From the NCBI GenBank assembly GCA_902386555.1, contig CABMJJ010000009.1, positions 275,680 through 339,679 on the forward strand: a DNA stretch of 64,000 bases, in the 5' to 3' direction. The translations under genes and the position numbers were made by a program. This stretch comes from Candidatus Bilamarchaeum dharawalense. GTDB taxonomy: Archaea > Micrarchaeota > Micrarchaeia > Anstonellales > Bilamarchaeaceae. Below are positions 1 to 64,000 of this stretch, in pieces (positions within the stretch are counted from its first letter, which is position 1; each line of letters starts with the position of its first letter). Below the pieces are notes generated by a model. It did no database searches and had not been told where the DNA came from. It saw nothing but the letters and a program-made list of their open reading frames with translations.

Positions 1-199
1 TTGGATTCTGACTGGTTTCAAAATCCATAATGCCGTGGGTTGCACTCAGACCATGCCGACCTATTTTCTGACCTTGCTCAATTGCATCCAAAAGAGCCCC
101 AAATCTTTTTTTGTTATCGAAATAAGCATGTGCTCTTGGAAAATGTCTTGCTAGAAATCCTTTATCCAGTTCTCCTGATTTCCCTGTAAGTTGTTTCAT
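1..199 (-). CDS. Partial hypothetical protein, runs off the window edge (MKQLTGKSGELDKGFLARHFPRAHAYFDNKKRFGALLDAIEQGQ...)
   Basis: Open frame on minus strand from ATG at 197-199 to the window edge, just downstream of the 210..1709 gene. Confidence 0.5.
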   Translation of the reverse strand, partial: MKQLTGKSGELDKGFLARHFPRAHAYFDNKKRFGALLDAIEQGQKIGRHGLSATHGIMDFETSQNP

Positions 200-209
200 A
201 AAAATAACC

Positions 210-1709
210 TTATGGACAAATGCTCGGAATACGAACATTCTTTGGGCAAATGTCTTTAGATTCTGGTTCATAGACCCGCTCTGAACCACTGTACCAATAC
301 CATTTGCTTAATTCGTGATCAAAATGCTCCCATATTATTTTACCATCTCGATAATGAAATCTGTTGTGGATGTAGGCATAATAAATGTCTCCAGAGATTT
401 GCCTTCCGATCATATCATTCATTTTTAGGGCTTCGGTGTGGGCAACATAGTAACCAAGTTCAATATCATTGAATGAATCCATACCGTAAACCAGTCGACC
501 TGCAAGAGGATGATCGCATTTCTTGCCAGGAATGGATGCACAGATAGACATTGCCTCTTTCTCATCAAGCCAATAATTTCGATCCTCGTCTGCATAGACC
601 AATGCTTGTGCTTCTAACAATTTTCTGTTAAGGTCTTGAACCTGGATTTCTTGTCTTATGTATCCCCAAACTGCCAAGGTGGTAACTGCAGCAGCTACCG
701 CAGCCACAGCTGCATATTTCAGCCCAGTTATCAATCTTTTCACCCAGTGTTTTTCAACGGCCTTTTTGTCGTATATACCTTCACCAGTATTGATGATGAC
801 TACGCGATCATCTGAACTAAATCCATAACTAAAAGCACCAGCAAATCCTGCAGCTGCTGATGGTTCTGAGTGAATTCCAAGCTCTTGTAATCTTCGATAT
901 GCTCTAAGGATTTTACCATCGCTCACAGTAAGTAGATTCAATCGTCCAGACCTAACCAGATCATCTGCCATTTCATGGTAAGGAGTACAGGGTGCAGTAA
1001 GCTTATCAGCCACGCTTCTATCCCGCTTTTTTGAAAACTCACTGCCAAGTGCAATTGCATTTTTTGGCGTTGTGACGCCAATAATTAGTGGAGCATTACT
1101 TCCCCAAATTCTTCTTGCTTCAGCCTCCAGCTCAACAACCAATTCACCACTACCAATTGGACAAATTAAATGAGTCGGAGGCAGGGTTATACCTTTAGCT
1201 GCTAAATCTTCTTGGATTTCATGAACAATATTGCCATACCCTTGAGGAAGTTTATAGCTTTCAACCATCCTTATTTGTTCATCGCTACAACTAGTCAATT
1301 TTCTTGCAATTTCACGCATTTCTTCTTGAGTGACTTCGTGTTTGCTAAGGTCCATCTCATGAACAATGGAACATTCACGCAATCGATCTTTTACAACTCT
1401 AGGAATATCTTTTGAAACGATATTTACAACTTGAATACGGAAATCTTTCCAGTCTTTTCCTTCAGATTCTGCTAGCTGTTTTGTTAATTCGCCAGTGCTG
1501 AGACCCGAATTGCCACAGGTAATGTGAACCAGCACCGCGCTCTCGTCTGGTTTAATGGTAGCTAGCAAAGCCTCGCATCGCCTATCCTTATGGGTACCTG
1601 AAATTTCATTGGCGCTTTCATCTTTGATAAAAACCTTGGCTCTATGACATAGGCCTGAAATCTGGTGATACTCACGTAGAGGCGTATGACCTATTCTAAG
1701 TTGTCTCAT
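210..1709 (-). CDS. PLP-dependent beta-family (threonine/cysteine synthase-like) protein with TM segment and extra C-terminal domain
   Basis: FIKDESANEISGTHKDR (PLP-lysine type motif), ITCGNSGLS, then hydrophobic segment LKYAAVAAVAAAVTTLAVWGYI and ~150 aa C-terminal region. Confidence 0.75.
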   Translation of the reverse strand: MRQLRIGHTPLREYHQISGLCHRAKVFIKDESANEISGTHKDRRCEALLATIKPDESAVLVHITCGNSGLSTGELTKQLAESEGKDWKDFRIQVVNIVSKDIPRVVKDRLRECSIVHEMDLSKHEVTQEEMREIARKLTSCSDEQIRMVESYKLPQGYGNIVHEIQEDLAAKGITLPPTHLICPIGSGELVVELEAEARRIWGSNAPLIIGVTTPKNAIALGSEFSKKRDRSVADKLTAPCTPYHEMADDLVRSGRLNLLTVSDGKILRAYRRLQELGIHSEPSAAAGFAGAFSYGFSSDDRVVIINTGEGIYDKKAVEKHWVKRLITGLKYAAVAAVAAAVTTLAVWGYIRQEIQVQDLNRKLLEAQALVYADEDRNYWLDEKEAMSICASIPGKKCDHPLAGRLVYGMDSFNDIELGYYVAHTEALKMNDMIGRQISGDIYYAYIHNRFHYRDGKIIWEHFDHELSKWYWYSGSERVYEPESKDICPKNVRIPSICP

Positions 1710-1798
1710 ATCTCTCCATACTTATTGTGGTTGTTTGTGTTTTTAAATGTTAGTTTTTATGCAATCTAGTGGAAAATGGAGAAAGTGTTTAAAAATAG

Positions 1799-2503
1799 AT
1801 GGATATGGAGCAAATGTTTAAATATGGTTTTAGACAGAATAGGCTTATGAAATTCTGTGAAATAGGAGTTTACCATCATGATTGTTGGTTTACTGATGCC
1901 ATAAACAAGTTCCCAGAATTACAGGTTAGAGAGATCAGTGCACGCATTTGCGAATTGGGCTCTGGAGTGAAAATAAACAGAGCAAGTTATCGTATTTTTA
2001 CCCCAAATAAGGAATGTATTGGGGCTTTTGTAAATCAAATTTCTTCTTCTGTATCCGAGGCAAAGGTATTAGCTTCTGACGCTGCAACTGCATTGGTGGA
2101 AGTCACCTGGAAAGCGTCTAAAACATCTTATGATGCAATTTTGGGAAGTGGCTGTGCAGTAACTTCTGCTTGCTATGGAAAAGACGGTTACGAAACATAT
2201 TCGTTATTCACAGACACCCCAGATGAAACCCGAAAATTACTTGGTGAGTTGGAGCAGATTGGCGAGGTTAGGACATTTTCCATAAAAAATACTCCAAATG
2301 GCAATCGAAAGTTCGGGCTTACGCCAAAACAACAGCAGGCGATTGTTTCTGCAATATCCATGGGCTATTATGAATGGCCAAAGCAGGCCAATTTGGAAGA
2401 ATTGGCAGCTAGGCTTGGAGTTAAACGCAGAGCATTGCAGGAAAATTTGAGAAAAGCAGAAAGTAAGGTTCTTGGCGGAATGCTGGACCAGCTCCATATG
2501 TAA
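1799..2503 (+). CDS. Bacterio-opsin activator-type HTH transcriptional regulator
   Basis: C-terminal LTPKQQQAIVSAISMGYYEWPKQANLEELAARLGVKRRALQENLRKAESKVL, HTH_10-like; similar layout to 17000..17716. Confidence 0.75.
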   Translation: MDMEQMFKYGFRQNRLMKFCEIGVYHHDCWFTDAINKFPELQVREISARICELGSGVKINRASYRIFTPNKECIGAFVNQISSSVSEAKVLASDAATALVEVTWKASKTSYDAILGSGCAVTSACYGKDGYETYSLFTDTPDETRKLLGELEQIGEVRTFSIKNTPNGNRKFGLTPKQQQAIVSAISMGYYEWPKQANLEELAARLGVKRRALQENLRKAESKVLGGMLDQLHM

Positions 2504-2558
2504 TTTTACTGACATATGTCAGTTCATTCTTATATCTTCAGAAATCCCGAATTATTCT

Positions 2559-4130
2559 ATGAAAGAACTGGACAAGGAATGGAAAACAACTTCGCGATTG
2601 GTCTTGGGAGGAGAGGTTGGCGAATTAGAAGATTTCAGAGAATGGTTAATCGAACTTAACAACCCGAGATTTGTAAAAAAATCCTCCGTTTCAGGTAAGG
2701 AAACTGTCTTTTCCAGCAGCGAATATCAAGAAGGTTCCAAATTTCTAACCATGGATGAGATATCATCAAACCAGAGGTTAGACCCACTGGATATTAACGA
2801 CATAAAAGATATTGATTCCATATTGAATGCAGTCCGGGAGAGAGTATCCTATTGTGGAAATGTCATACTAGGTAATTCTAAGTTCATAGAAAAAAGCTCC
2901 AACATAACCAATAGTTTCTACGTCTACGACTCTGTTAAAATCAGCGATTGTAAAAACATTGCTTGCTCCCAATATCTTCGTCTTTGTGAAAATATTTTTG
3001 GAACAAATGAGGGCGGAGAATCCGAATATTGCATACGTTGCTGCATACTCTTCAAGAACAGCAGAAGTTTTGAACTTTGGAAAAGTACCAATTGCTCTGA
3101 TTGTTATTACTCTTTTGGGCTTGATGGCTGCAAGGATTGCATCTTTTCATTCAATCTTCAAGGTAAAAACCATGTGATCGGAAACCTGGCGCTTCCCAAA
3201 GACAAATATTTGGATATAAAGAAAAAGCTACTTGGCGAAATGAGAGAGCAACTTATAAAAAATAAAAAACTACCTTCGCTTGTTGAATTAGTATCAACAA
3301 CAGAGCCGGATTATGGTGAAGTGGCTACGCATGTGCCAGAATACCATGATGATCTGGCAGCAGATAGAGAGGCAGTGGATGCAGCTTTCACAAAAACATC
3401 AGAGTTGTTATTTTCTAGACCTTTATCTGGCAGAATGGATGACTATGATGGATGGCTACGGTCACATAATATCGTGCCTTATTCTGTAAAATCAGTACTT
3501 AGCAAAAGAACTGTCCAGCTATCGCAATGGCCAGGACTGTCCCAATTGCCAAAAAATAGGATAGTAACCGTAGAAGAGGCTAGAGCAATCTCCAGATTGG
3601 CAATTACCCCAGAACAAGTGGAGAGAATATCTTTGGCAAATGTACCGGAGTTCGTAGGAAAGATAGCCTATTTTCCACCTGAAGAGAGGACAGGAACAAA
3701 CTCCAACCTAATCGAATGCCAATGGGGGTCTTCGGCAGCAAATTGCTATCGTTCGGTGATTTGTGTTTATAGTAAAAATTGCGGATACTGCTCCTGGCCA
3801 AGAAGTTCGGAAAATTGTTTTGGTTGTGGAATTGTTTTTGATTCGAACTTCTCCATGAAATGCTACGACTCGGTAAAACTTTCAAGATGTTTTGAATTGG
3901 ACTCCTGCTCTTCATGTACCGACGTTTATTTTGCCCATAATTGTGAAAATGTCAGAGACAGTATGTTCTGTTTTAATGCAAAAAATCTAAAAAATGCCAT
4001 AGGCAACATGCAGCTTCAGCCGGACCAGTACAAGAAACTCAAATCTGCAGTCCAGAACCAGCTCTGGGATGAATTGGAATCGAAAAAAGACCTAGATTTG
4101 AGTGTTTTCTCGATGGGTGTTGTAAAATGA
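2559..4130 (+). CDS. Cys-rich repeat protein, fused N-type + C-type halves
   Basis: Start placed at MKELDKEWKTTSRLVLGGEVGELEDF within ORF 2472..4130; N-half ends CIFSFNLQGKNHVIGN, C-half contains YCSWPRSSENCFGCG and MFCFNAKNLKNAIGN. Confidence 0.8.
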   Translation: MKELDKEWKTTSRLVLGGEVGELEDFREWLIELNNPRFVKKSSVSGKETVFSSSEYQEGSKFLTMDEISSNQRLDPLDINDIKDIDSILNAVRERVSYCGNVILGNSKFIEKSSNITNSFYVYDSVKISDCKNIACSQYLRLCENIFGTNEGGESEYCIRCCILFKNSRSFELWKSTNCSDCYYSFGLDGCKDCIFSFNLQGKNHVIGNLALPKDKYLDIKKKLLGEMREQLIKNKKLPSLVELVSTTEPDYGEVATHVPEYHDDLAADREAVDAAFTKTSELLFSRPLSGRMDDYDGWLRSHNIVPYSVKSVLSKRTVQLSQWPGLSQLPKNRIVTVEEARAISRLAITPEQVERISLANVPEFVGKIAYFPPEERTGTNSNLIECQWGSSAANCYRSVICVYSKNCGYCSWPRSSENCFGCGIVFDSNFSMKCYDSVKLSRCFELDSCSSCTDVYFAHNCENVRDSMFCFNAKNLKNAIGNMQLQPDQYKKLKSAVQNQLWDELESKKDLDLSVFSMGVVK

Positions 4131-4221
4131 CCAACCAGTTTTTGAGTACTTTTTCCAGGGGTTCGAGGAGATCTACCCCTAACCAACCAGTTTTGGGGGC
4201 ACCCTTTTCCAAAAGGGTGCC
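4131..4221. repeat. 12-bp direct repeat CCAACCAGTTTT (4131-4142, 4183-4194) bracketing hairpin AGGGGT-N12-ACCCCT, followed by perfect hairpin GGCACCCTTTT-CC-AAAAGGGTGCC (4198-4221)
   Basis: Direct reading; the first repeat begins immediately after the TGA stop of the upstream gene. Confidence 0.8.
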
Positions 4222-4284
4222 AAAACCGTTCTACAGCGGCATCAGAGATATATATTTCAAAGATGAGATAATTGGTGTGGGAAT

Positions 4285-6477
4285 ATGGAAGTAAGAGAAA
4301 TACACCTCTATTCTGAAAAAATAGAGGACGATGATGTCAAGAACCTGTTCAATAGGGTAGTGAAATCCAAGTTCCCACTTTTTGGTTTTATTAGTCTCTC
4401 GGACTTTTTTTCATTAAATGCACTTACTTTAGTCGTAAAAAGGAATATTAATACTGTAAAATTTTATGCAAAGGAAAAGGATTGCCTTCAGAATATCTCT
4501 CCACTTATTTTCCCCTACAGGATGTGCGATCCTAGCCTCCTGAAGTTGTCTGAAGGCTCCTATTTCCCAATACCTGGGATGTATGTTATCAACGGAGCAC
4601 AGCATGACCTCCTGGATTTCATTCTAAAAGAAAAAATAGAACAGATGACGCTTAACATAACCAAGGTCATGGGCCAGTTTATTGCCAGTGGAACAGTGGT
4701 AAAGGAAAGCGGCCAGAAGGGCATATTTGTTGTTCTGGCTCCTCAAAAATTCTTGAACATTAATCTGGAAAAAAATCCATCCATCTATATAGAACTGCTG
4801 GAACCGTTGCCAAAACAGATTTACATGAGTTCCAAATACCCTGTTTTCGAAGAGACCGGGGTTAGCATGGGCGTGGACAACTATGATCCGCTTCAACACA
4901 CCATCATAGCTGGAACTTCAGGTTCTGGAAAAAGTAAGGGTCTTTTTGTACTTTTGAAGGCATTGGAAGCAAAATACAAGGACAACACAAGAATTGTTGT
5001 GGTTGATCCACATGGAGAATTTGCCAAATTATTTCCACATGCCAAAATAATCAATTTTATTGACAATTATATTGAACCGTTGGATGTTGGGCGGGACAAG
5101 TCACCCATGCTTACTCAACTTGTTTCACAGTTGATTACATCTTCTATTGGCCAGGAGAACAAATATTCTGAAAGGGTATTATTCTACACTGTTCACCTTC
5201 TCTCATCAATAAACAAACTGGATTTGAACAACATTAGCTTGCTCCTTACAGATTCTTCAGTTAAAGCAGAGTATGTTAGCATGTGTGACAATGACGAGGT
5301 AAAACGATTTTTTGATGAGGAATATAATGACATTCACATTCATCATTTCAACAATGCAATTTTACCGATTTTGAACTTTGTGGGTGAATATCAATTATAC
5401 TTGGGCAAGGAAAAGAAACGAGAGGGGCTTCTAGAAGCCATTCAGCAGAACAGGATTACAGTGGTTGCTTTTGACCCTAAGTTTTTCGGAAGAAGAATGA
5501 TAAGTTTCCTTGCTGGCGCGGTCATAAACCAGATGTATATTTTAGCCATTACTGGAAAATTAATGGATAAACCAACTGTCCTTGTGGTGGACGAATTCCC
5601 AAGAGTGGAGACTAGAGTTACCAAGGATATTCTCTCAGAGACAAGAAAATTCAACCTGTTTGCCTACCTTTCCTGCCAGTACCTGGGCCAGCTTAGTAAG
5701 GAGGTTCTTGATTCCATTGTATCCAATGCAAGAAACATCATTGCATTCAAGATAAACAGACAGGATGCTACCATGCTCAGCTCGATTATGGAAATAAAAG
5801 TCGAAGAATATTTCAAAAAACACAGAGCTACCACCGAACTGGAAGAATCCAAAAAAGAAATGTTCGTACGACTGCACCAAAGGGAGTGTATTGTCCGTTT
5901 GTTTGATGGTGTGAAGTACCTGTTACCCATGAAACTGAAGATAGTGGATGCAAGAAAGTGGGGGTTAAGAGAAGGGGCAGATCCATATGTGGAAAGAACA
6001 CCACCACCAGAAGCACCGGGCGTATTACGATCAAAGCCAATGGAAAATGCATTTGTGAATCAAGCACCCCAGGATAGCGAACGGCACCTGCCTCCAGCAC
6101 AACCATTGCCACGAATGTCAGTTGCACAACAAAAAGGAGAGGAACCGCCACGAACCGAGGCACCCATAGACAGCGCAACAGGACTTTATTGTGTAGCAGA
6201 AGAAGGCGAAAAACCACCCGGAGAGGAAAAAGAAGAAAAACCAGACCTCCCGGAACCAATGACAGACAGTCCATGGTTACAGGAAACCCCAGATGCTATT
6301 TATCAACTGGGAAAGGCCAAGATGAATGGGGATGTGCCAAAGGAAGCTGAGACGATCATAAAAAAGGATGACAACCCATCTGCAACAACACCGTCCGAAC
6401 CAGAAACTGCGCCAAAAACCACATCAAAAGAAGATAAACCAAAAAAACCAGTAAAGAAAGCCAAGAAAAAAGAATAA
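4285..6477 (+). CDS. HerA/VirD4-type (FtsK-HerA superfamily) P-loop ATPase with Pro/Lys/Glu-rich C-terminal tail
   Basis: Walker A IIAGTSGSGKSKG, VVVDPHGEF, Walker B TVLVVDEFPRVE, SCQYLGQL ... SNARNIIAFKI; ~170 aa low-complexity charged tail. Confidence 0.8.
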   Translation: MEVREIHLYSEKIEDDDVKNLFNRVVKSKFPLFGFISLSDFFSLNALTLVVKRNINTVKFYAKEKDCLQNISPLIFPYRMCDPSLLKLSEGSYFPIPGMYVINGAQHDLLDFILKEKIEQMTLNITKVMGQFIASGTVVKESGQKGIFVVLAPQKFLNINLEKNPSIYIELLEPLPKQIYMSSKYPVFEETGVSMGVDNYDPLQHTIIAGTSGSGKSKGLFVLLKALEAKYKDNTRIVVVDPHGEFAKLFPHAKIINFIDNYIEPLDVGRDKSPMLTQLVSQLITSSIGQENKYSERVLFYTVHLLSSINKLDLNNISLLLTDSSVKAEYVSMCDNDEVKRFFDEEYNDIHIHHFNNAILPILNFVGEYQLYLGKEKKREGLLEAIQQNRITVVAFDPKFFGRRMISFLAGAVINQMYILAITGKLMDKPTVLVVDEFPRVETRVTKDILSETRKFNLFAYLSCQYLGQLSKEVLDSIVSNARNIIAFKINRQDATMLSSIMEIKVEEYFKKHRATTELEESKKEMFVRLHQRECIVRLFDGVKYLLPMKLKIVDARKWGLREGADPYVERTPPPEAPGVLRSKPMENAFVNQAPQDSERHLPPAQPLPRMSVAQQKGEEPPRTEAPIDSATGLYCVAEEGEKPPGEEKEEKPDLPEPMTDSPWLQETPDAIYQLGKAKMNGDVPKEAETIIKKDDNPSATTPSEPETAPKTTSKEDKPKKPVKKAKKKE

Positions 6478-6501
6478 TAAACTTCTTCAGGAGGTAGTCT
6501 A

Positions 6502-7524
6502 ATGGCGCTAACCCAGACAGAAGAAAAATTATTACGTTCCATAGTTGTACGTTCAGAAAACGATCCGGAAAATCCTGAGTTTCCGCCTAAAACCCCTAAA
6601 TTTCCAGCAACACCAACCGGTAAGATAAAAGTTCCTGGTTTCTCGAATGTGTGGTTAAAGGACGAAAGCTTCAACCCAACAGGTACGCATAAGGACAGGA
6701 TGGCCTGGGAGATAGTAGTCACCTATAGAAGATTTCTTCTTGCAAAAAAACTAGACCAGATGCATGGACCATTGCCGCAAATGTCCATAATATCTTCAGG
6801 ATCAGCAGCAATTGCAATACAAAGCATGTTGAAGGAGTATCGTTTGCCGAACCTAAAAGTATTGATAGATAAGAACATGGAACATGGGATTATCACTTCA
6901 ATGAAAAAAATAGGTTGTGAAATTTACAAAACAGATTTGAGTGTAAAGGAACTTGATTGGAAAGACATTCTGGAACTAACCAATAATCCAGATGGATATG
7001 ACATAACATCCAATGAAGCATTGGATCCGAGTACACGATTTTATGACTGGTTGAGTTACGAAGTAATAAACAACTCACCGGATTATTGTTTTGTGCCCTT
7101 TGGAACGGGAAAATTATATGAAAACATATTGAATGTTAACAAAAAAGAAGTTTCAACAACCAACCACGACCCAAGATTCAGAGGTCAAGTGAACACCCTA
7201 AGAAAGTGTAATTTCCTTGGTGCAACTACAAATAATCCAAACACCAAGGCGATAAAATTATACTCCCAACATTTGCCATTCGTTCATTATGATGAGCAAT
7301 GGATCAGATTATACCATGATTCTGCCTTTTGCGGTCCTGAAACTAGTGTCCATTTACTTAAGGAAGGTTATCTTGATGATGCCATAGATATTGCAGAAGC
7401 CAACAATGTCAAATGTGAATATTCTGGCATTGCCGGACTTGCATTGATGCTCCAGCTTGGAACATACCTGCCAAAAAACAAAAAAATGCTTATCGTAAAC
7501 ACTGGAAAGACGAAATATCCATGA
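6502..7524 (+). CDS. PLP-dependent beta-family enzyme (threonine/cysteine synthase-like)
   Basis: VWLKDESFNPTGTHKDRMAWEI, SSGSAAIAIQSML, C-terminal LIVNTGKTKYP. Confidence 0.75.
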   Translation: MALTQTEEKLLRSIVVRSENDPENPEFPPKTPKFPATPTGKIKVPGFSNVWLKDESFNPTGTHKDRMAWEIVVTYRRFLLAKKLDQMHGPLPQMSIISSGSAAIAIQSMLKEYRLPNLKVLIDKNMEHGIITSMKKIGCEIYKTDLSVKELDWKDILELTNNPDGYDITSNEALDPSTRFYDWLSYEVINNSPDYCFVPFGTGKLYENILNVNKKEVSTTNHDPRFRGQVNTLRKCNFLGATTNNPNTKAIKLYSQHLPFVHYDEQWIRLYHDSAFCGPETSVHLLKEGYLDDAIDIAEANNVKCEYSGIAGLALMLQLGTYLPKNKKMLIVNTGKTKYP

Positions 7525-9090
7525 TCAAAGAGAATAGATACTATTATTGATTTTTTTGTCTTTTTCTAGTTTTTTGTTAATCTCATCCAGCACTTTTTTC
7601 TTAATTTTCAAATATTGCTCTCGTCCAACTTCCACATTACCTATGGCATATCGTTTACCCTTTATATTAAAACAAAACATGCAGTTAGACAGGCCTTCGC
7701 AATTATGACAGAACATGGAATCTGAACAATCCCTGCAGTTATCCATCTCAAAACATCTAACAAGTTTTTGAGAGTGATAGCAGGTTATGCAGAAGCTAGA
7801 ATCAAAAAGAGTGTCAAAGCCAAAGCAATTTTCTGAATTTTTTGGCCACATGCCACACCCGCAGTATTTGGATTTGACAACTGCAGATGCTTTGTAACAA
7901 TGTGCCGCATTCACAGTGACAGTAGATTCGATGAAATTCTCCACATTTCCCTCTCGAATATCCACTGTAAAGTAGGCAAGCTTGCCAATGGACTGGTGAA
8001 TATTATCCAATCGGATATTCTCTGCCTCCTCCTTGCTAAATTTCACTGTCTCACCAATCTGCCAGGCTTCATCCATGGTTACCACCACATCTTTTGGAAG
8101 AGCCTCTAGCGCGATAACATAGGGAAGCATAAGAAGTCTTTTGCCGCTGATTGCTGATTTTCTCTCCTCGATCTTATGGGCGTGGGTGTAAAGCCAGTCA
8201 TCGTAATCATCAATTTTAGTTAGTTGCTTCCCAAGCACAACAGCGGAAGTATTAGTAAAAGCATCTTCAATGATTTTTTTATTCTCAAATACCTTTTGCT
8301 CTGGTTTTGGAGTAAAATTTGGCTTTTGAAGCTTGGCTTTTTTGGTGATATCAAGCAGAGATGGAAGGGATTTGTTCTGCTTCAAACAATCAACCATTTG
8401 TTCCAAGAGAGATTTTTTGATGGATAGATATTTGTCTCGGTCGATTTCAAGATTTCCAATGCAATATTTTTTGTTTTTTAGGTGAAATGAAAAGAGACAG
8501 TTTGAACAGCCATTGAGATTTGAAATGTAATAGCAGTCAGAGCAGTTTTGAGCAGACCAGACCTCAAAAGAACGCTTAACTGCAAACGTCTGAGTACAGC
8601 GTATACAAAATTCTGTGTCCCCAGGACCGTGAACACCAAAACAATTACTACTGTCTCGTCCAACTGTACAGTAGGCAAGGTATTTGGAATTCATGAATTG
8701 GGCAGTATCGGTCACAAAATGGCAATCAGTAAGATTTGCACTTCTTTCCACATGGCTTGAATTGCCTAGGACAGTGTTCCCACAATAGTAAACCCTATCA
8801 GAAATGGCCTGGGTGAGAGATTCAAGATCTTTTATTTCATTGATATCAAGCTCGAACTTTTGGTTAAAGTTCACTTCGTCAAAACTGATGAACTTTGCAT
8901 TTTTGGGGTATTCTTTTATGGAAAATGCAACATCCTTCCCAGATACATTGGATTTTCGAATAACATTGGAATCGATCAGGCCGGAAAGCCATTTTGAATA
9001 ATCCGTGAGTTCGCCTACTTCCTGACCGAAAAGAAGATTGCATGTCTTTTTCCAGGATTGGTTCAGGATGGTATAGGTTTCAGATGCCAT
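7525..9090 (-). CDS. Cys-rich repeat protein, fused N-type + C-type
   Basis: Two copies of LG..G.L.DY..WL ... SGK ... Cys-rich ... IGNxxxxRxxYLxIKK. Confidence 0.8.
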   Translation of the reverse strand: MASETYTILNQSWKKTCNLLFGQEVGELTDYSKWLSGLIDSNVIRKSNVSGKDVAFSIKEYPKNAKFISFDEVNFNQKFELDINEIKDLESLTQAISDRVYYCGNTVLGNSSHVERSANLTDCHFVTDTAQFMNSKYLAYCTVGRDSSNCFGVHGPGDTEFCIRCTQTFAVKRSFEVWSAQNCSDCYYISNLNGCSNCLFSFHLKNKKYCIGNLEIDRDKYLSIKKSLLEQMVDCLKQNKSLPSLLDITKKAKLQKPNFTPKPEQKVFENKKIIEDAFTNTSAVVLGKQLTKIDDYDDWLYTHAHKIEERKSAISGKRLLMLPYVIALEALPKDVVVTMDEAWQIGETVKFSKEEAENIRLDNIHQSIGKLAYFTVDIREGNVENFIESTVTVNAAHCYKASAVVKSKYCGCGMWPKNSENCFGFDTLFDSSFCITCYHSQKLVRCFEMDNCRDCSDSMFCHNCEGLSNCMFCFNIKGKRYAIGNVEVGREQYLKIKKKVLDEINKKLEKDKKINNSIYSL

Positions 9091-9865
9091 GAATTCCGCC
9101 TCCCAAATTGTAGATATTCAACTCCAATCTTTTGTTTTTTTCGATTTTCTCGGCAATTTCGCCAATTATTTTGTTTTTTATCTTCAGATATGTTTCTCTT
9201 CCAAGCTCAACATTCATTATTGCATATCTAAGCGATTTTGCGTTAAAACAAAACATACAGTTATTCAGATTTTCACAATTGTGACAGAAATAGCAATCAG
9301 TACAATTGCTGCAGTCACTTAGTTCAAAACATCTAGCTAATTTTACAGAATTATAACATTTCATTGAAAAGTTAGAGGCAAAAAGGAAATGACCGCCAAA
9401 GCAGTATTCTGATTCACGTGGCCAGAAGCAGTAGGCATCGCATTTGGAATAGATATACCATACTCCGTCCAAACAGTGCTGGGCATGCATAAATGTTGAG
9501 GTTTTCCTAAGATCTTGGTTATTACCAAGCATGACATCTGAAGTCACATATTTAATGCCATTTAACTTTTCAGAAGCATTTGCCAGTGTTATCATCTTAG
9601 CATCATTTTCAGACAGCTGTTTCTTACCAAGTTCCAGAGATTCTTCCAGGGTTACCATGTTCTTTTTTATTGAATTAAAAAACAAAATGTCTGGCACGTA
9701 AACAATGTTGTCGCTAGCTTGAGACTTGATGTGAAGAGCTTTACTAACATTTTCCAAGAGCCATTCCCGATAGCTTTCAACGCCAGCAAGTTTCTTGCCA
9801 AGAAGAATGAAGGAAGTTTCCTGGAAAGCACGCTCGATTTCATCCATGAACATCACCGTTGACAA
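9080..9865 (-). CDS. Cys-rich repeat protein, C-type half
   Basis: YCFWPRESEYCFGGH, CHNCENLNNCMFCFNAKSLRYAIMN; likely start at MDEIERAF. Confidence 0.8.
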   Translation of the reverse strand: MSTVMFMDEIERAFQETSFILLGKKLAGVESYREWLLENVSKALHIKSQASDNIVYVPDILFFNSIKKNMVTLEESLELGKKQLSENDAKMITLANASEKLNGIKYVTSDVMLGNNQDLRKTSTFMHAQHCLDGVWYIYSKCDAYCFWPRESEYCFGGHFLFASNFSMKCYNSVKLARCFELSDCSNCTDCYFCHNCENLNNCMFCFNAKSLRYAIMNVELGRETYLKIKNKIIGEIAEKIEKNKRLELNIYNLGGGIHGI

Positions 9866-10616
9866 TGTCTATCAAAGATGGCAACGCTTTCTTTGATTTG
9901 AGAGTATCACGCATGTCGCAGATTAATTTTTCCTTTAGCTTATGGTATTCTTCAGAGCTGAATTGGCAATTGCCAATCAGATAGCTCTTGTTTCTCTGAT
10001 TAAATGAAAACATGCAATTGGTACAATTTTCTAAACTTCCTGTGAAATAACAATCAGAAGCAACATAATTTCTGATGGTTTCCATGCATCGTACATTCTT
10101 GTAGGTTTCAAAAGTCTTGATATTGAACTTGCTTGCTTCCCCAATGGCATTGCCACCAAAAATATACTCTGCAAATCTTAGTACTGAGGAATAGGCAACA
10201 AACTTGCAATCGTAAACATCTTGTGTTTTGTAGATAAATGAGGAATTTATGCATCTGTTGGAAGTTTCGACCTGACGCGAATTGCCAAGAACAACATTGC
10301 CAATGTAGAATGCCTTTTCCTTTGCCACTGCGATGATGGAGTCCAGATCTTTTACATCATCGATGTTGAATTTGGCCTTGCCAACTTCTCTCATATACTG
10401 ATCCATTTCGTCAAGACTAAGGAATTTGGAACCACTAGGGACTTTATCAGATGAGACAATAACGTCTTTTCCAGAAATTGCTGATTTTTTCATTCCGAAT
10501 GGTTCAACATATCGCAAAAGCCATTCTTCGTAGTTTTTGAGCTCGCCCAGCTCGTCTCCTAGCAATACTTTGCAGGTTTTTTTCCAAGCAGTATTTATTT
10601 CCGGGTTCATATTCAC
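9840..10616 (-). CDS. Cys-rich repeat protein, N-type half
   Basis: INTAWKKTCKVLLGDELGELKNYEEWL, KSAISGKDV, NCMFSFNQRNKSYLIGN, ends LPSLIDIVNGDVHG. Confidence 0.8.
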   Translation of the reverse strand: MNMNPEINTAWKKTCKVLLGDELGELKNYEEWLLRYVEPFGMKKSAISGKDVIVSSDKVPSGSKFLSLDEMDQYMREVGKAKFNIDDVKDLDSIIAVAKEKAFYIGNVVLGNSRQVETSNRCINSSFIYKTQDVYDCKFVAYSSVLRFAEYIFGGNAIGEASKFNIKTFETYKNVRCMETIRNYVASDCYFTGSLENCTNCMFSFNQRNKSYLIGNCQFSSEEYHKLKEKLICDMRDTLKSKKALPSLIDIVNGDVHG

Positions 10617-11395
10617 TGCCCCACATTGAAAATGTTTAATTTCAGGCCTTTTGTTTGCTCCAGTTCCTTGTGAATGTAGCCCAAAACCATTTGTTTTATC
10701 TCCATATACCTGTCTCTGCCAACTTCTACATTGCAGATGGCATACCTCTTGGCTTTTACATTAAAGCAGAACATGCAATTGTTCAAATTCTCGCAATTAT
10801 GGCAGAACAGGGAATCGGTACAATTGGTGCAATCGCTCATCTCAAAGCAACGATTGAGATTTTCAGAATTGTAGCATTTAATACAAAACTGAGATGAAAA
10901 TGTGTAGAAGGTACCAATGCTGTAATCAGATTGTCTTGGCCAGAAGCAATAGTAGCAGTATTTTGATCGAACCATGGCAACGGATTTGTAGCAATAATGG
11001 GAAGAATAGTAGAAATCACAATCAATAAGGTTGCTGCACTCTCCATATTTGGTATTAGGAGTAACTGTGGACAGTTTTTGCAGAGTGTTTTTTGCATTGG
11101 AAAGATTTAGTTGTTCGAGATCAGCTGGGGAAAGCTGCTTTTTACCCTGGATATCATAGCCTTCTTCAATGGTAAGAATATTGTGTTTTATATCTCTGTA
11201 AAAATCAAATGGCGGAAGATAGATTTTCTCCCTACTCATCACTGACTCTCCATATTCATTTGTGGAAACATTTTCGGTGAGCCATTTTTCGTAGTCTCTG
11301 AAATTACCCAGTTTTTTTCCTAAAACAACTGACGTGATGGTTTGGAAAGTCTTCTCCAAATCAGCTTCTAACTTTGAATCAACCATTCCAATCAC
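10613..11395 (-). CDS. Cys-rich repeat protein, C-type half
   Basis: YCFWPRQSDYSIGTF, CHNCENLNNCMFCFNVKAKRYAICN. Confidence 0.8.
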   Translation of the reverse strand: MIGMVDSKLEADLEKTFQTITSVVLGKKLGNFRDYEKWLTENVSTNEYGESVMSREKIYLPPFDFYRDIKHNILTIEEGYDIQGKKQLSPADLEQLNLSNAKNTLQKLSTVTPNTKYGECSNLIDCDFYYSSHYCYKSVAMVRSKYCYYCFWPRQSDYSIGTFYTFSSQFCIKCYNSENLNRCFEMSDCTNCTDSLFCHNCENLNNCMFCFNVKAKRYAICNVEVGRDRYMEIKQMVLGYIHKELEQTKGLKLNIFNVGQ

Positions 11396-12167
11396 CTTTT
11401 CCGCTGAGAATCTGAATTACAGATGGTAGTTTTTTCTTTTTCTTCAATTCATCTGCAAATTCTTTGACCAATTTGGCCTTGAGACTAGCGTATTTGTCCT
11501 TTGCAAGTGGCACATTCCCAATGAGATAGTGTTTATTTCTTTGATTGAAGGAGAAGATGCAATTGGTGCAATCTTCAAGACTTGCCGAGTAATAGCTATC
11601 TGATGCAACGTTGCAGTGATAGGTTTCCAAGCATCTAATCTGTTTGTGTGGATCAAGGACTTTTATGCAGAATTGGATCTCTCCACCAAAACAGCATCCG
11701 AATGAATATTCGGGGCTGCGGATAGATGTTGTATAAGCAACATATTTCCCATCGTAAACATCCTGACAACCGATGGCATAGACAGTATTGACACAGCGAT
11801 GGGAATTGAGAATGTTACTTGAATTGCCCAAAACAATGTTTCCTGCATAAACCACCTTTTCCTTTGTAGCACGGACAAGAGAATCGATATCTTTGATGTC
11901 ATTTATGTTAAAAGGCAAGGAGGCGGTTTTTTTAGCATAGGCTTCCATTTCGTTGTGTCCAATAACCCTTGCTGTTTTCGGAACCCGATTGGATGAGATG
12001 GTAACATCGGTTCCAGATAGGATAGATTTCCTTTTCACTATGGGATCGGTATAGATCTTGAGATAGTCAGCAAAACTGTTTAGATCTCCAATTTCTTCCC
12101 CAAGAAGAACTTTGCAAGTAGACCGCCAGGATTTGTCAAGTTGGGCCAAAATCAAAGTATCAGTCAT
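11379..12167 (-). CDS. Cys-rich repeat protein, N-type half
   Basis: Start refined to MTDTLILAQLDKSWRSTCKVLLGEEIG; NCIFSFNQRNKHYLIGN; ends LPSVIQILSGKGDWNG. Confidence 0.8.
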   Translation of the reverse strand: MTDTLILAQLDKSWRSTCKVLLGEEIGDLNSFADYLKIYTDPIVKRKSILSGTDVTISSNRVPKTARVIGHNEMEAYAKKTASLPFNINDIKDIDSLVRATKEKVVYAGNIVLGNSSNILNSHRCVNTVYAIGCQDVYDGKYVAYTTSIRSPEYSFGCCFGGEIQFCIKVLDPHKQIRCLETYHCNVASDSYYSASLEDCTNCIFSFNQRNKHYLIGNVPLAKDKYASLKAKLVKEFADELKKKKKLPSVIQILSGKGDWNG

Positions 12168-12960
12168 GTTTTTCACCTGGTTTCCCAATGGAGTAGATAT
12201 CAAAATCTAATGCTCTTGTTTTCATCAACTGGCTTGTGATTGTTTGTAAAAGAATTTTTTTCACGCGCATGTATTGCTCCCGCCCAACTTCTATATTTCC
12301 AATTGCATATCGTTTGTTTTTCACATTAAAACAAAACATGCAGTCGGTCAGGCCTTCGGAATTGTGACAAAACAAAATATCACTGGAATGGTAACAGCCG
12401 TCTACCTCGAATGCACGGGTAACTTTAACTGAATTGTAGGTATGGATACAGAATTGGGAATATGGGGTGTTGTGACAACCGAACATATTCTGGGAGTACA
12501 TTGTGTAGTTGGAATATGCCACGTTCTTTATGCCGCCATAAAGATCATCACCATAATAGAGAAACATACCGTCACCTGCACCGCCGCATTTGTCAACATT
12601 GGTATAGGTTCTCCACCGGTAGTTGCCAATCGCATAGGCAATTGGAGTAACTATTCGGGTCATCATGTCTTTGAGATCAGAACTTTTAATGTCATCAAAA
12701 GTAAATTTGGTTTGGTTTACCATGCCCATTTCTTCCATGGAAATTGATCGTTTTGTAGAAATTTTCCTTCCCATGAAGTTTAGTGTTGGAAAATTCCACA
12801 CGATCTTGTCACTAACTGCGGATTTGGCTGGATGGGGAAGTGGAATGTGTTTTCCAAGCCAAGAGCCATAATCATCAATACCACTAAGAGATTCGCCAAG
12901 AAGGATGCGGGTGGTATTTGAAAATTCCTTTTCCAGTTCAGGCCAGACCATTTTAGCCAC
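12160..12960 (-). CDS. Cys-rich repeat protein, C-type half
   Basis: CHNSEGLTDCMFCFNVKNKRYAIGNIEVGREQY. Confidence 0.8.
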   Translation of the reverse strand: MAKMVWPELEKEFSNTTRILLGESLSGIDDYGSWLGKHIPLPHPAKSAVSDKIVWNFPTLNFMGRKISTKRSISMEEMGMVNQTKFTFDDIKSSDLKDMMTRIVTPIAYAIGNYRWRTYTNVDKCGGAGDGMFLYYGDDLYGGIKNVAYSNYTMYSQNMFGCHNTPYSQFCIHTYNSVKVTRAFEVDGCYHSSDILFCHNSEGLTDCMFCFNVKNKRYAIGNIEVGREQYMRVKKILLQTITSQLMKTRALDFDIYSIGKPGEKHD

Positions 12961-13726
12961 CCCTCTCTTCGCCGATGATATCCATTATGGAAACTGTTCG
13001 GTGCTTTTTTTTCAAGTCCTGTGCCATTTCTGAAATAAGCTTTGCTTTCAAAGCAGCATACTGTTCCTTGCTTAACTGTACATTCCCAATCATGTTTCTT
13101 TTGGCATGCACATTGAATGTGAACATACAATCTGACGAACCGTTTGCATTATGGCAGAAATAACAATCAGAGCTGCTGACAGTAAGGCTACACTCAAAAC
13201 AGCGCTTAAGCGAATTGTTATAGAGACATCGTACCAGCATGGAACTGTCCCCACTTGAAGTTGAGGCAAAACAATAGTCGTTGTTTCTCAGCATGTAGCA
13301 GTAGGCGATATATTTTCCATTTACAATCATGGATGAATCCAGAACATAATTGCTATCTGTAATATTATCTGAATTTTCAACAAACTTCGAGTTGCCAAGC
13401 ACTTTGTTGCCACTGTAGATAAATTTTTCTTCAACTGCCTCAAAAAGAGAATCAATGTCCCTGATCTGGTTAACATCAATTGGTTTTGATAGGATGGTTG
13501 CACCAGTGATTTCGTCATTGTAATCAAAGAATTTGGCTTCTTTAGGATAATGATTGGAAGTAACGAATATGTTTTTTCCAGAAATAATGGATTTCACTGA
13601 TTTGCCAACCAGTGGTTCTTTCAAATAATCATAATAGTCCTTCATCTCACCCAATGGCTCCCCGAATAGTACTTTTGTTGTTGATTTCCAAGACTGATTA
13701 ATTACATCATAAGCTTTGTCCGCCAT
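12953..13726 (-). CDS. Cys-rich repeat protein, N-type half
   Basis: VINQSWKSTTKVLFGEPLGEMKDYYDYL, SIISGKNI, CMFTFNVHAKRNMIGN. Confidence 0.8.
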   Translation of the reverse strand: MADKAYDVINQSWKSTTKVLFGEPLGEMKDYYDYLKEPLVGKSVKSIISGKNIFVTSNHYPKEAKFFDYNDEITGATILSKPIDVNQIRDIDSLFEAVEEKFIYSGNKVLGNSKFVENSDNITDSNYVLDSSMIVNGKYIAYCYMLRNNDYCFASTSSGDSSMLVRCLYNNSLKRCFECSLTVSSSDCYFCHNANGSSDCMFTFNVHAKRNMIGNVQLSKEQYAALKAKLISEMAQDLKKKHRTVSIMDIIGEERGG

Positions 13727-15306
13727 AGTCTCTTCCTCCCTCCACCGAGAGTAAAGATATCCAAACCAAGTTCCTTATTTTTTTCAAGTTCATCAAGAAT
13801 CTGGTTCAGTACTGCTGCTCGTATGGATTTGTATTTGTCTGGTGCAAGTGCACCGTTGCCAATTGCATAGCGTAGGTTTTTTGCATTAAAACAGAACATA
13901 CTGTCTCTGACATTTTCACAATTATGGGCAAAATAAACGTCTGAGCAATTGTTGGAGGCATCTACTTCAAATGCTCTGGAAAGATTAACCGAATAATATG
14001 TGTGAAGACAGAAACTGGAGGTGAATGAAAGCCCGCAGCCATACATATATTTTGAATTTCTTGGCCAGTAGGAAAATGCAACATTATCATTGAAAGATGC
14101 AATTGGACAGTAATAGCAATTTACTGAAGTATTGCATAATGGAACAACAATAAGATTTTTTGTTTCTCCAAGCTGGCCTTCTGGATTGAAATATGCTATT
14201 TTGCCAATTGATTTTGACAGACTAGAGATCGAATCGATGTCTTCAACATCAAGTTGCATGTTTTCGCCCAACTCCCAGTTCTCCCATTGCGTGACCAGAC
14301 GATCTCTGGAATAAAGATGGAACGGGGATGTTTCACCAAGATAGACGGTTTTTCCACTTGCCAGGGACTTTTCCTCGCTGATGTGGGGGACATGCCTCAG
14401 AAGCCATTCCTTGTAATCATCAATTTTTTCTAGTTGCTTGCCAAAAAGTAATGATGTTGTTTTCTGGAATCCCAATTCAATTGGTTCTTTGTTCTTCTGA
14501 TCCCTATCACCGGAAGGACTGAACCCTTTTGGAACCTCTAGTGCCTTGCAGCTTTTGGATGCGAATTCCATAAGCGACGGGAGTTTTTTCTTTTTTTCAA
14601 ATTCGCCTCTCAATTCCTCAAGAAGTTTTGCCTTTAGAGACAGGTATTTATCTTTTGAAAGTTGGATATTGCCAATAACATTTCGCTTGTTCTTTAGATT
14701 GAATGAGAATAGAACATCTTGAGAGCCCTGGACACATGAACTGAAATAGCAGTCACTTGAATCATAGCACTTCCAAGCTTCTAGACATCTTGATTGCTTA
14801 TGGGTTTCAAATGCCCTTACGGTGCTGGTAGTGAAAGCATCGCTGACTACACCAAAAAGATATTTGCTTCCTCTACAATAGGAGCAGTATGCCATGTATT
14901 CTGAATCATAGATAAAATTGGAATTGTAAACATAAAATGAATTCTGAACGTCGGAACTCTTTTCCACATGCTTGGAATTAGCAAGAACAACATTGCCACA
15001 GTAATAAAGCCGTTCTTCTAAGGCATCTAAAATCGAATCTATATCTTTTACCTGGTTAATGTTCAATGGCTCCTGTTTTTTCCCATAATCAACTTCGTCT
15101 AATGAGAGGAATTTGGCATTGTCAGCATAGTCTGAGACTGCACAATACACTTCTTTTCCCGAAAATGCAGACTGTTTGTTTTTAAGTGGAACAAGACCTT
15201 CAGAAAGCCAATCTGCATAATCGTCAATATCACCAACTTCCGCACCAAGAAGAACTTTCATGGTTGATTTCCATGAACGATTAATTGCATCCTTTGTTTG
15301 GTTCAT
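13702..15306 (-). CDS. Cys-rich repeat protein, fused N-type + C-type
   Basis: Two half-domains; second has FSYWPRNSKYMYGCG and MFCFNAKNLRYAIGN. Confidence 0.8.
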   Translation of the reverse strand: MNQTKDAINRSWKSTMKVLLGAEVGDIDDYADWLSEGLVPLKNKQSAFSGKEVYCAVSDYADNAKFLSLDEVDYGKKQEPLNINQVKDIDSILDALEERLYYCGNVVLANSKHVEKSSDVQNSFYVYNSNFIYDSEYMAYCSYCRGSKYLFGVVSDAFTTSTVRAFETHKQSRCLEAWKCYDSSDCYFSSCVQGSQDVLFSFNLKNKRNVIGNIQLSKDKYLSLKAKLLEELRGEFEKKKKLPSLMEFASKSCKALEVPKGFSPSGDRDQKNKEPIELGFQKTTSLLFGKQLEKIDDYKEWLLRHVPHISEEKSLASGKTVYLGETSPFHLYSRDRLVTQWENWELGENMQLDVEDIDSISSLSKSIGKIAYFNPEGQLGETKNLIVVPLCNTSVNCYYCPIASFNDNVAFSYWPRNSKYMYGCGLSFTSSFCLHTYYSVNLSRAFEVDASNNCSDVYFAHNCENVRDSMFCFNAKNLRYAIGNGALAPDKYKSIRAAVLNQILDELEKNKELGLDIFTLGGGRKRLWRTKLMM

Positions 15307-16868
15307 TTCATCCCACCTATTGTGAAAATGCTAAACCGGCAGTTCTTCTTCTGGAGAATTTCTGAACTAAGCTGCTCAAGAACAGATTCTTTGATTTTTG
15401 AATAATCAGCTTGGGGCAGGGATGTGTTCCCGATGGCATGTCGCTTACCTTTCACATTAAAACAAAACATCGAATCAGTTAGCCCTTCTGAATTATGGCA
15501 AAACAATGCATCTGCGCATTTGGTAGAGGTATCAACTTCCAAACAGCGGCTTAGGTACAGAGAATTATGGCAGTTGATGCAGAATTCAGAATTCATATTG
15601 CGGTAGCCACCAAAGATATACTTGGAACTGAACGCTGACGATATGACCCCCAAATTCTCGCTTTGAACAATGTCAAAGCCCTTGTAGATATTATTTGTGT
15701 AGTAGACCAAAGGAGACTGGATCGTGTTTTTGTTTACGCCATCCAGAATTTCTACTGAGAAATAGGCAATCTGACCAAGCTGGGAAGTGATGGAATCAAT
15801 CGACCCTAGAGCAGACTGGTCCATGACGATCTTGCCCAGTTCCAGCCCTTCGTTTAAAGTCACAAAAAGGTCTTTTGGAAATAATGAAATGGCATAAAGA
15901 TCTGGATGGGAGGGACGGTAGGTTGTGCTGCCAAACATGGTTTGTATTGGTTCCATCTTCATTTTTTCAGAGGCAAGCCAGTTTTCATATTCTGTGATTG
16001 ACCCCGGCTCTTTTTTCAGAATAATTTTGAAGGTGGATGCAAAACTTTTCTCAATGGGTTTCATATCACTGCTTTCCTGTTTTTTTGGAACAGAAATTGG
16101 AGGTTTTTTTCCAGATTTGCTTCTGTTTACAAGTTCAAACAATGATGGATATTTTTTGTTGGTTTTTAGCGACTGGATAACTTCGGAAAGAAGTTTCTTT
16201 TTCAAGTCAAAGTATTTATCTCGTGAAAGTTGGACATTGCCTATCTTGTGTTTCTGGTTTCTTTGAAAAAAGCAGAACATTAACTCGCTAGAATTCACGC
16301 ATTGGTTTGAAAAGTAAAGATCGCTACAATCACCAATAATATGACTTTCGAAAATTCGCTTGCAATTGAATCCGCCGAAAAACCGTATGGTAAATTCTGT
16401 CTTCCCAAACCAGCCTGATCCGAAAATGTTCTTGCTACCAAGGCGGATAAGCGAGGAATAGAAGACATTTGTCGATTCTGAGACATTCAAAGAATTTGCA
16501 ACATAATTGGAATCCATCACAAGATCAGATGATTCTACGAATTTTGAATTTCCTAGAACTCTGTTACCGGTGTAGGCCCATTCCTCTGAAACTGCACGAA
16601 CTAGAGAGTCTATGTCTTTGATATCGTTGATGCTTAATGGTTTGGATGTTGAGATTTCATCTGCTGAGATTACGTTTGCCAACTTAGAATAGTCTGATGC
16701 AAGGTAAACTTCCTTGCCAGAAATAGCAGATTTAGAAATTTGTGGTTTGGGGCAGTATTCTGCCAACCAGTCCTCATAGTCTCTAAGCTCGCCCAGTTCC
16801 TCTCCTAGAAGAATCTTGCACGTAGACTTCCAGGATCGGTTGAGTGCTGAGTAGAGCTCGGAATTCAT
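15303..16868 (-). CDS. Cys-rich repeat protein, fused N-type + C-type; first ORF of the minus-strand array
   Basis: Two half-domains; ATGA overlap (15303-15306) with next ORF. Confidence 0.8.
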   Translation of the reverse strand: MNSELYSALNRSWKSTCKILLGEELGELRDYEDWLAEYCPKPQISKSAISGKEVYLASDYSKLANVISADEISTSKPLSINDIKDIDSLVRAVSEEWAYTGNRVLGNSKFVESSDLVMDSNYVANSLNVSESTNVFYSSLIRLGSKNIFGSGWFGKTEFTIRFFGGFNCKRIFESHIIGDCSDLYFSNQCVNSSELMFCFFQRNQKHKIGNVQLSRDKYFDLKKKLLSEVIQSLKTNKKYPSLFELVNRSKSGKKPPISVPKKQESSDMKPIEKSFASTFKIILKKEPGSITEYENWLASEKMKMEPIQTMFGSTTYRPSHPDLYAISLFPKDLFVTLNEGLELGKIVMDQSALGSIDSITSQLGQIAYFSVEILDGVNKNTIQSPLVYYTNNIYKGFDIVQSENLGVISSAFSSKYIFGGYRNMNSEFCINCHNSLYLSRCLEVDTSTKCADALFCHNSEGLTDSMFCFNVKGKRHAIGNTSLPQADYSKIKESVLEQLSSEILQKKNCRFSIFTIGGMK

Positions 16869-16999
16869 GTACTACTACGCTCTGTAACTATATAATAGAA
16901 TAACACCGTTGTAGGACGGTTTTGATTTGATTGAGGGATTCGGAAACCCCTTCAACCCCACATTCAATCGACTCGAACGCAGATTACAAACCCCGAAAA

Positions 17000-17716
17000 T
17001 CAACGCATTACTCTGAGTATATCATTCAAAACAGGGAGAAGTTTTTTCTCTGCTTTTCTTAAAAGTTCAGCACAAGTTGATGGACTAATCCCAAGCTTTT
17101 GCGATAATTCTTCAATGCTTATCTTTTTTGGTTCCTCGTAATAGCCATACCTGCAGGCAAGATCAAAAACTTCCATTTGCCTATCAGTTAGAAGTTCGCT
17201 GGCAAATTTTAATTTGCTAAAACCCGAGGTACGGAAACTATCTAAAGAAACTGCCTGGGATGGTTCTAAATATCGCTTTGACTTGATTTTAAGATCATAA
17301 CCGTGTTCCTTAACCAGTTCCATGAAATCTTTCAAATTTTTGAAATTTGGGGCAAGCATGGTAACATAGTCTACTCCCGCCTCGGTATAGGTCGGCTCAA
17401 TCCACATTGTTTTTGTCTTGGCTAAGGCAGGTGCAGTGGCAAGATCTTTACTTTGTCTTATGGAGAGTTGGGATTTGTGAGGACCGATTAGGATTATCGA
17501 TACTTCTTTGACCTTTGTTTGCCTTTTCCATAGATCAACCACTGTCCTAAGATGAGAAGTGTCCACTTCGAAAAGGTTGGTAATTGTTTTTTCGTCCTGA
17601 CCAATAGTTGCCAACCACTTAATTTTTACATCCTTAAGCTTGTCAGTTACTGCAATAGAAGTACAGTCATGGATTTGTTCCAGTTCAACAATAAGTGGCT
17701 GCGTCTTCTCGCTCAT
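17000..17716 (-). CDS. Bacterio-opsin activator-type HTH transcriptional regulator
   Basis: LTDRQMEVFDLACRYGYYEEPKKISIEELSQKLGISPSTCAELLRKAEKKLLP. Confidence 0.8.
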   Translation of the reverse strand: MSEKTQPLIVELEQIHDCTSIAVTDKLKDVKIKWLATIGQDEKTITNLFEVDTSHLRTVVDLWKRQTKVKEVSIILIGPHKSQLSIRQSKDLATAPALAKTKTMWIEPTYTEAGVDYVTMLAPNFKNLKDFMELVKEHGYDLKIKSKRYLEPSQAVSLDSFRTSGFSKLKFASELLTDRQMEVFDLACRYGYYEEPKKISIEELSQKLGISPSTCAELLRKAEKKLLPVLNDILRVMR

Positions 17717-17747
17717 AAAATAGATTCGCAGGATCGATTTTTATAGA

Positions 17748-18884
17748 TTAGCTGGCTGCCCGGAAAGCGGGTCGCTTTATAGGAAGTATAGTCTCGCCAG
17801 AATTTCGATGTGGTTTAATCCTTCTGCAATCTTCAGCAAATGCTTCTCGTGCTCTCTTGCAAACATTGTCACAAATCCAGCCAGGTTCTTTTTCTCTTCC
17901 AGAATTAAGCCAGGCTTTTTCTTCGCGGACCATGTGTTCAAGCATAAGACGGAGGTTGGATACAATTTCACCAAAGCTATGGCCATATACATTTCCTTCA
18001 AAAAAATCAGGATTGGTAAAAGTCGTAGAGCCACAAAAAGTTAGATTACCCGTAGGTGTTAAACGAAGCTTAACACGGGATAAATCAGACAGGCCTTTTT
18101 CAGATTTTTTAAATGCTTGATAGACTTCGGGTTTTACAAGAGTATGATCAGATAAAAAGCTTGGAAGATCACAAGCTCGGCCAGTTGGTCTGAGTGATTT
18201 ATTAACAATTTCAACATCAAGAAACGGTTTTGTAAGAATCCTTGGACTACCATCAGGATTGTGACGTCTTCCCTCTTCAAAAACAGCAAAATGGTCTCTG
18301 ATCCAGAGCCAGAGGGGAGTTTGAAAAAGTTCTGGTTGAGTAAGATGAAGGAAGTCGGCACGAAGTAGCGGATCCGAAGGTAGATGCTCTTCAGGAAAGC
18401 AAAGTAGTTTTAGAGCTAATTTATCAGGAAGCATACCTCCAAATGTAAGCAGGGCTTGTCTGATTCTATCATCATGACCAATACAGCCATAGGGATGGTG
18501 AGTAACCTCAAGATGGACCTGTCGCCCCATTAGTCTAATTTCTTCTACTGCATCTGCAAATCTTTCAAAATCCAGATGGGGATTCAGACCGCCACTAAGA
18601 AGATTTATACGGCCTACAAATTGAGCAAGCGCAAGCATGAATCCAGGTAAATCGCTGTGATAGGTAGGATCTCCACCACCCAACAAATTCAGAACTTTCC
18701 TTCTATTTAACGGATTTGATTGGGTATGGGGAACAAACAAACCAGATTGGAATAGCTGGACAACATCTTCAGTTGGTAATTCTTCACCCTTATGTTTGCT
18801 GTTCTCTGCACAATGACGACAACCATTACAACAGCTAGAAGTTGGATCAATCTGATGGATGGTAAGGGATTTTGGTTCGTCCAT
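17748..18884 (-). CDS. Radical SAM-like protein
   Basis: N-terminal SCCNGCRHC (C-x3-C-x2-C), NLLGGGDPTYH, LLSGGLNPHLD, C-terminal Cys cluster CDNVCKRAREAFAEDC. Confidence 0.7.
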   Translation of the reverse strand: MDEPKSLTIHQIDPTSSCCNGCRHCAENSKHKGEELPTEDVVQLFQSGLFVPHTQSNPLNRRKVLNLLGGGDPTYHSDLPGFMLALAQFVGRINLLSGGLNPHLDFERFADAVEEIRLMGRQVHLEVTHHPYGCIGHDDRIRQALLTFGGMLPDKLALKLLCFPEEHLPSDPLLRADFLHLTQPELFQTPLWLWIRDHFAVFEEGRRHNPDGSPRILTKPFLDVEIVNKSLRPTGRACDLPSFLSDHTLVKPEVYQAFKKSEKGLSDLSRVKLRLTPTGNLTFCGSTTFTNPDFFEGNVYGHSFGEIVSNLRLMLEHMVREEKAWLNSGREKEPGWICDNVCKRAREAFAEDCRRIKPHRNSGETILPIKRPAFRAAS

Positions 18885-18959
18885 TTTATTTATTGTGTGT
18901 GGAAAAGTATATAAATATGATCTTATATCAGAGAGAAAAAGAAATTTAAACTTTGAGCA

Positions 18960-19048
18960 CTATTTAACATTTGTTAAATAGCAGCTTTTTTCTAAAAAAG
19001 CTGCGCAAATGGTTTGTTGAAAATTTCGCTTGCGAAATTTTGGCAAAC
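18960..19048. repeat. Three consecutive palindromes: CTATTTAACA-TT-TGTTAAATAG (18960-18981), CAGCTTTTTT-CT-AAAAAAGCTG (18982-19003), AAAATTTCGC-TT-GCGAAATTTT nested in GTTTG...CAAAC (19012-19048)
   Basis: Direct reading; lies between divergent radical-SAM-like gene and INO1. Confidence 0.85.
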
Positions 19049-19065
19049 TTCGGAAAGTGATTTTT

Positions 19066-20166
19066 ATGGGGAAAATTAGATGTGCTGTTGTTGGAGTGGG
19101 AAACTGTTTTGCTGGTTTGGTCCAGGGAATTGAATATTACAAGAGACACCCGAACGAGGAGGTAACCGGTGTGATGTATGAAAAAATAGGCGGCTATACT
19201 GTTCATGATATCGAATTTGTTGCTTCATTTGATGTCGCTGAGAATAAGGTTGGAAAAACTCTCGCAAAGGCAGTTTATGAATATCCAAACAAGGTGAGAT
19301 GGACTGATTCGGTTAGTTGCTGTTCTGGTACGGTGAAAGAAAGTCCGATTCTGGATGGGGTAGGAATCTATGTCGAAAACATGATAAAGCCAATAAAACA
19401 AACGAAGACGGTAGAACAGTTGAAAAAAGAGGCTATAGAAGAAATAAAAAAATCAGGAGCCCGGATTATCCTGAATCATCTGCCGGTCGGCTCGCAGAAG
19501 GCAACGGAATTTTGGGCAGATATTGCGCTTGAAACTGGATGTGGAATGGTAAATGCCATGCCTGTCTTCATTGCAAGCGACGTGAAATGGGCACAGAGAT
19601 TTACGAAGAAAAACTTGCCCATTGTCGGGGACGATTATAAGGGAATGATTGGTGCCACCATAGTCCATAGAACCCTAGCAAAATTATGCGATTCTCGAGG
19701 TACAAAAATAGACAAAACATACCAGATTAACGTTGGTGGAAATACAGATTTCATAAATATGCTTGAAAGAGACCGATTACAAAGTAAAAAGATCAGTAAA
19801 ACCGAATCTGTTCAGTCACAGCTTTCAAAAAGGCTGCCCGATGACCAGATTTATGTAGGTCCTTCGGATTTCATACCTTTCTTGGGAAATACCAAACTTA
19901 TGTTCATGCGCATAGAGGGTAGGATGTGGGCTAACATACCCTATAATATGGAGGTTAGACTCGAAGTAGATGACAAAGCTAATTCCAGCGGGGTTTCTGC
20001 TGACGCACTAAGATATGCACAATTTGCATTGGATAAAAAAGTAGGCGGACCGTTAGTAGGGCCAAGCGCCTGGCTTATGAAGCACCCACTGAAACAGTTT
20101 AGTGATTCAAAAGCAAAGGAATTAGCGGAAAAATTTGCCGCGACTGGGATTAACGCAGAAGACTAG
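19066..20166 (+). CDS. myo-Inositol-1-phosphate synthase
   Basis: MGKIRCAVVGVGNCFAGLVQGIEYYK, NVGGNTDFINM, LEVDDKANSSGV; ATG at 19066. Confidence 0.85.
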   Translation: MGKIRCAVVGVGNCFAGLVQGIEYYKRHPNEEVTGVMYEKIGGYTVHDIEFVASFDVAENKVGKTLAKAVYEYPNKVRWTDSVSCCSGTVKESPILDGVGIYVENMIKPIKQTKTVEQLKKEAIEEIKKSGARIILNHLPVGSQKATEFWADIALETGCGMVNAMPVFIASDVKWAQRFTKKNLPIVGDDYKGMIGATIVHRTLAKLCDSRGTKIDKTYQINVGGNTDFINMLERDRLQSKKISKTESVQSQLSKRLPDDQIYVGPSDFIPFLGNTKLMFMRIEGRMWANIPYNMEVRLEVDDKANSSGVSADALRYAQFALDKKVGGPLVGPSAWLMKHPLKQFSDSKAKELAEKFAATGINAED

Positions 20167-21151
20167 TAGGGTTATGGCAATTTTTGTTAAGTATCTTAGA
20201 AGCTATAAGTAACATAGTCAACGGAATGCGCGATTCCCCACGACGCATATGCTCGAATTGACGTAACGTGTACTTTACTGGGGAATTTTGATTAAGTCGT
20301 AACACGGCTCGATTATCTGTACCAAATTTATTTTTTAGAGACGTAAGGAGGTGTGAACCATAGTTAACACGTCGAACCTGATTAATTCGATTAACTGCTA
20401 GATTAAGACGAAAATTTTTCTTTCGGCTCAAAAATCCTACGTATTTGTAAAAATTTAGAACCGAATTGTTGTTTGTAACAAAAAGCAATAACGTAAACTT
20501 ATCGGTTTTATGATGTCTTATGTGTAGCTTGCCTGCTTTCACACCGAAGTGAAGCAACAGGTTTTTGATTTGTAACATGAACATTACGCCATTGTGAATG
20601 TGATCCTTGCGTTTATTCATGCAATAGTTTAGCTCTATCGCACTCGGACGCCTAGAACGTAGTGAGACACATCCATCAAAATTAAACAAAATCCTGAGAA
20701 ACGCAGCTCGGATTTCAGGAGAACCGGAAACTATCCATTCGGGTATATAGTATTCAGTTTTTGTTTTATCACCACTAGGTACGCCAAGAAGGACAAACGA
20801 TTTTGCTAACATAGAAGACTGGATTAGTGCCTTGTAAGAATGTCTCTTAGAAAAACCAGTTTTTGATAAATACCGAACCACCTTACCTCGTATGCCAAAA
20901 AGACTATAGACTTTATCCAAAAACCACTCACATTCGCTCCTGGAATTTGAATAAAGGAGTAGTTTACTTAGTTTTGGAGCTCCATCTCTCCAAGAAAAAT
21001 CGATATGGCCATCAGTTATCAAAGCCGCAATAACTTCTGCTAGCTCTTTAGATGGAAAAATAGGGAACCAATTCTTGCAAGCAGCTAACTGTTTAGGTTT
21101 ATTATTGTATGCAGACGCAATCTGTTCGAATTTAAGTAACTCACCCCCCAT
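20150..21151 (-). CDS. Free-standing LAGLIDADG-type homing endonuclease-like protein
   Basis: Two LAGLIDADG-like helices: LAEVIAALITDGHIDF and IRAAFLRILFNFDGCVS; no host gene interrupted. Confidence 0.7.
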   Translation of the reverse strand: MGGELLKFEQIASAYNNKPKQLAACKNWFPIFPSKELAEVIAALITDGHIDFSWRDGAPKLSKLLLYSNSRSECEWFLDKVYSLFGIRGKVVRYLSKTGFSKRHSYKALIQSSMLAKSFVLLGVPSGDKTKTEYYIPEWIVSGSPEIRAAFLRILFNFDGCVSLRSRRPSAIELNYCMNKRKDHIHNGVMFMLQIKNLLLHFGVKAGKLHIRHHKTDKFTLLLFVTNNNSVLNFYKYVGFLSRKKNFRLNLAVNRINQVRRVNYGSHLLTSLKNKFGTDNRAVLRLNQNSPVKYTLRQFEHMRRGESRIPLTMLLIASKILNKNCHNPTSLLR

Positions 21152-21285
21152 AACAAAAAATCAATTTTGTTATTTATAAACAAAAGCAGACCTCATTTCC
21201 GCAGACGATGAAGCACAACGACTAGCATTGGAAGTCGTTAGGGGAAAATGATCTGATTTAAATAACAATTTTACTCATACCAAAC

Positions 21286-23016
21286 ATGCTTCTTTTTTCA
21301 AATGTGGCGTTTTTCTTTAAAGAAATAGAAAAGCGCAGCGGCAGGCTTGAGATGACCGACCAGCTTGCTAATTTGTTCAAACAAACAGATGTCAACGAAA
21401 TCGACAAGCTAGTCTATATCATTCAGGGCATTCTTGCCCCGCCCTATGAAGGCATTGACCTCGGCATGGGAGAAAGATTTGCACTTGCTGCCATAGCCGC
21501 AAGCTCAGGCTATCCATCAAATGAAGTAGAAAAAAATTATAAAAAAAGCGGAGATTTGGGTGACACGGCTGAAGAGCTTCTTGGAAAGAAAAAACAAACT
21601 GCGCTTTCCACAACCGAGATGGAAATCAGTTATTTGTTTGATGCGTTAATGAAAATAGCAAAGTCTTCTGGACCAGGAAGTCAGGATCAAAAAATAAAAA
21701 TACTCACCGAGCTTTTGAATAATTCCAGTGGATTGGAATCGCGATATGTTATTCGCTATGTCACTGGAAGTCTTAGACTGGGTGTAGGGGATCCAACTAT
21801 TCTGGATGCTCTATCAGTTGCTCATGTGGGAGATAAGTCACTTCGCGAGCCATTGGAACGTGCCTATAACACCTGTTCGGATTTGGGATACGTTGCTAAA
21901 GTTTTCTATACCAATCCAAAAAAAATTGAAAGTTTTGTTGTAACTCCGTTCAAACCACTTATGCCTGCTTTGGCAGAAAGAGAAAATGCTCCTGAAGCCA
22001 TAATAGAAAGACTGGGAAAATGCGGAATTGAAATGAAATACGATGGTTTTAGACTCCAGTGTCATAGGAAAGGAGATAGGGTTGAGCTTTATTCAAGAAA
22101 ACTGGAAAAGATGACTAACATGTTTCCAGATGTGGTAGAAGCCATTAGAGAACTTAAGGTGGCTGAGATAATTTTCGAGGGAGAGGCCCTTGCATTTGAT
22201 AGTAAAAAAGGAAGATATTTCCCATTCCAGCAGACCATGCATAGAAGAAGAAAACACGGAATTGAGGATGCGTCTAAAGAATTTCCGCTTAATGTTTTCG
22301 TTTTTGATGTTCTTTATATTGATGGCAGGGATATGACTGAACAGCCCTATGAAAAAAGAAGAGACATAATTGAGAAAACATTCAAAAATAAAATTCTCCA
22401 ACCAAGCCAGATGACCTTAGTAAGTAAGACCAATGAACTTGAAAAAATATTCCAAAATTCCATTTCCCAGGGACTGGAAGGAATAATGGCTAAGGATTTA
22501 ACTGCACCCTATACCGCAGGCAAGAGAAAATTTGCCTGGATCAAACTGAAAAAATCCTATGGAAAATCAGTGGATACCATTGACGCGGTAGTGGTTGGCT
22601 ACTATCTCGGTCAAGGAGCAAGAGCAGAATTTGAATTTGGCGGACTTTTGGTCGCGGTTTATAATCCAGATCGCGGAAAGTTTGAAACTGTAGCCAGGAT
22701 TGGGTCTGGATTTAGCGAAGATGAAATGAGAAATTTGCAGGAAATTCTAAATGATATAAAAACCAAGAAACCGCCAGTTAAGCTGGACTTTAGTGTTGAA
22801 AAACCAGATTTCTGGGTGACTCCCAAATATGTTGTGGAAGTTGCCTTTGATGATATCACCCAATCATCCATGCACACCTGTGGGGCTAAAGATGGAAAGG
22901 GGTATGCACTACGATTCCCAAGGCTAGTTAAATTAAGAGAGGACAAGGGAGTAGAAGAAATTACTACGACTGAAGAAGTTGTGAGGATGTATGAATTACA
23001 GCATTCACGAAAATAG
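21286..23016 (+). CDS. lig: ATP-dependent DNA ligase
   Basis: EMKYDGFRLQCHRKG (adenylation motif), EGEALAF, IMAKDLTAPYTAGKRKFAWIKLKKSY. Confidence 0.9.
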   Translation: MLLFSNVAFFFKEIEKRSGRLEMTDQLANLFKQTDVNEIDKLVYIIQGILAPPYEGIDLGMGERFALAAIAASSGYPSNEVEKNYKKSGDLGDTAEELLGKKKQTALSTTEMEISYLFDALMKIAKSSGPGSQDQKIKILTELLNNSSGLESRYVIRYVTGSLRLGVGDPTILDALSVAHVGDKSLREPLERAYNTCSDLGYVAKVFYTNPKKIESFVVTPFKPLMPALAERENAPEAIIERLGKCGIEMKYDGFRLQCHRKGDRVELYSRKLEKMTNMFPDVVEAIRELKVAEIIFEGEALAFDSKKGRYFPFQQTMHRRRKHGIEDASKEFPLNVFVFDVLYIDGRDMTEQPYEKRRDIIEKTFKNKILQPSQMTLVSKTNELEKIFQNSISQGLEGIMAKDLTAPYTAGKRKFAWIKLKKSYGKSVDTIDAVVVGYYLGQGARAEFEFGGLLVAVYNPDRGKFETVARIGSGFSEDEMRNLQEILNDIKTKKPPVKLDFSVEKPDFWVTPKYVVEVAFDDITQSSMHTCGAKDGKGYALRFPRLVKLREDKGVEEITTTEEVVRMYELQHSRK

Positions 23017-23046
23017 TGCCTCCAAACACAAATTTTTAATCCTCAC

Positions 23047-24522
23047 ATGATTATGCCTATCATGAAAGTCGAATTAAAAAAAGGGCATTTATCGGATTTC
23101 AAGGGTGGACTTCTTTGTGTTTTTCTCATGCAAAATGATGATCCACCCTGGGATGTTAAACCATTTTTGAAGGATGTGCCAGAGGAAAGATTCGAAGGGA
23201 AGCTTCTCCAAACCTATTCTACAGACACCATGGGCCAGGCAAAATTTGCAAAACTGCTTGTAGTTGGACTTGGTAAAAAAGAAGAATACAAAATTGATTT
23301 TCTAAGAAGGGTAGCTGGAACTGCGGTTAGATATGCTGCAGGCATAAAAGAAAAAGAATTGACAATCTATGTGCCAAGTAAATTTGTTGGGAAACCAGAA
23401 CTAAACAAAATGGCCCAGGCTGTGGTAGAAGGGGCAATACTTGCACAATACAAATTCACTCAATATAAAACCAAAAAAGATGACCTCTTTGTTGTTGAAA
23501 AACTCCATATCCTAAGCAAGGAAGAGATTGGCGAAGGCGTAAAACGCGGGATTATCTATGCCGAAGCCCAGAATTATGCAAGAGAGTTGGATGAACAACC
23601 AGCAAACGTTGCAAGTCCAAAATGGGTGGTGGAGGAAGCAAGAAAACTAGCCAAGAAATATGGTCTGCATATCACTGTTTATGACAAAAATGAAATGAAG
23701 AAAAAAGGGATGAATGCAATTCTTGCGGTTGCCCAGGGCAGTGCCCAGGACCCACATCTTGTGAGAGTAGAATACAACAAAGGAAAACATCCGACCTACT
23801 GTGTAATTGGTAAGGGCGTGGTATTTGACAGCGGCGGCATCAACATCAAGCCATCGCCAGGAATGCACGAAATGAAATATGACAAAACCGGAGCCATGAA
23901 TGTTCTCGGAGTGATGAAGGCAGTAGCAGAACTAAAACTTCCAATTCACGTTGTTGGGTTTATGCCAATGGTTGAAAATATGCCATCCGGCAGCGCTCAG
24001 AGACCAGGGGATATCGTAAAGGCGTATAATGGAAAGACCATTGAGGTGCTCAATACAGACGCAGAAGGAAGGCTTATTTTAGCTGACACACTTACTTTTG
24101 CCACTGAAGAAAAACCAGCTTATATGATCGATATGGCAACGCTTACTGGAGCAATGGTAGTTGCACTTGGAAGGCATGCCATAGGGGTTTTCTCCAATGA
24201 TGACACTCTTGCAAAGACAATCGAGGATGCAGGAACCGATGCTCACGAACGGGTGTGGAGGATGCCTGTTTGGCCTGAGTATACTGAGATGATGAAATCG
24301 GATTTTGCAGATATAAAAAATATTTCAGATACTGGTGAAGCCGGATCCATTACCGCAGCTGCCTTTTTGCAGGAATTTGTAGGGGAAACAAAATGGGCAC
24401 ATTTGGATATAGCTGCTGTAGATATGGTCAAAACCCCCCACCCCTATCTTGACAAGGGAGCAACTGGGATTGGTGTGAGATTGGTTACAGAAACGCTGGT
24501 TAAATTAGCAAAGAAAAAATGA
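23047..24522 (+). CDS. pepA: Leucyl aminopeptidase (M17)
   Basis: NTDAEGRLILADTL, GVVFDSGGINIKP, DMATLTGAMVVALG. Confidence 0.9.
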   Translation: MIMPIMKVELKKGHLSDFKGGLLCVFLMQNDDPPWDVKPFLKDVPEERFEGKLLQTYSTDTMGQAKFAKLLVVGLGKKEEYKIDFLRRVAGTAVRYAAGIKEKELTIYVPSKFVGKPELNKMAQAVVEGAILAQYKFTQYKTKKDDLFVVEKLHILSKEEIGEGVKRGIIYAEAQNYARELDEQPANVASPKWVVEEARKLAKKYGLHITVYDKNEMKKKGMNAILAVAQGSAQDPHLVRVEYNKGKHPTYCVIGKGVVFDSGGINIKPSPGMHEMKYDKTGAMNVLGVMKAVAELKLPIHVVGFMPMVENMPSGSAQRPGDIVKAYNGKTIEVLNTDAEGRLILADTLTFATEEKPAYMIDMATLTGAMVVALGRHAIGVFSNDDTLAKTIEDAGTDAHERVWRMPVWPEYTEMMKSDFADIKNISDTGEAGSITAAAFLQEFVGETKWAHLDIAAVDMVKTPHPYLDKGATGIGVRLVTETLVKLAKKK

Positions 24523-25461
24523 TTAATGGTAGTCCTGGTTGCTTCTCCTAGGCATTTTAGTGTAGAATACCAAGTTTGCAACTCCGGATATGTACAGGAA
24601 ATCAGAGATTACTGCAGCTGACTCCATACCAAGATTAGCCAATACAACGTTAGCAAGTGTAGCTGTAGTGCCTATGCCTGATATTCTGTGCAAGTTTTGG
24701 TTGTTCTTGTGGAAAATCGTCAATGCACTTTCAAGTAAGAGTGGAACTGCTACGAGAACTGAATCCGTAAGAGTAAATAGCAATCCTGCCGCAGTTAGCT
24801 TCAATCCGGTTGCAACCAGCCTTCCGATTTTCTCCCCATGAACTTTTGGGAATGTTTTTTCATCGTATTTTATATCCCTTAGATCGCCGACGAGATTTCT
24901 TGATGCCGTCACAAGACCGATCACAAGACCTATTGCAAGGTGCTTGGGGGTTAATGAAGTGGAATAGAACAGCTGTGAAAAGAAATAGCAGGCGCTCTGC
25001 CCGATTCCTCTTACCAAAAAACTTGCTTGGCTTAGAAAATCACTTGATCCTTCTTTTTTTGAGTATAAAACGCTAGTTAGGTAATGGATTCCGGTCATAA
25101 CCAGAGTTGCTGGATTTATTATGGCACCAACCATACCCACAACCGCAAAAGTAACATCTGCCACTTTCCTGCTTATGCTCGGACGGTTATCGTGTTTGTG
25201 TTCGGATTCCAAAGTCCAATTCAACGCAGCCCACAAACCAAACAGTGAGAGTAGGTTTAATACGTCGGTAGGGGTTGGGTTCAGTGACGCTGACACTGTA
25301 GTTTTTGAGACAACCGTGGTCAGCGGGTAATCGCCAAAAGTAGAGTATGGTCTTGTCATTAGGAAGTAATTTTCTGCTTTCCCTTTTGCGTTTTTCCAGA
25401 AGCCAGTCGGGGGCGATGAGTCGAAATTGCCCTTGGGGGGGTGTAATTGTTTCATGGTCAA
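24523..25461 (-). CDS. Multi-pass membrane protein, UbiA prenyltransferase-like (possibly degenerate)
   Basis: Several hydrophobic segments and NLVGDLRDIKYDEKTFPKVHGEK resembling the second Asp-rich UbiA motif. Confidence 0.45.
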   Translation of the reverse strand: MTMKQLHPPKGNFDSSPPTGFWKNAKGKAENYFLMTRPYSTFGDYPLTTVVSKTTVSASLNPTPTDVLNLLSLFGLWAALNWTLESEHKHDNRPSISRKVADVTFAVVGMVGAIINPATLVMTGIHYLTSVLYSKKEGSSDFLSQASFLVRGIGQSACYFFSQLFYSTSLTPKHLAIGLVIGLVTASRNLVGDLRDIKYDEKTFPKVHGEKIGRLVATGLKLTAAGLLFTLTDSVLVAVPLLLESALTIFHKNNQNLHRISGIGTTATLANVVLANLGMESAAVISDFLYISGVANLVFYTKMPRRSNQDYH

Positions 25462-26087
25462 CCCCCGGTGATGACTTTTCCCATCTTATCTATACTGTGG
25501 AGCAGGTGTATCTTCATTGGTATCTCCCCAGCATCTACTATGGGAAAAATACCGCAGGTTGGAGGCGATGCGATCGATTCCCGCATAACATCTGCTGCTT
25601 CGGCAGAGGCGAACAACAATGAGATATTCCGCAATAGCATCCAATCTTCTTTATGGTACTCCGCTGCTTCCCTAGTCGGTAGATGAAGAAGGGTCAATTT
25701 CCCTAGTCCTGCTGCCAAACCAATTTCCCAACTGGTATCCTTTCCAAATCCGCCAACAGCAAATACAATATCGGCTATCCGTATTGCCAATTCATCAACT
25801 ATTGCCATTTCCCAGCCAATACTATTGCCTTTTAACACGCCGAACGGATTGTCTCGTTGTGGAAGAAACACTGCAAATCCAGATTCCTCAAGTAGGTCTA
25901 CGATTCTGGAATTGTTTTTTCGCATTTCCTCGTCTTTGTCATTGGTATAACCGTAAATGTGAGCTGCCAGGTAGATTAATGGTTTTTTACCGTCTTTTTC
26001 CCATTTATCCTTCCATGCAGCAAATTTGTTTTTTGCCTCTTGACCTAAAAGGTTTTCCGGGTTTTTGTATCTTAGTGTGGTTGTCAT
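25458..26087 (-). CDS. Nucleoside 2-deoxyribosyltransferase-like protein
   Basis: LIYLAAHIYG...LLEESGFAVFLPQRD...ADIVFAVGGFGKDTSWEIGLAAGLGK. Confidence 0.6.
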   Translation of the reverse strand: MTTTLRYKNPENLLGQEAKNKFAAWKDKWEKDGKKPLIYLAAHIYGYTNDKDEEMRKNNSRIVDLLEESGFAVFLPQRDNPFGVLKGNSIGWEMAIVDELAIRIADIVFAVGGFGKDTSWEIGLAAGLGKLTLLHLPTREAAEYHKEDWMLLRNISLLFASAEAADVMRESIASPPTCGIFPIVDAGEIPMKIHLLHSIDKMGKVITGG

Positions 26088-26107
26088 AGTTGTTTTGTGG
26101 TTTTACT

Positions 26108-26130
26108 TATATATTAAATATAACAGACAA
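26108..26130 (+). promoter_or_regulatory. Putative TATA-rich promoter region upstream of the Lrp/AsnC gene
   Basis: ttatatattaaatataac about 50-75 nt before ATG 26183. Confidence 0.35.
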
Positions 26131-26182
26131 AAATTGCACAAAAAAGGATTTTTTTATAAATATTTAGGATTATGAGTAATTT

Positions 26183-27148
26183 ATGAAGGAATTGGATCTG
26201 CTTGACAGGCGTATAATGTATGAGTTAGACACCAATGCCAGGACACCGGCTTCAGAAATAGCAAAAAAATTAAAAAAAAGCAAGGAAACGATTAATTTTC
26301 GAATAAATCGACTGATTGATGGTAGATACATCCGCTACTTTTATACTGTTTACAATACCTCCAAGCTAGGCTGGTACCACCATAAGGTATATGTGAAATT
26401 CAAGAATATAACCCCGGAGAAAGAAAAGGAACTGTTCGAATATTTACTGGCCCAGCCCTTTCTCTCCTATCTGGCCAGCGTAGAAGGATACTACGACTGT
26501 ATTTTTCTAGTTATGGCCAGAGACTCCCAGGACATGGTTAATTTCCTCCATCCATTTGTTTCAAAATTCGGGGATTATATTCAACAGAAGGACTTGGTAA
26601 TTTTTTTAACAACCCATCGCCTGAACAACCGGTTCCTCTACCCTGGGGAACGGGCAGATTACTGCTATCAAGTTCCTTTGGGACATTATAAACTAGACGA
26701 AACAGACCAAAAGATTTTAGCCATACTTTCAGACAACGCTAGGTTTCCGCTAACACAAATTGCAAAAAAACTAAAACTTGATCCGAAAACGGTCAAATAC
26801 CGAATGAAAAAATTAGAAAAAGACAACATAATACTGGGATATGTCTCAGCTCCAGATTTCAACAAGCTTGGATTGCAGTTTGTACAGATTAACATGACAT
26901 TTAAGGACCCGACCATAACTCAATCAGTAATAGAATATTTCAATTCCACCAATGGCTGTTTGTTTGCAATTGAACTCCTTGGGAAATATGATTTGCTTGT
27001 CGAGCTCCATGTGAAGAACAATGATGAACTCAGATCGATAGTAGATGGATTTCGCAAGAAATTTGTTACGCAGGTTAACGATTATGATGTCCACACCATA
27101 AACAAGGAGTATACCATGGTCTGGGGACCGTTCTCAGAGAAAAGATGA
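26183..27148 (+). CDS. Tandem (double) Lrp/AsnC-family transcriptional regulator
   Basis: LLDRRIMYELDTNARTPASEIAKKLKKSKETINFRINRL and DETDQKILAILSDNARFPLTQIAKKLKLDPKTVKYRMKKLE. Confidence 0.85.
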   Translation: MKELDLLDRRIMYELDTNARTPASEIAKKLKKSKETINFRINRLIDGRYIRYFYTVYNTSKLGWYHHKVYVKFKNITPEKEKELFEYLLAQPFLSYLASVEGYYDCIFLVMARDSQDMVNFLHPFVSKFGDYIQQKDLVIFLTTHRLNNRFLYPGERADYCYQVPLGHYKLDETDQKILAILSDNARFPLTQIAKKLKLDPKTVKYRMKKLEKDNIILGYVSAPDFNKLGLQFVQINMTFKDPTITQSVIEYFNSTNGCLFAIELLGKYDLLVELHVKNNDELRSIVDGFRKKFVTQVNDYDVHTINKEYTMVWGPFSEKR

Positions 27149-27478
27149 CTATCTTTTAGCAGTAACTTTCTCAACAGCCAGATCCTCTGCCAATTCATGG
27201 ATTAGTTTGTTATCCAGAACGATTAATTCCTGAACTATTGGGTTGGTAATATTTAATTTGAATAATTTTGCACGACCAAGTTGTCGCGTTGGTTTGACAA
27301 TGCCGATTTTTACAAGATCTGGAAAGAAAGTGTGGATGGTACTCCATGCCACGCCAGAATTCTCAGCAATCTCGGTAAGTGGATAATCAAATTCCCTATA
27401 GGTTATGAAAAAATCTATGACTCTCACAAGAGGGTAGTCGCCAAATAATTTTACAAATGAGGATTTTTCTTCTTGCAT
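27149..27478 (-). CDS. Winged-helix transcriptional regulator
   Basis: PLTEIAENSGVAWSTIHTFFPDLVKIGIVKPTRQLGRAKLFKLN; start refined to MQEEKSS to avoid overlap with divergent ORF. Confidence 0.6.
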   Translation of the reverse strand: MQEEKSSFVKLFGDYPLVRVIDFFITYREFDYPLTEIAENSGVAWSTIHTFFPDLVKIGIVKPTRQLGRAKLFKLNITNPIVQELIVLDNKLIHELAEDLAVEKVTAKR

Positions 27479-27549
27479 AAATTTATTGTGGGTAGTAATG
27501 TTTTTAAATTTGAGCTTGTAATTTAAATTTGCGAACATTGGGGGATTGA

Positions 27550-27822
27550 ATGAACGACGTAAGGACAGCAGTACTGAGAAAACTTGCCAAACATGGATAT
27601 TGGGGTAATCGACATACGGCATTCGAGAATCTCCATAAAGGATTTCCTAGTCATTTTGGCAACGAGGTCAAAAAAACTGCAACGAAGCTTATTAAGGAAA
27701 ATTTTTTAATACCAAAACCAACTTCCTATGGGTTACATGTTTCGTTAAATCCAAGAATGAAGGAGATTATAGAAAAAATAATAGGTACTGCCGAGGGGCA
27801 GAATTCTGAAACTAAGAAATAA
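27550..27822 (+). CDS. Small HTH-like hypothetical protein
   Basis: ORF of 90 aa with KKTATKLIKENFLIPKPTSYGLHVSLNP (wHTH-like). Confidence 0.5.
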   Translation: MNDVRTAVLRKLAKHGYWGNRHTAFENLHKGFPSHFGNEVKKTATKLIKENFLIPKPTSYGLHVSLNPRMKEIIEKIIGTAEGQNSETKK

Positions 27823-27866
27823 AAATACAACCAGCTAAGATAGGTTTACAAAAAATAAGGTAGTGA

Positions 27867-28277
27867 GTGATAGGTATGGTCAAATACGCATTCAACGAAT
27901 TCGCCATAGAATGGCTTAAAGAACACAAATTTACAGAAGAAGAGATAGATGATATTCAAAGCATCATGAATAAGTTAGAGGTACAGAAAAACAATGATGA
28001 AACCATTCAAAGACTCCTAAAGAATGCGATTCCTAAAGTTGATGCCATAGTTACACTCCTGGCTTCCATTACTGATGTAAATGGCAAACCAATATGTTTT
28101 GAAGATAATGGACTAATTGACATACCAGATGAGGCCAGAGAATATTTTGAGCATGATCTTGAATTTGAAGAGCTGGATATTTTTGTAGATAAGATCAAAA
28201 AAGTCAAGTTTGCAAGACGATTTTCCTACCCAAAAAGGAGAAGCGAGAAAAAAGGGGATAGACACTCAACTGTCTAA
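27867..28277 (+). CDS. Hypothetical protein
   Basis: 136-aa ORF, plausible codon usage, acidic N-terminal part and basic tail. Confidence 0.5.
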   Translation: MIGMVKYAFNEFAIEWLKEHKFTEEEIDDIQSIMNKLEVQKNNDETIQRLLKNAIPKVDAIVTLLASITDVNGKPICFEDNGLIDIPDEAREYFEHDLEFEELDIFVDKIKKVKFARRFSYPKRRSEKKGDRHSTV

Positions 28278-28619
28278 TCATCGGATGACTGAAAATTCTT
28301 TGGAGTTATTTTTTGGTTCAACCCAAGCAAATTCCAATTCTTTTACATGTGCATTTTCTGGACCATGATAGCACCATTCAAGCAATTTTTCAAGACTCGA
28401 CCTGCTTCCTTCGGCCAAAATTTCCACAGAACCATCTTTTTTGTTTGTTACCCAACCAACCAGATTGAGCTTGGATGCCATAGCCTGAGTATTTGCACGG
28501 AAGAAAACACCCTGAACAGCACCAAAAACTTGAATATGGATCGCAAAGACCATGGTTGAGATAAGGACGAAAAGTAATAAATAGCAAATAACCATACCTT
28601 TAAAACCATTTCCTGACAC
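28278..28619 (-). CDS. Acylphosphatase
   Basis: IHIQVFGAVQGVFFRANTQAMASKLNLVGWVTNKKDGSVEILAEG. Confidence 0.85.
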   Translation of the reverse strand: MSGNGFKGMVICYLLLFVLISTMVFAIHIQVFGAVQGVFFRANTQAMASKLNLVGWVTNKKDGSVEILAEGSRSSLEKLLEWCYHGPENAHVKELEFAWVEPKNNSKEFSVIR

Positions 28620-28625
28620 AATAAC

Positions 28626-29792
28626 ATGTTAATGACCGCTCCGAATCAACTTCAGTTTAGACCAGAAAATGCCAGTTCTAAGGTACTCGGCAGGCTGATG
28701 GCTTGGAAAAATGGGTGGAAAACGTATCAACCATTGACAAGTGCCACCAGAGCTGTTGCCATACCTGAAAAAGAGGTTCAAAGACCAAAACTTACTGATC
28801 CTAAAGAACAAGGCAAATGGAATTTGAAATTAATACAAGCGACAACAACCAAAGAAGCAGAAGACGCTTTGACACATGGTGCGAATATTAACTGCTATGT
28901 AAAAAATGATTCTTTAGGTATAGACAGTGCTTCAGTTCTTATATTTGCAGTGATTGAAAAGAGATCAGAATTATTTGATTTCTATTTGACAGAGCCAGGA
29001 GTGGATATAGACAGAAAGGATAGTAACGGATTCAGTGCTGTCATGCGAGCAGAAGTCTTAGGACAAATTGAAATGGTAGCTAAGCTCAGGGCGAGGGGAG
29101 CTGGATATACTGAAGAAGACAAAAAAACAGTTTATGAATTGAAACTGATTAGAGCTAAAACAGTTGAAGAAGCAAGAGATGCCTTAGCGCATGGTGCGGA
29201 TATTAACTGTTATGTTCAGAAGGGGCAGGTACGAAGTGCTTCAGTTTTATTATTATCAGTAACTGAAAATAAATCAGAATTGTTCGATTTCTATGTGGAA
29301 CAGCCAGGAATTGACATTAATAGAAAAGACAATTATGGATTTTCAGCTATAATGAGGGCAGACTTCTTAGGACAAATTGAAATGGTAGCTAAGCTCAGGG
29401 CAAAGGGTGCTGTTTACACTAAAGAAGATGAGAAAAAAGTCTGGGAGCTGAGACTGATTAGAGCTAAAACAGTTGAAGAAGCACGAGATGCCTTAGCGCA
29501 TGGTGCTGATATTAACTGCGTTGCAGAGAATCCATCGATAAATGTACGAGATGGATCGGTGTTGATATTTGCGGTTTTAGATAATAACCAAGAACTATTT
29601 GACTTTTATGTGGAACAGCCAGGGATTAACCTCCAAAAAAGAGCAACAAATGGATGGAATGCATTGATGGATGCTGTCCACAGCAAACGCAAGAAAATGG
29701 AGAAAAAACTAAGAGAAAAAGGATGTACATTATCAGCTGATGAAGAAGACGCAGTACGGCAATTCAAAGCGTATACTCCGAAAAGACAGTGA
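28626..29792 (+). CDS. Ankyrin-repeat-like protein with three ~103-aa internal repeats
   Basis: Three LIRAKTVEEARDALAHGADINC...SELFDFYVEQPGIDINRKDNYGFSAIMRADFLGQIEMVAKLRAKGA-type units. Confidence 0.75.
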   Translation: MLMTAPNQLQFRPENASSKVLGRLMAWKNGWKTYQPLTSATRAVAIPEKEVQRPKLTDPKEQGKWNLKLIQATTTKEAEDALTHGANINCYVKNDSLGIDSASVLIFAVIEKRSELFDFYLTEPGVDIDRKDSNGFSAVMRAEVLGQIEMVAKLRARGAGYTEEDKKTVYELKLIRAKTVEEARDALAHGADINCYVQKGQVRSASVLLLSVTENKSELFDFYVEQPGIDINRKDNYGFSAIMRADFLGQIEMVAKLRAKGAVYTKEDEKKVWELRLIRAKTVEEARDALAHGADINCVAENPSINVRDGSVLIFAVLDNNQELFDFYVEQPGINLQKRATNGWNALMDAVHSKRKKMEKKLREKGCTLSADEEDAVRQFKAYTPKRQ

Positions 29793-30490
29793 GATTCATG
29801 ATTGTCGAACAACCACGTAAGGTAATGCCAGCAGATGCTCAGATAGGGAGGATGGTGGCTCTTAGGAATGGATGGAGAGCTTACGAACCTATCCAATTGG
29901 TATCAAGAGCACCTGTTCAGACCAAAACAGAGACCACAAGAGAAGAATATGCAAGATGGCTTGCTGAAGAATTAAAGGATATTGCATCGTTACATGGAGA
30001 TGTCTTAGGATCGGGTAGTGAAGCAGAAAATAGAACAAAACAACTGCTTCTTGATAAATTAAAAACAAGCATAGATAGAAAAGATGCGCAAGGGATGATC
30101 TCCGTATTACAAAAAATGTTACCCACACCAGTATTAGGTATGCGATTTGGCGGTGATTTTTCACAAACAAGATTTGGAGCAGCCAGATTTTGTCTTGCAA
30201 TAGAAACATTATACGAATTAGGAGAAAAACAACTAGCTAGAGAATTCCTGAATGCATTGGCATCTGAATATAATTTTACTAGGCAGATAGGAAATACCGT
30301 CTATGGATGTGGATTGGTACATAAAGTTCCGGTAGCAGTTACTGCAATGAAAATAGGGGAAAGTTATGTGGCAAGAAAATGGTTGCAGCACCTGCTTAAA
30401 AAAGCTCCTGAAAAAAATGATCACGAATGGGAAACTTTGGGCTATGCCATGGCTCTGGAATTGGGTAAAGAAGTCGGAATAAGAAAATAA
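29789..30490 (+). CDS. Hypothetical protein sharing an N-terminal motif with the upstream ORF
   Basis: IGRMVALRNGWRAYEP vs LGRLMAWKNGWKTYQP in 28626..29792. Confidence 0.6.
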   Translation: MRFMIVEQPRKVMPADAQIGRMVALRNGWRAYEPIQLVSRAPVQTKTETTREEYARWLAEELKDIASLHGDVLGSGSEAENRTKQLLLDKLKTSIDRKDAQGMISVLQKMLPTPVLGMRFGGDFSQTRFGAARFCLAIETLYELGEKQLAREFLNALASEYNFTRQIGNTVYGCGLVHKVPVAVTAMKIGESYVARKWLQHLLKKAPEKNDHEWETLGYAMALELGKEVGIRK

Positions 30491-30522
30491 AATTTTATAA
30501 AAAATTAAAAAAAGAGATTGGA

Positions 30523-30587
30523 TCAGTCCATATCTTGAACGACGAATCGTTCAAGAGAGTATTGAAACGCTATGCGTTTCAATCCAT
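30523..30587 (-). repeat. Twin-hairpin palindromic element at the thermosome 3' end with flanking imperfect direct repeat
   Basis: Hairpins CTTGAACGA-CGAA-TCGTTCAAG (30534-30555) and ATTGAAACGC-TAT-GCGTTTCAAT (30561-30583); flanks TCAGTCCAT (30523-30531) and TCAATCCAT (30579-30587), both reading ATG GAY TGA on the gene strand. Confidence 0.85.
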
Positions 30588-32228
30588 TCCCATGTCACCC
30601 ATGCCGCCTGGACCACCTGGTGGCATTCCGCCTCTACCTCCTCTTGAACTGATTATATCATCAATTCTTAGGATTAGTCTTGCGGTTTCAGTTGCAGAGA
30701 CAATGGCTTGTTTTTTGACCTTTGCTGGCTCAAATACGCCAGCTGCTTTTAGATCAGCAACTTTGCCATTAAGAACGTCAACTCCAACGGTTTTACCCGT
30801 TGCTTCTTTGTGTTTTGTTCTAAGGGCAACGATGGTATCGATAACATCCATACCTGCATTTTCTGCCAAAGCTCTTGGAATGGATTCCAATGCTTCTGCA
30901 AATGCCTGAATGGCAAGCTGTTCTCTGCCGCCGATGTGGGTTGCGTAGTTCTGGATTTCTTTGCTGATTTCCATTTCCACACTGCCACCACCAACAACGT
31001 ATTTACCATCCTGCAATGCACTGGCAACTGCGCCACGGGCATCAACAACTGCTCTTTCGACTTCACTGACAACATGGTCAGTTCCGCCGCGAACAAATAC
31101 AGTAACGGATTTTGGATCTTTGCATTTTTCTACAAAAACCATTGCTTCGCCGGATATTTTTTTCTCTTCAACAAGACCAGCATGACCAAGGTCTGCTTCT
31201 TTAAGATCTTCAAGTGTTGAAGCAATAACAGCGCCAGTTGCACGAGCAAGTTTTTCCATATCGCTTTTTTTGACTCGTCTTATTGCAGTGATTCCTTTCT
31301 TTGCAAGGAAGTGCTGGACCAAATCATCGATGCCTTTTTGACAGAAGACAACATTTGTCTTGGCAGCTACGATTTTATCCACCATATCTCTCATCATTTT
31401 CTCTTCCTGGTGGAGGAATGCTTCCATCTTGTCCGGAGAGGTTATTTCGATTTTGGCATCGGTTTCTGTTTTTTCGATTTCAAGCGCTGCATCCAGAAGA
31501 AGGATTTTGGCATCCTTAACACTCTTTGGCATACCTGCATGAACTACTTCTTTGTCGACCAATACACCACGAATAAGTTCGGTATCAAGAACTTCTCCGC
31601 CTGCTTTCTTTTCGATTTTTATAAGATCAAGATCAACTGTTGTTTTACCGTTTTTTGTTTCAGCAACCTGCATGACTGCTTCAGACATTAGGACGGCTAT
31701 TTTCTTCTTTTCATCATCATTTCCAATACCTTTTGATCCCATGGAAACAAGCGCAATTTTAACTAAAATTTCCTTGTCAGTTGGTAAAACTGGTTCGGAT
31801 ATTTTTGCAAGTGCTTCTTCTGCTTTCTTGGCAGAAAGTTCATACCCCTTAATGATTACGGTTGGGTGTATGTTTTGATCTAAAAGTTCACCTGCCTTTC
31901 TGAGTAGATTACCAGCGATAACTACACTGGTGGTAGTACCATCACCAACTTCCTTGTCCTGGGTTTTGGCAACTTCAACCATCAGCTTTGCAGCTGGATG
32001 ATCAACATTCATTTCTTCAAGAACGGTTCTACCGTCGTTTGTTATTACAATATCGCCCAAATCAGAAACAAGCATCTTGTCCATACCTTTTGGACCAAGG
32101 GTAGTCTTGATTATGTTGGCTACTGCATAGCCGATTGCAATGTTAATTCTCATTGCATCTCTTCCAATAACTCTTTGAGCCCCTTCTGGGAGCACATAGG
32201 TTTGTTCGCCACTTACTTGTTTGCTCAT
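30579..32228 (-). CDS. Thermosome (group II chaperonin) subunit
   Basis: [43 protein letters not shown]-terminal [17 protein letters not shown]. Confidence 0.95.
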
Positions 32229-32236
32229 AGTTACAC

Positions 32237-32287
32237 CTCATTAAAATTCCCATTTTAATAAAGTAAAAATGCTACTGCATTTTTACA
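32237..32287 (-). repeat. Two hairpins in the thermosome 5' leader: ATTAAAAT-TCCC-ATTTTAAT and GTAAAAATGC-TACT-GCATTTTTAC
   Basis: Direct reading, immediately upstream of GAGGTG Shine-Dalgarno-like sequence and ATG. Confidence 0.7.
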
Positions 32288-32461
32288 CCTCTACACTGAG
32301 TATAGTTTTAGACTATCAAAATGAGTTGAGATGTGATATGTATCAAAAAAGTTTAAAAAACTAGCTAGTTTTGGATGTTGCACCAGTAGTGATGGGATTC
32401 GACTTAGGAATAAACAAAACCAAAGAACTAAAACCTTTTGAGTTAGAGTATACTTGTATCG

Positions 32462-32482
32462 GGGTGTGGGGTGTCCCCACAA
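32462..32482 (+). repeat. GC-rich palindromic repeat unit GGGTGTGGGGTGTCCCCACAA, copy upstream of SRP54
   Basis: Identical 21-mer recurs in the RNase P RNA gene; related sequence at ~43.8 kb. Confidence 0.85.
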
Positions 32483-32492
32483 GTGAACAAAA

Positions 32493-33812
32493 ATGGATTT
32501 GGGTAAAAAACTTAGAGAAGCGCTAGCCAAGCTTACTAATCGTCCCTATGTTGACGAAGATGATGTAAGAGCGCTTATCAAGGATTTGCAAAGAGTTTTG
32601 ATCTCCTCTGATGTCAACGTAAAGCTAGTTTTTGGATTATCGAAAAAAATTGAAGAAAGAGCACTCAAATCCAAGAAGATGGAGGCCCTGACACTCAAGG
32701 AACATGTTACCAAGATAGTATATGAAGAATTGGTTTCGTTGATGGGCCAGAGTTATACTCCACGGTTGGATAAACACAAAATTTTGATGTGTGGCCTTTA
32801 TGGGAGTGGAAAAACCACTTCGTGCGCAAAACTGGCTCATTTTTACAAAACCAGAGGATTGAGTGTTGGACTTATTGCAGCTGATACGGATAGACCCGCA
32901 GCTCAAGAACAATTGGAACAACTGTCCAAGCAGGTAGGTGCAGCCTATTACACTACCAAAGGAGAGAAGGTACCATCAAAAATTGTATTAGAAGCTCTGA
33001 AAAAAGCCAAAGAAGACGTGATAATAGTTGATTCTGCGGGTAGAAGTGGATTGGACGGAGCATTGGTTGAAGAATTACGAAATATTGCAGATGTTCTTAA
33101 GCCAGAAGAATGTTATTTGGTTATTAGTGCAGATATTGGTCAGGTTGCAGGAAAACAGGCAACAGAATTCAATGCAACAGTTCCACTTTCAGGGGTTTTT
33201 GTAACTAAAATGGATGGTTCTGGAAAGGGGGGCGGTGCACTCAGTTCGGTTGCCGCATCCAATGCAAAAATTTCTTTTGTAGGCATTGGAGAAAAACCAG
33301 GAGATATTGAAGTTTATAATTCTGAGAAATTCGTAGGTAGATTATTGGGTGTTCCAGATATTGGGGCATTGATGGAAAAGATCAAAGAAATTTCAGAGGA
33401 AACCGACCTTAAAAAAATCGAAAGTGAAGAACTCACCATAGAATCTTTTTATGAACAGTTAAAGGCAGCCAAAAAATTAGGGCCGTTGAGCAGTGTTTTT
33501 TCCATGATCGGAGCTGTTGATGTGCCAAAGGAAATGGTCCAGCAAAGTGAAGGTAAATTGAAAAAATTTGAATCCATGATAAACTCCATGACAAAAGAGG
33601 AGAAAAAGGATGCTGCTTTGTTGAAAAATAATGCTGCCAGAATAGCAAGAATTGCAAGGGGAAGCGGCTCCAGTGAAAAAGAAGTTCGCGAATTTTTATC
33701 TCAGTTTGAGAAGATGGAAAAAATGATGAACATGTTCAAGAAAAACCGCGGATTCCGTAAAAAAATGGAAAAAATGATGTCGGGAAAGCAGGGCTTTCCC
33801 GGAATGAAGTGA
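32493..33812 (+). CDS. srp54: Signal recognition particle protein SRP54 (C-terminus apparently truncated by an insertion)
   Basis: GLYGSGKTTSCAKLAHFYK, DTDRPAAQEQL, DSAGRSGLD, TKMDGSGKGGGALS, Met-rich C-terminus. Confidence 0.95.
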   Translation: MDLGKKLREALAKLTNRPYVDEDDVRALIKDLQRVLISSDVNVKLVFGLSKKIEERALKSKKMEALTLKEHVTKIVYEELVSLMGQSYTPRLDKHKILMCGLYGSGKTTSCAKLAHFYKTRGLSVGLIAADTDRPAAQEQLEQLSKQVGAAYYTTKGEKVPSKIVLEALKKAKEDVIIVDSAGRSGLDGALVEELRNIADVLKPEECYLVISADIGQVAGKQATEFNATVPLSGVFVTKMDGSGKGGGALSSVAASNAKISFVGIGEKPGDIEVYNSEKFVGRLLGVPDIGALMEKIKEISEETDLKKIESEELTIESFYEQLKAAKKLGPLSSVFSMIGAVDVPKEMVQQSEGKLKKFESMINSMTKEEKKDAALLKNNAARIARIARGSGSSEKEVREFLSQFEKMEKMMNMFKKNRGFRKKMEKMMSGKQGFPGMK

Positions 33813-33837
33813 ACGTTGCGACGTTCACAACATGAAG
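33804..33837 (+). repeat. Palindromic insertion TGAACGTTGCGACGTTCACAAC flanked by direct repeat ATGAAG
   Basis: ATGAAG at 33804-33809 and 33832-33837; in-phase SRP54 tail continues to TAA at 33874-33876 if 28 nt are removed. Confidence 0.85.
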
Positions 33838-33932
33838 GGCGGGATCCCAGGAATGGGAGATATGAAAATGGGATAATTATTGTGCAAAGCCAATCAGAAA
33901 CAATTATAAACACTTTTTAACACAATAACTCC

Positions 33933-34511
33933 ATGAAGCTTTTTGGCCCTAGAGATAAATCTTTTGTACAGGTGGTAGAGGATAGGCAGTCCATACGAAG
34001 ATTCACACAAAAGAACGTCGAACCAGAGAAACTAAGAAAAATATTGGAAATAACAAATAAGGCACCATCTGCAGGTGATCTCCAGGCTTATGATATTGTG
34101 GTTGTAAGAGACCCAGATGTAAAAAAAGCGCTGATGCTGGCCTCTTTAGGGCAGCGATTTATTGAAACTGCACCAGTTGATCTGGTCTTTCTAGCAAATG
34201 AATTCAGATCCGGATATAAATATGGAGAGAGAGGAAGAAAGTTATATTGCGTACAGGATGCAACTATTGCAACAACCTACGCTCATTTGGCAGCTGATGC
34301 CTTGGGCTTGGGAAGCGTGTGGGTTGGTGCATTCAATCCAACGGAAATTGCAAGAATTGTTAGTGCAAGTGAATTCCAAATTCCAATTGCCATACTTTCC
34401 ATCGGCTATATCGCCGAGAAACCAAGAAGAACACCAAGAAGAGAGCTAGACGATCTTGTATGTGTGGTTGACCAGGTTGGTGGACCAACTAGACATTTTG
34501 GAAAGGAATAA
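33933..34511 (+). CDS. Nitroreductase-family protein
   Basis: EDRQSIRRFTQKNVEPEKLRKILEITNKAPSAGDLQAYDIVVVRD, ATTYAHLAADALGLGSVWVGAF. Confidence 0.85.
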   Translation: MKLFGPRDKSFVQVVEDRQSIRRFTQKNVEPEKLRKILEITNKAPSAGDLQAYDIVVVRDPDVKKALMLASLGQRFIETAPVDLVFLANEFRSGYKYGERGRKLYCVQDATIATTYAHLAADALGLGSVWVGAFNPTEIARIVSASEFQIPIAILSIGYIAEKPRRTPRRELDDLVCVVDQVGGPTRHFGKE

Positions 34512-34538
34512 ATAATCAGGTTAACCATAATATTGATG

Positions 34539-34807
34539 AGTGAGGGGTAGGTAGCCAACCCTAGTATGGGGAGGAAGTTCTGCCCTCTATGAGGATAATT
34601 GAGCTTTAAGGGCTCGGGAGTGCTACAGAAACGATACCTTTTTGTTTAAAGGGGCGCTGCCCCTTTGGAACCCTGCTGGGTGTGGGGTGTCCCCACAAAC
34701 AAAAAAAGGATGCAACGCGTACTCCTTTATCCAGTGACAGAGTAAGGCGAATTATCGCCGCTTAGTCAAATGCTACCAGATACAAAAGGCAGACTATTCC
34801 CCTCACT
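34539..34807 (+). ncRNA. rnpB: RNase P RNA
   Basis: 9-bp P1 pairing AGTGAGGGG (34539-34547) / CCCCTCACT (34799-34807); GAGGAAGTTCTGCCC (CR-I-like); GTGCTACAGAAACGATACC (CR-II-like); downstream GTAAGGCGAATTATCGCC and AGATACAAAAGGCAGACTATTCCCCTCAC. Confidence 0.75.
34648..34700 (+). repeat. GC-rich composite palindromic element within the apparent P12 helix of the RNase P RNA gene
   Basis: AAAGGGGC-GCT-GCCCCTTTGGAACCCTGCTGGGTGTGGGGTGTCCCCACAAAC, flanked by CCTTTTTGTTT / AAACAAAAAAAGG pairing. Confidence 0.8.
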
Positions 34808-34836
34808 TGTTCTTTTTTAGGAAAAAAGAACCAAGA
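34808..34836 (+). terminator. Possible terminator hairpin after RNase P RNA gene
   Basis: TTGTTCTTTTTT-AGG-AAAAAAGAACCAAG. Confidence 0.45.
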
Positions 34837-34891
34837 AGTTAGTTATTTGGAATTGCAAATCTTTAAATATTGTTATAATTTAAGTATAATT

Positions 34892-35608
34892 ATGACGCTT
34901 ACATGTAGAGATAAATTTGCCGGAGGCTATATCGAGCCTCCCAAAAAATCGAAAACAAAACCTTGGAAAACAGGACTAAAGGCATTTGGTTTTGTAGCTG
35001 GGTTTGCTGTAACTGCCATATTCGGAGCTAATTTGGGAACTTATTTTGATTATAAATACAATAATCCTGCCTCCTATAGTCAGATGCAAAATAGAACTAA
35101 ATTGGAATTTTCTTCAGCACCTGATCTTTCTAACCCAAAAACAAGAAAGGCAGTAGAAACAGCGAATGTGAAGATAGTTGGTTTTCAACCTCCTTCTTCT
35201 GCCATGGTTTTCCTAGAACTGTCAGGAGACATATTAACAGCTAGATATGTGATGATCTGGCCAACAAATAAGGGTGTTGCAAAACATGATGAAGAAGAAA
35301 TGACCATAACCTGGAAATATTCTGAAGGCAGGTTTGCACCAGAAAAAGCCCAGACAAGATATCATTACAAAACAGTGGAATTTGCACTAAACGGAAACGA
35401 TGATCCGGTTATAGTAATTCAGAACCCAGCACATACACCTGGAATTCCAGGTCCTGCTCCAAGATATGTTGATGGTTCTTTCGATATTATTGATGTGTTT
35501 ACTACATTTTCAGCAGAAAAGTGGGCAGGTGCATGCGTTGCAACTGACTTGCCACAGAAATTCGATGGTATGGCAGTAACATTCAATGCAGCTTTGACTG
35601 TGAAGTAA
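34892..35608 (+). CDS. Membrane-anchored hypothetical protein
   Basis: Start refined to MTLTCRDKFAGG; TM segment AFGFVAGFAVTAIFGANLG. Confidence 0.6.
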   Translation: MTLTCRDKFAGGYIEPPKKSKTKPWKTGLKAFGFVAGFAVTAIFGANLGTYFDYKYNNPASYSQMQNRTKLEFSSAPDLSNPKTRKAVETANVKIVGFQPPSSAMVFLELSGDILTARYVMIWPTNKGVAKHDEEEMTITWKYSEGRFAPEKAQTRYHYKTVEFALNGNDDPVIVIQNPAHTPGIPGPAPRYVDGSFDIIDVFTTFSAEKWAGACVATDLPQKFDGMAVTFNAALTVK

Positions 35609-38600
35609 CTATTTCTTCTTTCTAAGCACCACTCGCGTGTAAAGAACATAGGCAGCAAGGACAAACAAAAGTACTAACAGTGCAAGCCAAACATAACTTC
35701 CGGCTTCAATAAGGATGGAAGGTTGCTTTTCAGGAGTTTGAATGTGCCTTAGGCCGGCAATGTTCACAGTTGCAGCAACTTTTTGATCTTTGTAGAGTGT
35801 AAGAGTATAATTTCCCTCATACTCTAAAATGAAATCCATATGTCCAGCGTCGTCTGTGCTCAATGTCTTGGTCTTACCAATTGGATCGGTTAGAACCAGT
35901 TCGTATTGTGCTTTTGGATAAACTTGAGCAGCATGGTTGTTACCCACAAGATCTTCGCGTTCTGTGAAGATAGTATAGAGAGTACAGTTATGACCAACGC
36001 AAAGACCATCTAAACAATCTTCATCCTTGCAGCATTCGTAATTGATCCATTTGTGATCGAAGATATAGCCACATTCGCCTAAAACTTTGGTGCATGTCGT
36101 ACCATTGAAATACTCGTCAATAGGACAACAAGAGGTTTCAGTGCATTTTTGTTCAACAGGTTTACATTCGTGATTTTCACATAGGTTATTTGTTGGACAA
36201 TCTGAGTTGGAACAGCAGTCATAGGCCTGGCATTTGTGGTTTACAACATAACCACATTCGCATTGAACAGGAACACATTGGCAGTTGGAAACGTGTTGAT
36301 TCTCTTCACACTCTTCGTTGGTTGGACAGACAGTGCATGATTCACATGAAATCAGCTGAACTTGTTTTGTTCCTGAAAGATAGCCAGATTTCACTGCTTC
36401 GATGGTAATGGTCTTGCCACATTCATCAAATGAAAGTTGACCGGATGAGTCTGTATACCCCAAAACCACTCCATTTTCATATCGGATAACTGCTTCTGAA
36501 ATTTGATTGCCTTCGCTCTTAACAGTTACGGTGTTACCTTCACATGAGGAGGTAACTGAAAGAACAAGTTGTGAATCTTCGTTGTGTGGAGGGCGTGGTG
36601 GAGAATAATTCTGATTAGTTAGTGGTAGATAATCATAGTTCCCTGCAGAACCAGCAATGGAATAGTTTGGTGGAAGTTCTCCAATTCCATCATGATCATT
36701 ATCATAGCCACTATAATCAGAATAATAGTTTCCGCCTATGTCATGGCCACCAATGATATTTGGACCTGTTTGTTGAGTGGTGTTCCAGTTGTTATTTAGC
36801 CCATCATCTGCTGCAGTTCCAACAATGTAATTGTTGAAAATTAGATTATTCTCAGAGTCTCCACCGCTTTGATCTGCAAGGTATATGGCAATGCCACTTG
36901 GCTGACTAATATTGTTCCCAGTAACATTAGACCAGTCACCATCGCTGAAAAGAATTGACGCGTTAGTGAAATTGTTATCATAGATATTATTGTAAGAAGA
37001 ACCCAACAGCCAAAGATGACTATTGACAAAAACATTATTGTAAACAAAATTTCCATGACCAACCTGTAGGGTCACTGCACCATATGCAGTGGTTAGACCA
37101 AGAGTATTATTTGTAACATGATTGTCATTACCATACACAACAATATTTCCAAGATAATTGCTAATATTGCAGCCTTGGATAGTCACATTATTTCTATTGG
37201 TCATTATTCCGTAGCCAGAACCATTACCTATTATCGTGGTATAATTGCAGGTTAGGTTAATGTCATTCGCATTTGCCCAAATACTTTCCGTGACAGTATC
37301 AGAAGTGTTTACATAATAGGTACCAGAACAGAAGGTTGTTGATGCGGTCAATTGGATATTTCCTGCAGGAGGGCGGATATTTGTATCAAGATCATTACAA
37401 TCGCAATCTACATCTACAGTACAACAACCAACTGCAGTAACATTGAAACCATCCCCATCGTCATCAGTACAGGTGGGAAGACCACTGCAGATACCTGTTT
37501 GGTTTGTAAGTGGAAGGAAATCGTAGGAATCTGCAGTACCTGAGATAGGATAGGAAGGGGGGCAGTTCCCAATACCATCGGAATCTGAATCATTTCCTGT
37601 GTAATCAGAATAATAGTTTCCACCAATACAGGAACCACCAATTATATTTGGACCGGATGTGCAGTTGTAGGAGATGTTCCAGCGATTATCAGTACCATTA
37701 TCCAAAACAGGACCATCCAAAACATTGTTGTAGACAATTGAGTTCGCAGTTGGTGATTGAAGGACCACACTGTAGGTGGAAGAAGAAATAGAATTATTGT
37801 GGATTGAAACATTATTTGATGGACCATACCCGGGATACAAAATACCTACTATTCCAACGGGAGTATTATTGATTGTGTTTCCATATAACGAACTGTTTGC
37901 CAGTTCCATAAAAGTAATACCTAGATTATATCCGGTGCTGTTGAGGATGGTGTTGTTTCTTGCCGTGATATTAGAGGCATTAAACAAATCCAAACCTACA
38001 CCAGAATCTATGACCCTATTGTTTTCAAACAAAGAAGAAGACGCATTATTCCCGATGATAGCCTCCAGAACACCGGAAAAGTTGTTGCCATAAACATGAT
38101 TATTTGAACCGAAAGCAACACGAAGAGCATAGGAATAATTAACGAGATTACATCCGTGGATGGTTATGTGATCGTAATTGCGCGAGGAAATACCAAAACC
38201 AGAATTGTTTCCAATGAGAGTACTAGTATTACAGTCTAAAGCAACATTGCTAGCATCGAAGATGATAACACCAGTGCTATTGCTATCATTTAGGTAGTAG
38301 GTCCCACTGCAAAGAACAGTATTCGTGGTTATGTGCATGTCATCATAGGGTGGAAGGATGCTTGAATTTGTATCATTGCAATCTCTTACTGCCCCGCATA
38401 AAGAATCTGGACCGATACCAGTAACATTGAAACTATCTCCATCTGCATCGGTACAGGTAGTCCCATTGTTTGTTAATGGGAGATAATCCATAGCACTACC
38501 ACTAGAGATGCTATAGGTAGTATCACCAATACCATCCCCATCAGAATCACTACCAACATAATCAGAATAGTAGTTACCTCCAATACATGAGCCACCGATA

Positions 38601-40201
38601 ATGTTTTGTGTTGGTGAGAGATGCAGGTATGGTGGAGTAGTATTCCCGGCCATTACCATGAATGTTGAATTGAAAATAGAACTGTTGAATGTGTAATCAT
38701 TCCCAGGACCATTGGCTGTGAATGTGTTTTGATTGAAATAGATGCAGTACGAACCAGGTGTCCAACCAAGAGTGGATAGATAAGTCAAAGCAGATGAACA
38801 GTCTGTCAGGCCAAGATCGCTTGAAAAATACATGGTCATGTTGAAATAATTATTGGATTGATTCATCGCCCCTAAAAATAAACTAAAGTTAGTTATGCCA
38901 TCGGCCATTGGCACTGGGCTATCATCAGCATGTATGGTTAAATAAGAGGGATTAGATAGGAAAAAGACGCCTCCGAGATGAGGCGCACCATCATAGTAAA
39001 AGTCATAGGCAACCCCACTATAATTCATAGGAGAATTTGAAGCTAAGAATGAACCGCAGTTATAGGAGGTATTCCAATTGTTAGCCCCGTTATCCCAAGC
39101 TGCCACACTTGAACCGACCAGATAGTTGTTGTAAACAAGACTATCAGTAGAAGAGAATAGAACAACTCCTGTTGATCCACTTAGGTTGTTATCATACACC
39201 GTAAGATTTGCAGTGTTTGCACCAAGAACAGCGTAGTCAGAATCAAAAATATGGTTTCTAAATAGATAATTGTTCTGTCCGGAATTGACCAAAATGCCAT
39301 ACTGAGTAATTTGAGATAGATTATTATCAAAAACAGAAACATTACTAGCAGAAGACTGAATACCATGATTGGTTGCATAGGAAATAATATTATTGTAAAC
39401 ACGAGAATTTGAGGATTGTAAAACAATACCAGTAGTAACTAAAGAAATATTATTGTAAAATACAGATGCATTTTCACCGCTATAAACACGCATTGCACGA
39501 GGAGTGGTGTTTACAAAAGTGTTGTAGCCTATAATTGTGTTATTGGATCCGATATCCAACCCACCATCCTCAAGACTGGTTATATTCTCAAAATAGTTGT
39601 GGGATAGATTAGCGAAACTTACTGTTGGAGCAAGATAGATCGAATCAAAACTTACGTTGTAGATGTGATTATCTGTAATGGTACAATAATTACAATCCTG
39701 AACATCAATTGCTTCTTTGTAGTCAATATTGTAGATCGTATTATTTGAGATATTTAGGTAGGTGTCCGTTCCACCTGTGCCGTGAATCGCTATGACCCCC
39801 CAGGTATCTGTGGAAGTAAAATTAATGAGCGTGTTATTTGTGATTTGACCTTGGTTTACCACGCCACCCGAATACATTATACCAACGTCAAAACCAACGA
39901 TAGTACACCCAGTAACATTGATATTGTTTGAATTGTCTGCAACAGCAATTGCTTCTTCTGTATTGCCTGGATTATTAAAATCAAGAATAATCACTGTATT
40001 ATTGCATGTTAGTTGGATGTTGTCTCCTGTAATGGAAATCAAAAAATTTGAACCGGTATCGTTTAGATAATAGGTTCCACTACACAATTCAGTACTACCG
40101 GAGATAGTAAGATCATCAGTTGGAACCACACAGGCAGCTGAAACAAAGCCAGCTAACAACAATATGCCTAAAACTGTAAATAATGAAAAACGCCAGATCA
40201 T
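35609..40201 (-). CDS. Large cell-surface right-handed beta-helix (NosD/PbH1-like) protein with C-terminal TM anchor
   Basis: Signal sequence FTVLGILLLAGFVSA; many NNxIxxN-type repeats; three GGxxxGGNYYSDYxGxDxDxDGIG units; Cys-rich region; C-terminal TM WLALLVLLFVLAAYVLYTRVVLRKKK. Confidence 0.85.
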   Translation of the reverse strand: MIWRFSLFTVLGILLLAGFVSAACVVPTDDLTISGSTELCSGTYYLNDTGSNFLISITGDNIQLTCNNTVIILDFNNPGNTEEAIAVADNSNNINVTGCTIVGFDVGIMYSGGVVNQGQITNNTLINFTSTDTWGVIAIHGTGGTDTYLNISNNTIYNIDYKEAIDVQDCNYCTITDNHIYNVSFDSIYLAPTVSFANLSHNYFENITSLEDGGLDIGSNNTIIGYNTFVNTTPRAMRVYSGENASVFYNNISLVTTGIVLQSSNSRVYNNIISYATNHGIQSSASNVSVFDNNLSQITQYGILVNSGQNNYLFRNHIFDSDYAVLGANTANLTVYDNNLSGSTGVVLFSSTDSLVYNNYLVGSSVAAWDNGANNWNTSYNCGSFLASNSPMNYSGVAYDFYYDGAPHLGGVFFLSNPSYLTIHADDSPVPMADGITNFSLFLGAMNQSNNYFNMTMYFSSDLGLTDCSSALTYLSTLGWTPGSYCIYFNQNTFTANGPGNDYTFNSSIFNSTFMVMAGNTTPPYLHLSPTQNIIGGSCIGGNYYSDYVGSDSDGDGIGDTTYSISSGSAMDYLPLTNNGTTCTDADGDSFNVTGIGPDSLCGAVRDCNDTNSSILPPYDDMHITTNTVLCSGTYYLNDSNSTGVIIFDASNVALDCNTSTLIGNNSGFGISSRNYDHITIHGCNLVNYSYALRVAFGSNNHVYGNNFSGVLEAIIGNNASSSLFENNRVIDSGVGLDLFNASNITARNNTILNSTGYNLGITFMELANSSLYGNTINNTPVGIVGILYPGYGPSNNVSIHNNSISSSTYSVVLQSPTANSIVYNNVLDGPVLDNGTDNRWNISYNCTSGPNIIGGSCIGGNYYSDYTGNDSDSDGIGNCPPSYPISGTADSYDFLPLTNQTGICSGLPTCTDDDGDGFNVTAVGCCTVDVDCDCNDLDTNIRPPAGNIQLTASTTFCSGTYYVNTSDTVTESIWANANDINLTCNYTTIIGNGSGYGIMTNRNNVTIQGCNISNYLGNIVVYGNDNHVTNNTLGLTTAYGAVTLQVGHGNFVYNNVFVNSHLWLLGSSYNNIYDNNFTNASILFSDGDWSNVTGNNISQPSGIAIYLADQSGGDSENNLIFNNYIVGTAADDGLNNNWNTTQQTGPNIIGGHDIGGNYYSDYSGYDNDHDGIGELPPNYSIAGSAGNYDYLPLTNQNYSPPRPPHNEDSQLVLSVTSSCEGNTVTVKSEGNQISEAVIRYENGVVLGYTDSSGQLSFDECGKTITIEAVKSGYLSGTKQVQLISCESCTVCPTNEECEENQHVSNCQCVPVQCECGYVVNHKCQAYDCCSNSDCPTNNLCENHECKPVEQKCTETSCCPIDEYFNGTTCTKVLGECGYIFDHKWINYECCKDEDCLDGLCVGHNCTLYTIFTEREDLVGNNHAAQVYPKAQYELVLTDPIGKTKTLSTDDAGHMDFILEYEGNYTLTLYKDQKVAATVNIAGLRHIQTPEKQPSILIEAGSYVWLALLVLLFVLAAYVLYTRVVLRKKK

Positions 40202-40234
40202 AGCATAGATATCAAACGCGAGGTATAAAAACAA

Positions 40235-41161
40235 TTACCTAAACGGTCTTGAGTTTCTTCTCAGTGGTTTCATCCCAGAAAGTTGATTAAGAAAAAATTC
40301 TATTGGCTCAAGTTCCTTTGGATCTAAGGCCGCACACATGTCTGCTTCTATCAAAACTGCAGGATAGGCAAAACTTTCGCTGAATGATGAAAGACTGGAA
40401 ATGATGGACGCCACAAAATCGCTGGCCTGACTTGTTGTTTCAATTCTAAGGGGAAGATCATTTTTAGATGGTTTGATATAGAAAACATCGATACCAGAAT
40501 TTTCAGAATAGGACATGGTGTTTGTTCTTTCAAATTCTTTAAGTAAAAAATTGCAAAAAACACTATCTGAACAGTTTAAGCCGAATTCCTTGGCCATTTT
40601 TCTAGAACGAGAATCTTTTATCACTCCAATCAAAGAACATTTTTTCGCGTTGCAATCTTGATAAAGTTTTTCATAAAGTTTAAGCACTTCTGAATAGAGA
40701 GAATCGAGTTCGCTTGCTTCACCTGGACGATCCGAAGGTAAGGGTAAAAGAGAACCGTCCATGAGAAGAACTTGTGGGGAAAATTTTTGCAATGATAGAA
40801 TGGCACAGGAAAGTTCCTCTTTCAGCCGGATTAATGAACGAAAAACCATGGCTTCGTGTTCATCCAAAGAATTTTTCATGAATATCTTTGGATTTGGATT
40901 TTTTTCTGGCCAGTAGGAACATTTTTTCAAAGTGGAATTAGAATAAACAAAATTTACACCAACTGCTCTTGTAATAACTATATCAGCACCATGGAGACGG
41001 TGGGCAAGCAGGCCACCATCAACTGCGCAAACAGAAAGATCAATTGGGCTTTTTTTTACCGGTAGGATAGAATGGGAAGAACGTAGTTGGTTGATTTTAG
41101 TCTCCAGAATAGCATAATTCTCCTTGATCTCTTTGGCCAGTGCATTCAACTGCTCCCGCAT
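40235..41161 (-). CDS. nurA: NurA-domain nuclease
   Basis: CAVDGGLLAHRLHGADIVITRAVGV, LLMDGSLLPLPSDRPGE, LIGVIKDSRSRKMAKEF; start refined to MREQLNAL. Confidence 0.7.
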   Translation of the reverse strand: MREQLNALAKEIKENYAILETKINQLRSSHSILPVKKSPIDLSVCAVDGGLLAHRLHGADIVITRAVGVNFVYSNSTLKKCSYWPEKNPNPKIFMKNSLDEHEAMVFRSLIRLKEELSCAILSLQKFSPQVLLMDGSLLPLPSDRPGEASELDSLYSEVLKLYEKLYQDCNAKKCSLIGVIKDSRSRKMAKEFGLNCSDSVFCNFLLKEFERTNTMSYSENSGIDVFYIKPSKNDLPLRIETTSQASDFVASIISSLSSFSESFAYPAVLIEADMCAALDPKELEPIEFFLNQLSGMKPLRRNSRPFR

Positions 41162-41212
41162 ACACAGTACACGAGTGAAAACATATTTTAACTCTGTGGA
41201 AGATAGAAATAC

Positions 41213-41728
41213 ATGATACTTTCCAATGTCGACATAAGAAGAAAGATCAGTACAAAAGAAATTGAGATCACTCCCTTGGATCAGGAACAAATAGGACCAG
41301 CAAGCATTGATTTGACATTAAGTAATGAATGGTATTGTTTCAAAAAATCATTTCATGGAAAAACAGTGGATTTGGCCAAGGTTGGTTTCAAAATAGCCTT
41401 TGAAAAGAAAAAAGCAGAGAGCATTATTCTAAAACCAGGGCAAATGTGTCTGGGAAAAACAGTGGAAAAAATAAGATTGCCTAGACATATCATGGGAAGT
41501 TTGGAAGGAAGAAGCAGATATGCACGAATGGGTTTGATTATTCATACCACCAGTGCACTTATTCAACCAGGAAGCAATAATCATCAGGTTCTAGAAATTG
41601 TGAATCTTGCTCCATTTCCAATAAAGCTCCACGCTGGAATGAGAGTCTCGCAGGTTGTTTTGGAGTTGGTGGAAACCCCGACAACGAAACCCTATGCAAG
41701 ATTTGGAAAGATAGCAAAAAATCAGTGA
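41213..41728 (+). CDS. dcd: dCTP deaminase
   Basis: QIGPASIDLTLSNEWY, GSLEGRSRYARMGLIIHTTSALIQPG, LEIVNLAPFPIKLHAGMRVSQ. Confidence 0.9.
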   Translation: MILSNVDIRRKISTKEIEITPLDQEQIGPASIDLTLSNEWYCFKKSFHGKTVDLAKVGFKIAFEKKKAESIILKPGQMCLGKTVEKIRLPRHIMGSLEGRSRYARMGLIIHTTSALIQPGSNNHQVLEIVNLAPFPIKLHAGMRVSQVVLELVETPTTKPYARFGKIAKNQ

Positions 41729-41732
41729 GCAA

Positions 41733-42341
41733 ATGAGGTTTGATAACCCGAGTGTGGCTGCCATAATCGTCCTAGCCGTATTGGTAGCATTGGCTGTATT
41801 CCTGTACAAACCGGTATTTGAAAATCCTGAGACAGTATTCAAAGAAGACCCGTTGGAGAAAAATAAAGAAGTGCAGTTTCAACCAGGTCAACAGTATGTT
41901 TATGGCTATATGTTCAATGGCACCCAGATAAACATGACCTATGTCATCCTACCTGATCCCTATTGTACAAGAATAAGAATGCTGGAAAGCCAGAATATTT
42001 CTGAAAGTTGTATAGACAAATGGGGGATGGATGAGAAGGGGTATAATTCAACTTTAGAAAATCCACACATGATTCTTTTCAAGCCATGGATGCTGGCACT
42101 TAAGGAAGGATGGAGATGGAGCAATGCCATGTATCTTAGCTATAATGGAAACACCTACCCCATTTCAGCATCAGAATACCGGGTGGTTCGGATAGATCAA
42201 TATATGAACCGATCGGCGTTCATCGTGGAGATAAAAACCCAAAGTGGATCGGTAGAATATGAATGGGTGGATGTGGAAAAACGAATTCTTCTGAAAACCT
42301 CTGGACCAGGTTACGAAGTGTTTTTAGCAGAGCAGAGTTAA
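41733..42341 (+). CDS. Membrane-anchored hypothetical protein
   Basis: N-terminal TM VAAIIVLAVLVALAVFLY. Confidence 0.6.
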   Translation: MRFDNPSVAAIIVLAVLVALAVFLYKPVFENPETVFKEDPLEKNKEVQFQPGQQYVYGYMFNGTQINMTYVILPDPYCTRIRMLESQNISESCIDKWGMDEKGYNSTLENPHMILFKPWMLALKEGWRWSNAMYLSYNGNTYPISASEYRVVRIDQYMNRSAFIVEIKTQSGSVEYEWVDVEKRILLKTSGPGYEVFLAEQS

Positions 42342-42505
42342 CGAACCACACTAAGCGGAATAACGTTGTGGTCTAATTCATTCTCAGCAACTTCAACAAA
42401 TGATGCCGAATTTTTGCTCACTTTAATTAGAGGTGGCGCGCCCATGGATAATTGTAGCGCTCTAGCACCTATTAGTCTTGCAACTTCATATTTAGTTAAG
42501 TCCAT
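42338..42505 (-). CDS. rpoK: DNA-directed RNA polymerase subunit K (absent from the ORF track, 55 aa)
   Basis: Translated by hand: MDLTKYEVARLIGARALQLSMGAPPLIKVSKNSASFVEVAENELDHNVIPLSVVR; matches YExARxIGARALQxSMGAP...GVIPxxVxR pattern. Confidence 0.85.
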   Translation of the reverse strand: MDLTKYEVARLIGARALQLSMGAPPLIKVSKNSASFVEVAENELDHNVIPLSVVR

Positions 42506-42539
42506 CTAATACACCACAGAATGCGTGGGATAATGTAGC

Positions 42540-43745
42540 TTACAAAACAATATAAACATTACCTTTTTTGCCCACAGTGAGAGCGGTTTCGCCACCGGCA
42601 AAATTAAACGCTTTTACCAGGCCTGAGATTACTTTTATTTTTAGACCGGGTTTAAGACCAGCACCACGATCATCAAAAAGGTAAATAACGCCTTCGTTTC
42701 CAGTCTCATCATTAACCAGAACCCGCATAAGAGAGGCCTTGAGTTTTTTAGTTTTTTGATATTCCATGGTTTCAACGGTTTTCACAATAAGCATATCAGT
42801 GTTAATGTTCCTCATACCATTTCGGATTTTTGTAATATTTGTAATTTTCATCTCTTTGAACTTTGCTCGAGCCATTTTGAATGCCTGAAGGATTTCGCGC
42901 CTTGCCTCGTTCACCATGTGCTCCATTTCCTGCTTCATGATGTCTTCATCTCCGCCAGAAAGCATCATGGTTTCATAGGCTTTTTTGAAGAATGTGTCGG
43001 GTAAACGTTCAATCTCTTCGTGTTCTTTCATTTCCTCTATTTCATTGGATTCAAGAGTTGCAATCTCAGTGGAAACAGTATCCAGCTCGGTGTTTTTACC
43101 AACTTCACCTATTTCGCCAGAAATTTCATCTTCCAGTAGTTTGGGTGGCTCTTGTTTCTCTTCATGCGGAACAACATGTGTCTCCTGCACCACCGGTCTT
43201 TTCTCCACTGGTGGGGTTGGCCCATCACCGATTTGATCAAGATCAGACATGACTTCAAGATAGCTGGTTAAAAATTCCTGCATGACCTTACGGCCAGCCT
43301 CTTCGGTTTTTTTCTTACTTCCATGTTGTTGATGTGCCTTGGCATACATTTTTTCTATGGAAGGCATCAGTTTGTTCCTAACAGTCTCGGCTTTTTCCTT
43401 ACCAAGATGTTTTTCGAAGAGTTGGGTAATTGGCTTAAGCATTTTTTCTCGAGTTTCACTCGGGGCTTCTTCTACCTTGACCTCATTCTTCTTTTCTTCA
43501 TCAGAAGCAGAGAAAATATTGGCAAAGGACATTAATTCTGGTTCGTTTTGTTTTCTCTTGTCTAAATATTGTTGTGCAACAGCCCGCACCGATGGATCCT
43601 TGTCATAGCTTAATTCCACCAGAGCAAACACAGCTGCAGGATCATTGAGTTCGCCCAGGGATTTTGCTGCACGCTTTCTTACTTCTGGTTTTTCATCAAA
43701 TGTAAGCGAGACAAGTTTGTTTATGTTTGCCGTAACCGAGTCCAT
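42540..43745 (-). CDS. HEAT-repeat protein with C-terminal OB-fold-like domain
   Basis: N-term KPEVRKRAAKSLGELNDPAAVFALVELSYDKDPSVRAVAQQYL; C-term ASLMRVLVNDETGNEGVIYLFDDRGAGLKPGLKIKVISGLVKAFNFAGGETALTVG. Confidence 0.6.
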   Translation of the reverse strand: MDSVTANINKLVSLTFDEKPEVRKRAAKSLGELNDPAAVFALVELSYDKDPSVRAVAQQYLDKRKQNEPELMSFANIFSASDEEKKNEVKVEEAPSETREKMLKPITQLFEKHLGKEKAETVRNKLMPSIEKMYAKAHQQHGSKKKTEEAGRKVMQEFLTSYLEVMSDLDQIGDGPTPPVEKRPVVQETHVVPHEEKQEPPKLLEDEISGEIGEVGKNTELDTVSTEIATLESNEIEEMKEHEEIERLPDTFFKKAYETMMLSGGDEDIMKQEMEHMVNEARREILQAFKMARAKFKEMKITNITKIRNGMRNINTDMLIVKTVETMEYQKTKKLKASLMRVLVNDETGNEGVIYLFDDRGAGLKPGLKIKVISGLVKAFNFAGGETALTVGKKGNVYIVL

Positions 43746-43792
43746 GGTGATACCCTAATTCAATCTAGGTCAATCTATTTAATTCTTTTTTG

Positions 43793-43870
43793 TTTGTGGG
43801 AACACCCAACGGTTGGGTTTCGAAGGGGCGATGTTGCGAACGAAGCGTCGTTCAAGGACATCCCCTTCAA
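43793..43870 (-). repeat. Composite GC-rich palindromic element carrying a TGAACG...CGTTC palindrome in its first loop
   Basis: Minus strand: TTGAAGGGGATGTCC[TTGAACGACGCTTCGTTCGCAACATC]GCCCCTTCGAAACCCAACCGTTGGGTGTTCCCACAAAC; alignable to 34648-34700. Confidence 0.75.
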
Positions 43871-43878
43871 AGAAACAA

Positions 43879-44946
43879 TTATTTCAGCTTTTCTATGCCG
43901 TCCAAACATTGTTCGATCCACTTTATGTCAAAATTACCCATGTGAGCAACCCGTAAACCATTATCAAGGTAAACTCCCCTTGCTCCAACGATCTTTATTC
44001 CATATTCTGAAGCGAGTTTTGCTTTGACAGTTTTTGCCTGTTCGGCATCCTTGCAGACAAACCCAGTAACAGTATTTGATTCGAAATCTTTCTCGGCCAT
44101 TAATTGGAATCCCATTTCAATGAGGCGTTTTCTCGTGTAGGCTGCTGCATCACCATGACGTTTTACTGTTGCTGGGAGACCTCCTTTCTGATCAAGAATA
44201 TCGAATGCTTTTTGCAATGCCCAGAACAGGGAGATGGCCGGTGTGTTTGGTGTTTGCTGGTCTTTTTCATAGCGCTTTTTGTGCCTCTTAAGATTCATGT
44301 AATATCCTGGGATTTTGTCTCGTTTGGAAAACTTGTCCACGGCCTCTTGGCTTAAACCCAAAAGAGCCATTCCAGGTGGGGCACCGATACCCTTCTGACT
44401 GCCAGTAACAAAACCATCAACATGGAATTCTTTCATATTGAATTCAGTACCTGGCCAGGCAGAGATGCCATCCACTATGGTGAGCATGCCCTTGGACTTG
44501 GCATATTTGCAAATTTCTTTAATGTGATTTCTTACACCGTAACCAGTTTCATTGTAAACCATGGAAAGTATTTGGGCGTGGCTGTTATCGATGTGTTCTT
44601 TTGCTCTTTCGAGGTTCCATCCTTTTCCGCCATCTAATTTGTGAGCAGTGGCAGTGGAATAGAGACCAACTGTTTCGAAAAGATGATCGCCAAATTCTCC
44701 GTTGGGAAAACAAACTGCCGTTTCTGATTTTTCACAAAGGTTAAGTGCCAATGTCTCAAGACCAAGTGCACCTGAACCAGTGATCACATAGGCCTCCTGG
44801 GCACCAAAATATCCTTTCAACCGCGTGCACAAATCCGCATAAAGTTTTGTAAAATCGCCACTGCGGTGAGTTATCATTTCCTTGCATTGTGCCTTTGATA
44901 TTTCATCTAAAACTGGAACCGGTCCGGGAGCTAAAAGTATACCCAT
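43879..44946 (-). CDS. Class V aminotransferase (alanine-glyoxylate/serine-pyruvate type)
   Basis: LLAPGPVPVLDE, VDGISAWPGTEFNMKEFHVDGFVTGSQKGIGAPPGMALLG. Confidence 0.85.
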   Translation of the reverse strand: MGILLAPGPVPVLDEISKAQCKEMITHRSGDFTKLYADLCTRLKGYFGAQEAYVITGSGALGLETLALNLCEKSETAVCFPNGEFGDHLFETVGLYSTATAHKLDGGKGWNLERAKEHIDNSHAQILSMVYNETGYGVRNHIKEICKYAKSKGMLTIVDGISAWPGTEFNMKEFHVDGFVTGSQKGIGAPPGMALLGLSQEAVDKFSKRDKIPGYYMNLKRHKKRYEKDQQTPNTPAISLFWALQKAFDILDQKGGLPATVKRHGDAAAYTRKRLIEMGFQLMAEKDFESNTVTGFVCKDAEQAKTVKAKLASEYGIKIVGARGVYLDNGLRVAHMGNFDIKWIEQCLDGIEKLK

Positions 44947-45002
44947 AGTTTCACCATTAATCGAATAGTAAATGCAAATAGGAAAAGGAAAATTATAAAC
45001 AA

Positions 45003-45884
45003 ATGCCCGAATTTATGCTGAAAACATATAACACCACAAACAGCCATTTAAAAATACTCTGGATTAATAAAAACAGTATGAACGGCAGAGATAATGATGC
45101 AAAAGGAAGAAAAACAGTGCTCATGTATGACCTTACAGCTGGAACCAGAACACCAGAAACTGGAATATTGAGTACAGGAGATAGATCACGCGTAACCCTG
45201 GCCATAGCAGTACCAGCAACATTGGCAGAATACCTTAGGGGTATACCCCCAATAAATGAGAAAACTCCTGGAATGATAGCAACCGATCTTGTCAGAGGGA
45301 TTATGGCGTGGTCAAGAGAAGCTGGCCTGAAGGGGATGGATGGGAAGAGAGTAGCACTAAGGGAGCTTCAGTGTAGCATAGTTGAACAACTGGATTTGGA
45401 TGCTGCAACCAAAACAGAGCTCAAAGAAGGATTTGCTGCTGCATTGGTTATATCAAGAGCCTTGTATGATGCTAAAGTCTCTGGCCATGTTAGTCCAGAT
45501 GATGCGATAAAAATTTTCAAATATGCCAGAAACCAAATAGAGAGACATGGGGAAATGCTTGAAGATGGCATGGGAAGACGGGTGGATCTGGCAGAATTGA
45601 GTAGAGTATTTGAATCAGAAGCCAGAAGATTTACAGTGAACCATCGGGCACTTGAATTAGTGGTGTGCCAAGATGGCCAGCACCCGGAATATCAGACAAA
45701 AGTACCGATAATGGAACCAGTAACCCAAGGAGATTTGACAATGCTTTTACTTAATCAAGCAAATGACATAAATCGAAATGTTCGCAGACATTTGCTTGGG
45801 CATGAATATGGAAAATATAATTTAATCACTGCCAGTGTTAGCGAGGAACTTGCTCGTTCCAGAGCAGGTGGCGCAGTGGCATGA
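45003..45884 (+). CDS. Hypothetical protein
   Basis: 293-aa ORF; true start may be internal (MNGRDNDAKG). Confidence 0.5.
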   Translation: MPEFMLKTYNTTNSHLKILWINKNSMNGRDNDAKGRKTVLMYDLTAGTRTPETGILSTGDRSRVTLAIAVPATLAEYLRGIPPINEKTPGMIATDLVRGIMAWSREAGLKGMDGKRVALRELQCSIVEQLDLDAATKTELKEGFAAALVISRALYDAKVSGHVSPDDAIKIFKYARNQIERHGEMLEDGMGRRVDLAELSRVFESEARRFTVNHRALELVVCQDGQHPEYQTKVPIMEPVTQGDLTMLLLNQANDINRNVRRHLLGHEYGKYNLITASVSEELARSRAGGAVA

Positions 45885-45885
45885 T

Positions 45886-46233
45886 CTACCATTGTCTGAT
45901 CTGTCCCTGAACCATTAAAGAGAATGCTCGGCTTTTTTCCAGAATGGCATTCTTGATCATTTTTTTGTCTTTAGTTCGATAGAGAAATTCGTATCCTCCG
46001 CCGAGCTTATTTTTTTGATCTCGTTCGACAAGAGTTTTATCAACCAGTGATGTTAAAGCACGTTGGACAACAGAGCGATCCCGTTTGGCAATTTTTGAAA
46101 TCTCGGCAACAGTGACCCAGTCCTTTCTACCAAGTAGGTTTATGAATATACTAACCTCTTGTTTGGAAAGGCCAAAGGAACATTGAAGTAGATCTTTGAC
46201 CGACAGATCGATGCAGGATAGATTAAGGTTCAT
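45886..46233 (-). CDS. TrmB/MarR-like HTH transcriptional regulator
   Basis: FGLSKQEVSIFINLLGRKDWVTVAEISKIAKRDRSVVQRALTSLVDKTLVERDQ. Confidence 0.7.
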   Translation of the reverse strand: MNLNLSCIDLSVKDLLQCSFGLSKQEVSIFINLLGRKDWVTVAEISKIAKRDRSVVQRALTSLVDKTLVERDQKNKLGGGYEFLYRTKDKKMIKNAILEKSRAFSLMVQGQIRQW

Positions 46234-46323
46234 AATATCAACAAAAGCATTTGTGCGCTTTTCATCAAAAAAAACATTACTTGGTTCTTTTTAAAAAACG
46301 TTTGTGCAACATATTTGCACATA

Positions 46324-46685
46324 TGACCAGTCAGGATGAATTGGAAAAAATAAGAAAGAAAAAATTACAGGAGTTGAGAAATATGGCAAATGAACCAGAG
46401 GTTATCGTTTATTCTACACCCAGCTGCCCCTACTGTGTTCGGGCAAAAGAATATTTAACAGCCAGAGGCATCAAATACAAAGATTACGATGTCTCAGTAG
46501 ATAGGAATAAGGCAAAAGAAATGGTTGAAGCAAGCGGCCAGATGGGCGTACCCGTACTTCAGATTAACGGGAGAGTAATAGTTGGATTTAACAGACCCCT
46601 TATTGATGATGCCCTAAGCAAAAAGCCGCTCATGAAGAGAGAGGATTTGATCCAGAATATTGCATTCGATCCATTCAGTAAATGA
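46324..46685 (+). CDS. Glutaredoxin-family protein
   Basis: VIVYSTPSCPYCVRAKEYLTARGIKYKDYDV; start refined to MTSQDELEKI. Confidence 0.85.
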
Positions 46686-47472
46686 CAATAACTGGCTCGT
46701 AGTATTTTCTTACATTGCCGCCATAGACACGACTATCAAGCATCCGAGAAAGCTCGGTTTGGGCTTCTTCCTTGGATCGATTCAACCAACCCAGTTTCAT
46801 ATTAAGACGGATAATTCTGCCGGGAATCAGGTGTCGGGTTGATTTGGGTGGAAGAGGGGTGTGTGCTTGGGCTGTTTTTATTATTTCCTCTTTGGTATAG
46901 GATCGTCTTATCAAAATGGATTTACTAAGATTGGTTAGTTTTTGAACTTCTTCTTCTGGTATGTAATCCATGGAATTTTTATCAAGTAGAGAAAGAATGT
47001 AATTTTGCTCTTCAACCATTTCCATTAGTTTGTAGTTGCCAGGATTGAGTAGGTGGCATTCTTTTTCTTTTGAAACAAGCATGAACGGTGCTTTCAGATT
47101 GTTAACTGCTTTTCTTCCAACTTCGTAATCTACTTTTTCGTGTTTAAACGAATCTAATTTGAAAATTTGGTCTGGTTTTGATGCGACCATGGGAAACCAG
47201 GTGCCGACCTTGATTTCATCTTTCATATAATCCACCACCTGGCAGGTGGCGTGGGGACATTCGATTATTTCAAGAACCTTAAGACGATGATTGCCATCAA
47301 GCACTACACCAGTTTTTCCATCAACAATTAGCGGGTCAACAAGATGACCGATATTCAACATGGCTTCCTTGAGTCGCTTGAGATTTTGAGAAATAACTTG
47401 TTCGTGAGAAAGAAGGGATTTGACTTCTCTTATTTCTAAACATTTTAGCATTTCTTCAACAAGCACGTTCAT
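46675..47472 (-). CDS. ParB-like domain protein (possibly SerK-like)
   Basis: HLVDPLIVDGKTGVVLDGNHRLKVLE, KVGTWFPMV. Confidence 0.55.
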   Translation of the reverse strand: MNVLVEEMLKCLEIREVKSLLSHEQVISQNLKRLKEAMLNIGHLVDPLIVDGKTGVVLDGNHRLKVLEIIECPHATCQVVDYMKDEIKVGTWFPMVASKPDQIFKLDSFKHEKVDYEVGRKAVNNLKAPFMLVSKEKECHLLNPGNYKLMEMVEEQNYILSLLDKNSMDYIPEEEVQKLTNLSKSILIRRSYTKEEIIKTAQAHTPLPPKSTRHLIPGRIIRLNMKLGWLNRSKEEAQTELSRMLDSRVYGGNVRKYYEPVIVIY

Positions 47473-47697
47473 AATCTCACTCTCACAACACCTGTTTAAA
47501 AACTTTCGGAGTTTAGATCGGCAAACGACGGTTTTTTGAGTTTAATTTCACCGTGCGAAATTATTACTAAAGTTTTGCCAAAATTTGCGAGAGCAGATTT
47601 TTAGCAAAACAAATGCAACAGAGCGAACTTCGTCCACTTGTTTCATTTTCGTTCCTGAGTGTTCACGCCGAGCCTTTAGGTGAGGCCAGTGAACAAA

Positions 47698-47762
47698 AAT
47701 GCGACCGCCAGAACGTCGCAACGTTCTGTGGTCAATTGAAGCGAGGCTTCAATGCGACCGCC
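47698..47762 (-). repeat. Twin-hairpin palindromic element at the tRNA-Gly 3' end with 12-bp flanking direct repeat AATGCGACCGCC
   Basis: Repeats at 47698-47709 and 47751-47762; hairpins AGAACGT-CGCA-ACGTTCT (47710-47727) and ATTGAAGC-GAG-GCTTCAAT (47735-47753). Confidence 0.85.
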
Positions 47763-47823
47763 GGGAATTGAACCCGGCCCGCGAGATTGGCAATCTCGAA
47801 TCATACCGATAGACTACGGTCGC
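47753..47823 (-). tRNA. tRNA-Gly (GCC)
   Basis: Minus strand GCGACCG...CGAGA-TTGCCAA-TCTCG...CCGGG-TTCAATT-CCCGG-CGGTCGC-A; acceptor, anticodon and T stems pair. Confidence 0.9.
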
Positions 47824-47864
47824 AAAATAAGTATGTCAAAAATGTAAGCAAATGAATATAAAAG

Positions 47865-48206
47865 CTACTTTAACCCAAGAGTTTTCTTTACCTTATCAAT
47901 GACCGATGGTTTTGGACGCACCACTTTCAAAACCGTGCCCCGTTCTATCGTAGGTTGGATTTTCAAAATCTGCTCCTGCGTCATCCTATTCTCCTTTAGG
48001 GTTGGATTGTAAACAACATATTCATTGGGAGGCTTGGGAGTGTCCTTCAAAGTTTTCCTGCAGTATGGGCAAACGTCATAGTGTGAAGTTCGTTTTTCAA
48101 GCTCCATTTCTTCTTCTGTTTCAAAATGATAGAAAGTACTAACTGTAGTTTCGAAAAATTTATTGCAAAAGGGGCATTGGATAATCCCGTTCCAAGTGAT
48201 GGTCAT
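47865..48206 (-). CDS. Small zinc-binding hypothetical protein
   Basis: IIQCPFCNKFFET and YDVCPYCRKTL CxxC pairs. Confidence 0.55.
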   Translation of the reverse strand: MTITWNGIIQCPFCNKFFETTVSTFYHFETEEEMELEKRTSHYDVCPYCRKTLKDTPKPPNEYVVYNPTLKENRMTQEQILKIQPTIERGTVLKVVRPKPSVIDKVKKTLGLK

Positions 48207-48313
48207 GATTAGGTTTTAAGTTGAAAATTTATAAATTAATTTTTTGGTACCATTTTCCAAAGAAGGTACTGCGGAAATGACCTCCCGAAATTGTTTAATA
48301 ATTCAAATGGCAT

Positions 48314-49474
48314 ATGGAAACCATGGGCATGAGCAAAGGGTCCTACCTCAAACGAATAACTTCCAATATGCACATGCGCAGCATCGAAGTTGGAGAAAAA
48401 TTAGATGGTAGTTCGCCACCTTCAGTTTTTGTTGGCAGCTTTGGCTATCCGAAAGTATATGTTGGTCCGATGATCAGTCCGGACCAGGGAGACACGGCTA
48501 TACTGGACACACCAGAAGTCTGGATTCCAAAAAAGAAAACCCAGGAAGACATAATCAATTTTAGATTGGGTCTGGTACGAGGAAAGCAGGTGGTTGGAAT
48601 TCAGGAATTGAACAACAAACTGGTACAGAAACTTCAGGAGATAACACTGGCAACCGGATCAGTACAAAGTGAAGCTCAGTTTCATGGAAAACCAAGGGGA
48701 TTTACCTTCGATGCGGAGCATGCTCCATTCGGTCCAAGTGCCAGCATAGATAAATTTGAGATTGATAATGTAAAATGGCACCCGGATTTGGAAAAAGTAT
48801 ATTATGATACGGACTTCAAAGCAGCAGATGCGGCGGTTGAACTTTACAACGAAGGTATTCTTTTCTCCCAGATTCAGAAGGCCCTGTCCACCGGAACCAT
48901 GGGTGTAGGAAAAAACAGAAAGCTGGTGCCAACCCGCTGGTCCATAACAGCAACCGATACCATACTGGCAAATCATCTTTATGATGACATCAAATGGAAT
49001 GAGATTATTGATTGCTATGAAGTGTACGAATTTTCCAGTTTGAACAATTATTATGCCATAATTCTAACTCCGACACCGTGGCAATATGAATGGCTTGAGG
49101 CATTTATCCACATAATGGATAATGAAGAATTGATCTATTCAGACTACGAAGGCACCAGAGGGAAGGATGGATATTCTGTTGTCGGTGGTTGTTATTACAG
49201 CTGCAAATTCGGAGTTTTGGAAGCGTTAAAACGAATGAGGAAGCAGTCTGGAGCAATCGTACTACGTGAAGCCTATCGCGGCTATGTTTCACTTGGAGTT
49301 TTCAATGTGAGGGAGAATGTGAGGAATGCAATGAAACAACTCCCGAGAAAGTTTGCAGATTTTAGAAGTGCCATGAACTATGTTTCAACCAAACTCCGTT
49401 TGCCGATTTCACGCTTTGTAGACCAAAGCGCTTTGATTAAAGATATGTTGAACTACAAACAAACAACATTGTAG
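48314..49474 (+). CDS. Nre-family (NreA-like) DNA repair-associated protein
   Basis: SVFVGSFGYPKVYVGPMISP, DTPEVWIPKKKTQEDIINFRLGLVRGKQ, SIDKFEIDNVKW, TRWSITATDTILA. Confidence 0.75.
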   Translation: METMGMSKGSYLKRITSNMHMRSIEVGEKLDGSSPPSVFVGSFGYPKVYVGPMISPDQGDTAILDTPEVWIPKKKTQEDIINFRLGLVRGKQVVGIQELNNKLVQKLQEITLATGSVQSEAQFHGKPRGFTFDAEHAPFGPSASIDKFEIDNVKWHPDLEKVYYDTDFKAADAAVELYNEGILFSQIQKALSTGTMGVGKNRKLVPTRWSITATDTILANHLYDDIKWNEIIDCYEVYEFSSLNNYYAIILTPTPWQYEWLEAFIHIMDNEELIYSDYEGTRGKDGYSVVGGCYYSCKFGVLEALKRMRKQSGAIVLREAYRGYVSLGVFNVRENVRNAMKQLPRKFADFRSAMNYVSTKLRLPISRFVDQSALIKDMLNYKQTTL

Positions 49475-49483
49475 GCGGGTTTT

Positions 49484-50818
49484 ATGGAAAATGGAACGGT
49501 CCAATATTTATATTCGTTAAAAGGCCATGGGTCAAAGTTGGGTCTTGATCGGATGGAACACCTGCTGACTGCGCTGGGCAACCCGGAAAAATCATTCAAA
49601 TCAGTTTTAGTGGCTGGAACAAATGGCAAGGGATCCACAGTCGCAGCAATCTATTCCATATTAAGGCAATCTGGATTTGTTGTTGGCAGATATACCAGCC
49701 CCCACATTACTTCACTGAATGAGAGAATTGTTGTGGATGACCAACAGATTAGCGATGAACAACTTTTCGTAATAGTAAATAGAATAAGAAAAAAAATAGA
49801 AACACTGAAAGACCAGGAAGGATTTGAACATCCGACCTTTTTTGAATTGACAACAGCTGCAGCATTCCTGTATTTCAAAGAGATGAAGATTGATTTTGCA
49901 GTTTTGGAAGTTGGAATGGGCGGGCGGCGGGATGCGACCAATACGGTTACGCCTTTGATCTCAGTAGTAACAAATGTTTCATTGGAGCACACTAAAATTT
50001 TGGGAGATACCATAGAGAAAATTGCATGGGAAAAAGGCGGGATAATAAAAAATAATGGAATTTTGATTACCGCTGCAGAAGGCAGCGCACTAACCACCCT
50101 GGAAAAAATCTCCAAAGAAAAAAAATCTGGAATATTTGTAGTTGGCATGGACATTACCTACAAAAGTCGTCAGCAAACCATGACAAGCCAGAAATTCAGC
50201 GCGGATGTTTTCGGAAAACAGATGGATCTGGAACTGAATCTTTTGGGCGAGCATCAGATAAAAAATGCATTGTGCGCTCTTGGAACTGTTTCAATTATGC
50301 AGCAGACTGGAATTCAGATTCCAGAAACTGCAATTCGAATGGGGTTGAAAAAAATAAACTGGCCAGGAAGAATGGAGATTATCCAACAAAACCCAGTTGT
50401 TATTTTGGATTGCGCTAAGGACGTAGAAGCTGCGAGAAATTTAAACAAAGCGATAAATGAATTGAAATTAAAAAAATTAATTCTAGTGGTTAGTATTTCT
50501 TCTGATAAAAATATTCCTGAAATGATTGCTGCCTTGGCACCACTGGCGACCCAGGTAATTATTACAACCCATAGGGTGATGGAACGGGCAGCAGACCCGC
50601 AGATCATTGCAACTGAATTGAAAAAATATAACAAACCATTCCAGGTTATTTTGGATGTGGGAGATGCGGTGGAAAGTGCGATTAAAATGGCGGGATCGGA
50701 TGGAGCTGTGCTTGTAAGTGGATCGGTTTTCACAGTTGCCGAAGCTAGACAGTTTTGGTTCGAGAGCAGCCAGCCAAAATTAGGGCTGGACTTGAACGAT
50801 ACGGTCCTAAAAAAGTAA
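49484..50818 (+). CDS. folC: Folylpolyglutamate synthase / dihydrofolate synthase-like Mur ligase family protein
   Basis: VLVAGTNGKGSTVAAIYSILRQSGFVVGRYTSPHI, LEVGMGGRRDATN. Confidence 0.85.
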   Translation: MENGTVQYLYSLKGHGSKLGLDRMEHLLTALGNPEKSFKSVLVAGTNGKGSTVAAIYSILRQSGFVVGRYTSPHITSLNERIVVDDQQISDEQLFVIVNRIRKKIETLKDQEGFEHPTFFELTTAAAFLYFKEMKIDFAVLEVGMGGRRDATNTVTPLISVVTNVSLEHTKILGDTIEKIAWEKGGIIKNNGILITAAEGSALTTLEKISKEKKSGIFVVGMDITYKSRQQTMTSQKFSADVFGKQMDLELNLLGEHQIKNALCALGTVSIMQQTGIQIPETAIRMGLKKINWPGRMEIIQQNPVVILDCAKDVEAARNLNKAINELKLKKLILVVSISSDKNIPEMIAALAPLATQVIITTHRVMERAADPQIIATELKKYNKPFQVILDVGDAVESAIKMAGSDGAVLVSGSVFTVAEARQFWFESSQPKLGLDLNDTVLKK

Positions 50819-50846
50819 TATAAAACTTCAGGTTCCATTTGTCAAC

Positions 50847-52130
50847 ATGAATTATCGCTATATTTTTCTGATTTTGATTTTACTACAGATGAGTGCTGTT
50901 TATGCGGATTGCATAGGATATCATGAAGTTTTTGATGTCAGAGTTTTGGATGCAAAAAATAGAACGGTAGAGGGAGTGGTGGTGCAGGTCAAGTTTGATA
51001 GGGGTGCATCATTTGGAGATAAATATTTCACCACCCAACCACTCAAAACAAATTCCCAGGGAATAGTTCACTACGATATTCTGAACCAGGGTACCAACAC
51101 CAGGGTCATTGACTGTAATATTGTGATAAATGTATCCATAGGGGGAACATCAGAAACAAAAACGATCGTAGTAAGTGAACACGGATCAACCGTGAATATT
51201 TGGATGTCGCAACTATACCCAGCCAGATTCTACGTGAGAGATCAGTACAAATCAGGATTGGAAAATTCAACAGTAAACGTTGATGTATGGGGGCCAGGAG
51301 TAACCGACAGTAAGGGTATGGTAAAGGGTTACCTGGAAACCGGAAACCACGAATATTTTGCAAGTTACTTGGATGCCAGTTCATCTGGAACATTTGAAGT
51401 TAAAGATGATACTGATTTCGAAGTTATTTTCCCATACTATCCAGTTGACATTGAAATCACTGATGATACTGGAGCACCGTTAAACGCAACATTGAAACTT
51501 CTGGACCAGACTCTTGTTCTTCCAAATGGCCATTTCCAATATCCAAAAATGTTTGGGCAGCAGGTGCCTTTTGAAACCGAGTACCTGGGAGTAATAGTAT
51601 CTGGGGTTATACAGCCTGCAATTGAACCAGAGATAAAAATTCGCTATGATACTCATGCACCAACCATATCAGAAGTAAAATCATTGAGTGAGGAAAGTCG
51701 GCCGAGATTAAGTATAACAGCCACGGATACTGGCATCTATGCAAGCGGATTGGATGTTTCAAGTATGAAGGTAACCTATAAGACTGAACCGTCAACCGAG
51801 AACGAAGCCTGGCATCCTGCAGTTGTATTTACCACAGCGAAAAACACATTTACAGCAGAATTCCCAGAAATGGCACCAAACACCATTGTTAAGTTCAGAG
51901 TCGAGGTAAAGGACAAGGCCAGCAACCGAGCAGAAATAGACGGAAAGTTCACAACCATGGTTGTACAAAACCCACAAAACACCACTCAAAACGATTCAAA
52001 TCCACATACAGATCCGCAGCAAGACCAGGGAATACCACTTATATACATAATTGGTGGTGTATTTTTATTAGTTTTGGCAGTTATTTTGGTAATTAAACTA
52101 AAATCTAAAGGAACAGGTGGGAGTTCATAG
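50847..52130 (+). CDS. Secreted/surface protein with Ig-like or carboxypeptidase-regulatory-like repeats and C-terminal TM
   Basis: N-terminal signal FLILILLQMSAVYA; repeats with VxDxxGxP; C-term TM PLIYIIGGVFLLVLAVILVIKLK. Confidence 0.7.
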   Translation: MNYRYIFLILILLQMSAVYADCIGYHEVFDVRVLDAKNRTVEGVVVQVKFDRGASFGDKYFTTQPLKTNSQGIVHYDILNQGTNTRVIDCNIVINVSIGGTSETKTIVVSEHGSTVNIWMSQLYPARFYVRDQYKSGLENSTVNVDVWGPGVTDSKGMVKGYLETGNHEYFASYLDASSSGTFEVKDDTDFEVIFPYYPVDIEITDDTGAPLNATLKLLDQTLVLPNGHFQYPKMFGQQVPFETEYLGVIVSGVIQPAIEPEIKIRYDTHAPTISEVKSLSEESRPRLSITATDTGIYASGLDVSSMKVTYKTEPSTENEAWHPAVVFTTAKNTFTAEFPEMAPNTIVKFRVEVKDKASNRAEIDGKFTTMVVQNPQNTTQNDSNPHTDPQQDQGIPLIYIIGGVFLLVLAVILVIKLKSKGTGGSS

Positions 52131-52221
52131 GGATTATCTTTATAAATTGTGTGTATTATAGTATAAACACGTGCGTTCATAAATTACAATAAAATAAGTA
52201 TTTGATATAAGGTGGTAAAAC

Positions 52222-52953
52222 ATGCCTCGAGGAAAAAAAATTATTATAGAAACCGAAGTAAACGATGATTTCGTGGATAGATTTAGATCCATAAATTTGG
52301 ATGATATAAAGAAAGACCGCGAAAGTACTGAGGATAGCTTATCTTCATCTGTAGCAAGCGTCTTTAAAGTAGCTCAAAATCTTTATAGACAGAAAGCAAG
52401 CGAAGATGAATTGGAAGGTAAACATAAGTTATTTTCTGTTAGATCTGCTTATGATTTTCTCAAAGACAATGGTGTATTCATATCTTTTAGGGCCTTTGGC
52501 GGCAGGATAGAACGAGGCACTATCCCGTTTGTCAAGGTTGGAAGAAAGAGATACATCCCAATAAGTGTCCTTGAGGATATTACAAAAACAAAATCCGACT
52601 TTTATACAGTAAAAGAGGCATTTGAAGAGTATAAAAAGGCCAACCAGAAAATCAATTTCAGGGCCTTTATTGGAAGAATAGAAAAGGGTTCGATCCCATC
52701 TGTAAAGTTTGGCACACGAAGGCTAGTACCAAGAGATGCTGTGGAGTCTCTAACTCACATCAGCTCTAATTACTACACAGTAAGCCAGGCAATTAAGGAA
52801 TTGTACAAGGGCGGGATTAGAATCAAAAGAAATGCCTTTGAAAGAAGACTGGATCGTGGTAGAATCCCACATGTGAAGATTGGTGGGAGAAGATTCATCC
52901 ACGAAGATGTAATGAAAGAGCTCGTTGACAAGGAAGTTGCTCTTAAAAAATAA
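52222..52953 (+). CDS. Protein with three tandem excisionase/MerR-like HTH units
   Basis: FRAFGGRIERGTIPFVKVGRKRYIP, FRAFIGRIEKGSIPSVKFGTRRLVP, RNAFERRLDRGRIPHVKIGGRRFIH. Confidence 0.75.
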   Translation: MPRGKKIIIETEVNDDFVDRFRSINLDDIKKDRESTEDSLSSSVASVFKVAQNLYRQKASEDELEGKHKLFSVRSAYDFLKDNGVFISFRAFGGRIERGTIPFVKVGRKRYIPISVLEDITKTKSDFYTVKEAFEEYKKANQKINFRAFIGRIEKGSIPSVKFGTRRLVPRDAVESLTHISSNYYTVSQAIKELYKGGIRIKRNAFERRLDRGRIPHVKIGGRRFIHEDVMKELVDKEVALKK

Positions 52954-52990
52954 TTTTTTTTCTTTAAATTTCTAAACGGGTGGGTAAAAA

Positions 52991-53470
52991 ATGCAAACTA
53001 CTACAAGTTATACTGCAAGGGAAAAAATTGGACCGTTCATAAGAGGAGTGTTTGGTGGGGATGGACCTTTTGTTGAAATTGCGATTAAAGGTTTGAAAAA
53101 AGGTGTCCCAGAGCCATTGGGAATGGTATATGCAGAACGAGTTGGAAACCATGCACCAATAGATGCCATTGGAAATTTGCTCAAAAAAGGTTTGCCAGCA
53201 GACATGCAAGAGGTGCTAGCCAGTGCGCTTAAAAGAAGATACGAAAATGGCCCTGACTACTATGGAGAAGTTTTGGCAATGAGCTTTACCTCCATACCAG
53301 GACTTTCGGTTCCATCAAATAGAATAAGCAGGGAAACGGCAGAACTTGGTATGAGATTTAGAAGAGAGAGGATAGTAGAGTTAGCAGGCGAAGCATTGCA
53401 AACTGTTACTGCCACTGCTGCAAGAGAGGCATTATCTGCCATTTTAACAGCTCACCACGCACAATCATGA
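52991..53470 (+). CDS. Hypothetical protein
   Basis: 159-aa ORF between conserved genes. Confidence 0.5.
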   Translation: MQTTTSYTAREKIGPFIRGVFGGDGPFVEIAIKGLKKGVPEPLGMVYAERVGNHAPIDAIGNLLKKGLPADMQEVLASALKRRYENGPDYYGEVLAMSFTSIPGLSVPSNRISRETAELGMRFRRERIVELAGEALQTVTATAAREALSAILTAHHAQS

Positions 53471-53500
53471 GTTTTATTCCTTTTCCTTTAGATTAGTGTA

Positions 53501-55870
53501 ATGATTAGAAAGCGGGCCTTCTTCATTGATGCAAATTATACGGTGAAGAATGGTAAAACTTACGTATCCCTACTACTCAAGGGGAAAAAAACAGTTAGAA
53601 TGTACTACCAGTATGATCCCTACTTCTACGTGGATGCACCTTTAGATGCAAAGAATCAGATTCTGGCTATAAAAGCACCAAAAAAAACTGGCGAGGTGGT
53701 TGGACCACTTCGAATAGAAGAATGCGACAGAAATATTGGTTTAAACAGCAAAAAAATGCTAAAGGTGTACTGTAAAGAACCGTCCCATGTTCCAGCCATA
53801 AAAGCTGCCATGCCCTACCCAAGTTTTGAATATAATATTCCATTTGCAAGAAGATTTATTTTTGACATGCAGCTCACTCCTTTCTCTTCGATTGTGTATG
53901 AACGAGAGGGGCGAGTGATAACAAAAATAATTTCCATCCAACCGTCCAATCCAAAAATATCCGCCATGGGTTTTGATATTGAAACCTATAATCCAATTGG
54001 AACACCGCGCGAACAAAAAGATCCGGTAATCATGATAAGTTATTGTGGAAAGAAGAAAGGAGTAATAACATTCAAAAAATCATCCAAGGAATTTGTGGAA
54101 ACGGTTGCGGATGAGAAAACCATGCTGGAGAGATTTTTTCAAATTCTAAAGGAAGAGGATCCGGATGTTATTCTTGGCTATAACTCTGCTAATTTCGACC
54201 TCCCCTATTTGAAAGCGCGAGCAACTGTGCTGGGAACGCAGTTGAAATTAGGGCGCTATGGAAGTGGGATTCAAGAGGTGAAAAGAGGATTGATCAACGG
54301 TGTGCGAGTGCAGGGGCGGGTACATTTTGATCTTTACCCCATGGCTAAATTCTTTGGATTTATAGGTGTTATAAAAAGCCAACGATTTACCCTTGATGCC
54401 ATTGCAGAAGATGTACTTGGAAGAAAGAAACTAAAGGTGAACAAGGAGGAGATTTGGCAGATGTGGGATAGTAATGACATAGAAAAACTTTGTGATTATT
54501 CCCTGGTGGATGCTGAACTGACCCTGGCCCTAGGGGAACGATTTTTACCAATTGATGAGGAACTGGCAAGCGTTGCAAAATTGCCTTTGTTCGACACAAC
54601 GATTTCAACCAGCGGGCAGCTTGTGGAAAATTTGCTTATGTTTCACGCAACCGAAAGAAAAGAATTAATTCCATCTAAACCCATTGGCGATGCGATCAAT
54701 GAAAGAATGAATGCACCGATCCAGGGTGCTTTTGTGAAATTACCAGAACCAGGAATCTACGAAAACGTAGCCGTATTGGATTTTCGTGGGCTGTATCCTT
54801 CCATAATTGTATCCTATAACATTGACCCTGGAACCTTGATGGAATCCAATGTGGATGATTGTTTTGAATCACCCACAGGTGCAAAATTTTCGAAAAAACA
54901 AACCGGGCTTATTCCGTTTGTTCTTGATTATTTAATTGATATGAGGATGGTTTTGAAAAAAACAATCAAAACCCTAGACAAGGGAAGTGATGAACACGTA
55001 CGTATTAGTGCAAGATCCCAGGCTCTGAAAATTCTGGCAAACAGTTTCTATGGCTACATGGGCTATGCCAGATCACGATGGTACTCCCGCCAGTGTGCAG
55101 AAAGTGTTACCGCGTGGGGTAGGAAACATATAATGGAGACCATAGAAAAAGCAGAGGGTGCTGGTTTTCAGGTATTGTATGCAGATACGGACTCTGTTTT
55201 TATAATTTATAAAAATAAGGAAGATGTCTTGAAATTTATGGGTGACGTTAACACAGCACTGCCATCGAAAATGGAATTGGAATTGGAAGGATTTTATCCG
55301 AGAGGAGTGTTTGTAAGTAAAAAAGGAAGTGAAGAAAAAGGAGCAAAAAAGAAATATGCACTTCTTGGTGAAGATGGTCGGATTAAGATTCGTGGTTTCG
55401 AACTTGTTCGAAGAGACTGGTCGAAAATAGCAAAGGACACCCAGTTGAAGGTTCTTGAGGCCATACTAAAAGAGGGAAGTAAGGAAAAGGCAGTGAAGAT
55501 TATTCGCGAGGTTGTGACCAGATTAAATGAGGGTAAGGTTCCTCTTGAAATGTTGGCCATAAGCACGCAGTTAAACAAAAGCCCGGGAAGTTACGAGGTT
55601 GCAAGTCCAGAACTCTCCGCAGCAAAAAAACTACTCAAAGCAGGTATCAATGCAGAGAAAGGAACAATGATATCCTATGTTGTGGGTAAAAGCGGTAAGA
55701 GTATCTCTGAAAAAGCAGCGCCCATAGAACTTGCCAAAGACTATGATGCGGATTATTACATTAACAATCAAATTTTACCAGCGGTGATGAAGATAATGAA
55801 AGAGCTGGGATATGACGAACACAGCATGAAATTCGGCGGAAAACAAAAAAGTCTCGATGCATTTTTCTAG
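53501..55870 (+). CDS. polB: Family B DNA polymerase
   Basis: MGFDIETYNP (Exo I), VLDFRGLYPSIIVSYNI (Pol A), ILANSFYGYMGYARSRWY, YADTDSVF; no intein. Confidence 0.95.
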   Translation: MIRKRAFFIDANYTVKNGKTYVSLLLKGKKTVRMYYQYDPYFYVDAPLDAKNQILAIKAPKKTGEVVGPLRIEECDRNIGLNSKKMLKVYCKEPSHVPAIKAAMPYPSFEYNIPFARRFIFDMQLTPFSSIVYEREGRVITKIISIQPSNPKISAMGFDIETYNPIGTPREQKDPVIMISYCGKKKGVITFKKSSKEFVETVADEKTMLERFFQILKEEDPDVILGYNSANFDLPYLKARATVLGTQLKLGRYGSGIQEVKRGLINGVRVQGRVHFDLYPMAKFFGFIGVIKSQRFTLDAIAEDVLGRKKLKVNKEEIWQMWDSNDIEKLCDYSLVDAELTLALGERFLPIDEELASVAKLPLFDTTISTSGQLVENLLMFHATERKELIPSKPIGDAINERMNAPIQGAFVKLPEPGIYENVAVLDFRGLYPSIIVSYNIDPGTLMESNVDDCFESPTGAKFSKKQTGLIPFVLDYLIDMRMVLKKTIKTLDKGSDEHVRISARSQALKILANSFYGYMGYARSRWYSRQCAESVTAWGRKHIMETIEKAEGAGFQVLYADTDSVFIIYKNKEDVLKFMGDVNTALPSKMELELEGFYPRGVFVSKKGSEEKGAKKKYALLGEDGRIKIRGFELVRRDWSKIAKDTQLKVLEAILKEGSKEKAVKIIREVVTRLNEGKVPLEMLAISTQLNKSPGSYEVASPELSAAKKLLKAGINAEKGTMISYVVGKSGKSISEKAAPIELAKDYDADYYINNQILPAVMKIMKELGYDEHSMKFGGKQKSLDAFF

Positions 55871-55878
55871 GTTTTTTA

Positions 55879-56754
55879 ATGAAAGAAAGATTAGGGTGGA
55901 TAGATTTTGGAAGAGCGCTTGCCATTTTCTTAGTGGTTGTATTCCATGTTGCCTATCAGTTCACGCGCGATGAAAATTTGAGAATAGTTGGGTTCCTGGG
56001 TGTATCCCTTTTTTTCATAATAAGCGGATTCATGCTTTCAACCAAATATCCAAAACTTCGATCATTTGATTTGAAGTGGTTTTTTAAGAGATATGTGAAA
56101 GTAGCTTCAATCTATTATCTGGCCATAATTGCAATTGTCATATTATTTGCGAATCAGTCTTACCAACAGGGGATTTATGATATTTTACTTCATTTTTTAT
56201 TCCTAAACTGGCTTGATCCTAGCACTCAATATACTCTAATAAGTCCGTCCTGGTTTCTTATACCGTTGATGGCGCTGTATCTTGCCTATCCTTACCTAAA
56301 CAAATTAATTAGAAAATCAGAATGGTTTGTTGTAGTTGCCTTTATCATTACCATAATCTATGGAATTCAAGAGAATAGCCCGTTGACCTCTTTCTCCTTG
56401 CTTTTCTTCCTGGCACAGTTTTGTTTTGGTATGGCAAGTGCACAGGGAATAGGTAAAATAATGATCATTGGGCCGCTTTTGATGGCGATATATAATCCAC
56501 TATTGGCCATACCGTATATAGTGTTCTGGATTATTTATTTGAGCAAAATCCCGCCAATAGGCAGCATTACGTTAATCTCAAAGCATACCATTGAGATATT
56601 TTTATTTCATGAGGCGATAATGAACGTGTGTATTGGAAAATGGAACGTCTATGGCTTAGAGATGCCCTATTCACTTTTAATAACAATTTCGTGTTTTTTG
56701 GTAGCCACTTTAATCGCGTCAAGACTACAAAAACTAGTCATAACTATTTTATAG
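55879..56754 (+). CDS. Acyltransferase-3-family membrane protein
   Basis: RLGWIDFGRALAIFLVVVFHVAYQF, GVSLFFIISGFMLS. Confidence 0.8.
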   Translation: MKERLGWIDFGRALAIFLVVVFHVAYQFTRDENLRIVGFLGVSLFFIISGFMLSTKYPKLRSFDLKWFFKRYVKVASIYYLAIIAIVILFANQSYQQGIYDILLHFLFLNWLDPSTQYTLISPSWFLIPLMALYLAYPYLNKLIRKSEWFVVVAFIITIIYGIQENSPLTSFSLLFFLAQFCFGMASAQGIGKIMIIGPLLMAIYNPLLAIPYIVFWIIYLSKIPPIGSITLISKHTIEIFLFHEAIMNVCIGKWNVYGLEMPYSLLITISCFLVATLIASRLQKLVITIL

Positions 56755-56775
56755 CCTCCCCCACAAAATCATAGT

Positions 56776-57294
56776 ATGGCTCGAAGAGAAATCCCCCCCA
56801 GTTTGTTACCAACCATCGACCTAACAAAACCAATTCAGTTGGATGATAAAACACTAATTAGGTTATATAGAACACAGCTGGAAAGCCCAAAGACGGAGAT
56901 GGCAGCCAGGTTGTACGCCATAGAAGAGTTGGTAAGACTCGGTGAGACCAGCTATCTGAATGGATTTCGAATGAAGGCCGAGATGAGAATAGGAACTGAA
57001 GAAGAACAATTGGAAAAATTAAAAACAGGAAGACTGGGGGCTATGACAGGAAAGGGAGCGCCATTGTTCGGTGACTATCTGCACCGAGAAAGAGGCATGA
57101 CTCGTGAAGATTTTGAAAAATTATTGAAGGGAGATAAAACGGACATTGAAAACGAGTATTATCTCAAATATATCAGCCCAACCTTGAAGAAGTATGATAA
57201 AGCAATAGAAAATTGTGAGAAACGAATTGCAGTCCTGAAACAGGTGGTGGCAGAGATTAATGCAAAAGTTCCAACCACAAAGATAGACTTCTGA
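56776..57294 (+). CDS. Hypothetical protein, paralogue of 57302..57904
   Basis: DLTKPIQLDDKTLIRLYRTQLESPK...; C-terminal coiled-coil-like KYISPTLKKYDKAIENCEKRI. Confidence 0.6.
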   Translation: MARREIPPSLLPTIDLTKPIQLDDKTLIRLYRTQLESPKTEMAARLYAIEELVRLGETSYLNGFRMKAEMRIGTEEEQLEKLKTGRLGAMTGKGAPLFGDYLHRERGMTREDFEKLLKGDKTDIENEYYLKYISPTLKKYDKAIENCEKRIAVLKQVVAEINAKVPTTKIDF

Positions 57295-57301
57295 TGATAT
57301 T

Positions 57302-57904
57302 ATGGCAGACCAGGTGTTATTACCAAAAAAAGGCGGAGGCGTTCTTGACCTTACAAAACCTATAGTTCCATCAAAAGAAATGATGATTAGATGGGCTAAG
57401 GAGTATTTAGAAGATCCAAAATGGGATCTGGATGTAAAGAGAAATTCAATCACAATACTGGCAGAGAATGGGGAAAGAGAATACCTAATTCAATGGGCAA
57501 AGAGATACTTAGAAAGTACTGGAAAGAATCATAGTCTAGACAGGGACGCTGTTGGGGTATTGATAGACTATAAAGAAATGAAATATTTGAAAACGTTACA
57601 AGGATGGTTTGAAAAAGACCTGGAGTCCATGAAAAAAGAGCTGGGTGCACTTGAAAAGCAACGATTGGGCCTTAGCTTGAATCTTGGCGCACAGGCCTAT
57701 GTGAAGATGAGAGAGTTTATGTCAGATGAAGAATGGGAACGCCTGCCTAAAAAAGAACAACTCAGACTTTCGGCAGAGGCCTATGCCAAATATGTTGGAC
57801 CGATCATGACCAAGGTCGAGGATGCAATAAAAAAACTAGAAAGACAGATATCAGAAATGGAAACGCTATTGGATGATATACGAAGAGGATTGCAAAAAGA
57901 ATAG
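57302..57904 (+). CDS. Hypothetical protein, paralogue of 56776..57294
   Basis: DLTKPIVPSKEMMIRWAKEYLEDPK...; KYVGPIMTKVEDAIKKLERQI. Confidence 0.6.
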   Translation: MADQVLLPKKGGGVLDLTKPIVPSKEMMIRWAKEYLEDPKWDLDVKRNSITILAENGEREYLIQWAKRYLESTGKNHSLDRDAVGVLIDYKEMKYLKTLQGWFEKDLESMKKELGALEKQRLGLSLNLGAQAYVKMREFMSDEEWERLPKKEQLRLSAEAYAKYVGPIMTKVEDAIKKLERQISEMETLLDDIRRGLQKE

Positions 57905-57944
57905 ATTCTGGAATCATTAAAAACTGTGCATGAGATAGATAATT

Positions 57945-58313
57945 ATGGGCGCACCTGTCAGGAAAGAAAAACCAACTGAGGAATTAACAACCGCAGAAAG
58001 AATTGTGGCTTTTGTGGTTAAGGAGGCTACATTCCTTGCAAAAAATCCTGAGAAAATACTTAAAACTAGAGACGGGGCAACTCCCAACACATTAAGAGAG
58101 TTTGAAGATAAAAGAGAAATGGCCCAGGTAACCCCACATAAAAAAATATTGGCAGAAAAACGCGAGGAAGCAGCGGCCATTGCAGTGATGGATCCTGATT
58201 TGAGAAAATCACTGAGAAAAGACGGTATTGTGGGTGCCGAAACACTTGCTGGATTACTTAATGAAAATGTAGACGGAAAGAGATTCAGATATAAAGATTG
58301 GGTCGAGGCGTGA
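57945..58313 (+). CDS. Hypothetical protein
   Basis: 122-aa ORF, co-directional. Confidence 0.5.
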   Translation: MGAPVRKEKPTEELTTAERIVAFVVKEATFLAKNPEKILKTRDGATPNTLREFEDKREMAQVTPHKKILAEKREEAAAIAVMDPDLRKSLRKDGIVGAETLAGLLNENVDGKRFRYKDWVEA

Positions 58314-58317
58314 GGAT

Positions 58318-58665
58318 ATGGTTGCTTTAGACATTATCGATGAAGAGAACAAAGCGAAGATAGTTACCATGTGGAAGAATATGAGTGAGACCGACAAGGC
58401 ACATTTCATAAACCAAGTAGCTTTGGCCCTAAGCATTTGGGGAAGTGATGAAAAGGGCAAAAAATTAGTGGTAGAGGTTCTCAGATTTTTATCTAATAAC
58501 GGTACCAGCACCCTTGCTGACTTTGGTTTGTATATCGAAAAGGTATGTGAAGTAAAAGATGCTGCAGGTTTGACTGATAAGATAAGAAGGGCAGCAAAAA
58601 TTATAGAGAGTTATCGAATAAAAAACGCTCTTTCTTCAGAACCGCATAGAGATCTTGATATTTAA
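58318..58665 (+). CDS. Hypothetical protein
   Basis: 115-aa ORF, co-directional, directly before pus10. Confidence 0.5.
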   Translation: MVALDIIDEENKAKIVTMWKNMSETDKAHFINQVALALSIWGSDEKGKKLVVEVLRFLSNNGTSTLADFGLYIEKVCEVKDAAGLTDKIRRAAKIIESYRIKNALSSEPHRDLDI

Positions 58666-58677
58666 TTAGGAGATTTT

Positions 58678-59793
58678 ATGGAACTGTGCCAAATATGCAA
58701 TAACGCCAATGGTTCGACTTTTGCACTGGGTAAATGCCATATTTGCGATGGAAAGGTAATGGAAACAGCGAAGATGGTTGAAAAAGCAGTGCAACTGATT
58801 CCAAAGGATGCTGTCAGTTTTTCCATTTCCACTACAATTCCCAAGGATTGGCAGATTAGAGAAGAAAAAATCTGGGACATTCAAACAAAAAAAGCCGAGA
58901 GCATCAAAAATATCCTGAATAGAACCGTAGTTGCTGCAGTGAAAAAAACAACAGCGCTGAGATATGCTTCAGACGGAGATTGCAGACTTGTTTTTGACTA
59001 TGGCACTGGACAGGTATCCATTCAGAAAAATGATTTGTTTATTTTTGGGAGATATAAAAAAATCAGTTCCGGACTTTCCCAAAGCCGGTGGAAATGTTCG
59101 CAGTGTGAGGGAAAAGGATGTGGACAGTGTGCAGGTAAAGGGAAATACTACGAGTCAGTAGAAGAAAGGATTGGCGAACCAATAAAAACAGCAACCGAAG
59201 CCAGAGAGTATGTTATGCATGCTTCTGGTAGAGAGGATGTGGATGCAACAAATAGTGCAGGGCGTGCTTTTGTAGTTGAAGTGAAAGAACCGAATAAAAG
59301 AAGAATGAATTTAGAAGAGATCACCAAGGAGATAGGTAAAACCGGAGAAGTGGAAGTTGTTGATTTAAAGGTCGTAGACCGGGGTTTTGTTGAAATAGTC
59401 ACCGAATCGCATTTTGATAAAAGCTATCAAGCTGATGTTGAATTTGGAAGAGAATTAACTGGTGAAGATGGTAAAAAGATTGAGAGCCTGATTGGTAAGA
59501 CTCTTCTTCAACAGACACCAACCAGAGTGGCACACAGAAGAGCGAACCTGGTTCGCCACAGAAAAATTAAAACCATCGAAATAACAAATATCAGAAAAAA
59601 TTATGCTACGATTATCGTTAAGGCCGAAGCAGGGACCTATATAAAAGAACTTATTTCAGGTGACAACGGCAGAACCAAACCAAGTATTGCAGAACTGCTG
59701 GGTACCAGTGCGGTTTGTAAAAAACTAGAGGTAACAAAAATAGAGGACGAATTTTTGGATTTTATCTTAAAAGGTGATAAACGAGATGGATAG
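58678..59793 (+). CDS. pus10: tRNA pseudouridine(54/55) synthase Pus10
   Basis: N-terminal CxxC zinc pairs, RVAHRRANLVRHRKIKTIEI, AEAGTYIKELISGDNGRTKPSIAELLG. Confidence 0.9.
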   Translation: MELCQICNNANGSTFALGKCHICDGKVMETAKMVEKAVQLIPKDAVSFSISTTIPKDWQIREEKIWDIQTKKAESIKNILNRTVVAAVKKTTALRYASDGDCRLVFDYGTGQVSIQKNDLFIFGRYKKISSGLSQSRWKCSQCEGKGCGQCAGKGKYYESVEERIGEPIKTATEAREYVMHASGREDVDATNSAGRAFVVEVKEPNKRRMNLEEITKEIGKTGEVEVVDLKVVDRGFVEIVTESHFDKSYQADVEFGRELTGEDGKKIESLIGKTLLQQTPTRVAHRRANLVRHRKIKTIEITNIRKNYATIIVKAEAGTYIKELISGDNGRTKPSIAELLGTSAVCKKLEVTKIEDEFLDFILKGDKRDG

Positions 59794-60015
59794 TAAAAAA
59801 GCAATAGAAATAGTAGGAAGGTTACCTGAGATCAGAGAGTATAGAGATGAATACAAAAATACAACGTGATTACAAAATTTTATGCTAATTATAATGATAA
59901 AGAGAAAACCTGGCTAGTGGTCTGCCAACCAGAAAATTCAACAGCAGGACCCTATGAAGTAACATTAGACCAGAATGGAAAAGTTTTGAATAAAATAAGG
60001 CAAATCGAAGGCTAG
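59786..60015 (+). other. Frame-split small ORF pair (27 aa + 49 aa) overlapping the pus10 stop; not in ORF track
   Basis: MDSKKAIEIVGRLPEIREYRDEYKNTT* (59786-59869) and VITKFYANYNDKEKTWLVVCQPENSTAGPYEVTLDQNGKVLNKIRQIEG* (59866-60015). Confidence 0.5.
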
Positions 60016-60083
60016 ACTACCCGGGGATGTCGTAGAAAAAGGGTAAGAATGCTTAAAAACTGTTTGATAGAGATTATCGATTA

Positions 60084-60410
60084 GTGATTAAATTGGCTAA
60101 TGATCAGATGCAAAAAGGTCGAATGAGAAATGCCTGCGAAGTAGTTGTTAGAACAGCAAAAAAACCGTTTGCGATGTTAGAGATACGTGGCCTTTTGGAT
60201 AGAAATCGAATAGAAGAAGCACTCCAAGTCCAGGCTGCAGCCGGATTAAGTAACAACACCATGATTAGACAGATAGATGCAGCAGCGAGAAGGTCTCACC
60301 CCAACAACATAGGAGCAACACACCCCCTGTTCTCAGTGTACTTTCAAACAGACCAAAGGGTCAGATTACAAGGGTTTAAGGCTAGATTATCAGAAGAAAG
60401 ATGTGATTAG
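60084..60410 (+). CDS. Hypothetical protein
   Basis: 108-aa ORF. Confidence 0.4.
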   Translation: MIKLANDQMQKGRMRNACEVVVRTAKKPFAMLEIRGLLDRNRIEEALQVQAAAGLSNNTMIRQIDAAARRSHPNNIGATHPLFSVYFQTDQRVRLQGFKARLSEERCD

Positions 60411-61105
60411 TTTTTGTTTAGTCTTTTTTGTACAGCTTCACTTTTCAACTCCCTTAGAGCATCGTTGGCAATCCATTTTGCAGATTTTGAATCTTGTTTT
60501 AGAATTTTTTCTGCAACCTGAATTGCAGACCTGTTTAGATTCTTATTTCTCTTCCCTATTTGTCTTAAAGCCCAGTTAACTGCTTTTCTAACAAAATTAC
60601 GATCATCATAGGCATATTTTTCTATCAGAGGATAGCATGCCTCAAGCTTGCTGTCAGGGATTTTTTTGTCATGAACGGCCAGAACAGCCATCAATGCAAA
60701 CCCTGCACGCCTAACGAATTCCTCCTCACTGACAGTCCATTCTACTGCTTTTCTATAGGCAAATTCAGTTTTATCAAAAAGATTCATGCAAACCTGATCG
60801 CAAACATCCCAGGAATCAAAATCCTTTACCCAAAGATCCATTTGTTTTTCAGTAAGCAGTTTTGGATCTGCGATAAGTCCTGCTAGAATTCTAGCTTCAT
60901 GAATTTCAGAATCCCAAAGCTCCTGGGCAAGTTGATGATTTTTACCAAATTCCTTAGCTATTTTTCTGAGAACGGGTATGGAAACGCCGAGAGTATTGTT
61001 TGGACTGATGCCGAATCTGACCATTCCTTCCACATTCTTCGGATTGGCCATGGCCTTGAGTGTTTTTACAATCGAACTGGAATCAGAACTTCTGTTGGGC
61101 ACCAT
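60407..61105 (-). CDS. DNA alkylation repair (AlkD-like, HEAT) protein
   Basis: DSEIHEARILAGLIADP, WVKDFDSWDVCDQVC, FVRRAGFALMAVL, FVRKAVNWALRQIGKRN. Confidence 0.85.
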   Translation of the reverse strand: MVPNRSSDSSSIVKTLKAMANPKNVEGMVRFGISPNNTLGVSIPVLRKIAKEFGKNHQLAQELWDSEIHEARILAGLIADPKLLTEKQMDLWVKDFDSWDVCDQVCMNLFDKTEFAYRKAVEWTVSEEEFVRRAGFALMAVLAVHDKKIPDSKLEACYPLIEKYAYDDRNFVRKAVNWALRQIGKRNKNLNRSAIQVAEKILKQDSKSAKWIANDALRELKSEAVQKRLNKN

Positions 61106-61763
61106 ATTGCTTCATGTATCCTTGATATTTTTCAAATAGCTTATCTGTCACATAGACCTTTCCATCTATTGTTTTACCTTTTAGATGATTAAAAATGTTC
61201 GAGATATTTTCAATTGCATGAACTGGAACGCCAGTATCTTCGGTAAATTCAGCCAATGCACTTTCTTTCCTACCAATTTCCATTCGGTCTACGGCTATCA
61301 CAATACCGACCACTTCGGCACTTAATGTTTTTTCAAGCTTTTCAATTGCTTCGAATTTTGTACCGCCAGTGGTCATAACATCATCAACAATAACCACTCT
61401 CTGACCCCGGTCTAGGTTTTGGCTACCAACAAAAACACTGTTGGCATCTGCACCGTGAACTTTCTTCTCCTTTCGATCAAAAAGCCATTTTTTGTTAACG
61501 CCAGCACCATTAAGGGCGAGTGTAGTTGTAATGGCCAGGGGAATTGCCTTGTAGGCTGGACCAAAAACAACATCAAAATCACCCTTGAACGCTTCGCCTA
61601 TCTTGGTTGCATAGAATTTGCCCAAATCAGAGGTGACAGAACCGCTGTTCAAAACACCCATATCTATGAAATAGGGAGAAGAACGACCACTTTTCAGAAC
61701 AAATTCACCAAATCGGATGGCATTGTTTCTAGCTAAAAATTCGATAAATGAGGTATTCACCAT
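61083..61763 (-). CDS. pyrE: Orotate phosphoribosyltransferase
   Basis: FVLKSGRSSPYFIDMGVLNSG, VFGPAYKAIPLA, VVIVDDVMTTGGTKFEAIEKL. Confidence 0.9.
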   Translation of the reverse strand: MVNTSFIEFLARNNAIRFGEFVLKSGRSSPYFIDMGVLNSGSVTSDLGKFYATKIGEAFKGDFDVVFGPAYKAIPLAITTTLALNGAGVNKKWLFDRKEKKVHGADANSVFVGSQNLDRGQRVVIVDDVMTTGGTKFEAIEKLEKTLSAEVVGIVIAVDRMEIGRKESALAEFTEDTGVPVHAIENISNIFNHLKGKTIDGKVYVTDKLFEKYQGYMKQYGAQQKF

Positions 61764-61847
61764 ATCACCAAAACAGTTAGACAGGTAAACTATTTATTTT
61801 ATGTGCATTTAGGTAATGCCTTTAAGCATTGATGGGGAATCAAAATT

Positions 61848-62696
61848 ATGCAAAAACTGGGTGCTGCGAAAATATCCATGTTTGTAAACATTGGACTGCT
61901 TGCAAGTAAGATAGTTGTGGCATTTATTACTGGAAGTATAGGGTTGTATGCTGAAAGTGCTCATTCTTTTTTTGATCTTGTGGCCTCTGTTCTAGCCTAT
62001 CTGGGAATAAGAAAAGCGGAACAACCAGAAGATCATTCTCATCATTTTGGTCATGAAAAATTTGAAAACCTTTCTTCCTTGCTCCAGGCATTGCTCATAA
62101 CAGGTACTGCATTTGTAGTTCTGTTTGAAGCCTACCAAAAAATCTCTGGGCCTGGTGAAGTGGAGTTTTCCGAAGCAGGTATTATTTTGATGTTAATTTC
62201 CATACCAGTCACCTATTTCACATCGAGATATTTAGGAGATATTGCCAAAAAAGAAGGTAGTTCGGCATTGGAAGCTGATTCGGCTCATTTTACCACTGAT
62301 GTAATCAGTTCTGTAGCAGTATTACTAGGATTGATTTTAGTAAAATTGGGTTATGTATTCGGAGATCCTTTAGGTGCCATTGTTGTTGGATTGGTCATGC
62401 TTTACATCTCAATTGAACTTCTTCTCAAATCATTTTGGGTATTTATGGACTTCAGTCCTGAAAAGGACAAAATGGCAAAAATAGTCCATGTTTTAGACAG
62501 CGAAAAAGGAATAACAAGATACCATAAATTAAGAGCGAGAATCGCTGGGAGTAGGATTTTGGTGGATGTCCACATCCATGTACCTCACAAAACCAGTGTA
62601 GTTGATGGACATAAAATTGCACATGACATCGAAACAAGAATAATGCGTGAGGTTCCAGAGGTTAAGGAAGTCAGTGTGCATGTGGAACCGGATTAG
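61848..62696 (+). CDS. Cation diffusion facilitator family transporter
   Basis: SIGLYAESAHSFFDLVASVLAYLGIRKAEQPEDHSHHFGHEKFENLSSLLQ. Confidence 0.9.
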   Translation: MQKLGAAKISMFVNIGLLASKIVVAFITGSIGLYAESAHSFFDLVASVLAYLGIRKAEQPEDHSHHFGHEKFENLSSLLQALLITGTAFVVLFEAYQKISGPGEVEFSEAGIILMLISIPVTYFTSRYLGDIAKKEGSSALEADSAHFTTDVISSVAVLLGLILVKLGYVFGDPLGAIVVGLVMLYISIELLLKSFWVFMDFSPEKDKMAKIVHVLDSEKGITRYHKLRARIAGSRILVDVHIHVPHKTSVVDGHKIAHDIETRIMREVPEVKEVSVHVEPD

Positions 62697-63904
62697 ACTT
62701 TTCCTTTAAACACCCACAAGGTTCTGTCCTCTTCAGCACCAAGCTGGCGCTTGGCATCGTCTAGTTTTTTCTCTTCAGAACCACCAAGTTTTACGTAACT
62801 AATTCCTTCTTCAATAATGATTTTTGCAAAATACTGAATCTGATTGAAAACTGCAATTGCACTGAATCCTTCGCTTCTGGGTACTTGTTTAGGTCCATCC
62901 TTAATTTCAGGCAGATTTGGGATTAACTCGTTGGGATCAATCCTGAGCAAATTTTTGAGGATATGATCGCTGCTCCGTAGAGTAAATGGCGTGTAAAGTC
63001 CAACCATACCTGGTCCAATCTCCTCTCCAACAAATATTGAGATGGGAATGTTATTCAAATGTCCAACGTACGCTTTTACATCAGGTAATGAAAGAATCTG
63101 CGGGCTTACCACTCCCAGATGATCTTCTGCTACAGAACCAACCGGGTCAGTCAACTGTGCGAAATGGGCACATATTAGTCCTCGTCCAACTTCACTTGCA
63201 GCACCTGCATTGTCTCCGGTTATCTTTTCCATCCTAAACTCAAGTCCATTGCGTCTAAGAAAATTTTCAAATCTTTTGAAAGCCAACCGGGATTTGCGTC
63301 TATGCTCTTTGTCCACCGTACCACCCAGATCAAGCACCTCGAAAGTATCAAAATTTGGACGGATTACTCTTGAGAGATCAAGTGTAGAATGGAAATAGGT
63401 CTCGTCCTCCTGTGGAGCTCGTGGATTCCATTCATTGTTGTCTGTACCGACCAGGTTGAATCCTCTGAATACATAATCAGGATAATCCCTGACTCCAATA
63501 AAACGAACATAGACACCTTTACAGGGAATCGTAGAATCGGCCAGTATCTCTTCTGTGACATGTTGTATCACCGACCCAACTTGAATGCCCTTGGGAGCAA
63601 CAATCATCAGGTATCCATCTTCATCATAGGCTGTTCCTTCCTTTCTAAAATAGCCCATACTAAATATGCTTTGATCTCCAGAATAAATTAATCCGAATGG
63701 TGCTAGTTTGCTAGCACCACGAGGATTGAAACCATTGGCATAGAGTGCACATGCAACAGGACTGAATCCGAAGGATCCGTCCTGTAATTGTTTGAACAAT
63801 CTAAAGTGCTTTTCAGGTTCAAATATCTCCATACCACGAAATTTTCTCAGGAGTTTTTCTTCCACCCTTTCTCTTTTTGTTCCAGTTAACATGTGTTCTT
63901 TCAT
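62693..63904 (-). CDS. Hypothetical protein, possibly DUF2156/GNAT-like
   Basis: C-terminal FAKIIIEEGISYVKLGGSEEKKLDDAKRQLGA resembles the end of DUF2156-type acyltransferase domains. Confidence 0.35.
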   Translation of the reverse strand: MKEHMLTGTKRERVEEKLLRKFRGMEIFEPEKHFRLFKQLQDGSFGFSPVACALYANGFNPRGASKLAPFGLIYSGDQSIFSMGYFRKEGTAYDEDGYLMIVAPKGIQVGSVIQHVTEEILADSTIPCKGVYVRFIGVRDYPDYVFRGFNLVGTDNNEWNPRAPQEDETYFHSTLDLSRVIRPNFDTFEVLDLGGTVDKEHRRKSRLAFKRFENFLRRNGLEFRMEKITGDNAGAASEVGRGLICAHFAQLTDPVGSVAEDHLGVVSPQILSLPDVKAYVGHLNNIPISIFVGEEIGPGMVGLYTPFTLRSSDHILKNLLRIDPNELIPNLPEIKDGPKQVPRSEGFSAIAVFNQIQYFAKIIIEEGISYVKLGGSEEKKLDDAKRQLGAEEDRTLWVFKGKV

Positions 63905-64000
63905 GATCTTTTATGGAGCTTAGGACAGATATAATACTTTGAATTAGAATTTTGACAAAAGGATAATTATTATAAACTAAATTTAGCTATTGTAAACATA

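Follow-up and report, generated by a model that had tools for sequence, protein, structure and literature searches.

A conserved gene pairing of a HerA/VirD4-type ATPase with a putative cysteine-rich solenoid family in Micrarchaeota

HerA-family motors are genetically tied to a non-motor partner in the HerA-NurA, HerA-DUF4297 and HerA-SIR2 modules, and the same kind of tie is seen for a HerA/VirD4-type ATPase encoded in the 64,000-nucleotide stretch of Candidatus Bilamarchaeum dharawalense DNA analysed here (the window). In the known modules the tie is also physical, with the HerA ring acting as an assembly platform (PMC11291478). The ATPase core is also common to the VirD4/TrwB coupling proteins, through an alignment of 280 residues (204–489) with the TrwB_AAD_bind domain, and to CedD as a local match; unlike these systems, no transmembrane segment is present and no other secretion or DNA-import genes are conserved alongside. 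Assignment to the end-resection pair HerA-NurA was rejected because NurA lies 34 kb off at 40334–41035 and four other DUF87 proteins of the genome score higher. The anti-phage pairs HerA-DUF4297 and HerA-SIR2 were rejected because the partner contains no nuclease or SIR2 domain by Pfam, PADLOC or NCBIfam, and a T4SS coupling protein (VirD4/TrwB) because there is no N-terminal transmembrane region and no VirB or relaxase family recurrent in the loci.

The original prediction combined a Cys-rich array, two PLP enzymes, a large P-loop ATPase, a radical-SAM-like protein and two HTH_10 regulators into one undescribed gene system. All of the ORFs it listed were found in place, and the PALP, HTH_10 and HerA/VirD4-type ATPase calls are supported by Pfam. 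The radical-SAM-like ORF also exists, but its family match is weak and falls under the cut-off (Table 1).

Table 1. Features of the locus, with positions in the window
Feature	Position	Strand	Evidence
PALP1: PLP beta-family domain, one transmembrane helix, C-terminal domain	210..1709	-	Pfam PALP 92.9 bits vs 35
HTHa, HTH_10 regulator immediately upstream of g1	1799..2503	+	Pfam HTH_10 67 bits
g1, fused N+C, paired with HTHa; nearest is the stand-alone locus L055 (also with HTHa)	2559..4130	+	
HerA/VirD4-type core ATPase of 730 aa, putatively a cytosolic motor	4285..6477	+	Pfam, conservation, co-occurrence
PALP2, passenger PLP enzyme	6502..7524	+	Pfam PALP 63 bits
g2, fused N+C, predicted structure pLDDT 85.0	7525..9090	-	
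g2 C half: ten 12-residue coils, residues 372–491	7618..7977	-	period-12/period-3 analysis
g2 N half: ten 12-residue coils, residues 100–219	8434..8793	-	period-12/period-3 analysis
g3C solenoid half	9080..9865	-	
g3N solenoid half, predicted structure pLDDT 88.9	9840..10616	-	
g4C solenoid half	10613..11395	-	
g4N solenoid half	11379..12203	-	
g5C solenoid half	12160..12960	-	
g5N solenoid half	12953..13726	-	
g6, fused N+C solenoid protein	13702..15306	-	
g7, fused N+C halves, first of the nine-gene array	15303..16868	-	
TATA-like TTATATA, ~24 nt upstream of the g7 start codon	16889..16895	-	read directly
HTHb, HTH_10 regulator, heads main array	17000..17716	-	Pfam HTH_10 71 bits
Radical-SAM-like protein, passenger	17748..18884	-	Pfam 25.0 bits vs cut-off 29.5 (weak)

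The ATPase matches DUF87 with 41.6 bits (2e-10; cut-off 23.2) and TrwB_AAD_bind with 34 bits (2e-8). The Walker A (GTSGSGKS) and Walker B (VLVVDEF) motifs are intact and conserved in a 19-row alignment, which together with the DUF87-type domain above its curated cut-off places the protein in the HerA/FtsK superfamily. Identity to its relatives is 48–72%, and the C-terminal tail is charged and variable. No strong or N-terminal transmembrane segment was identified, the maximum 19-residue hydropathy being 1.1–1.7. Scores against NCBIfam models are far under the curated cut-offs, and a sequence search of solved structures returned no relative of the ATPase, of either PLP protein or, with a family profile, of the Cys-rich proteins.

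The gene-neighbourhood check that had been proposed for partners of the Cys-rich family was carried out on 295 Micrarchaeota genomes and identifies the ATPase as a partner: 49 genomes contain both, four the Cys-rich family only, two the ATPase only and 240 neither (Fisher p=1.4e-48). Within the genus of the window the two are present together in six genomes and absent together in 11, with none holding one alone. The Cys-rich proteins and the ATPase thus form a near-obligate pair in Micrarchaeota. A solenoid gene adjoins the ATPase in nearly all ATPase-bearing loci, very divergent lineages included, and this adjacency persists in genomes where the ATPase model scores just 1e-50 to 1e-90. The smallest module, found in divergent lineages, is one ATPase with a single solenoid protein of ~240 aa; minimal modules comprise the ATPase with one half (L114, L120), with an N and a C gene (L115, L118) or with one fused gene (L116, L117). 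Two genomes (G003 and G009) hold an ATPase with no solenoid gene detected nearby, and an independent function of the ATPase is therefore possible. Between related loci solenoid genes are gained and lost and the ATPase is better conserved, with 97.9% identity against 85.8% for the solenoid proteins in one comparison and 72% against at most 56% in another. The Cys-rich family and the ATPase together are best described as a conserved, previously undescribed gene system; searches of the open-access literature on Micrarchaeota HerA, type IV secretion, and Cys-rich or multigene families found no mention of it.

The Cys-rich array is composed of ten ORFs that resolve into seven N-type and seven C-type homologous halves (four fused proteins and three split pairs). 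Nine of these ORFs form an overlapping minus-strand series (7525–16868), preceded by a TATA-like element that is a possible promoter of the array's own, and the tenth (g1) lies apart. The window devotes ~11 kb to the family, and other Micrarchaeota genomes hold up to 36 candidate copies each. The paralogues are old: for only eight of 112 solenoid proteins does the closest relative come from the same genome. Antigenic variation through recent duplication or gene conversion was rejected, since the paralogues do not group by genome.

Each half contains ten ungapped 12-residue repeats, with 93–96% of the cysteines at every third position, where they exchange with Ser, Ala, Thr or Val. This pattern points to a solenoid core rather than to metal ligands or modification sites: most likely the protein is a narrow beta-solenoid with cysteines lining its core. 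One face of the solenoid is conserved (phases 4–5, mean entropy 1.2–1.5 bits) and another is variable (phases 7, 8, 10 and 11, 2.0–2.8 bits, with middle coils up to 3.9). A variable exposed face is widespread among proteins and alone does not prove recognition. The C-terminal tail [DNS][IV][YF]x[LIVM]G is conserved in 65 of 90 solenoid proteins, and a search for transmembrane or signal segments in them and in the ATPase found none. The Cys-rich ORFs have no match in Pfam, NCBIfam or PADLOC. The predicted models of g2 and g3N, whose solenoid part is of only moderate confidence, gave nothing at E<=0.001 with Foldseek against PDB and BFVD, and their best VIA-align Z scores of 4.1 and 6.1 are too low for a claim of shared fold. 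The profile of a phage family without an assigned function (PHROG 15341) matches g1 and other members weakly and with partial coverage (1.6e-5); at the loose limit the model also matches in four of 14 control genomes, so the match may be a compositional Cys/Ser effect. No relative was found among viral contigs and phages, which leaves a viral origin without evidence. Cys-rich proteins of CPR bacteria annotated as "caib/baif family" are possible relatives, and an exact-pattern scan with a motif of these bacteria gave one hit, L110, which is uninformative, and yielded no relative.

Regulators lie directly upstream of 21 of 85 solenoid operons, as HTH_10 on the same strand or tandem AsnC in divergent orientation, compared with 12 of 759 other genes (p=1e-14); tandem AsnC regulators account for ten divergent upstream positions. 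The HTH_10 regulators are recurrent accessories of the system. They had been described as lying near each border of the array, but they are not simply border markers: HTHb heads the main array, a position kept in L073, L078, L084, L085, L090 and L093, and HTHa pairs with the separate g1, as in L055. PALP1 has the features of a PLP fold-type II (PALP) protein, with the Lys of THKDR kept and the Schiff-base lysine column invariant in the alignment, and an EF-hand-like loop (DEDRNYWLDEKE) was read by eye in its C-terminal domain. An assignment to threonine synthase proper was rejected, with 34 bits against the equivalog cut-off of 421 (PRK05638). PALP1 stands beside the system in one family only and is a recurrent, lineage-specific, membrane-anchored accessory. 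PALP2 copies are 57–70% identical and occur mostly in genomes that do not have the system, and the radical-SAM-like protein is present in one of 295 genomes, that of the window; both are passengers outside the system. Of the proposed gene set, then, the Cys-rich family, ATPase, HTH_10 regulators and PALP1 recur together, and PALP2 and the radical-SAM-like protein do not. Arrays free of these neighbours had been named as a sign of accidental proximity; this pattern is seen for the latter two proteins and not for the ATPase. The system may, tentatively, be viewed as a two-part core with lineage-specific accessories, namely HTH_10 or tandem-AsnC regulators and the membrane-anchored PLP protein.

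Co-occurrence, adjacency, the minimal module, the two halves, the 12-residue repeat, the conserved and variable faces, old paralogues, regulator pairing and the lack of transmembrane or signal segments are all features established by analysis of the sequences. The most likely reading, though an uncertain one, is a single cytosolic motor working with a set of specialised solenoid adaptors that are old and in many cases have a regulator to themselves. The ATPase would assemble into a ring, as is typical for its family, and act in the cytoplasm as a common motor or hub; a HerA ring working with a non-motor partner is established for DUF4297-HerA (PMC11291478). Solenoid proteins would dock on it through the conserved solenoid end and face, and the variable face would recognise different client molecules. 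A single motor could thereby serve many client-specific adaptors, and a dedicated regulator would switch many of the adaptors or small operons. Hexamer formation, physical contact, the adaptor role and client recognition are all steps that we infer. The solenoid proteins could alternatively be substrates rather than adaptors.

A defence or secretion-like system driven by the ATPase was the second suggestion of the original prediction. Somewhat unlikely is a role in defence or conflict, in which the complex of ATPase and solenoid proteins would detect or block incoming DNA as HerA-based anti-phage modules do, and the solenoid repertoire would supply the specificities. The ATPase weakly matches anti-phage HerA and mad8 models, presence is patchy with turnover of copies, and some arrays (L037, L091, L097) contain or adjoin genes for nucleotidyltransferase (DUF6036) and AbiEi/AbiEii toxin-antitoxin proteins. 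However, no nuclease or other effector domain is conserved with the pair, the solenoid proteins have no PADLOC match, and the paralogues are old and stable rather than products of rapid local duplication. The location is also in part vertically inherited, as the G003 ATPase adjoins the same purA-DHH-prefoldin genes as in L073 and L085. Export of the solenoid proteins by a VirD4-like ATPase, or of DNA or protein with them, would make the arrays its substrates, comparable to the substrate arrays that ESX systems carry next to their ATPase. The TrwB_AAD_bind alignment, a best plasmid match to a T4SS DNA-binding-domain protein, the single ATPase facing many diverse paralogues, the conserved C-terminal tail as a potential signal, and PALP1 adjoining the system are consistent with such translocation, which is nevertheless improbable: the majority of coupling proteins have a transmembrane region and this ATPase does not, the loci have no conserved neighbour encoding a pore or pilus, and PALP1 does not extend beyond one family.

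An amino-acid or redox role, with Lrp/AsnC-type and HTH_10 regulators sensing amino acids or redox state, PALP1 acting on an amino acid and the solenoids serving as stress or storage scaffolds, leaves the near-obligate motor ATPase unexplained and involves a PLP protein that, unlike the ATPase, is confined to one family. It is very unlikely, even though the tandem AsnC regulators and the PLP beta-family protein recur beside the solenoid family and Ser and Cys make up 14% of solenoid residues. The original prediction also suggested that PLP and radical SAM enzymes modify the Cys-rich scaffolds or load them with metal or sulfur. The Cys content of 2.5–5.8% and the CxxC spacing fit this suggestion, which is now scarcely credible: the radical-SAM-like protein is confined to the window's genome, PALP2 is independent of the system, and the cysteines are limited to one residue in three of the repeat and replaceable there. 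A metal-binding or RiPP scaffold was likewise rejected, as Ser, Ala, Thr or Val take the place of Cys at core positions and the radical-SAM-like protein is not co-inherited.

Left-handed beta-helix proteins (LpxA, GlmU, gamma-carbonic anhydrase) stack coils of short strands, as predicted for the solenoid family, often with a C-terminal helix cap, and provide the best VIA-align matches at Z 5–6 (max 6.1; rmsd 2.3–3.2 over 111–125 residues); with Z under 8 and no sequence match, kinship is not claimed. The solenoid coils differ in having 12 rather than 18 residues and a Cys/Ser ladder every third residue. The Tenebrio-type insect antifreeze solenoid has a 12-residue coil with inward residues, including Cys, at every third position; its likeness to the family is in coil geometry alone, with no sequence or database match. 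Because the solenoid family has a near-obligate motor partner, its function becomes testable. The small genomes of carriers (0.7–2.0 Mb) commit a noticeable coding share to this one undescribed family, which would add a multigene family with per-copy regulators to a phylum rich in symbionts, about whose modes of interaction and defence little is known. Compared with the described HerA modules, the ATPase here matches VirD4/TrwB as well, and its partner is a solenoid family that has no recognised enzymatic domain and whose paralogues can number in the tens, many having regulators of their own. The system may be an archaeal "one motor, many recognition modules" machine, a cautious proposal in which a HerA/VirD4-type motor would work with diversified, individually regulated 12-residue-coil solenoid adaptors, possibly in genetic conflict or host interaction; it would bring a new class of partner for HerA/VirD4 ATPases and, among solenoids, a family whose coils are unusually small.

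The source genome of the window is a 1.27 Mb Micrarchaeota genome that is 88% complete. Every ORF of the original prediction is present, and Pfam agrees on the two PLP beta-family proteins, the two HTH_10 proteins and the HerA/TrwB-like ATPase. The product of rSAM, described earlier as radical-SAM-like, does have a Pfam match of that kind, though it falls under the Pfam cut-off. Searches with NCBIfam and PADLOC placed the two PLP proteins (PALP1 and PALP2) far under all threonine-synthase cut-offs. The Cys-rich proteins had zero matches in Pfam and gained no identity from NCBIfam or PADLOC, while PHROGs provided a single weak match to a family of unknown function. CPR proteins annotated 'caib/baif' may be bacterial relatives of this family.

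Features of the window and of related loci
Feature	Location	Strand	Length (aa)	Remarks
PALP1	210-1709; L090:12401-13870	- (window)		PLP beta-family domain, one TM helix, EF-hand-like loop, Cys residues nearby; membrane-anchored PLP protein of unusual type, three copies in L090
HTHa (HTH_10 regulator)	1799-2503	+
g1 (Cys-rich)	2559-4130	+
ATPase (HerA/VirD4-type)	4285-6477	+
PALP2	6502-7524	+
Nine-gene Cys-rich array	7525-16868	-
HTHb (HTH_10 regulator)	17000-17716	-
rSAM	17748-18884	-
Gene next to rSAM	19030-20166
LAGLIDADG_3 protein	20150-21151	-	333	Free-standing; adjoins DNA-ligase-like gene; same position in L093, 50% identical
Tandem Lrp/AsnC-like regulator	26183-27148	+	321	7 kb past the system, no adjoining Cys gene; same kind divergently upstream of Cys genes in L043, L052, L061, L108
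Ankyrin-like repeat protein	28626-29792	+	388	Three similar units (by eye)
Predicted surface protein	35609-40234	-	1541	Parallel beta-helix type repeats (by eye); Asn-rich; TM segment at C-terminal end
NurA nuclease	40235-41290	-		Pfam NurA, 50 bits at 40334-41035; far from the ATPase of the array; candidates for canonical HerA elsewhere in genome
AbiEi/AbiEii pairs and DUF6036 nucleotidyltransferases	L091:7988-9204; L097:942-2158; L037:12399-13542; L091:3929-4729			In or beside Cys arrays of other genomes
Tyrosine-recombinase-like protein (cluster c13)	L042, L080, L107			Near Cys/ATPase loci in three genomes (by eye)

The ten Cys-rich ORFs are composed of seven N-type and seven C-type halves of approximately 260 aa each, which are mutually similar; four of the genes fuse an N half to a C half, and in three further pairs the N and C halves are separate, adjoining genes. 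The lengths of 177 relatives from 75 loci fall mostly into two peaks (~251-281 and 513-562 aa), which makes the half and the N+C pair the family's units. Nine of the ten genes overlap each other, as one operon would, and a TATA-like box lies ~24 nt ahead of the first ATG of this series.

The 295 Micrarchaeota genomes searched for both, whose assemblies are incomplete and for which at most ~5 candidates were scored per genome, contain the Cys family in 53 cases, the ATPase subfamily in 51 and both in 49 (p=1.4e-48, a figure inflated by shared ancestry). The Cys gene copy numbers, which reach 36, count candidates. The coupling persists inside the window's family (20 genomes with both, one and zero with a single part, 20 with neither) and genus (6 with both, zero and zero, 11 with neither). 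Among divergent relatives, the gene directly beside the ATPase is a lone half in L114 and L120 and a fused gene in L116 and L117; an N half plus a C half adjoin it in L115 and L118, and several halves in L113. The ATPase occurs alone in two genomes; in one of these, G003, it has the same purA-DHH-prefoldin neighbours as in the complete loci L073 and L085, suggesting that the array was lost.

Among the 75 loci of relatives, the ATPase is found alongside Cys genes in 22, HTH_10 in 17 and PALP1 in 6, while PALP2 and rSAM, both proposed originally as array partners, are beside Cys genes in none. Copies of PALP2 are 57-70% identical and the majority are in genomes without the Cys family. The rSAM gene was found in the window's genome only, where it stands between HTHb and the gene at 19030-20166, a relative of which directly adjoins HTHb in L093. 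Full-length PALP1 is encoded by 10 genomes, each with the Cys family and the ATPase, and by eye several members feature an EF-hand-like loop in the C-terminal part past the TM helix. The order HTHb-array-ATPase-PALP1, with the ATPase convergent with the array and PALP1 divergent from the ATPase, is shared by six loci (L073, L078, L084, L085, L090 and L093). The window keeps this order plus two additions: PALP2 between the ATPase and the array end, and an HTHa-g1 pair situated between PALP1 and the ATPase. The nearest relative of g1 is the Cys protein of the stand-alone locus L055, where HTHa also adjoins, and thus the regulator and its target Cys gene seem to move as a unit. Of 85 Cys operons, 21 have a regulator immediately upstream, against 12 of the 759 other genes from these loci, a comparison with an approximate p-value because several loci share a genome; the 21 consist of 11 same-strand HTH_10 and 10 divergent tandem-AsnC proteins.

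In alignment A4, comprising 90 full-length Cys-rich proteins, both halves exhibit an ungapped 12-residue periodicity across ~120 residues. Autocorrelation of inward-type residues peaks at 12, with secondary peaks at each multiple of 3. Cysteine occupies a single residue-of-three class (93% in N, 96% in C), a concentration matched in 0 of 20,000 permutations, and interchanges there with Ser, Ala, Thr and Val. This pattern is predicted to represent the inward-facing ladders of a narrow beta-solenoid whose coils are 12 residues long. Two AlphaFold2 models (mean pLDDT 85.0 and 88.9) contain a helical N-cap, short strands in the repeat region, part of which is of moderate confidence only (pLDDT ~60-80), and a C-terminal helix. 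Coil phases 4-5 are conserved and 7-11 variable, and the most conserved part is the last coils ahead of the C-terminal helix.

Between related loci, Cys genes are gained and lost, and the Cys proteins diverge more than the ATPase does. Recent amplification or gene conversion of the array is opposed by the multi-copy genomes, where only 8 of 112 Cys proteins have their nearest relative within their own genome; the paralogues are therefore old, and the family is a set of long-separated types.

These facts point to a single conserved cytosolic motor working with many specialised solenoid proteins. The solenoid proteins may instead be export substrates, or the ATPase-solenoid pair may be a defence module; TA-type genes (DUF6036 nucleotidyltransferases, AbiEi/AbiEii) inside some arrays hint that the region is prone to conflict. 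HerA rings act as partner assembly platforms, as in DUF4297-HerA (PMC11291478), and the solenoid proteins are therefore proposed as adaptors of the motor, which would dock through their conserved coils while the variable face would recognise different clients.

Foldseek with the solenoid models gave no match at E<=0.001. By VIA-align, left-handed beta-helix enzymes match the model at Z 5-6, with ~111 model residues spanning ~160 target residues, near a 12:18 ratio. If the reading of the ATPase as a common motor with solenoid adaptors is wrong, the system stands further from known kinds.

Follow-up and report, generated by a model that had tools for sequence, protein, structure and literature searches.

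SRP54, an essential gene for protein export, ends in this uncultured archaeon inside a 55-nt insert that is very likely a copy of a mobile-type palindromic repeat family, its new C-terminus tolerated because the tail of SRP54 is short and variable in the genus. The window analysed is the whole stretch of 64,000 nt (G000:C9:275680-339679, strand +) from an assembly of 1.27 Mb that is 88% complete; records of the nearest named relatives carry the names Candidatus Micrarchaeota or Candidatus Iainarchaeum. As it stands, the SRP54 reading frame runs from 32493 to 33812 on the plus strand and encodes a protein 439 aa long that matches all three Pfam SRP54 domains and whose last ten residues, SGKQGFPGMK, derive from the insert. 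The initial annotation had the frame end at a TGA within a palindrome and ATGAAG occur twice, and both observations are borne out: the stop is TGA 33810-33812 within GTGAACGT-TGCG-ACGTTCAC, and ATGAAG is found at 33804-33809 and again at 33832-33837.

In relatives from the same genus, EKMM or EKML joins directly onto the tail (L009, EKMMKGGIPGMGDMKMV; L010, EKMMKGGIPGMGDMKVV). The closest relative found (L115, protein 90% identical) aligns base by base up to 33779 and then diverges, with homology returning only at 33873. Because relatives run from EKMM into the tail and the L115 alignment breaks after 33779, the insert is 55 nt long and occupies 33780-33834 (+; TCGGGAAAGCAGGGCTTTCCCGGAATGAAGTGAACGTTGCGACGTTCACAACATG) between ATGATG and AAGGGC; the corresponding empty allele would read ATGATGAAGGGC. 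Placement at 33777-33831 is equivalent, ATG being present on both sides, and this 3-nt direct repeat (left 33777-33779, right 33832-33834, +) is the only one at the true ends. The earlier proposal of a 28-nt insertion with a 6-bp target duplication of ATGAAG is ruled out. A 28-nt version leaves SGKQGFPGM in place, a stretch encoded by hairpin 1 and the linker that is missing from every genus relative in which the tail was read, and the first ATGAAG lies inside the insert, with its final G as the opening base of hairpin 2 and the rest in the linker. A search for relatives ending at the same TGA found none. The L115 sequence is a 2.4-kb contig binned as 'Nanoarchaeota' (JAHJDK010000014.1) that is probably misbinned and belongs to the genus of the window genome.

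The insert is palindromic, as first annotated, but contains two hairpins. Hairpin 1 (CGGGAAAGC-AGG-GCTTTCCCG, 9 bp) lies at 33781-33801 (+) in the predicted fold and is followed by the linker GAATGAA at 33802-33808 (+; ACTGTC in the family version) and by the 8-bp hairpin 2 at 33809-33828 (+), which holds the stop codon. Both hairpins are perfect. The 101 nt around the insert have a folding z-score of -4.4, and no shuffled sequence was equally stable, which places the structure well outside chance.

The element shifts the frame by +1, giving SRP54 ten new codons and TGA; the old tail persists downstream as a relic without translation. The sequence 3' of the insert, AAGGGCGGGATCCCAGGAATGGGAGATATGAAAATGGGATAA, translates to KGGIPGMGDMKMG* (33835-33876, +). 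Comparison of SRP54 3' ends found similar tails in L009 (KGGIPGMGDMKMV) and L010 (KGGIPGMGDMKVV), upholding the original idea of a palindromic insertion that changed the C-terminus and left a readable relic. Since most differences between the relic and these two tails are synonymous, the insertion is young on the scale of the tail's rapid turnover; L115 by now carries another tail (EKMMQGGNVNLPNM*, read by eye). The truncation is mild, thirteen residues having been exchanged for ten.

The relic is so well preserved that its continued translation may still be conceivable, and two rival explanations start from this point. If the stop codon is used the protein ends in GFPGMK, whereas splicing or ribosomal bypass would run it into GGIPGMGDMKMG. 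Introns in archaeal protein genes are known, and the insert could be one that is cut by the splicing endonuclease at a bulge-helix-bulge so that full-length SRP54 with the old tail is still made; the tail past the insert is indeed intact and near the L009/L010 version. However, the predicted fold of 33780-33880, inspected by eye, combines closed hairpins with an internal loop that is symmetric (AA/AA). A bulge-helix-bulge calls for a 4-bp helix set between two bulges of 3 nt, and the absence of this geometry led us to reject such an intron. Splicing would moreover be pointless for most copies of the family, which lie outside genes, and unnecessary for the other coding copies, which are in frame, making this explanation highly improbable. 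Programmed bypass as in T4 gene 60 would have the ribosome leave AAG before TGA 33810 and land on AAG 28 nt further on, aided by hairpin 2. The AAG codons match, the stop directly follows the take-off codon and a stable hairpin occupies the gap, but the matching codon falls within the variable linker of a dispersed repeat, the arrangement is seen in no other copy and bypass is functionally unneeded where the tail varies among relatives. We give it very little credence. Splicing and bypass would each explain the intact relic, but neither gained positive support and, judged from sequence, they fail on geometry or parsimony.

The initial annotation implied a one-off event, but the insert belongs to a repeat family with dispersed copies. 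When the genome was searched for the palindrome, near copies recurred and a reversed control pattern gave none. The segment C3:50752-50799 resembles both hairpins of the insert (80% over 49 nt, E 6e-5), and hairpin 2 with loop variants was found again on contigs 3, 8 and 9. A scan for two hairpins with an ACTGTC-like linker returned 19 places in the genome and 1 in the reversed genome. With a covariance model built from five copies, including that in SRP54 (model match 33774-33838), about 20 copies were found in the genome, each place counted once. The matches outside the training set include C7:25214 (E 9e-18), C8:8513 (2e-15), C9:306204 (1e-12) and C9:98008 (3e-12). Copies are 42-60 nt long and the family consensus is ATGGCAAGAAAGC-loop-GCTTTCTTG-ACTGTC-nTGAACG-loop-CGTTCAn-(G)ACA. 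Three further copies lie in the window: one at the thermosome stop codon (30525-30590, -), a derivative single-hairpin copy (43820-43864, +; model E 0.004) whose arms GAAGGGG..CCCCTTC are common with the full copy C9:433864, and a weak copy at the 3' end of tRNA-Gly (47698-47762, -; model E 0.006). A one-off local event or an assembly error could be invoked since the insert comes from a single assembly and local template switching can create palindromes. Nevertheless, several contigs and other, separately assembled genomes contain the two-hairpin unit, its linker and ends matching, and there is only a minute chance that such an accident, rather than a mobile repeat, accounts for the insert.

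Most copies in G000 are located between genes or at stop codons, and the stems of the family covary strongly. In 60 aligned copies, 94.9% of stem cells were paired, and double changes occurred in 15 of 16 pairs, amounting to 195 cells compared with 46 expected, a signal that was destroyed by sliding the partner; this alignment was fitted to the model and therefore favours structure, but the margin is large nonetheless. Location and covariation are both consistent with a functional structured RNA, such as a 3'-end stabiliser, a terminator or a protein-binding site, that is selected near gene ends and of which one copy ended up inside SRP54. Rfam contains no curated covariance model that matches the family, however, and both orientations are seen among copies at gene ends. 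Covariation can also be obtained by template-switch correction of imperfect palindromes.

The distribution among relatives also bears on this explanation. Matches to the covariance model occurred in 20 of the 43 genomes of the taxonomic family, at 0 to about 26 per genome, with 24 in G004, 26 in G024 and no match in six fellow members of the genus; these counts are approximate and include some double hits on opposite strands. The patchiness among species of one family, the two orientations and the in-frame copies inside two coding genes speak against a functional 3'-end RNA as the main reason for the family, and we consider that explanation improbable. Different loci in G004 and G024 carry copies that resemble each other at about 90% over 100-170 nt, often with extra hairpins. 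The outer arms GTGACCGAAGAGACCCC are common to the multi-hairpin copies L184, L202 and L208 from G024 and G004, which are of different genera, and this suggests exchange between species.

Three coding insertions were documented, including that in SRP54. A model match at C9:520699 falls within a metallophosphoesterase-like gene, and eleven relatives lack 14 residues at this site, corresponding to a net in-frame insertion of 42 nt. In G004, the match L203 falls within an NAD-dependent epimerase-like gene where relatives have TATGG-GAAAAAACTTGC and G004 has TATGG-57 nt-GAAAAAACTTGC, in frame and with ATGG at both ends. Both genes were named by eye from conserved motifs. The SRP54 insertion alone is out of frame and does little harm because it lies near the gene end.

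By eye, the ends of the listed copies are ATGG- and GACA-like. Direct repeats of 4-17 nt, usually beginning with ATG, border several copies, most clearly C9:228991 (ATGGCAAAAAACTAGAG / ATGGCGAAAAACTAAGG, each of which codes for the gene end MAKN*), the thermosome copy (ATGGATTGA / ATGGACTGA, both MD*), C7:190088 (ATGTCATGA / ATGTCATAA, both MS*), L206 (ATGACAAAAA on both sides) and the weak tRNA-Gly copy (12 nt, GGCGGTCGCATT, at 47698-47709 and 47751-47762). Since both repeats at gene ends encode the end of the gene, the duplication preserves the original C-terminus. Exact direct repeats were not in general excess in the flanks of 49 copies, and a uniform target duplication was rejected; the excess appears only in register. 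Comparison of the 5' end of the element with the sequence after its 3' end gave likeness above mispaired controls (mean, P 0.005) and more strong matches (P 0.03), P values that are optimistic as the test was devised after inspecting the copies. An outer stem of at least 6 nt was enriched (31% versus 15%) and was rejected as a constant part of the family since it is not universal.

The left repeat serves as left arm of hairpin 1, whose right arm is accordingly the complement of target sequence. For the copy in the metallophosphoesterase-like gene, the left arm (GGAATTGAT) is the stretch that codes for the conserved GGI(E/D). Such complementarity can mean templating at insertion or later template-switch correction of an imperfect palindrome, an established type of mutation (PMC7202029). 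As the arms may come from either process, covariation alone does not prove a selected RNA. It is possible, though we would not call it likely, that the element builds hairpin 1 from its target, the left arm being target sequence (a portion of the direct repeat) and the right arm a reverse complement made during insertion; the truly mobile core would then be only about 30 nt (ACTGTC - hairpin 2 - GAC). Signs of this are seen in the metallophosphoesterase copy, C9:228991 and L206, and none in the SRP54 copy. If correct, insertion would follow a new mechanism, for which fold-back template switching is one possibility.

We infer that the family is non-autonomous mobile (selfish) DNA. The insertion in SRP54 is itself observed; the route would be an enzyme encoded elsewhere or template switching. 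The hairpins probably act as single-stranded DNA structures and could be substrates for such an enzyme or sites of template switching at the replication fork. The element would enter ATGG-like sites and in the clearer cases leave direct repeats of 4-17 nt, and the SRP54 copy would persist given the short and variable tail behind the signal-peptide-binding domain. Searches for Y1_Tnp (PF01797), RVT_1, Resolvase and DDE_Tnp_1 gave no match in G000, which is 88% complete, and across the 43 genomes none of the Y1, reverse-transcriptase, serine-resolvase and DDE_1 families correlated with copy number. PF01797 is also missing from the incomplete assemblies of the high-copy G004, G001, G026 and G031. 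Mobilisation of the IS200/IS605 type was rejected because G000 lacks Y1_Tnp and the sole linkage is a Y1 fragment on G024 contig 97, with a copy about 400 nt away. Reverse transcriptase, serine recombinase and DDE_1 enzymes were likewise rejected as mobilisers on their absence from G000 and the lack of correlation with copy number. In an isolated case, about 230 nt separate the copy G031:C105 (L267 2266-2331) from a reverse-transcriptase gene; eight other reverse-transcriptase loci examined have no clear copy nearby.

Two adjacent hairpins, no coding capacity and many dispersed copies are also the features of mitochondrial double-hairpin elements from fungi and sponges (PMC2800124). Like these, the archaeal elements are short and gene-less with at least two tandem hairpins, are mostly intergenic and also found in genes, are unevenly distributed among close relatives and have arms that differ by compensating changes. 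Unlike them, they are chromosomal, have a conserved ACTGTC junction and ATGG / GACA ends, and in several copies have direct repeats; the likeness is structural only and spans different domains of life. Rickettsia palindromic elements are found in frame within protein-coding genes (PMC10969869), as are two copies of the archaeal family. They are about 150 bp long, and nearly half of those reported are in coding genes (PMC10969869), whereas the archaeal copies are 42-60 nt, lie mostly outside genes and in SRP54 are out of frame. REP/RAYT systems (PMC3733652, PMC3116915) resemble the family in being small dispersed palindromes near gene ends, often paired. By the tests run, the archaeal family is not one of them: G000 lacks a Y1 (RAYT-type) transposase, direct repeats occur at some ends and, by eye, no GTAG/CGTC tag of the REP type was seen at the palindrome foot in the listed copies. 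Like MITEs, the archaeal elements are non-coding and multicopy; some of them end in direct repeats, and some G004 and G024 copies have outer inverted repeats. In the archaeal family, however, internal hairpins dominate and checks of four enzyme families found no parental transposon.

The family is thus apparently an undescribed one of a known general kind; the literature searched contained no description of it in these archaea, and one may exist elsewhere. In an archaeon with a small genome, a dispersed hairpin repeat enters coding sequence, even the C-terminus of a universally conserved gene, editing protein ends and adding in-frame loops. Numerous copies, direct repeats and relatives with precise empty sites open the long-standing problem of how gene-less hairpin repeats spread to testing in archaea. 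Caution is warranted in annotating such genomes, where stop codons and C-termini may derive from elements.

Other features were observed in and around SRP54. Shortly downstream is an archaeal RNase P RNA gene (RF00373, E 2e-26; window 34540-34806, +). In G012:C80, G019:C29, G026:C140 and G029:C155, several hundred inserted residues interrupt SRP54 in frame near residue 108, in the P-loop region; these are probably inteins. A different double hairpin, GGTGTAAAAATGC-loop-GCATTTTTAC-TTwAT-nAAAAT-loop-ATTTTnAT-RAGGTG, recurs just upstream of start codons, in the window at 32232-32289 (-) and elsewhere in G000 at C9:412492, C9:341497, C2:21838, C2:22194, C7:66846, C7:31644, C10:979 and C11:73132-73300. 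The thermosome copy has no match in Rfam. This motif is a candidate 5'-leader RNA motif; the genes behind it include those for thermosome, S6e, aIF5A and Alba and an FtsZ-like gene, and it is conserved 5' of SRP54 in L115.

Follow-up and report, generated by a model that had tools for sequence, protein, structure and literature searches.

A twin-hairpin unit closed by a copy of the tRNA-Gly 3' end, a candidate miniature insertion element in a genus of Candidatus Micrarchaeota

The window (the whole stretch of 64,000 nt analyzed here) contains an intact tRNA-Gly gene with anticodon GCC on the minus strand (47753–47823; Rfam RF00005, 59.6 bits; also called by ARAGORN). On the tRNA strand, the tRNA end is followed by a hairpin, the spacer TGACCA, a second hairpin, and a 12-bp copy of the tRNA end, bearing out the twin-hairpin element with duplicated tRNA-Gly end proposed in a preliminary description of this DNA (47698–47762, minus strand). 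The first copy of the 12-nt direct repeat GGCGGTCGCATT (47751–47762) comprises the tRNA 3' end, the discriminator A, and TT. The second copy (47698–47709), 10 nt of which match the tRNA end proper, closes the insert, which measures ∼41 nt between the repeats and contains no ORF. Hairpin 1 (ATTGAAGC-ctc-GCTTCAAT; 47735–47753) overlaps the end of the first repeat, and hairpin 2 (CAGAACGT-tgcg-ACGTTCTG; 47709–47728) lies next to the second. Both stems are perfect over 8 bp; the hairpins had been recognized correctly, but with arms of 5 and 7 bp that were slightly short. The spacer between them (47729–47734), apparent in the sequence, the predicted fold, and the end-swap test described below, contains GACC, which is complementary to GGTC of the tRNA-Gly end.

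Downstream of the insert, the flank TTTTTGTTCACTGGCC..GTGAACACT (47658–47699, minus strand) is near-identical to TTTTTGTTCACTTGCC..GTGAACAC in the congener G009 and is also found at a second locus of the source genome (L011); the stretch TTTTTGTTCACT.GCC beyond the tRNA-Gly units is likewise common to the source genome and G009. Because the G009 flank lies beyond a tandem array of three units, the units evidently sit between the tRNA and the flank. The number of units at the orthologous tRNA-Gly gene varies from zero (G011, G007, and G003) through one (the source genome, G000) to three in tandem (G015 and G009). The earlier statement that nothing larger is present therefore holds at the window locus but not across the genus. 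Both tRNA-Gly genes of G015 (L121 and L093) are followed by a near-identical unit.

Hairpin 2 includes a 16-nt core, GAACGTTGCGACGTTC, which occurs exactly at 47711–47726 (minus strand) and, as had been claimed, within an insertion in the SRP54 gene (33811–33826, plus strand). A third exact copy is found on contig C8 of the same genome, and six matches with no more than three mismatches are present in the window, as compared to 0.17 expected.

The SRP54 insertion is a 55-nt twin hairpin in the C-terminal tail of the gene (33780–33834, minus strand) and provides an in-frame TGA at 33810–33812. The tail is uninterrupted in 14 congeners (e.g., ..KMMKGGIPGMGDMKMV*), and the 55-nt insert is present only in the source genome. 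A second protein-gene element lies at the thermosome 3' end (30528–30587, plus strand), preceded on the gene strand by ATGGATTGA and followed by ATGGACTGA. This site is empty in most congeners, where the gene ends in ..ATGGACATGGACTGA or similar; related inserts occupy it in G012 (hairpin-GTACAGTC-hairpin, with ACATGGACTGA on both sides) and in G015 (an array with ACATGG on both sides). The empty sites in congeners show insertion at both genes. Such inserts in protein genes bring an in-frame stop near the natural end and should be nearly harmless.

These elements belong to a dispersed family of ∼50 nt with the consensus TG(TC/TT/GA)-hairpin-GACAGT-hairpin-CCA (in short, TGtY..GACAGT..CCA), located mostly at gene 3' ends. 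Twin hairpins with both stems of at least 7 bp number 20 in 458 kb of the source genome, as compared to 0.3 in first-order shuffles, and a second-order Markov control gave 0.1 per 100 kb against 4.8 observed. Among 18 aligned copies, the stems exhibited 30 two-sided changes with 95% of cells paired, while slid partners gave 0 to 6. A covariance model trained on 18 copies, a set from which the window's SRP54 and thermosome copies were left out, recovered both of these (E = 2.2e-8 and 5.7e-8, respectively). This model failed to match the tRNA-Gly copy at a threshold as loose as E = 5, since the spacer there is TGACCA instead of GACAGTC. About a third of the source genome was read as sequence stretches, the remainder being searched by pattern and model. 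By the model, ∼15 distinct copies were counted in the source genome, ∼26 in G004, and 9 in G012; five congeners had none, such that copy number spans 0 to ∼26 per genome within one genus. The pattern GAACG..CGTTC..GACWGTC was present in the source genome and 7 of the 16 congeners tested, and absent from 23 genomes of other genera of the family and order. When genome contigs were scanned by pattern, the close relatives fell in Candidatus Micrarchaeota; 2 of the 13 matches (Caldilineaceae and Acetivibrio) were without a twin hairpin and were dismissed as chance. A viral origin was likewise rejected, there being no matches in phages or in a pattern scan of IMG/VR.

Placement relative to genes was consistent with the expected preference for gene ends: 10 of the 12 elements in the sampled part of the source genome lie no more than 110 nt from a gene 3' end, as compared to 18% of random positions, although 51% of intergenic positions are equally close, so that the association with gene ends, though genuine, partly reflects one with intergenic space. 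One dispersed copy (L025) interrupts an unrelated palindrome in a gene leader. A half element with a single hairpin lies inside the outer stem GAAGGGGATG..CATCGCCCCTTC (43823–43863, minus strand; covariance model E = 1e-4), and the same outer stem encloses two hairpins at L016:14193–14240, suggesting gain or loss of hairpins within a frame that is itself conserved. Elsewhere, an SRP RNA gene (L022:14209–14463) is followed ∼120 nt on by a dispersed-family twin hairpin (14586–14628), and L103 (NC_groundwater_1740 contig 46) carries six adjacent palindromes in a dense chain within about 200 nt.

Two further repeat features were observed. A second twin-palindrome family, GGTG(A/T)AAAAATGC..GCATTTTT(A/T)C-TTT-ATAAAAAT..ATTTTTAT-GAGGTG, lies just upstream of start codons (window 32240–32286; L012:1773; L015:12766; L017:17610; L018:12640; L025:2212) and, judged from its sequence, resembles a promoter or operator common to several genes, among them the thermosome gene. 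Window positions 7525–16868 hold related minus-strand ORFs in series, with 120-nt repeats spaced about 1.55 kb apart.

Flanking duplications range from about 3 to 18 nt. Direct repeats of at least 7 nt flank 5 of 22 dispersed elements, as compared to 0.9 expected, and inverted repeats flanking the same 22 elements were not enriched; a fixed outer stem formed by such inverted repeats was suggestive by eye in several copies, but did not exceed the permutation control. The flanking direct repeats claimed earlier are long at the tRNA and thermosome sites, but long repeats are not typical of most dispersed copies. Duplications of variable length, unclear at most dispersed copies, are unlike the product of a single transposase, and a single-transposase signature with uniform target duplication was rejected. 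At several sites, insertion is shown to have duplicated the target end, and the proposed genome-wide check returned both the 16-mer and the flanking repeats as enriched over chance.

The genus holds, besides the dispersed family, a second and related kind of hairpin-pair insert. Behind many tRNA genes stand trailer units, often in tandem, each of which closes with a copy of its own tRNA's 3' end (7 to 18 nt, sometimes longer, the discriminator base included). In a sample of best Rfam matches, which favors intact tRNAs, 92 congener tRNAs had 25 own-end 8-base copies in the 300 nt downstream of them, where the ends of other tRNAs predict ∼0.3, and 29 tRNAs from other genera had none. Rfam matching was used because most of these tRNAs carry introns, which makes ARAGORN misleading. 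Together with the empty sites in SRP54 and the thermosome gene, own-end copies so far above chance uphold the earlier claim of a twin hairpin recurring at gene 3' ends with end duplication. The window copy at tRNA-Gly is a trailer-type unit carrying hairpins of the dispersed-family type. The trailer units and the dispersed family probably belong together, a connection that rests on architecture, the common 16-nt core, and similar paired spacers.

In this archaeal family, tRNA genes are heavily interrupted, with introns that occupy position 37/38, the T-loop, and the D-arm (L087, L088, L085, L139, and L137), and only one to six tRNAs are recognizable by Rfam in some genomes (G001, G004, G014, and G017 among the heavily interrupted). 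An orphan trailer array in the source genome (L011:1116–1250; contig C9, ∼81.1 kb) contains copies of AAGGCG, the genus tRNA-Asp end, with no tRNA found nearby; this array and the tRNA-Gly flank have TTTTTGTTCACTGG in common.

Trailer units tend to pair with the end of their own tRNA. When tRNA ends were swapped in predicted folds, 13 of 26 units ranked in the best 10% with their own as compared to foreign ends (KS p = 1.2e-5, indicative since units from related species are nonindependent), and for the window unit its own end beat every foreign end (z −3.5). A cruder test of exact complementary stretches was weakly positive (p = 0.018, likewise indicative). Exact reverse complements of the tRNA end of 6–8 nt were not enriched in trailers, the enrichment being limited to shorter or imperfect pairing. 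In these fold predictions, the unit [spacer-hairpin-tRNA end] behaves like an acceptor-stem-like minihelix with imperfect pairing, clearer in some classes than in others. At the window locus, the second half of the transcript, [TGACC-hairpin-GGTCGCA], would fold into a short minihelix of this kind.

Our preferred interpretation, to which we assign a probability of roughly 55%, is that the unit behind tRNA-Gly is a single copy of a miniature insertion element, specific to this genus and made of paired hairpins, which resembles REP dimers and enters gene ends with target duplication. The observations themselves comprise sites occupied in some congeners and empty in others, duplicated ends, covarying stems, units repeated in tandem, and nesting. 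Insertion directly behind tRNA-Gly would duplicate its last ∼10–12 nt, which would leave the tRNA whole and place the second copy at the far end of the insert. Copies would move as units, with folded single-stranded DNA (or RNA) as the recognized form and an enzyme acting in trans. Two candidate engines were rejected. The Y1 transposase (PF01797) and the reverse transcriptase RVT_1 (PF00078) were each found in 5 of 17 genus genomes; neither was found in the source genome, the former was also not found in G004 (these two genomes being the richest in copies), and presence does not track copy number.

Simple target duplication does not account for the complementarity of trailer units to their own tRNA end, and an extra step is needed, the target being copied in both orientations or the pairing being selected afterward. 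The same two options would explain why trailer interiors in relatives tend to complement their own tRNA end. One tentative elaboration is a target-templated miniature element, each tRNA insertion of which would copy the 3' end of that tRNA into itself in both direct and inverted orientation and so build a private array of acceptor-stem minihelices for each tRNA gene. If true, this would represent a previously unknown target-copying insertion mechanism or a tRNA-specific class of trailer RNA.

Another explanation, which we consider rather improbable, dispenses with a parasite altogether: trailer units would be functional RNAs, acceptor-end minihelices that selection maintains as signals in the tRNA precursor, for processing, for termination, or as decoys. 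Pairing of the terminal copy with tRNA-specific sequence inside the unit is consistent with such a role, as is the existence of two trailer classes with constant internal loops and ends that vary with the host tRNA (Ala, Pro, Lys, and Asn). The GRGAA..AACRA loop class occurs at tRNA-Ala, -Pro, and -Lys; the 1x3 loop class (a/GAA) occurs at tRNA-Lys, with related forms at Asn and Ser. Behind tRNA-Lys, class 1 units are found repeatedly, in G002, G009, and G015. However, units are absent from many tRNAs and from nearly whole congeners (G011 and most of G016), and related hairpin pairs lie behind or inside protein genes where there is no tRNA.

It is unlikely that no dedicated element exists and that repeated foldback template switching during replication, seeded by palindromic tRNA ends, produced chains of end, hairpin, inverted end, hairpin, and end. 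This process would yield the order end, inverted end, end, along with perfect stems subject to fast compensatory change, and would fit both the match of the inverted part to local sequence and the variable duplication lengths. The constant single-stranded spacers (GACAGT and CCA) across unrelated loci and species, together with a 16-nt core exact at three loci, point instead to copying between loci, and the intact twin element that breaks another palindrome (L025) also argues against template switching.

Descent from archaeal bulge-helix-bulge introns, with hairpin-bearing tRNA introns re-entering at the 3' end via reverse splicing and reverse transcription, is very improbable. The tRNAs of the genus are full of hairpin-bearing introns, with the T-loop (L087 and L088) and the D-arm (L139) among their sites, and introns and trailers alike contain CCGCCTTTT..AAAAGGCGGCCCAAAAC hairpins; yet the unit folds inspected had no bulge-helix-bulge at their junctions, the SRP54 reading frame hits a stop within the insert, and reverse transcriptase was not found in the source genome, G015, G002, or G009, the genomes with the clearest tRNA units. 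An assembly or binning artifact can scarcely be credited: the genomes compared are of draft quality, and at least some were assembled from metagenomes, where repeats can be misjoined, but independently assembled genomes from different sites show the same architecture, each with sequence specific to the tRNA, and genes that are otherwise conserved contain inserts.

As an insertion element, the preferred interpretation, the family most resembles the REP/BIME sequences (PMC3733652, PMC8266576), with which it shares short palindromes (8–9 bp stems and 3–5 nt loops), dimers with a conserved spacer, many extragenic copies, and a few copies located within genes or within larger palindromes. The paired palindromes with conserved spacer that characterize REP-type sequences were found here (constant GACAGT in the 18 aligned copies; ∼15 in the source genome and ∼26 in G004), in copy numbers that are low for REP. 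CGTC-tagged REPs have 8–9 bp stems and 4–5 nt loops, are mostly dimers, some of them intragenic and some inside larger palindromes, and have no known transposase (PMC3733652). A GTAG/CGTC foot tag was sought in the archaeal family and found absent, its constant unpaired letters being TGTY, GACAGT, and CCA; the family is therefore REP-like, not REP. An association with the REP-type Y1 transposase (RAYT) was also not found, given the lack of a PF01797 match in the source genome and G004. Also unlike REP/BIME, the host is a DPANN archaeon, and tandem units stand behind tRNAs with an own-end copy and complementary sequence. Mitochondrial double-hairpin and repetitive hairpin-forming elements and GC clusters (PMC2800124, PMC4478555) are likewise very small, with double or multiple hairpins, complementary stem changes, tandem merging, and a patchy distribution among close relatives, and yeast GC clusters have short flanking duplications; the empty sites and duplications observed here show both of these last traits in the archaeal elements. 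In contrast, the present elements reside in a cellular archaeal genome, and their duplications cover gene 3' ends and are tRNA-specific; the resemblance proposed is one of kind, not of descent. Tyrosine-recombinase islands at tRNA 3' ends also repeat the tRNA 3' end at the far side of the insert; the archaeal insert, however, is ∼41 nt between repeats of 8–18 nt and geneless, and the integrase/att arrangement was not found. The genomes studied here are also rich in archaeal bulge-helix-bulge tRNA introns (PMC4090602), likewise hairpin-bearing insertions in tRNA genes, but the trailer unit follows a complete tRNA and showed no bulge-helix-bulge at its ends in the folds inspected. Arrays that copy each tRNA's own end were not found described in the searchable literature, outside of which lie most subscription papers and preprints; hairpin inserts finishing with a fresh copy of their own tRNA 3' end are apparently an unreported pattern.

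Together, the findings hint at a very small and unusual mobile element or tRNA-processing unit. If mobile, these units of two hairpins and ∼50 nt would rank with the smallest cellular insertion elements known, and their hosts belong to a lineage whose genomes are highly reduced. In that case, favoring gene ends and then restoring them would illustrate how an element of this kind avoids doing harm. The specificity of the ends for each tRNA raises a testable question, namely whether insertion copies the target or the cell maintains acceptor-stem mimics behind its tRNA genes, and either answer would bear on the origin of the heavy interruption of tRNA genes in the phylum.
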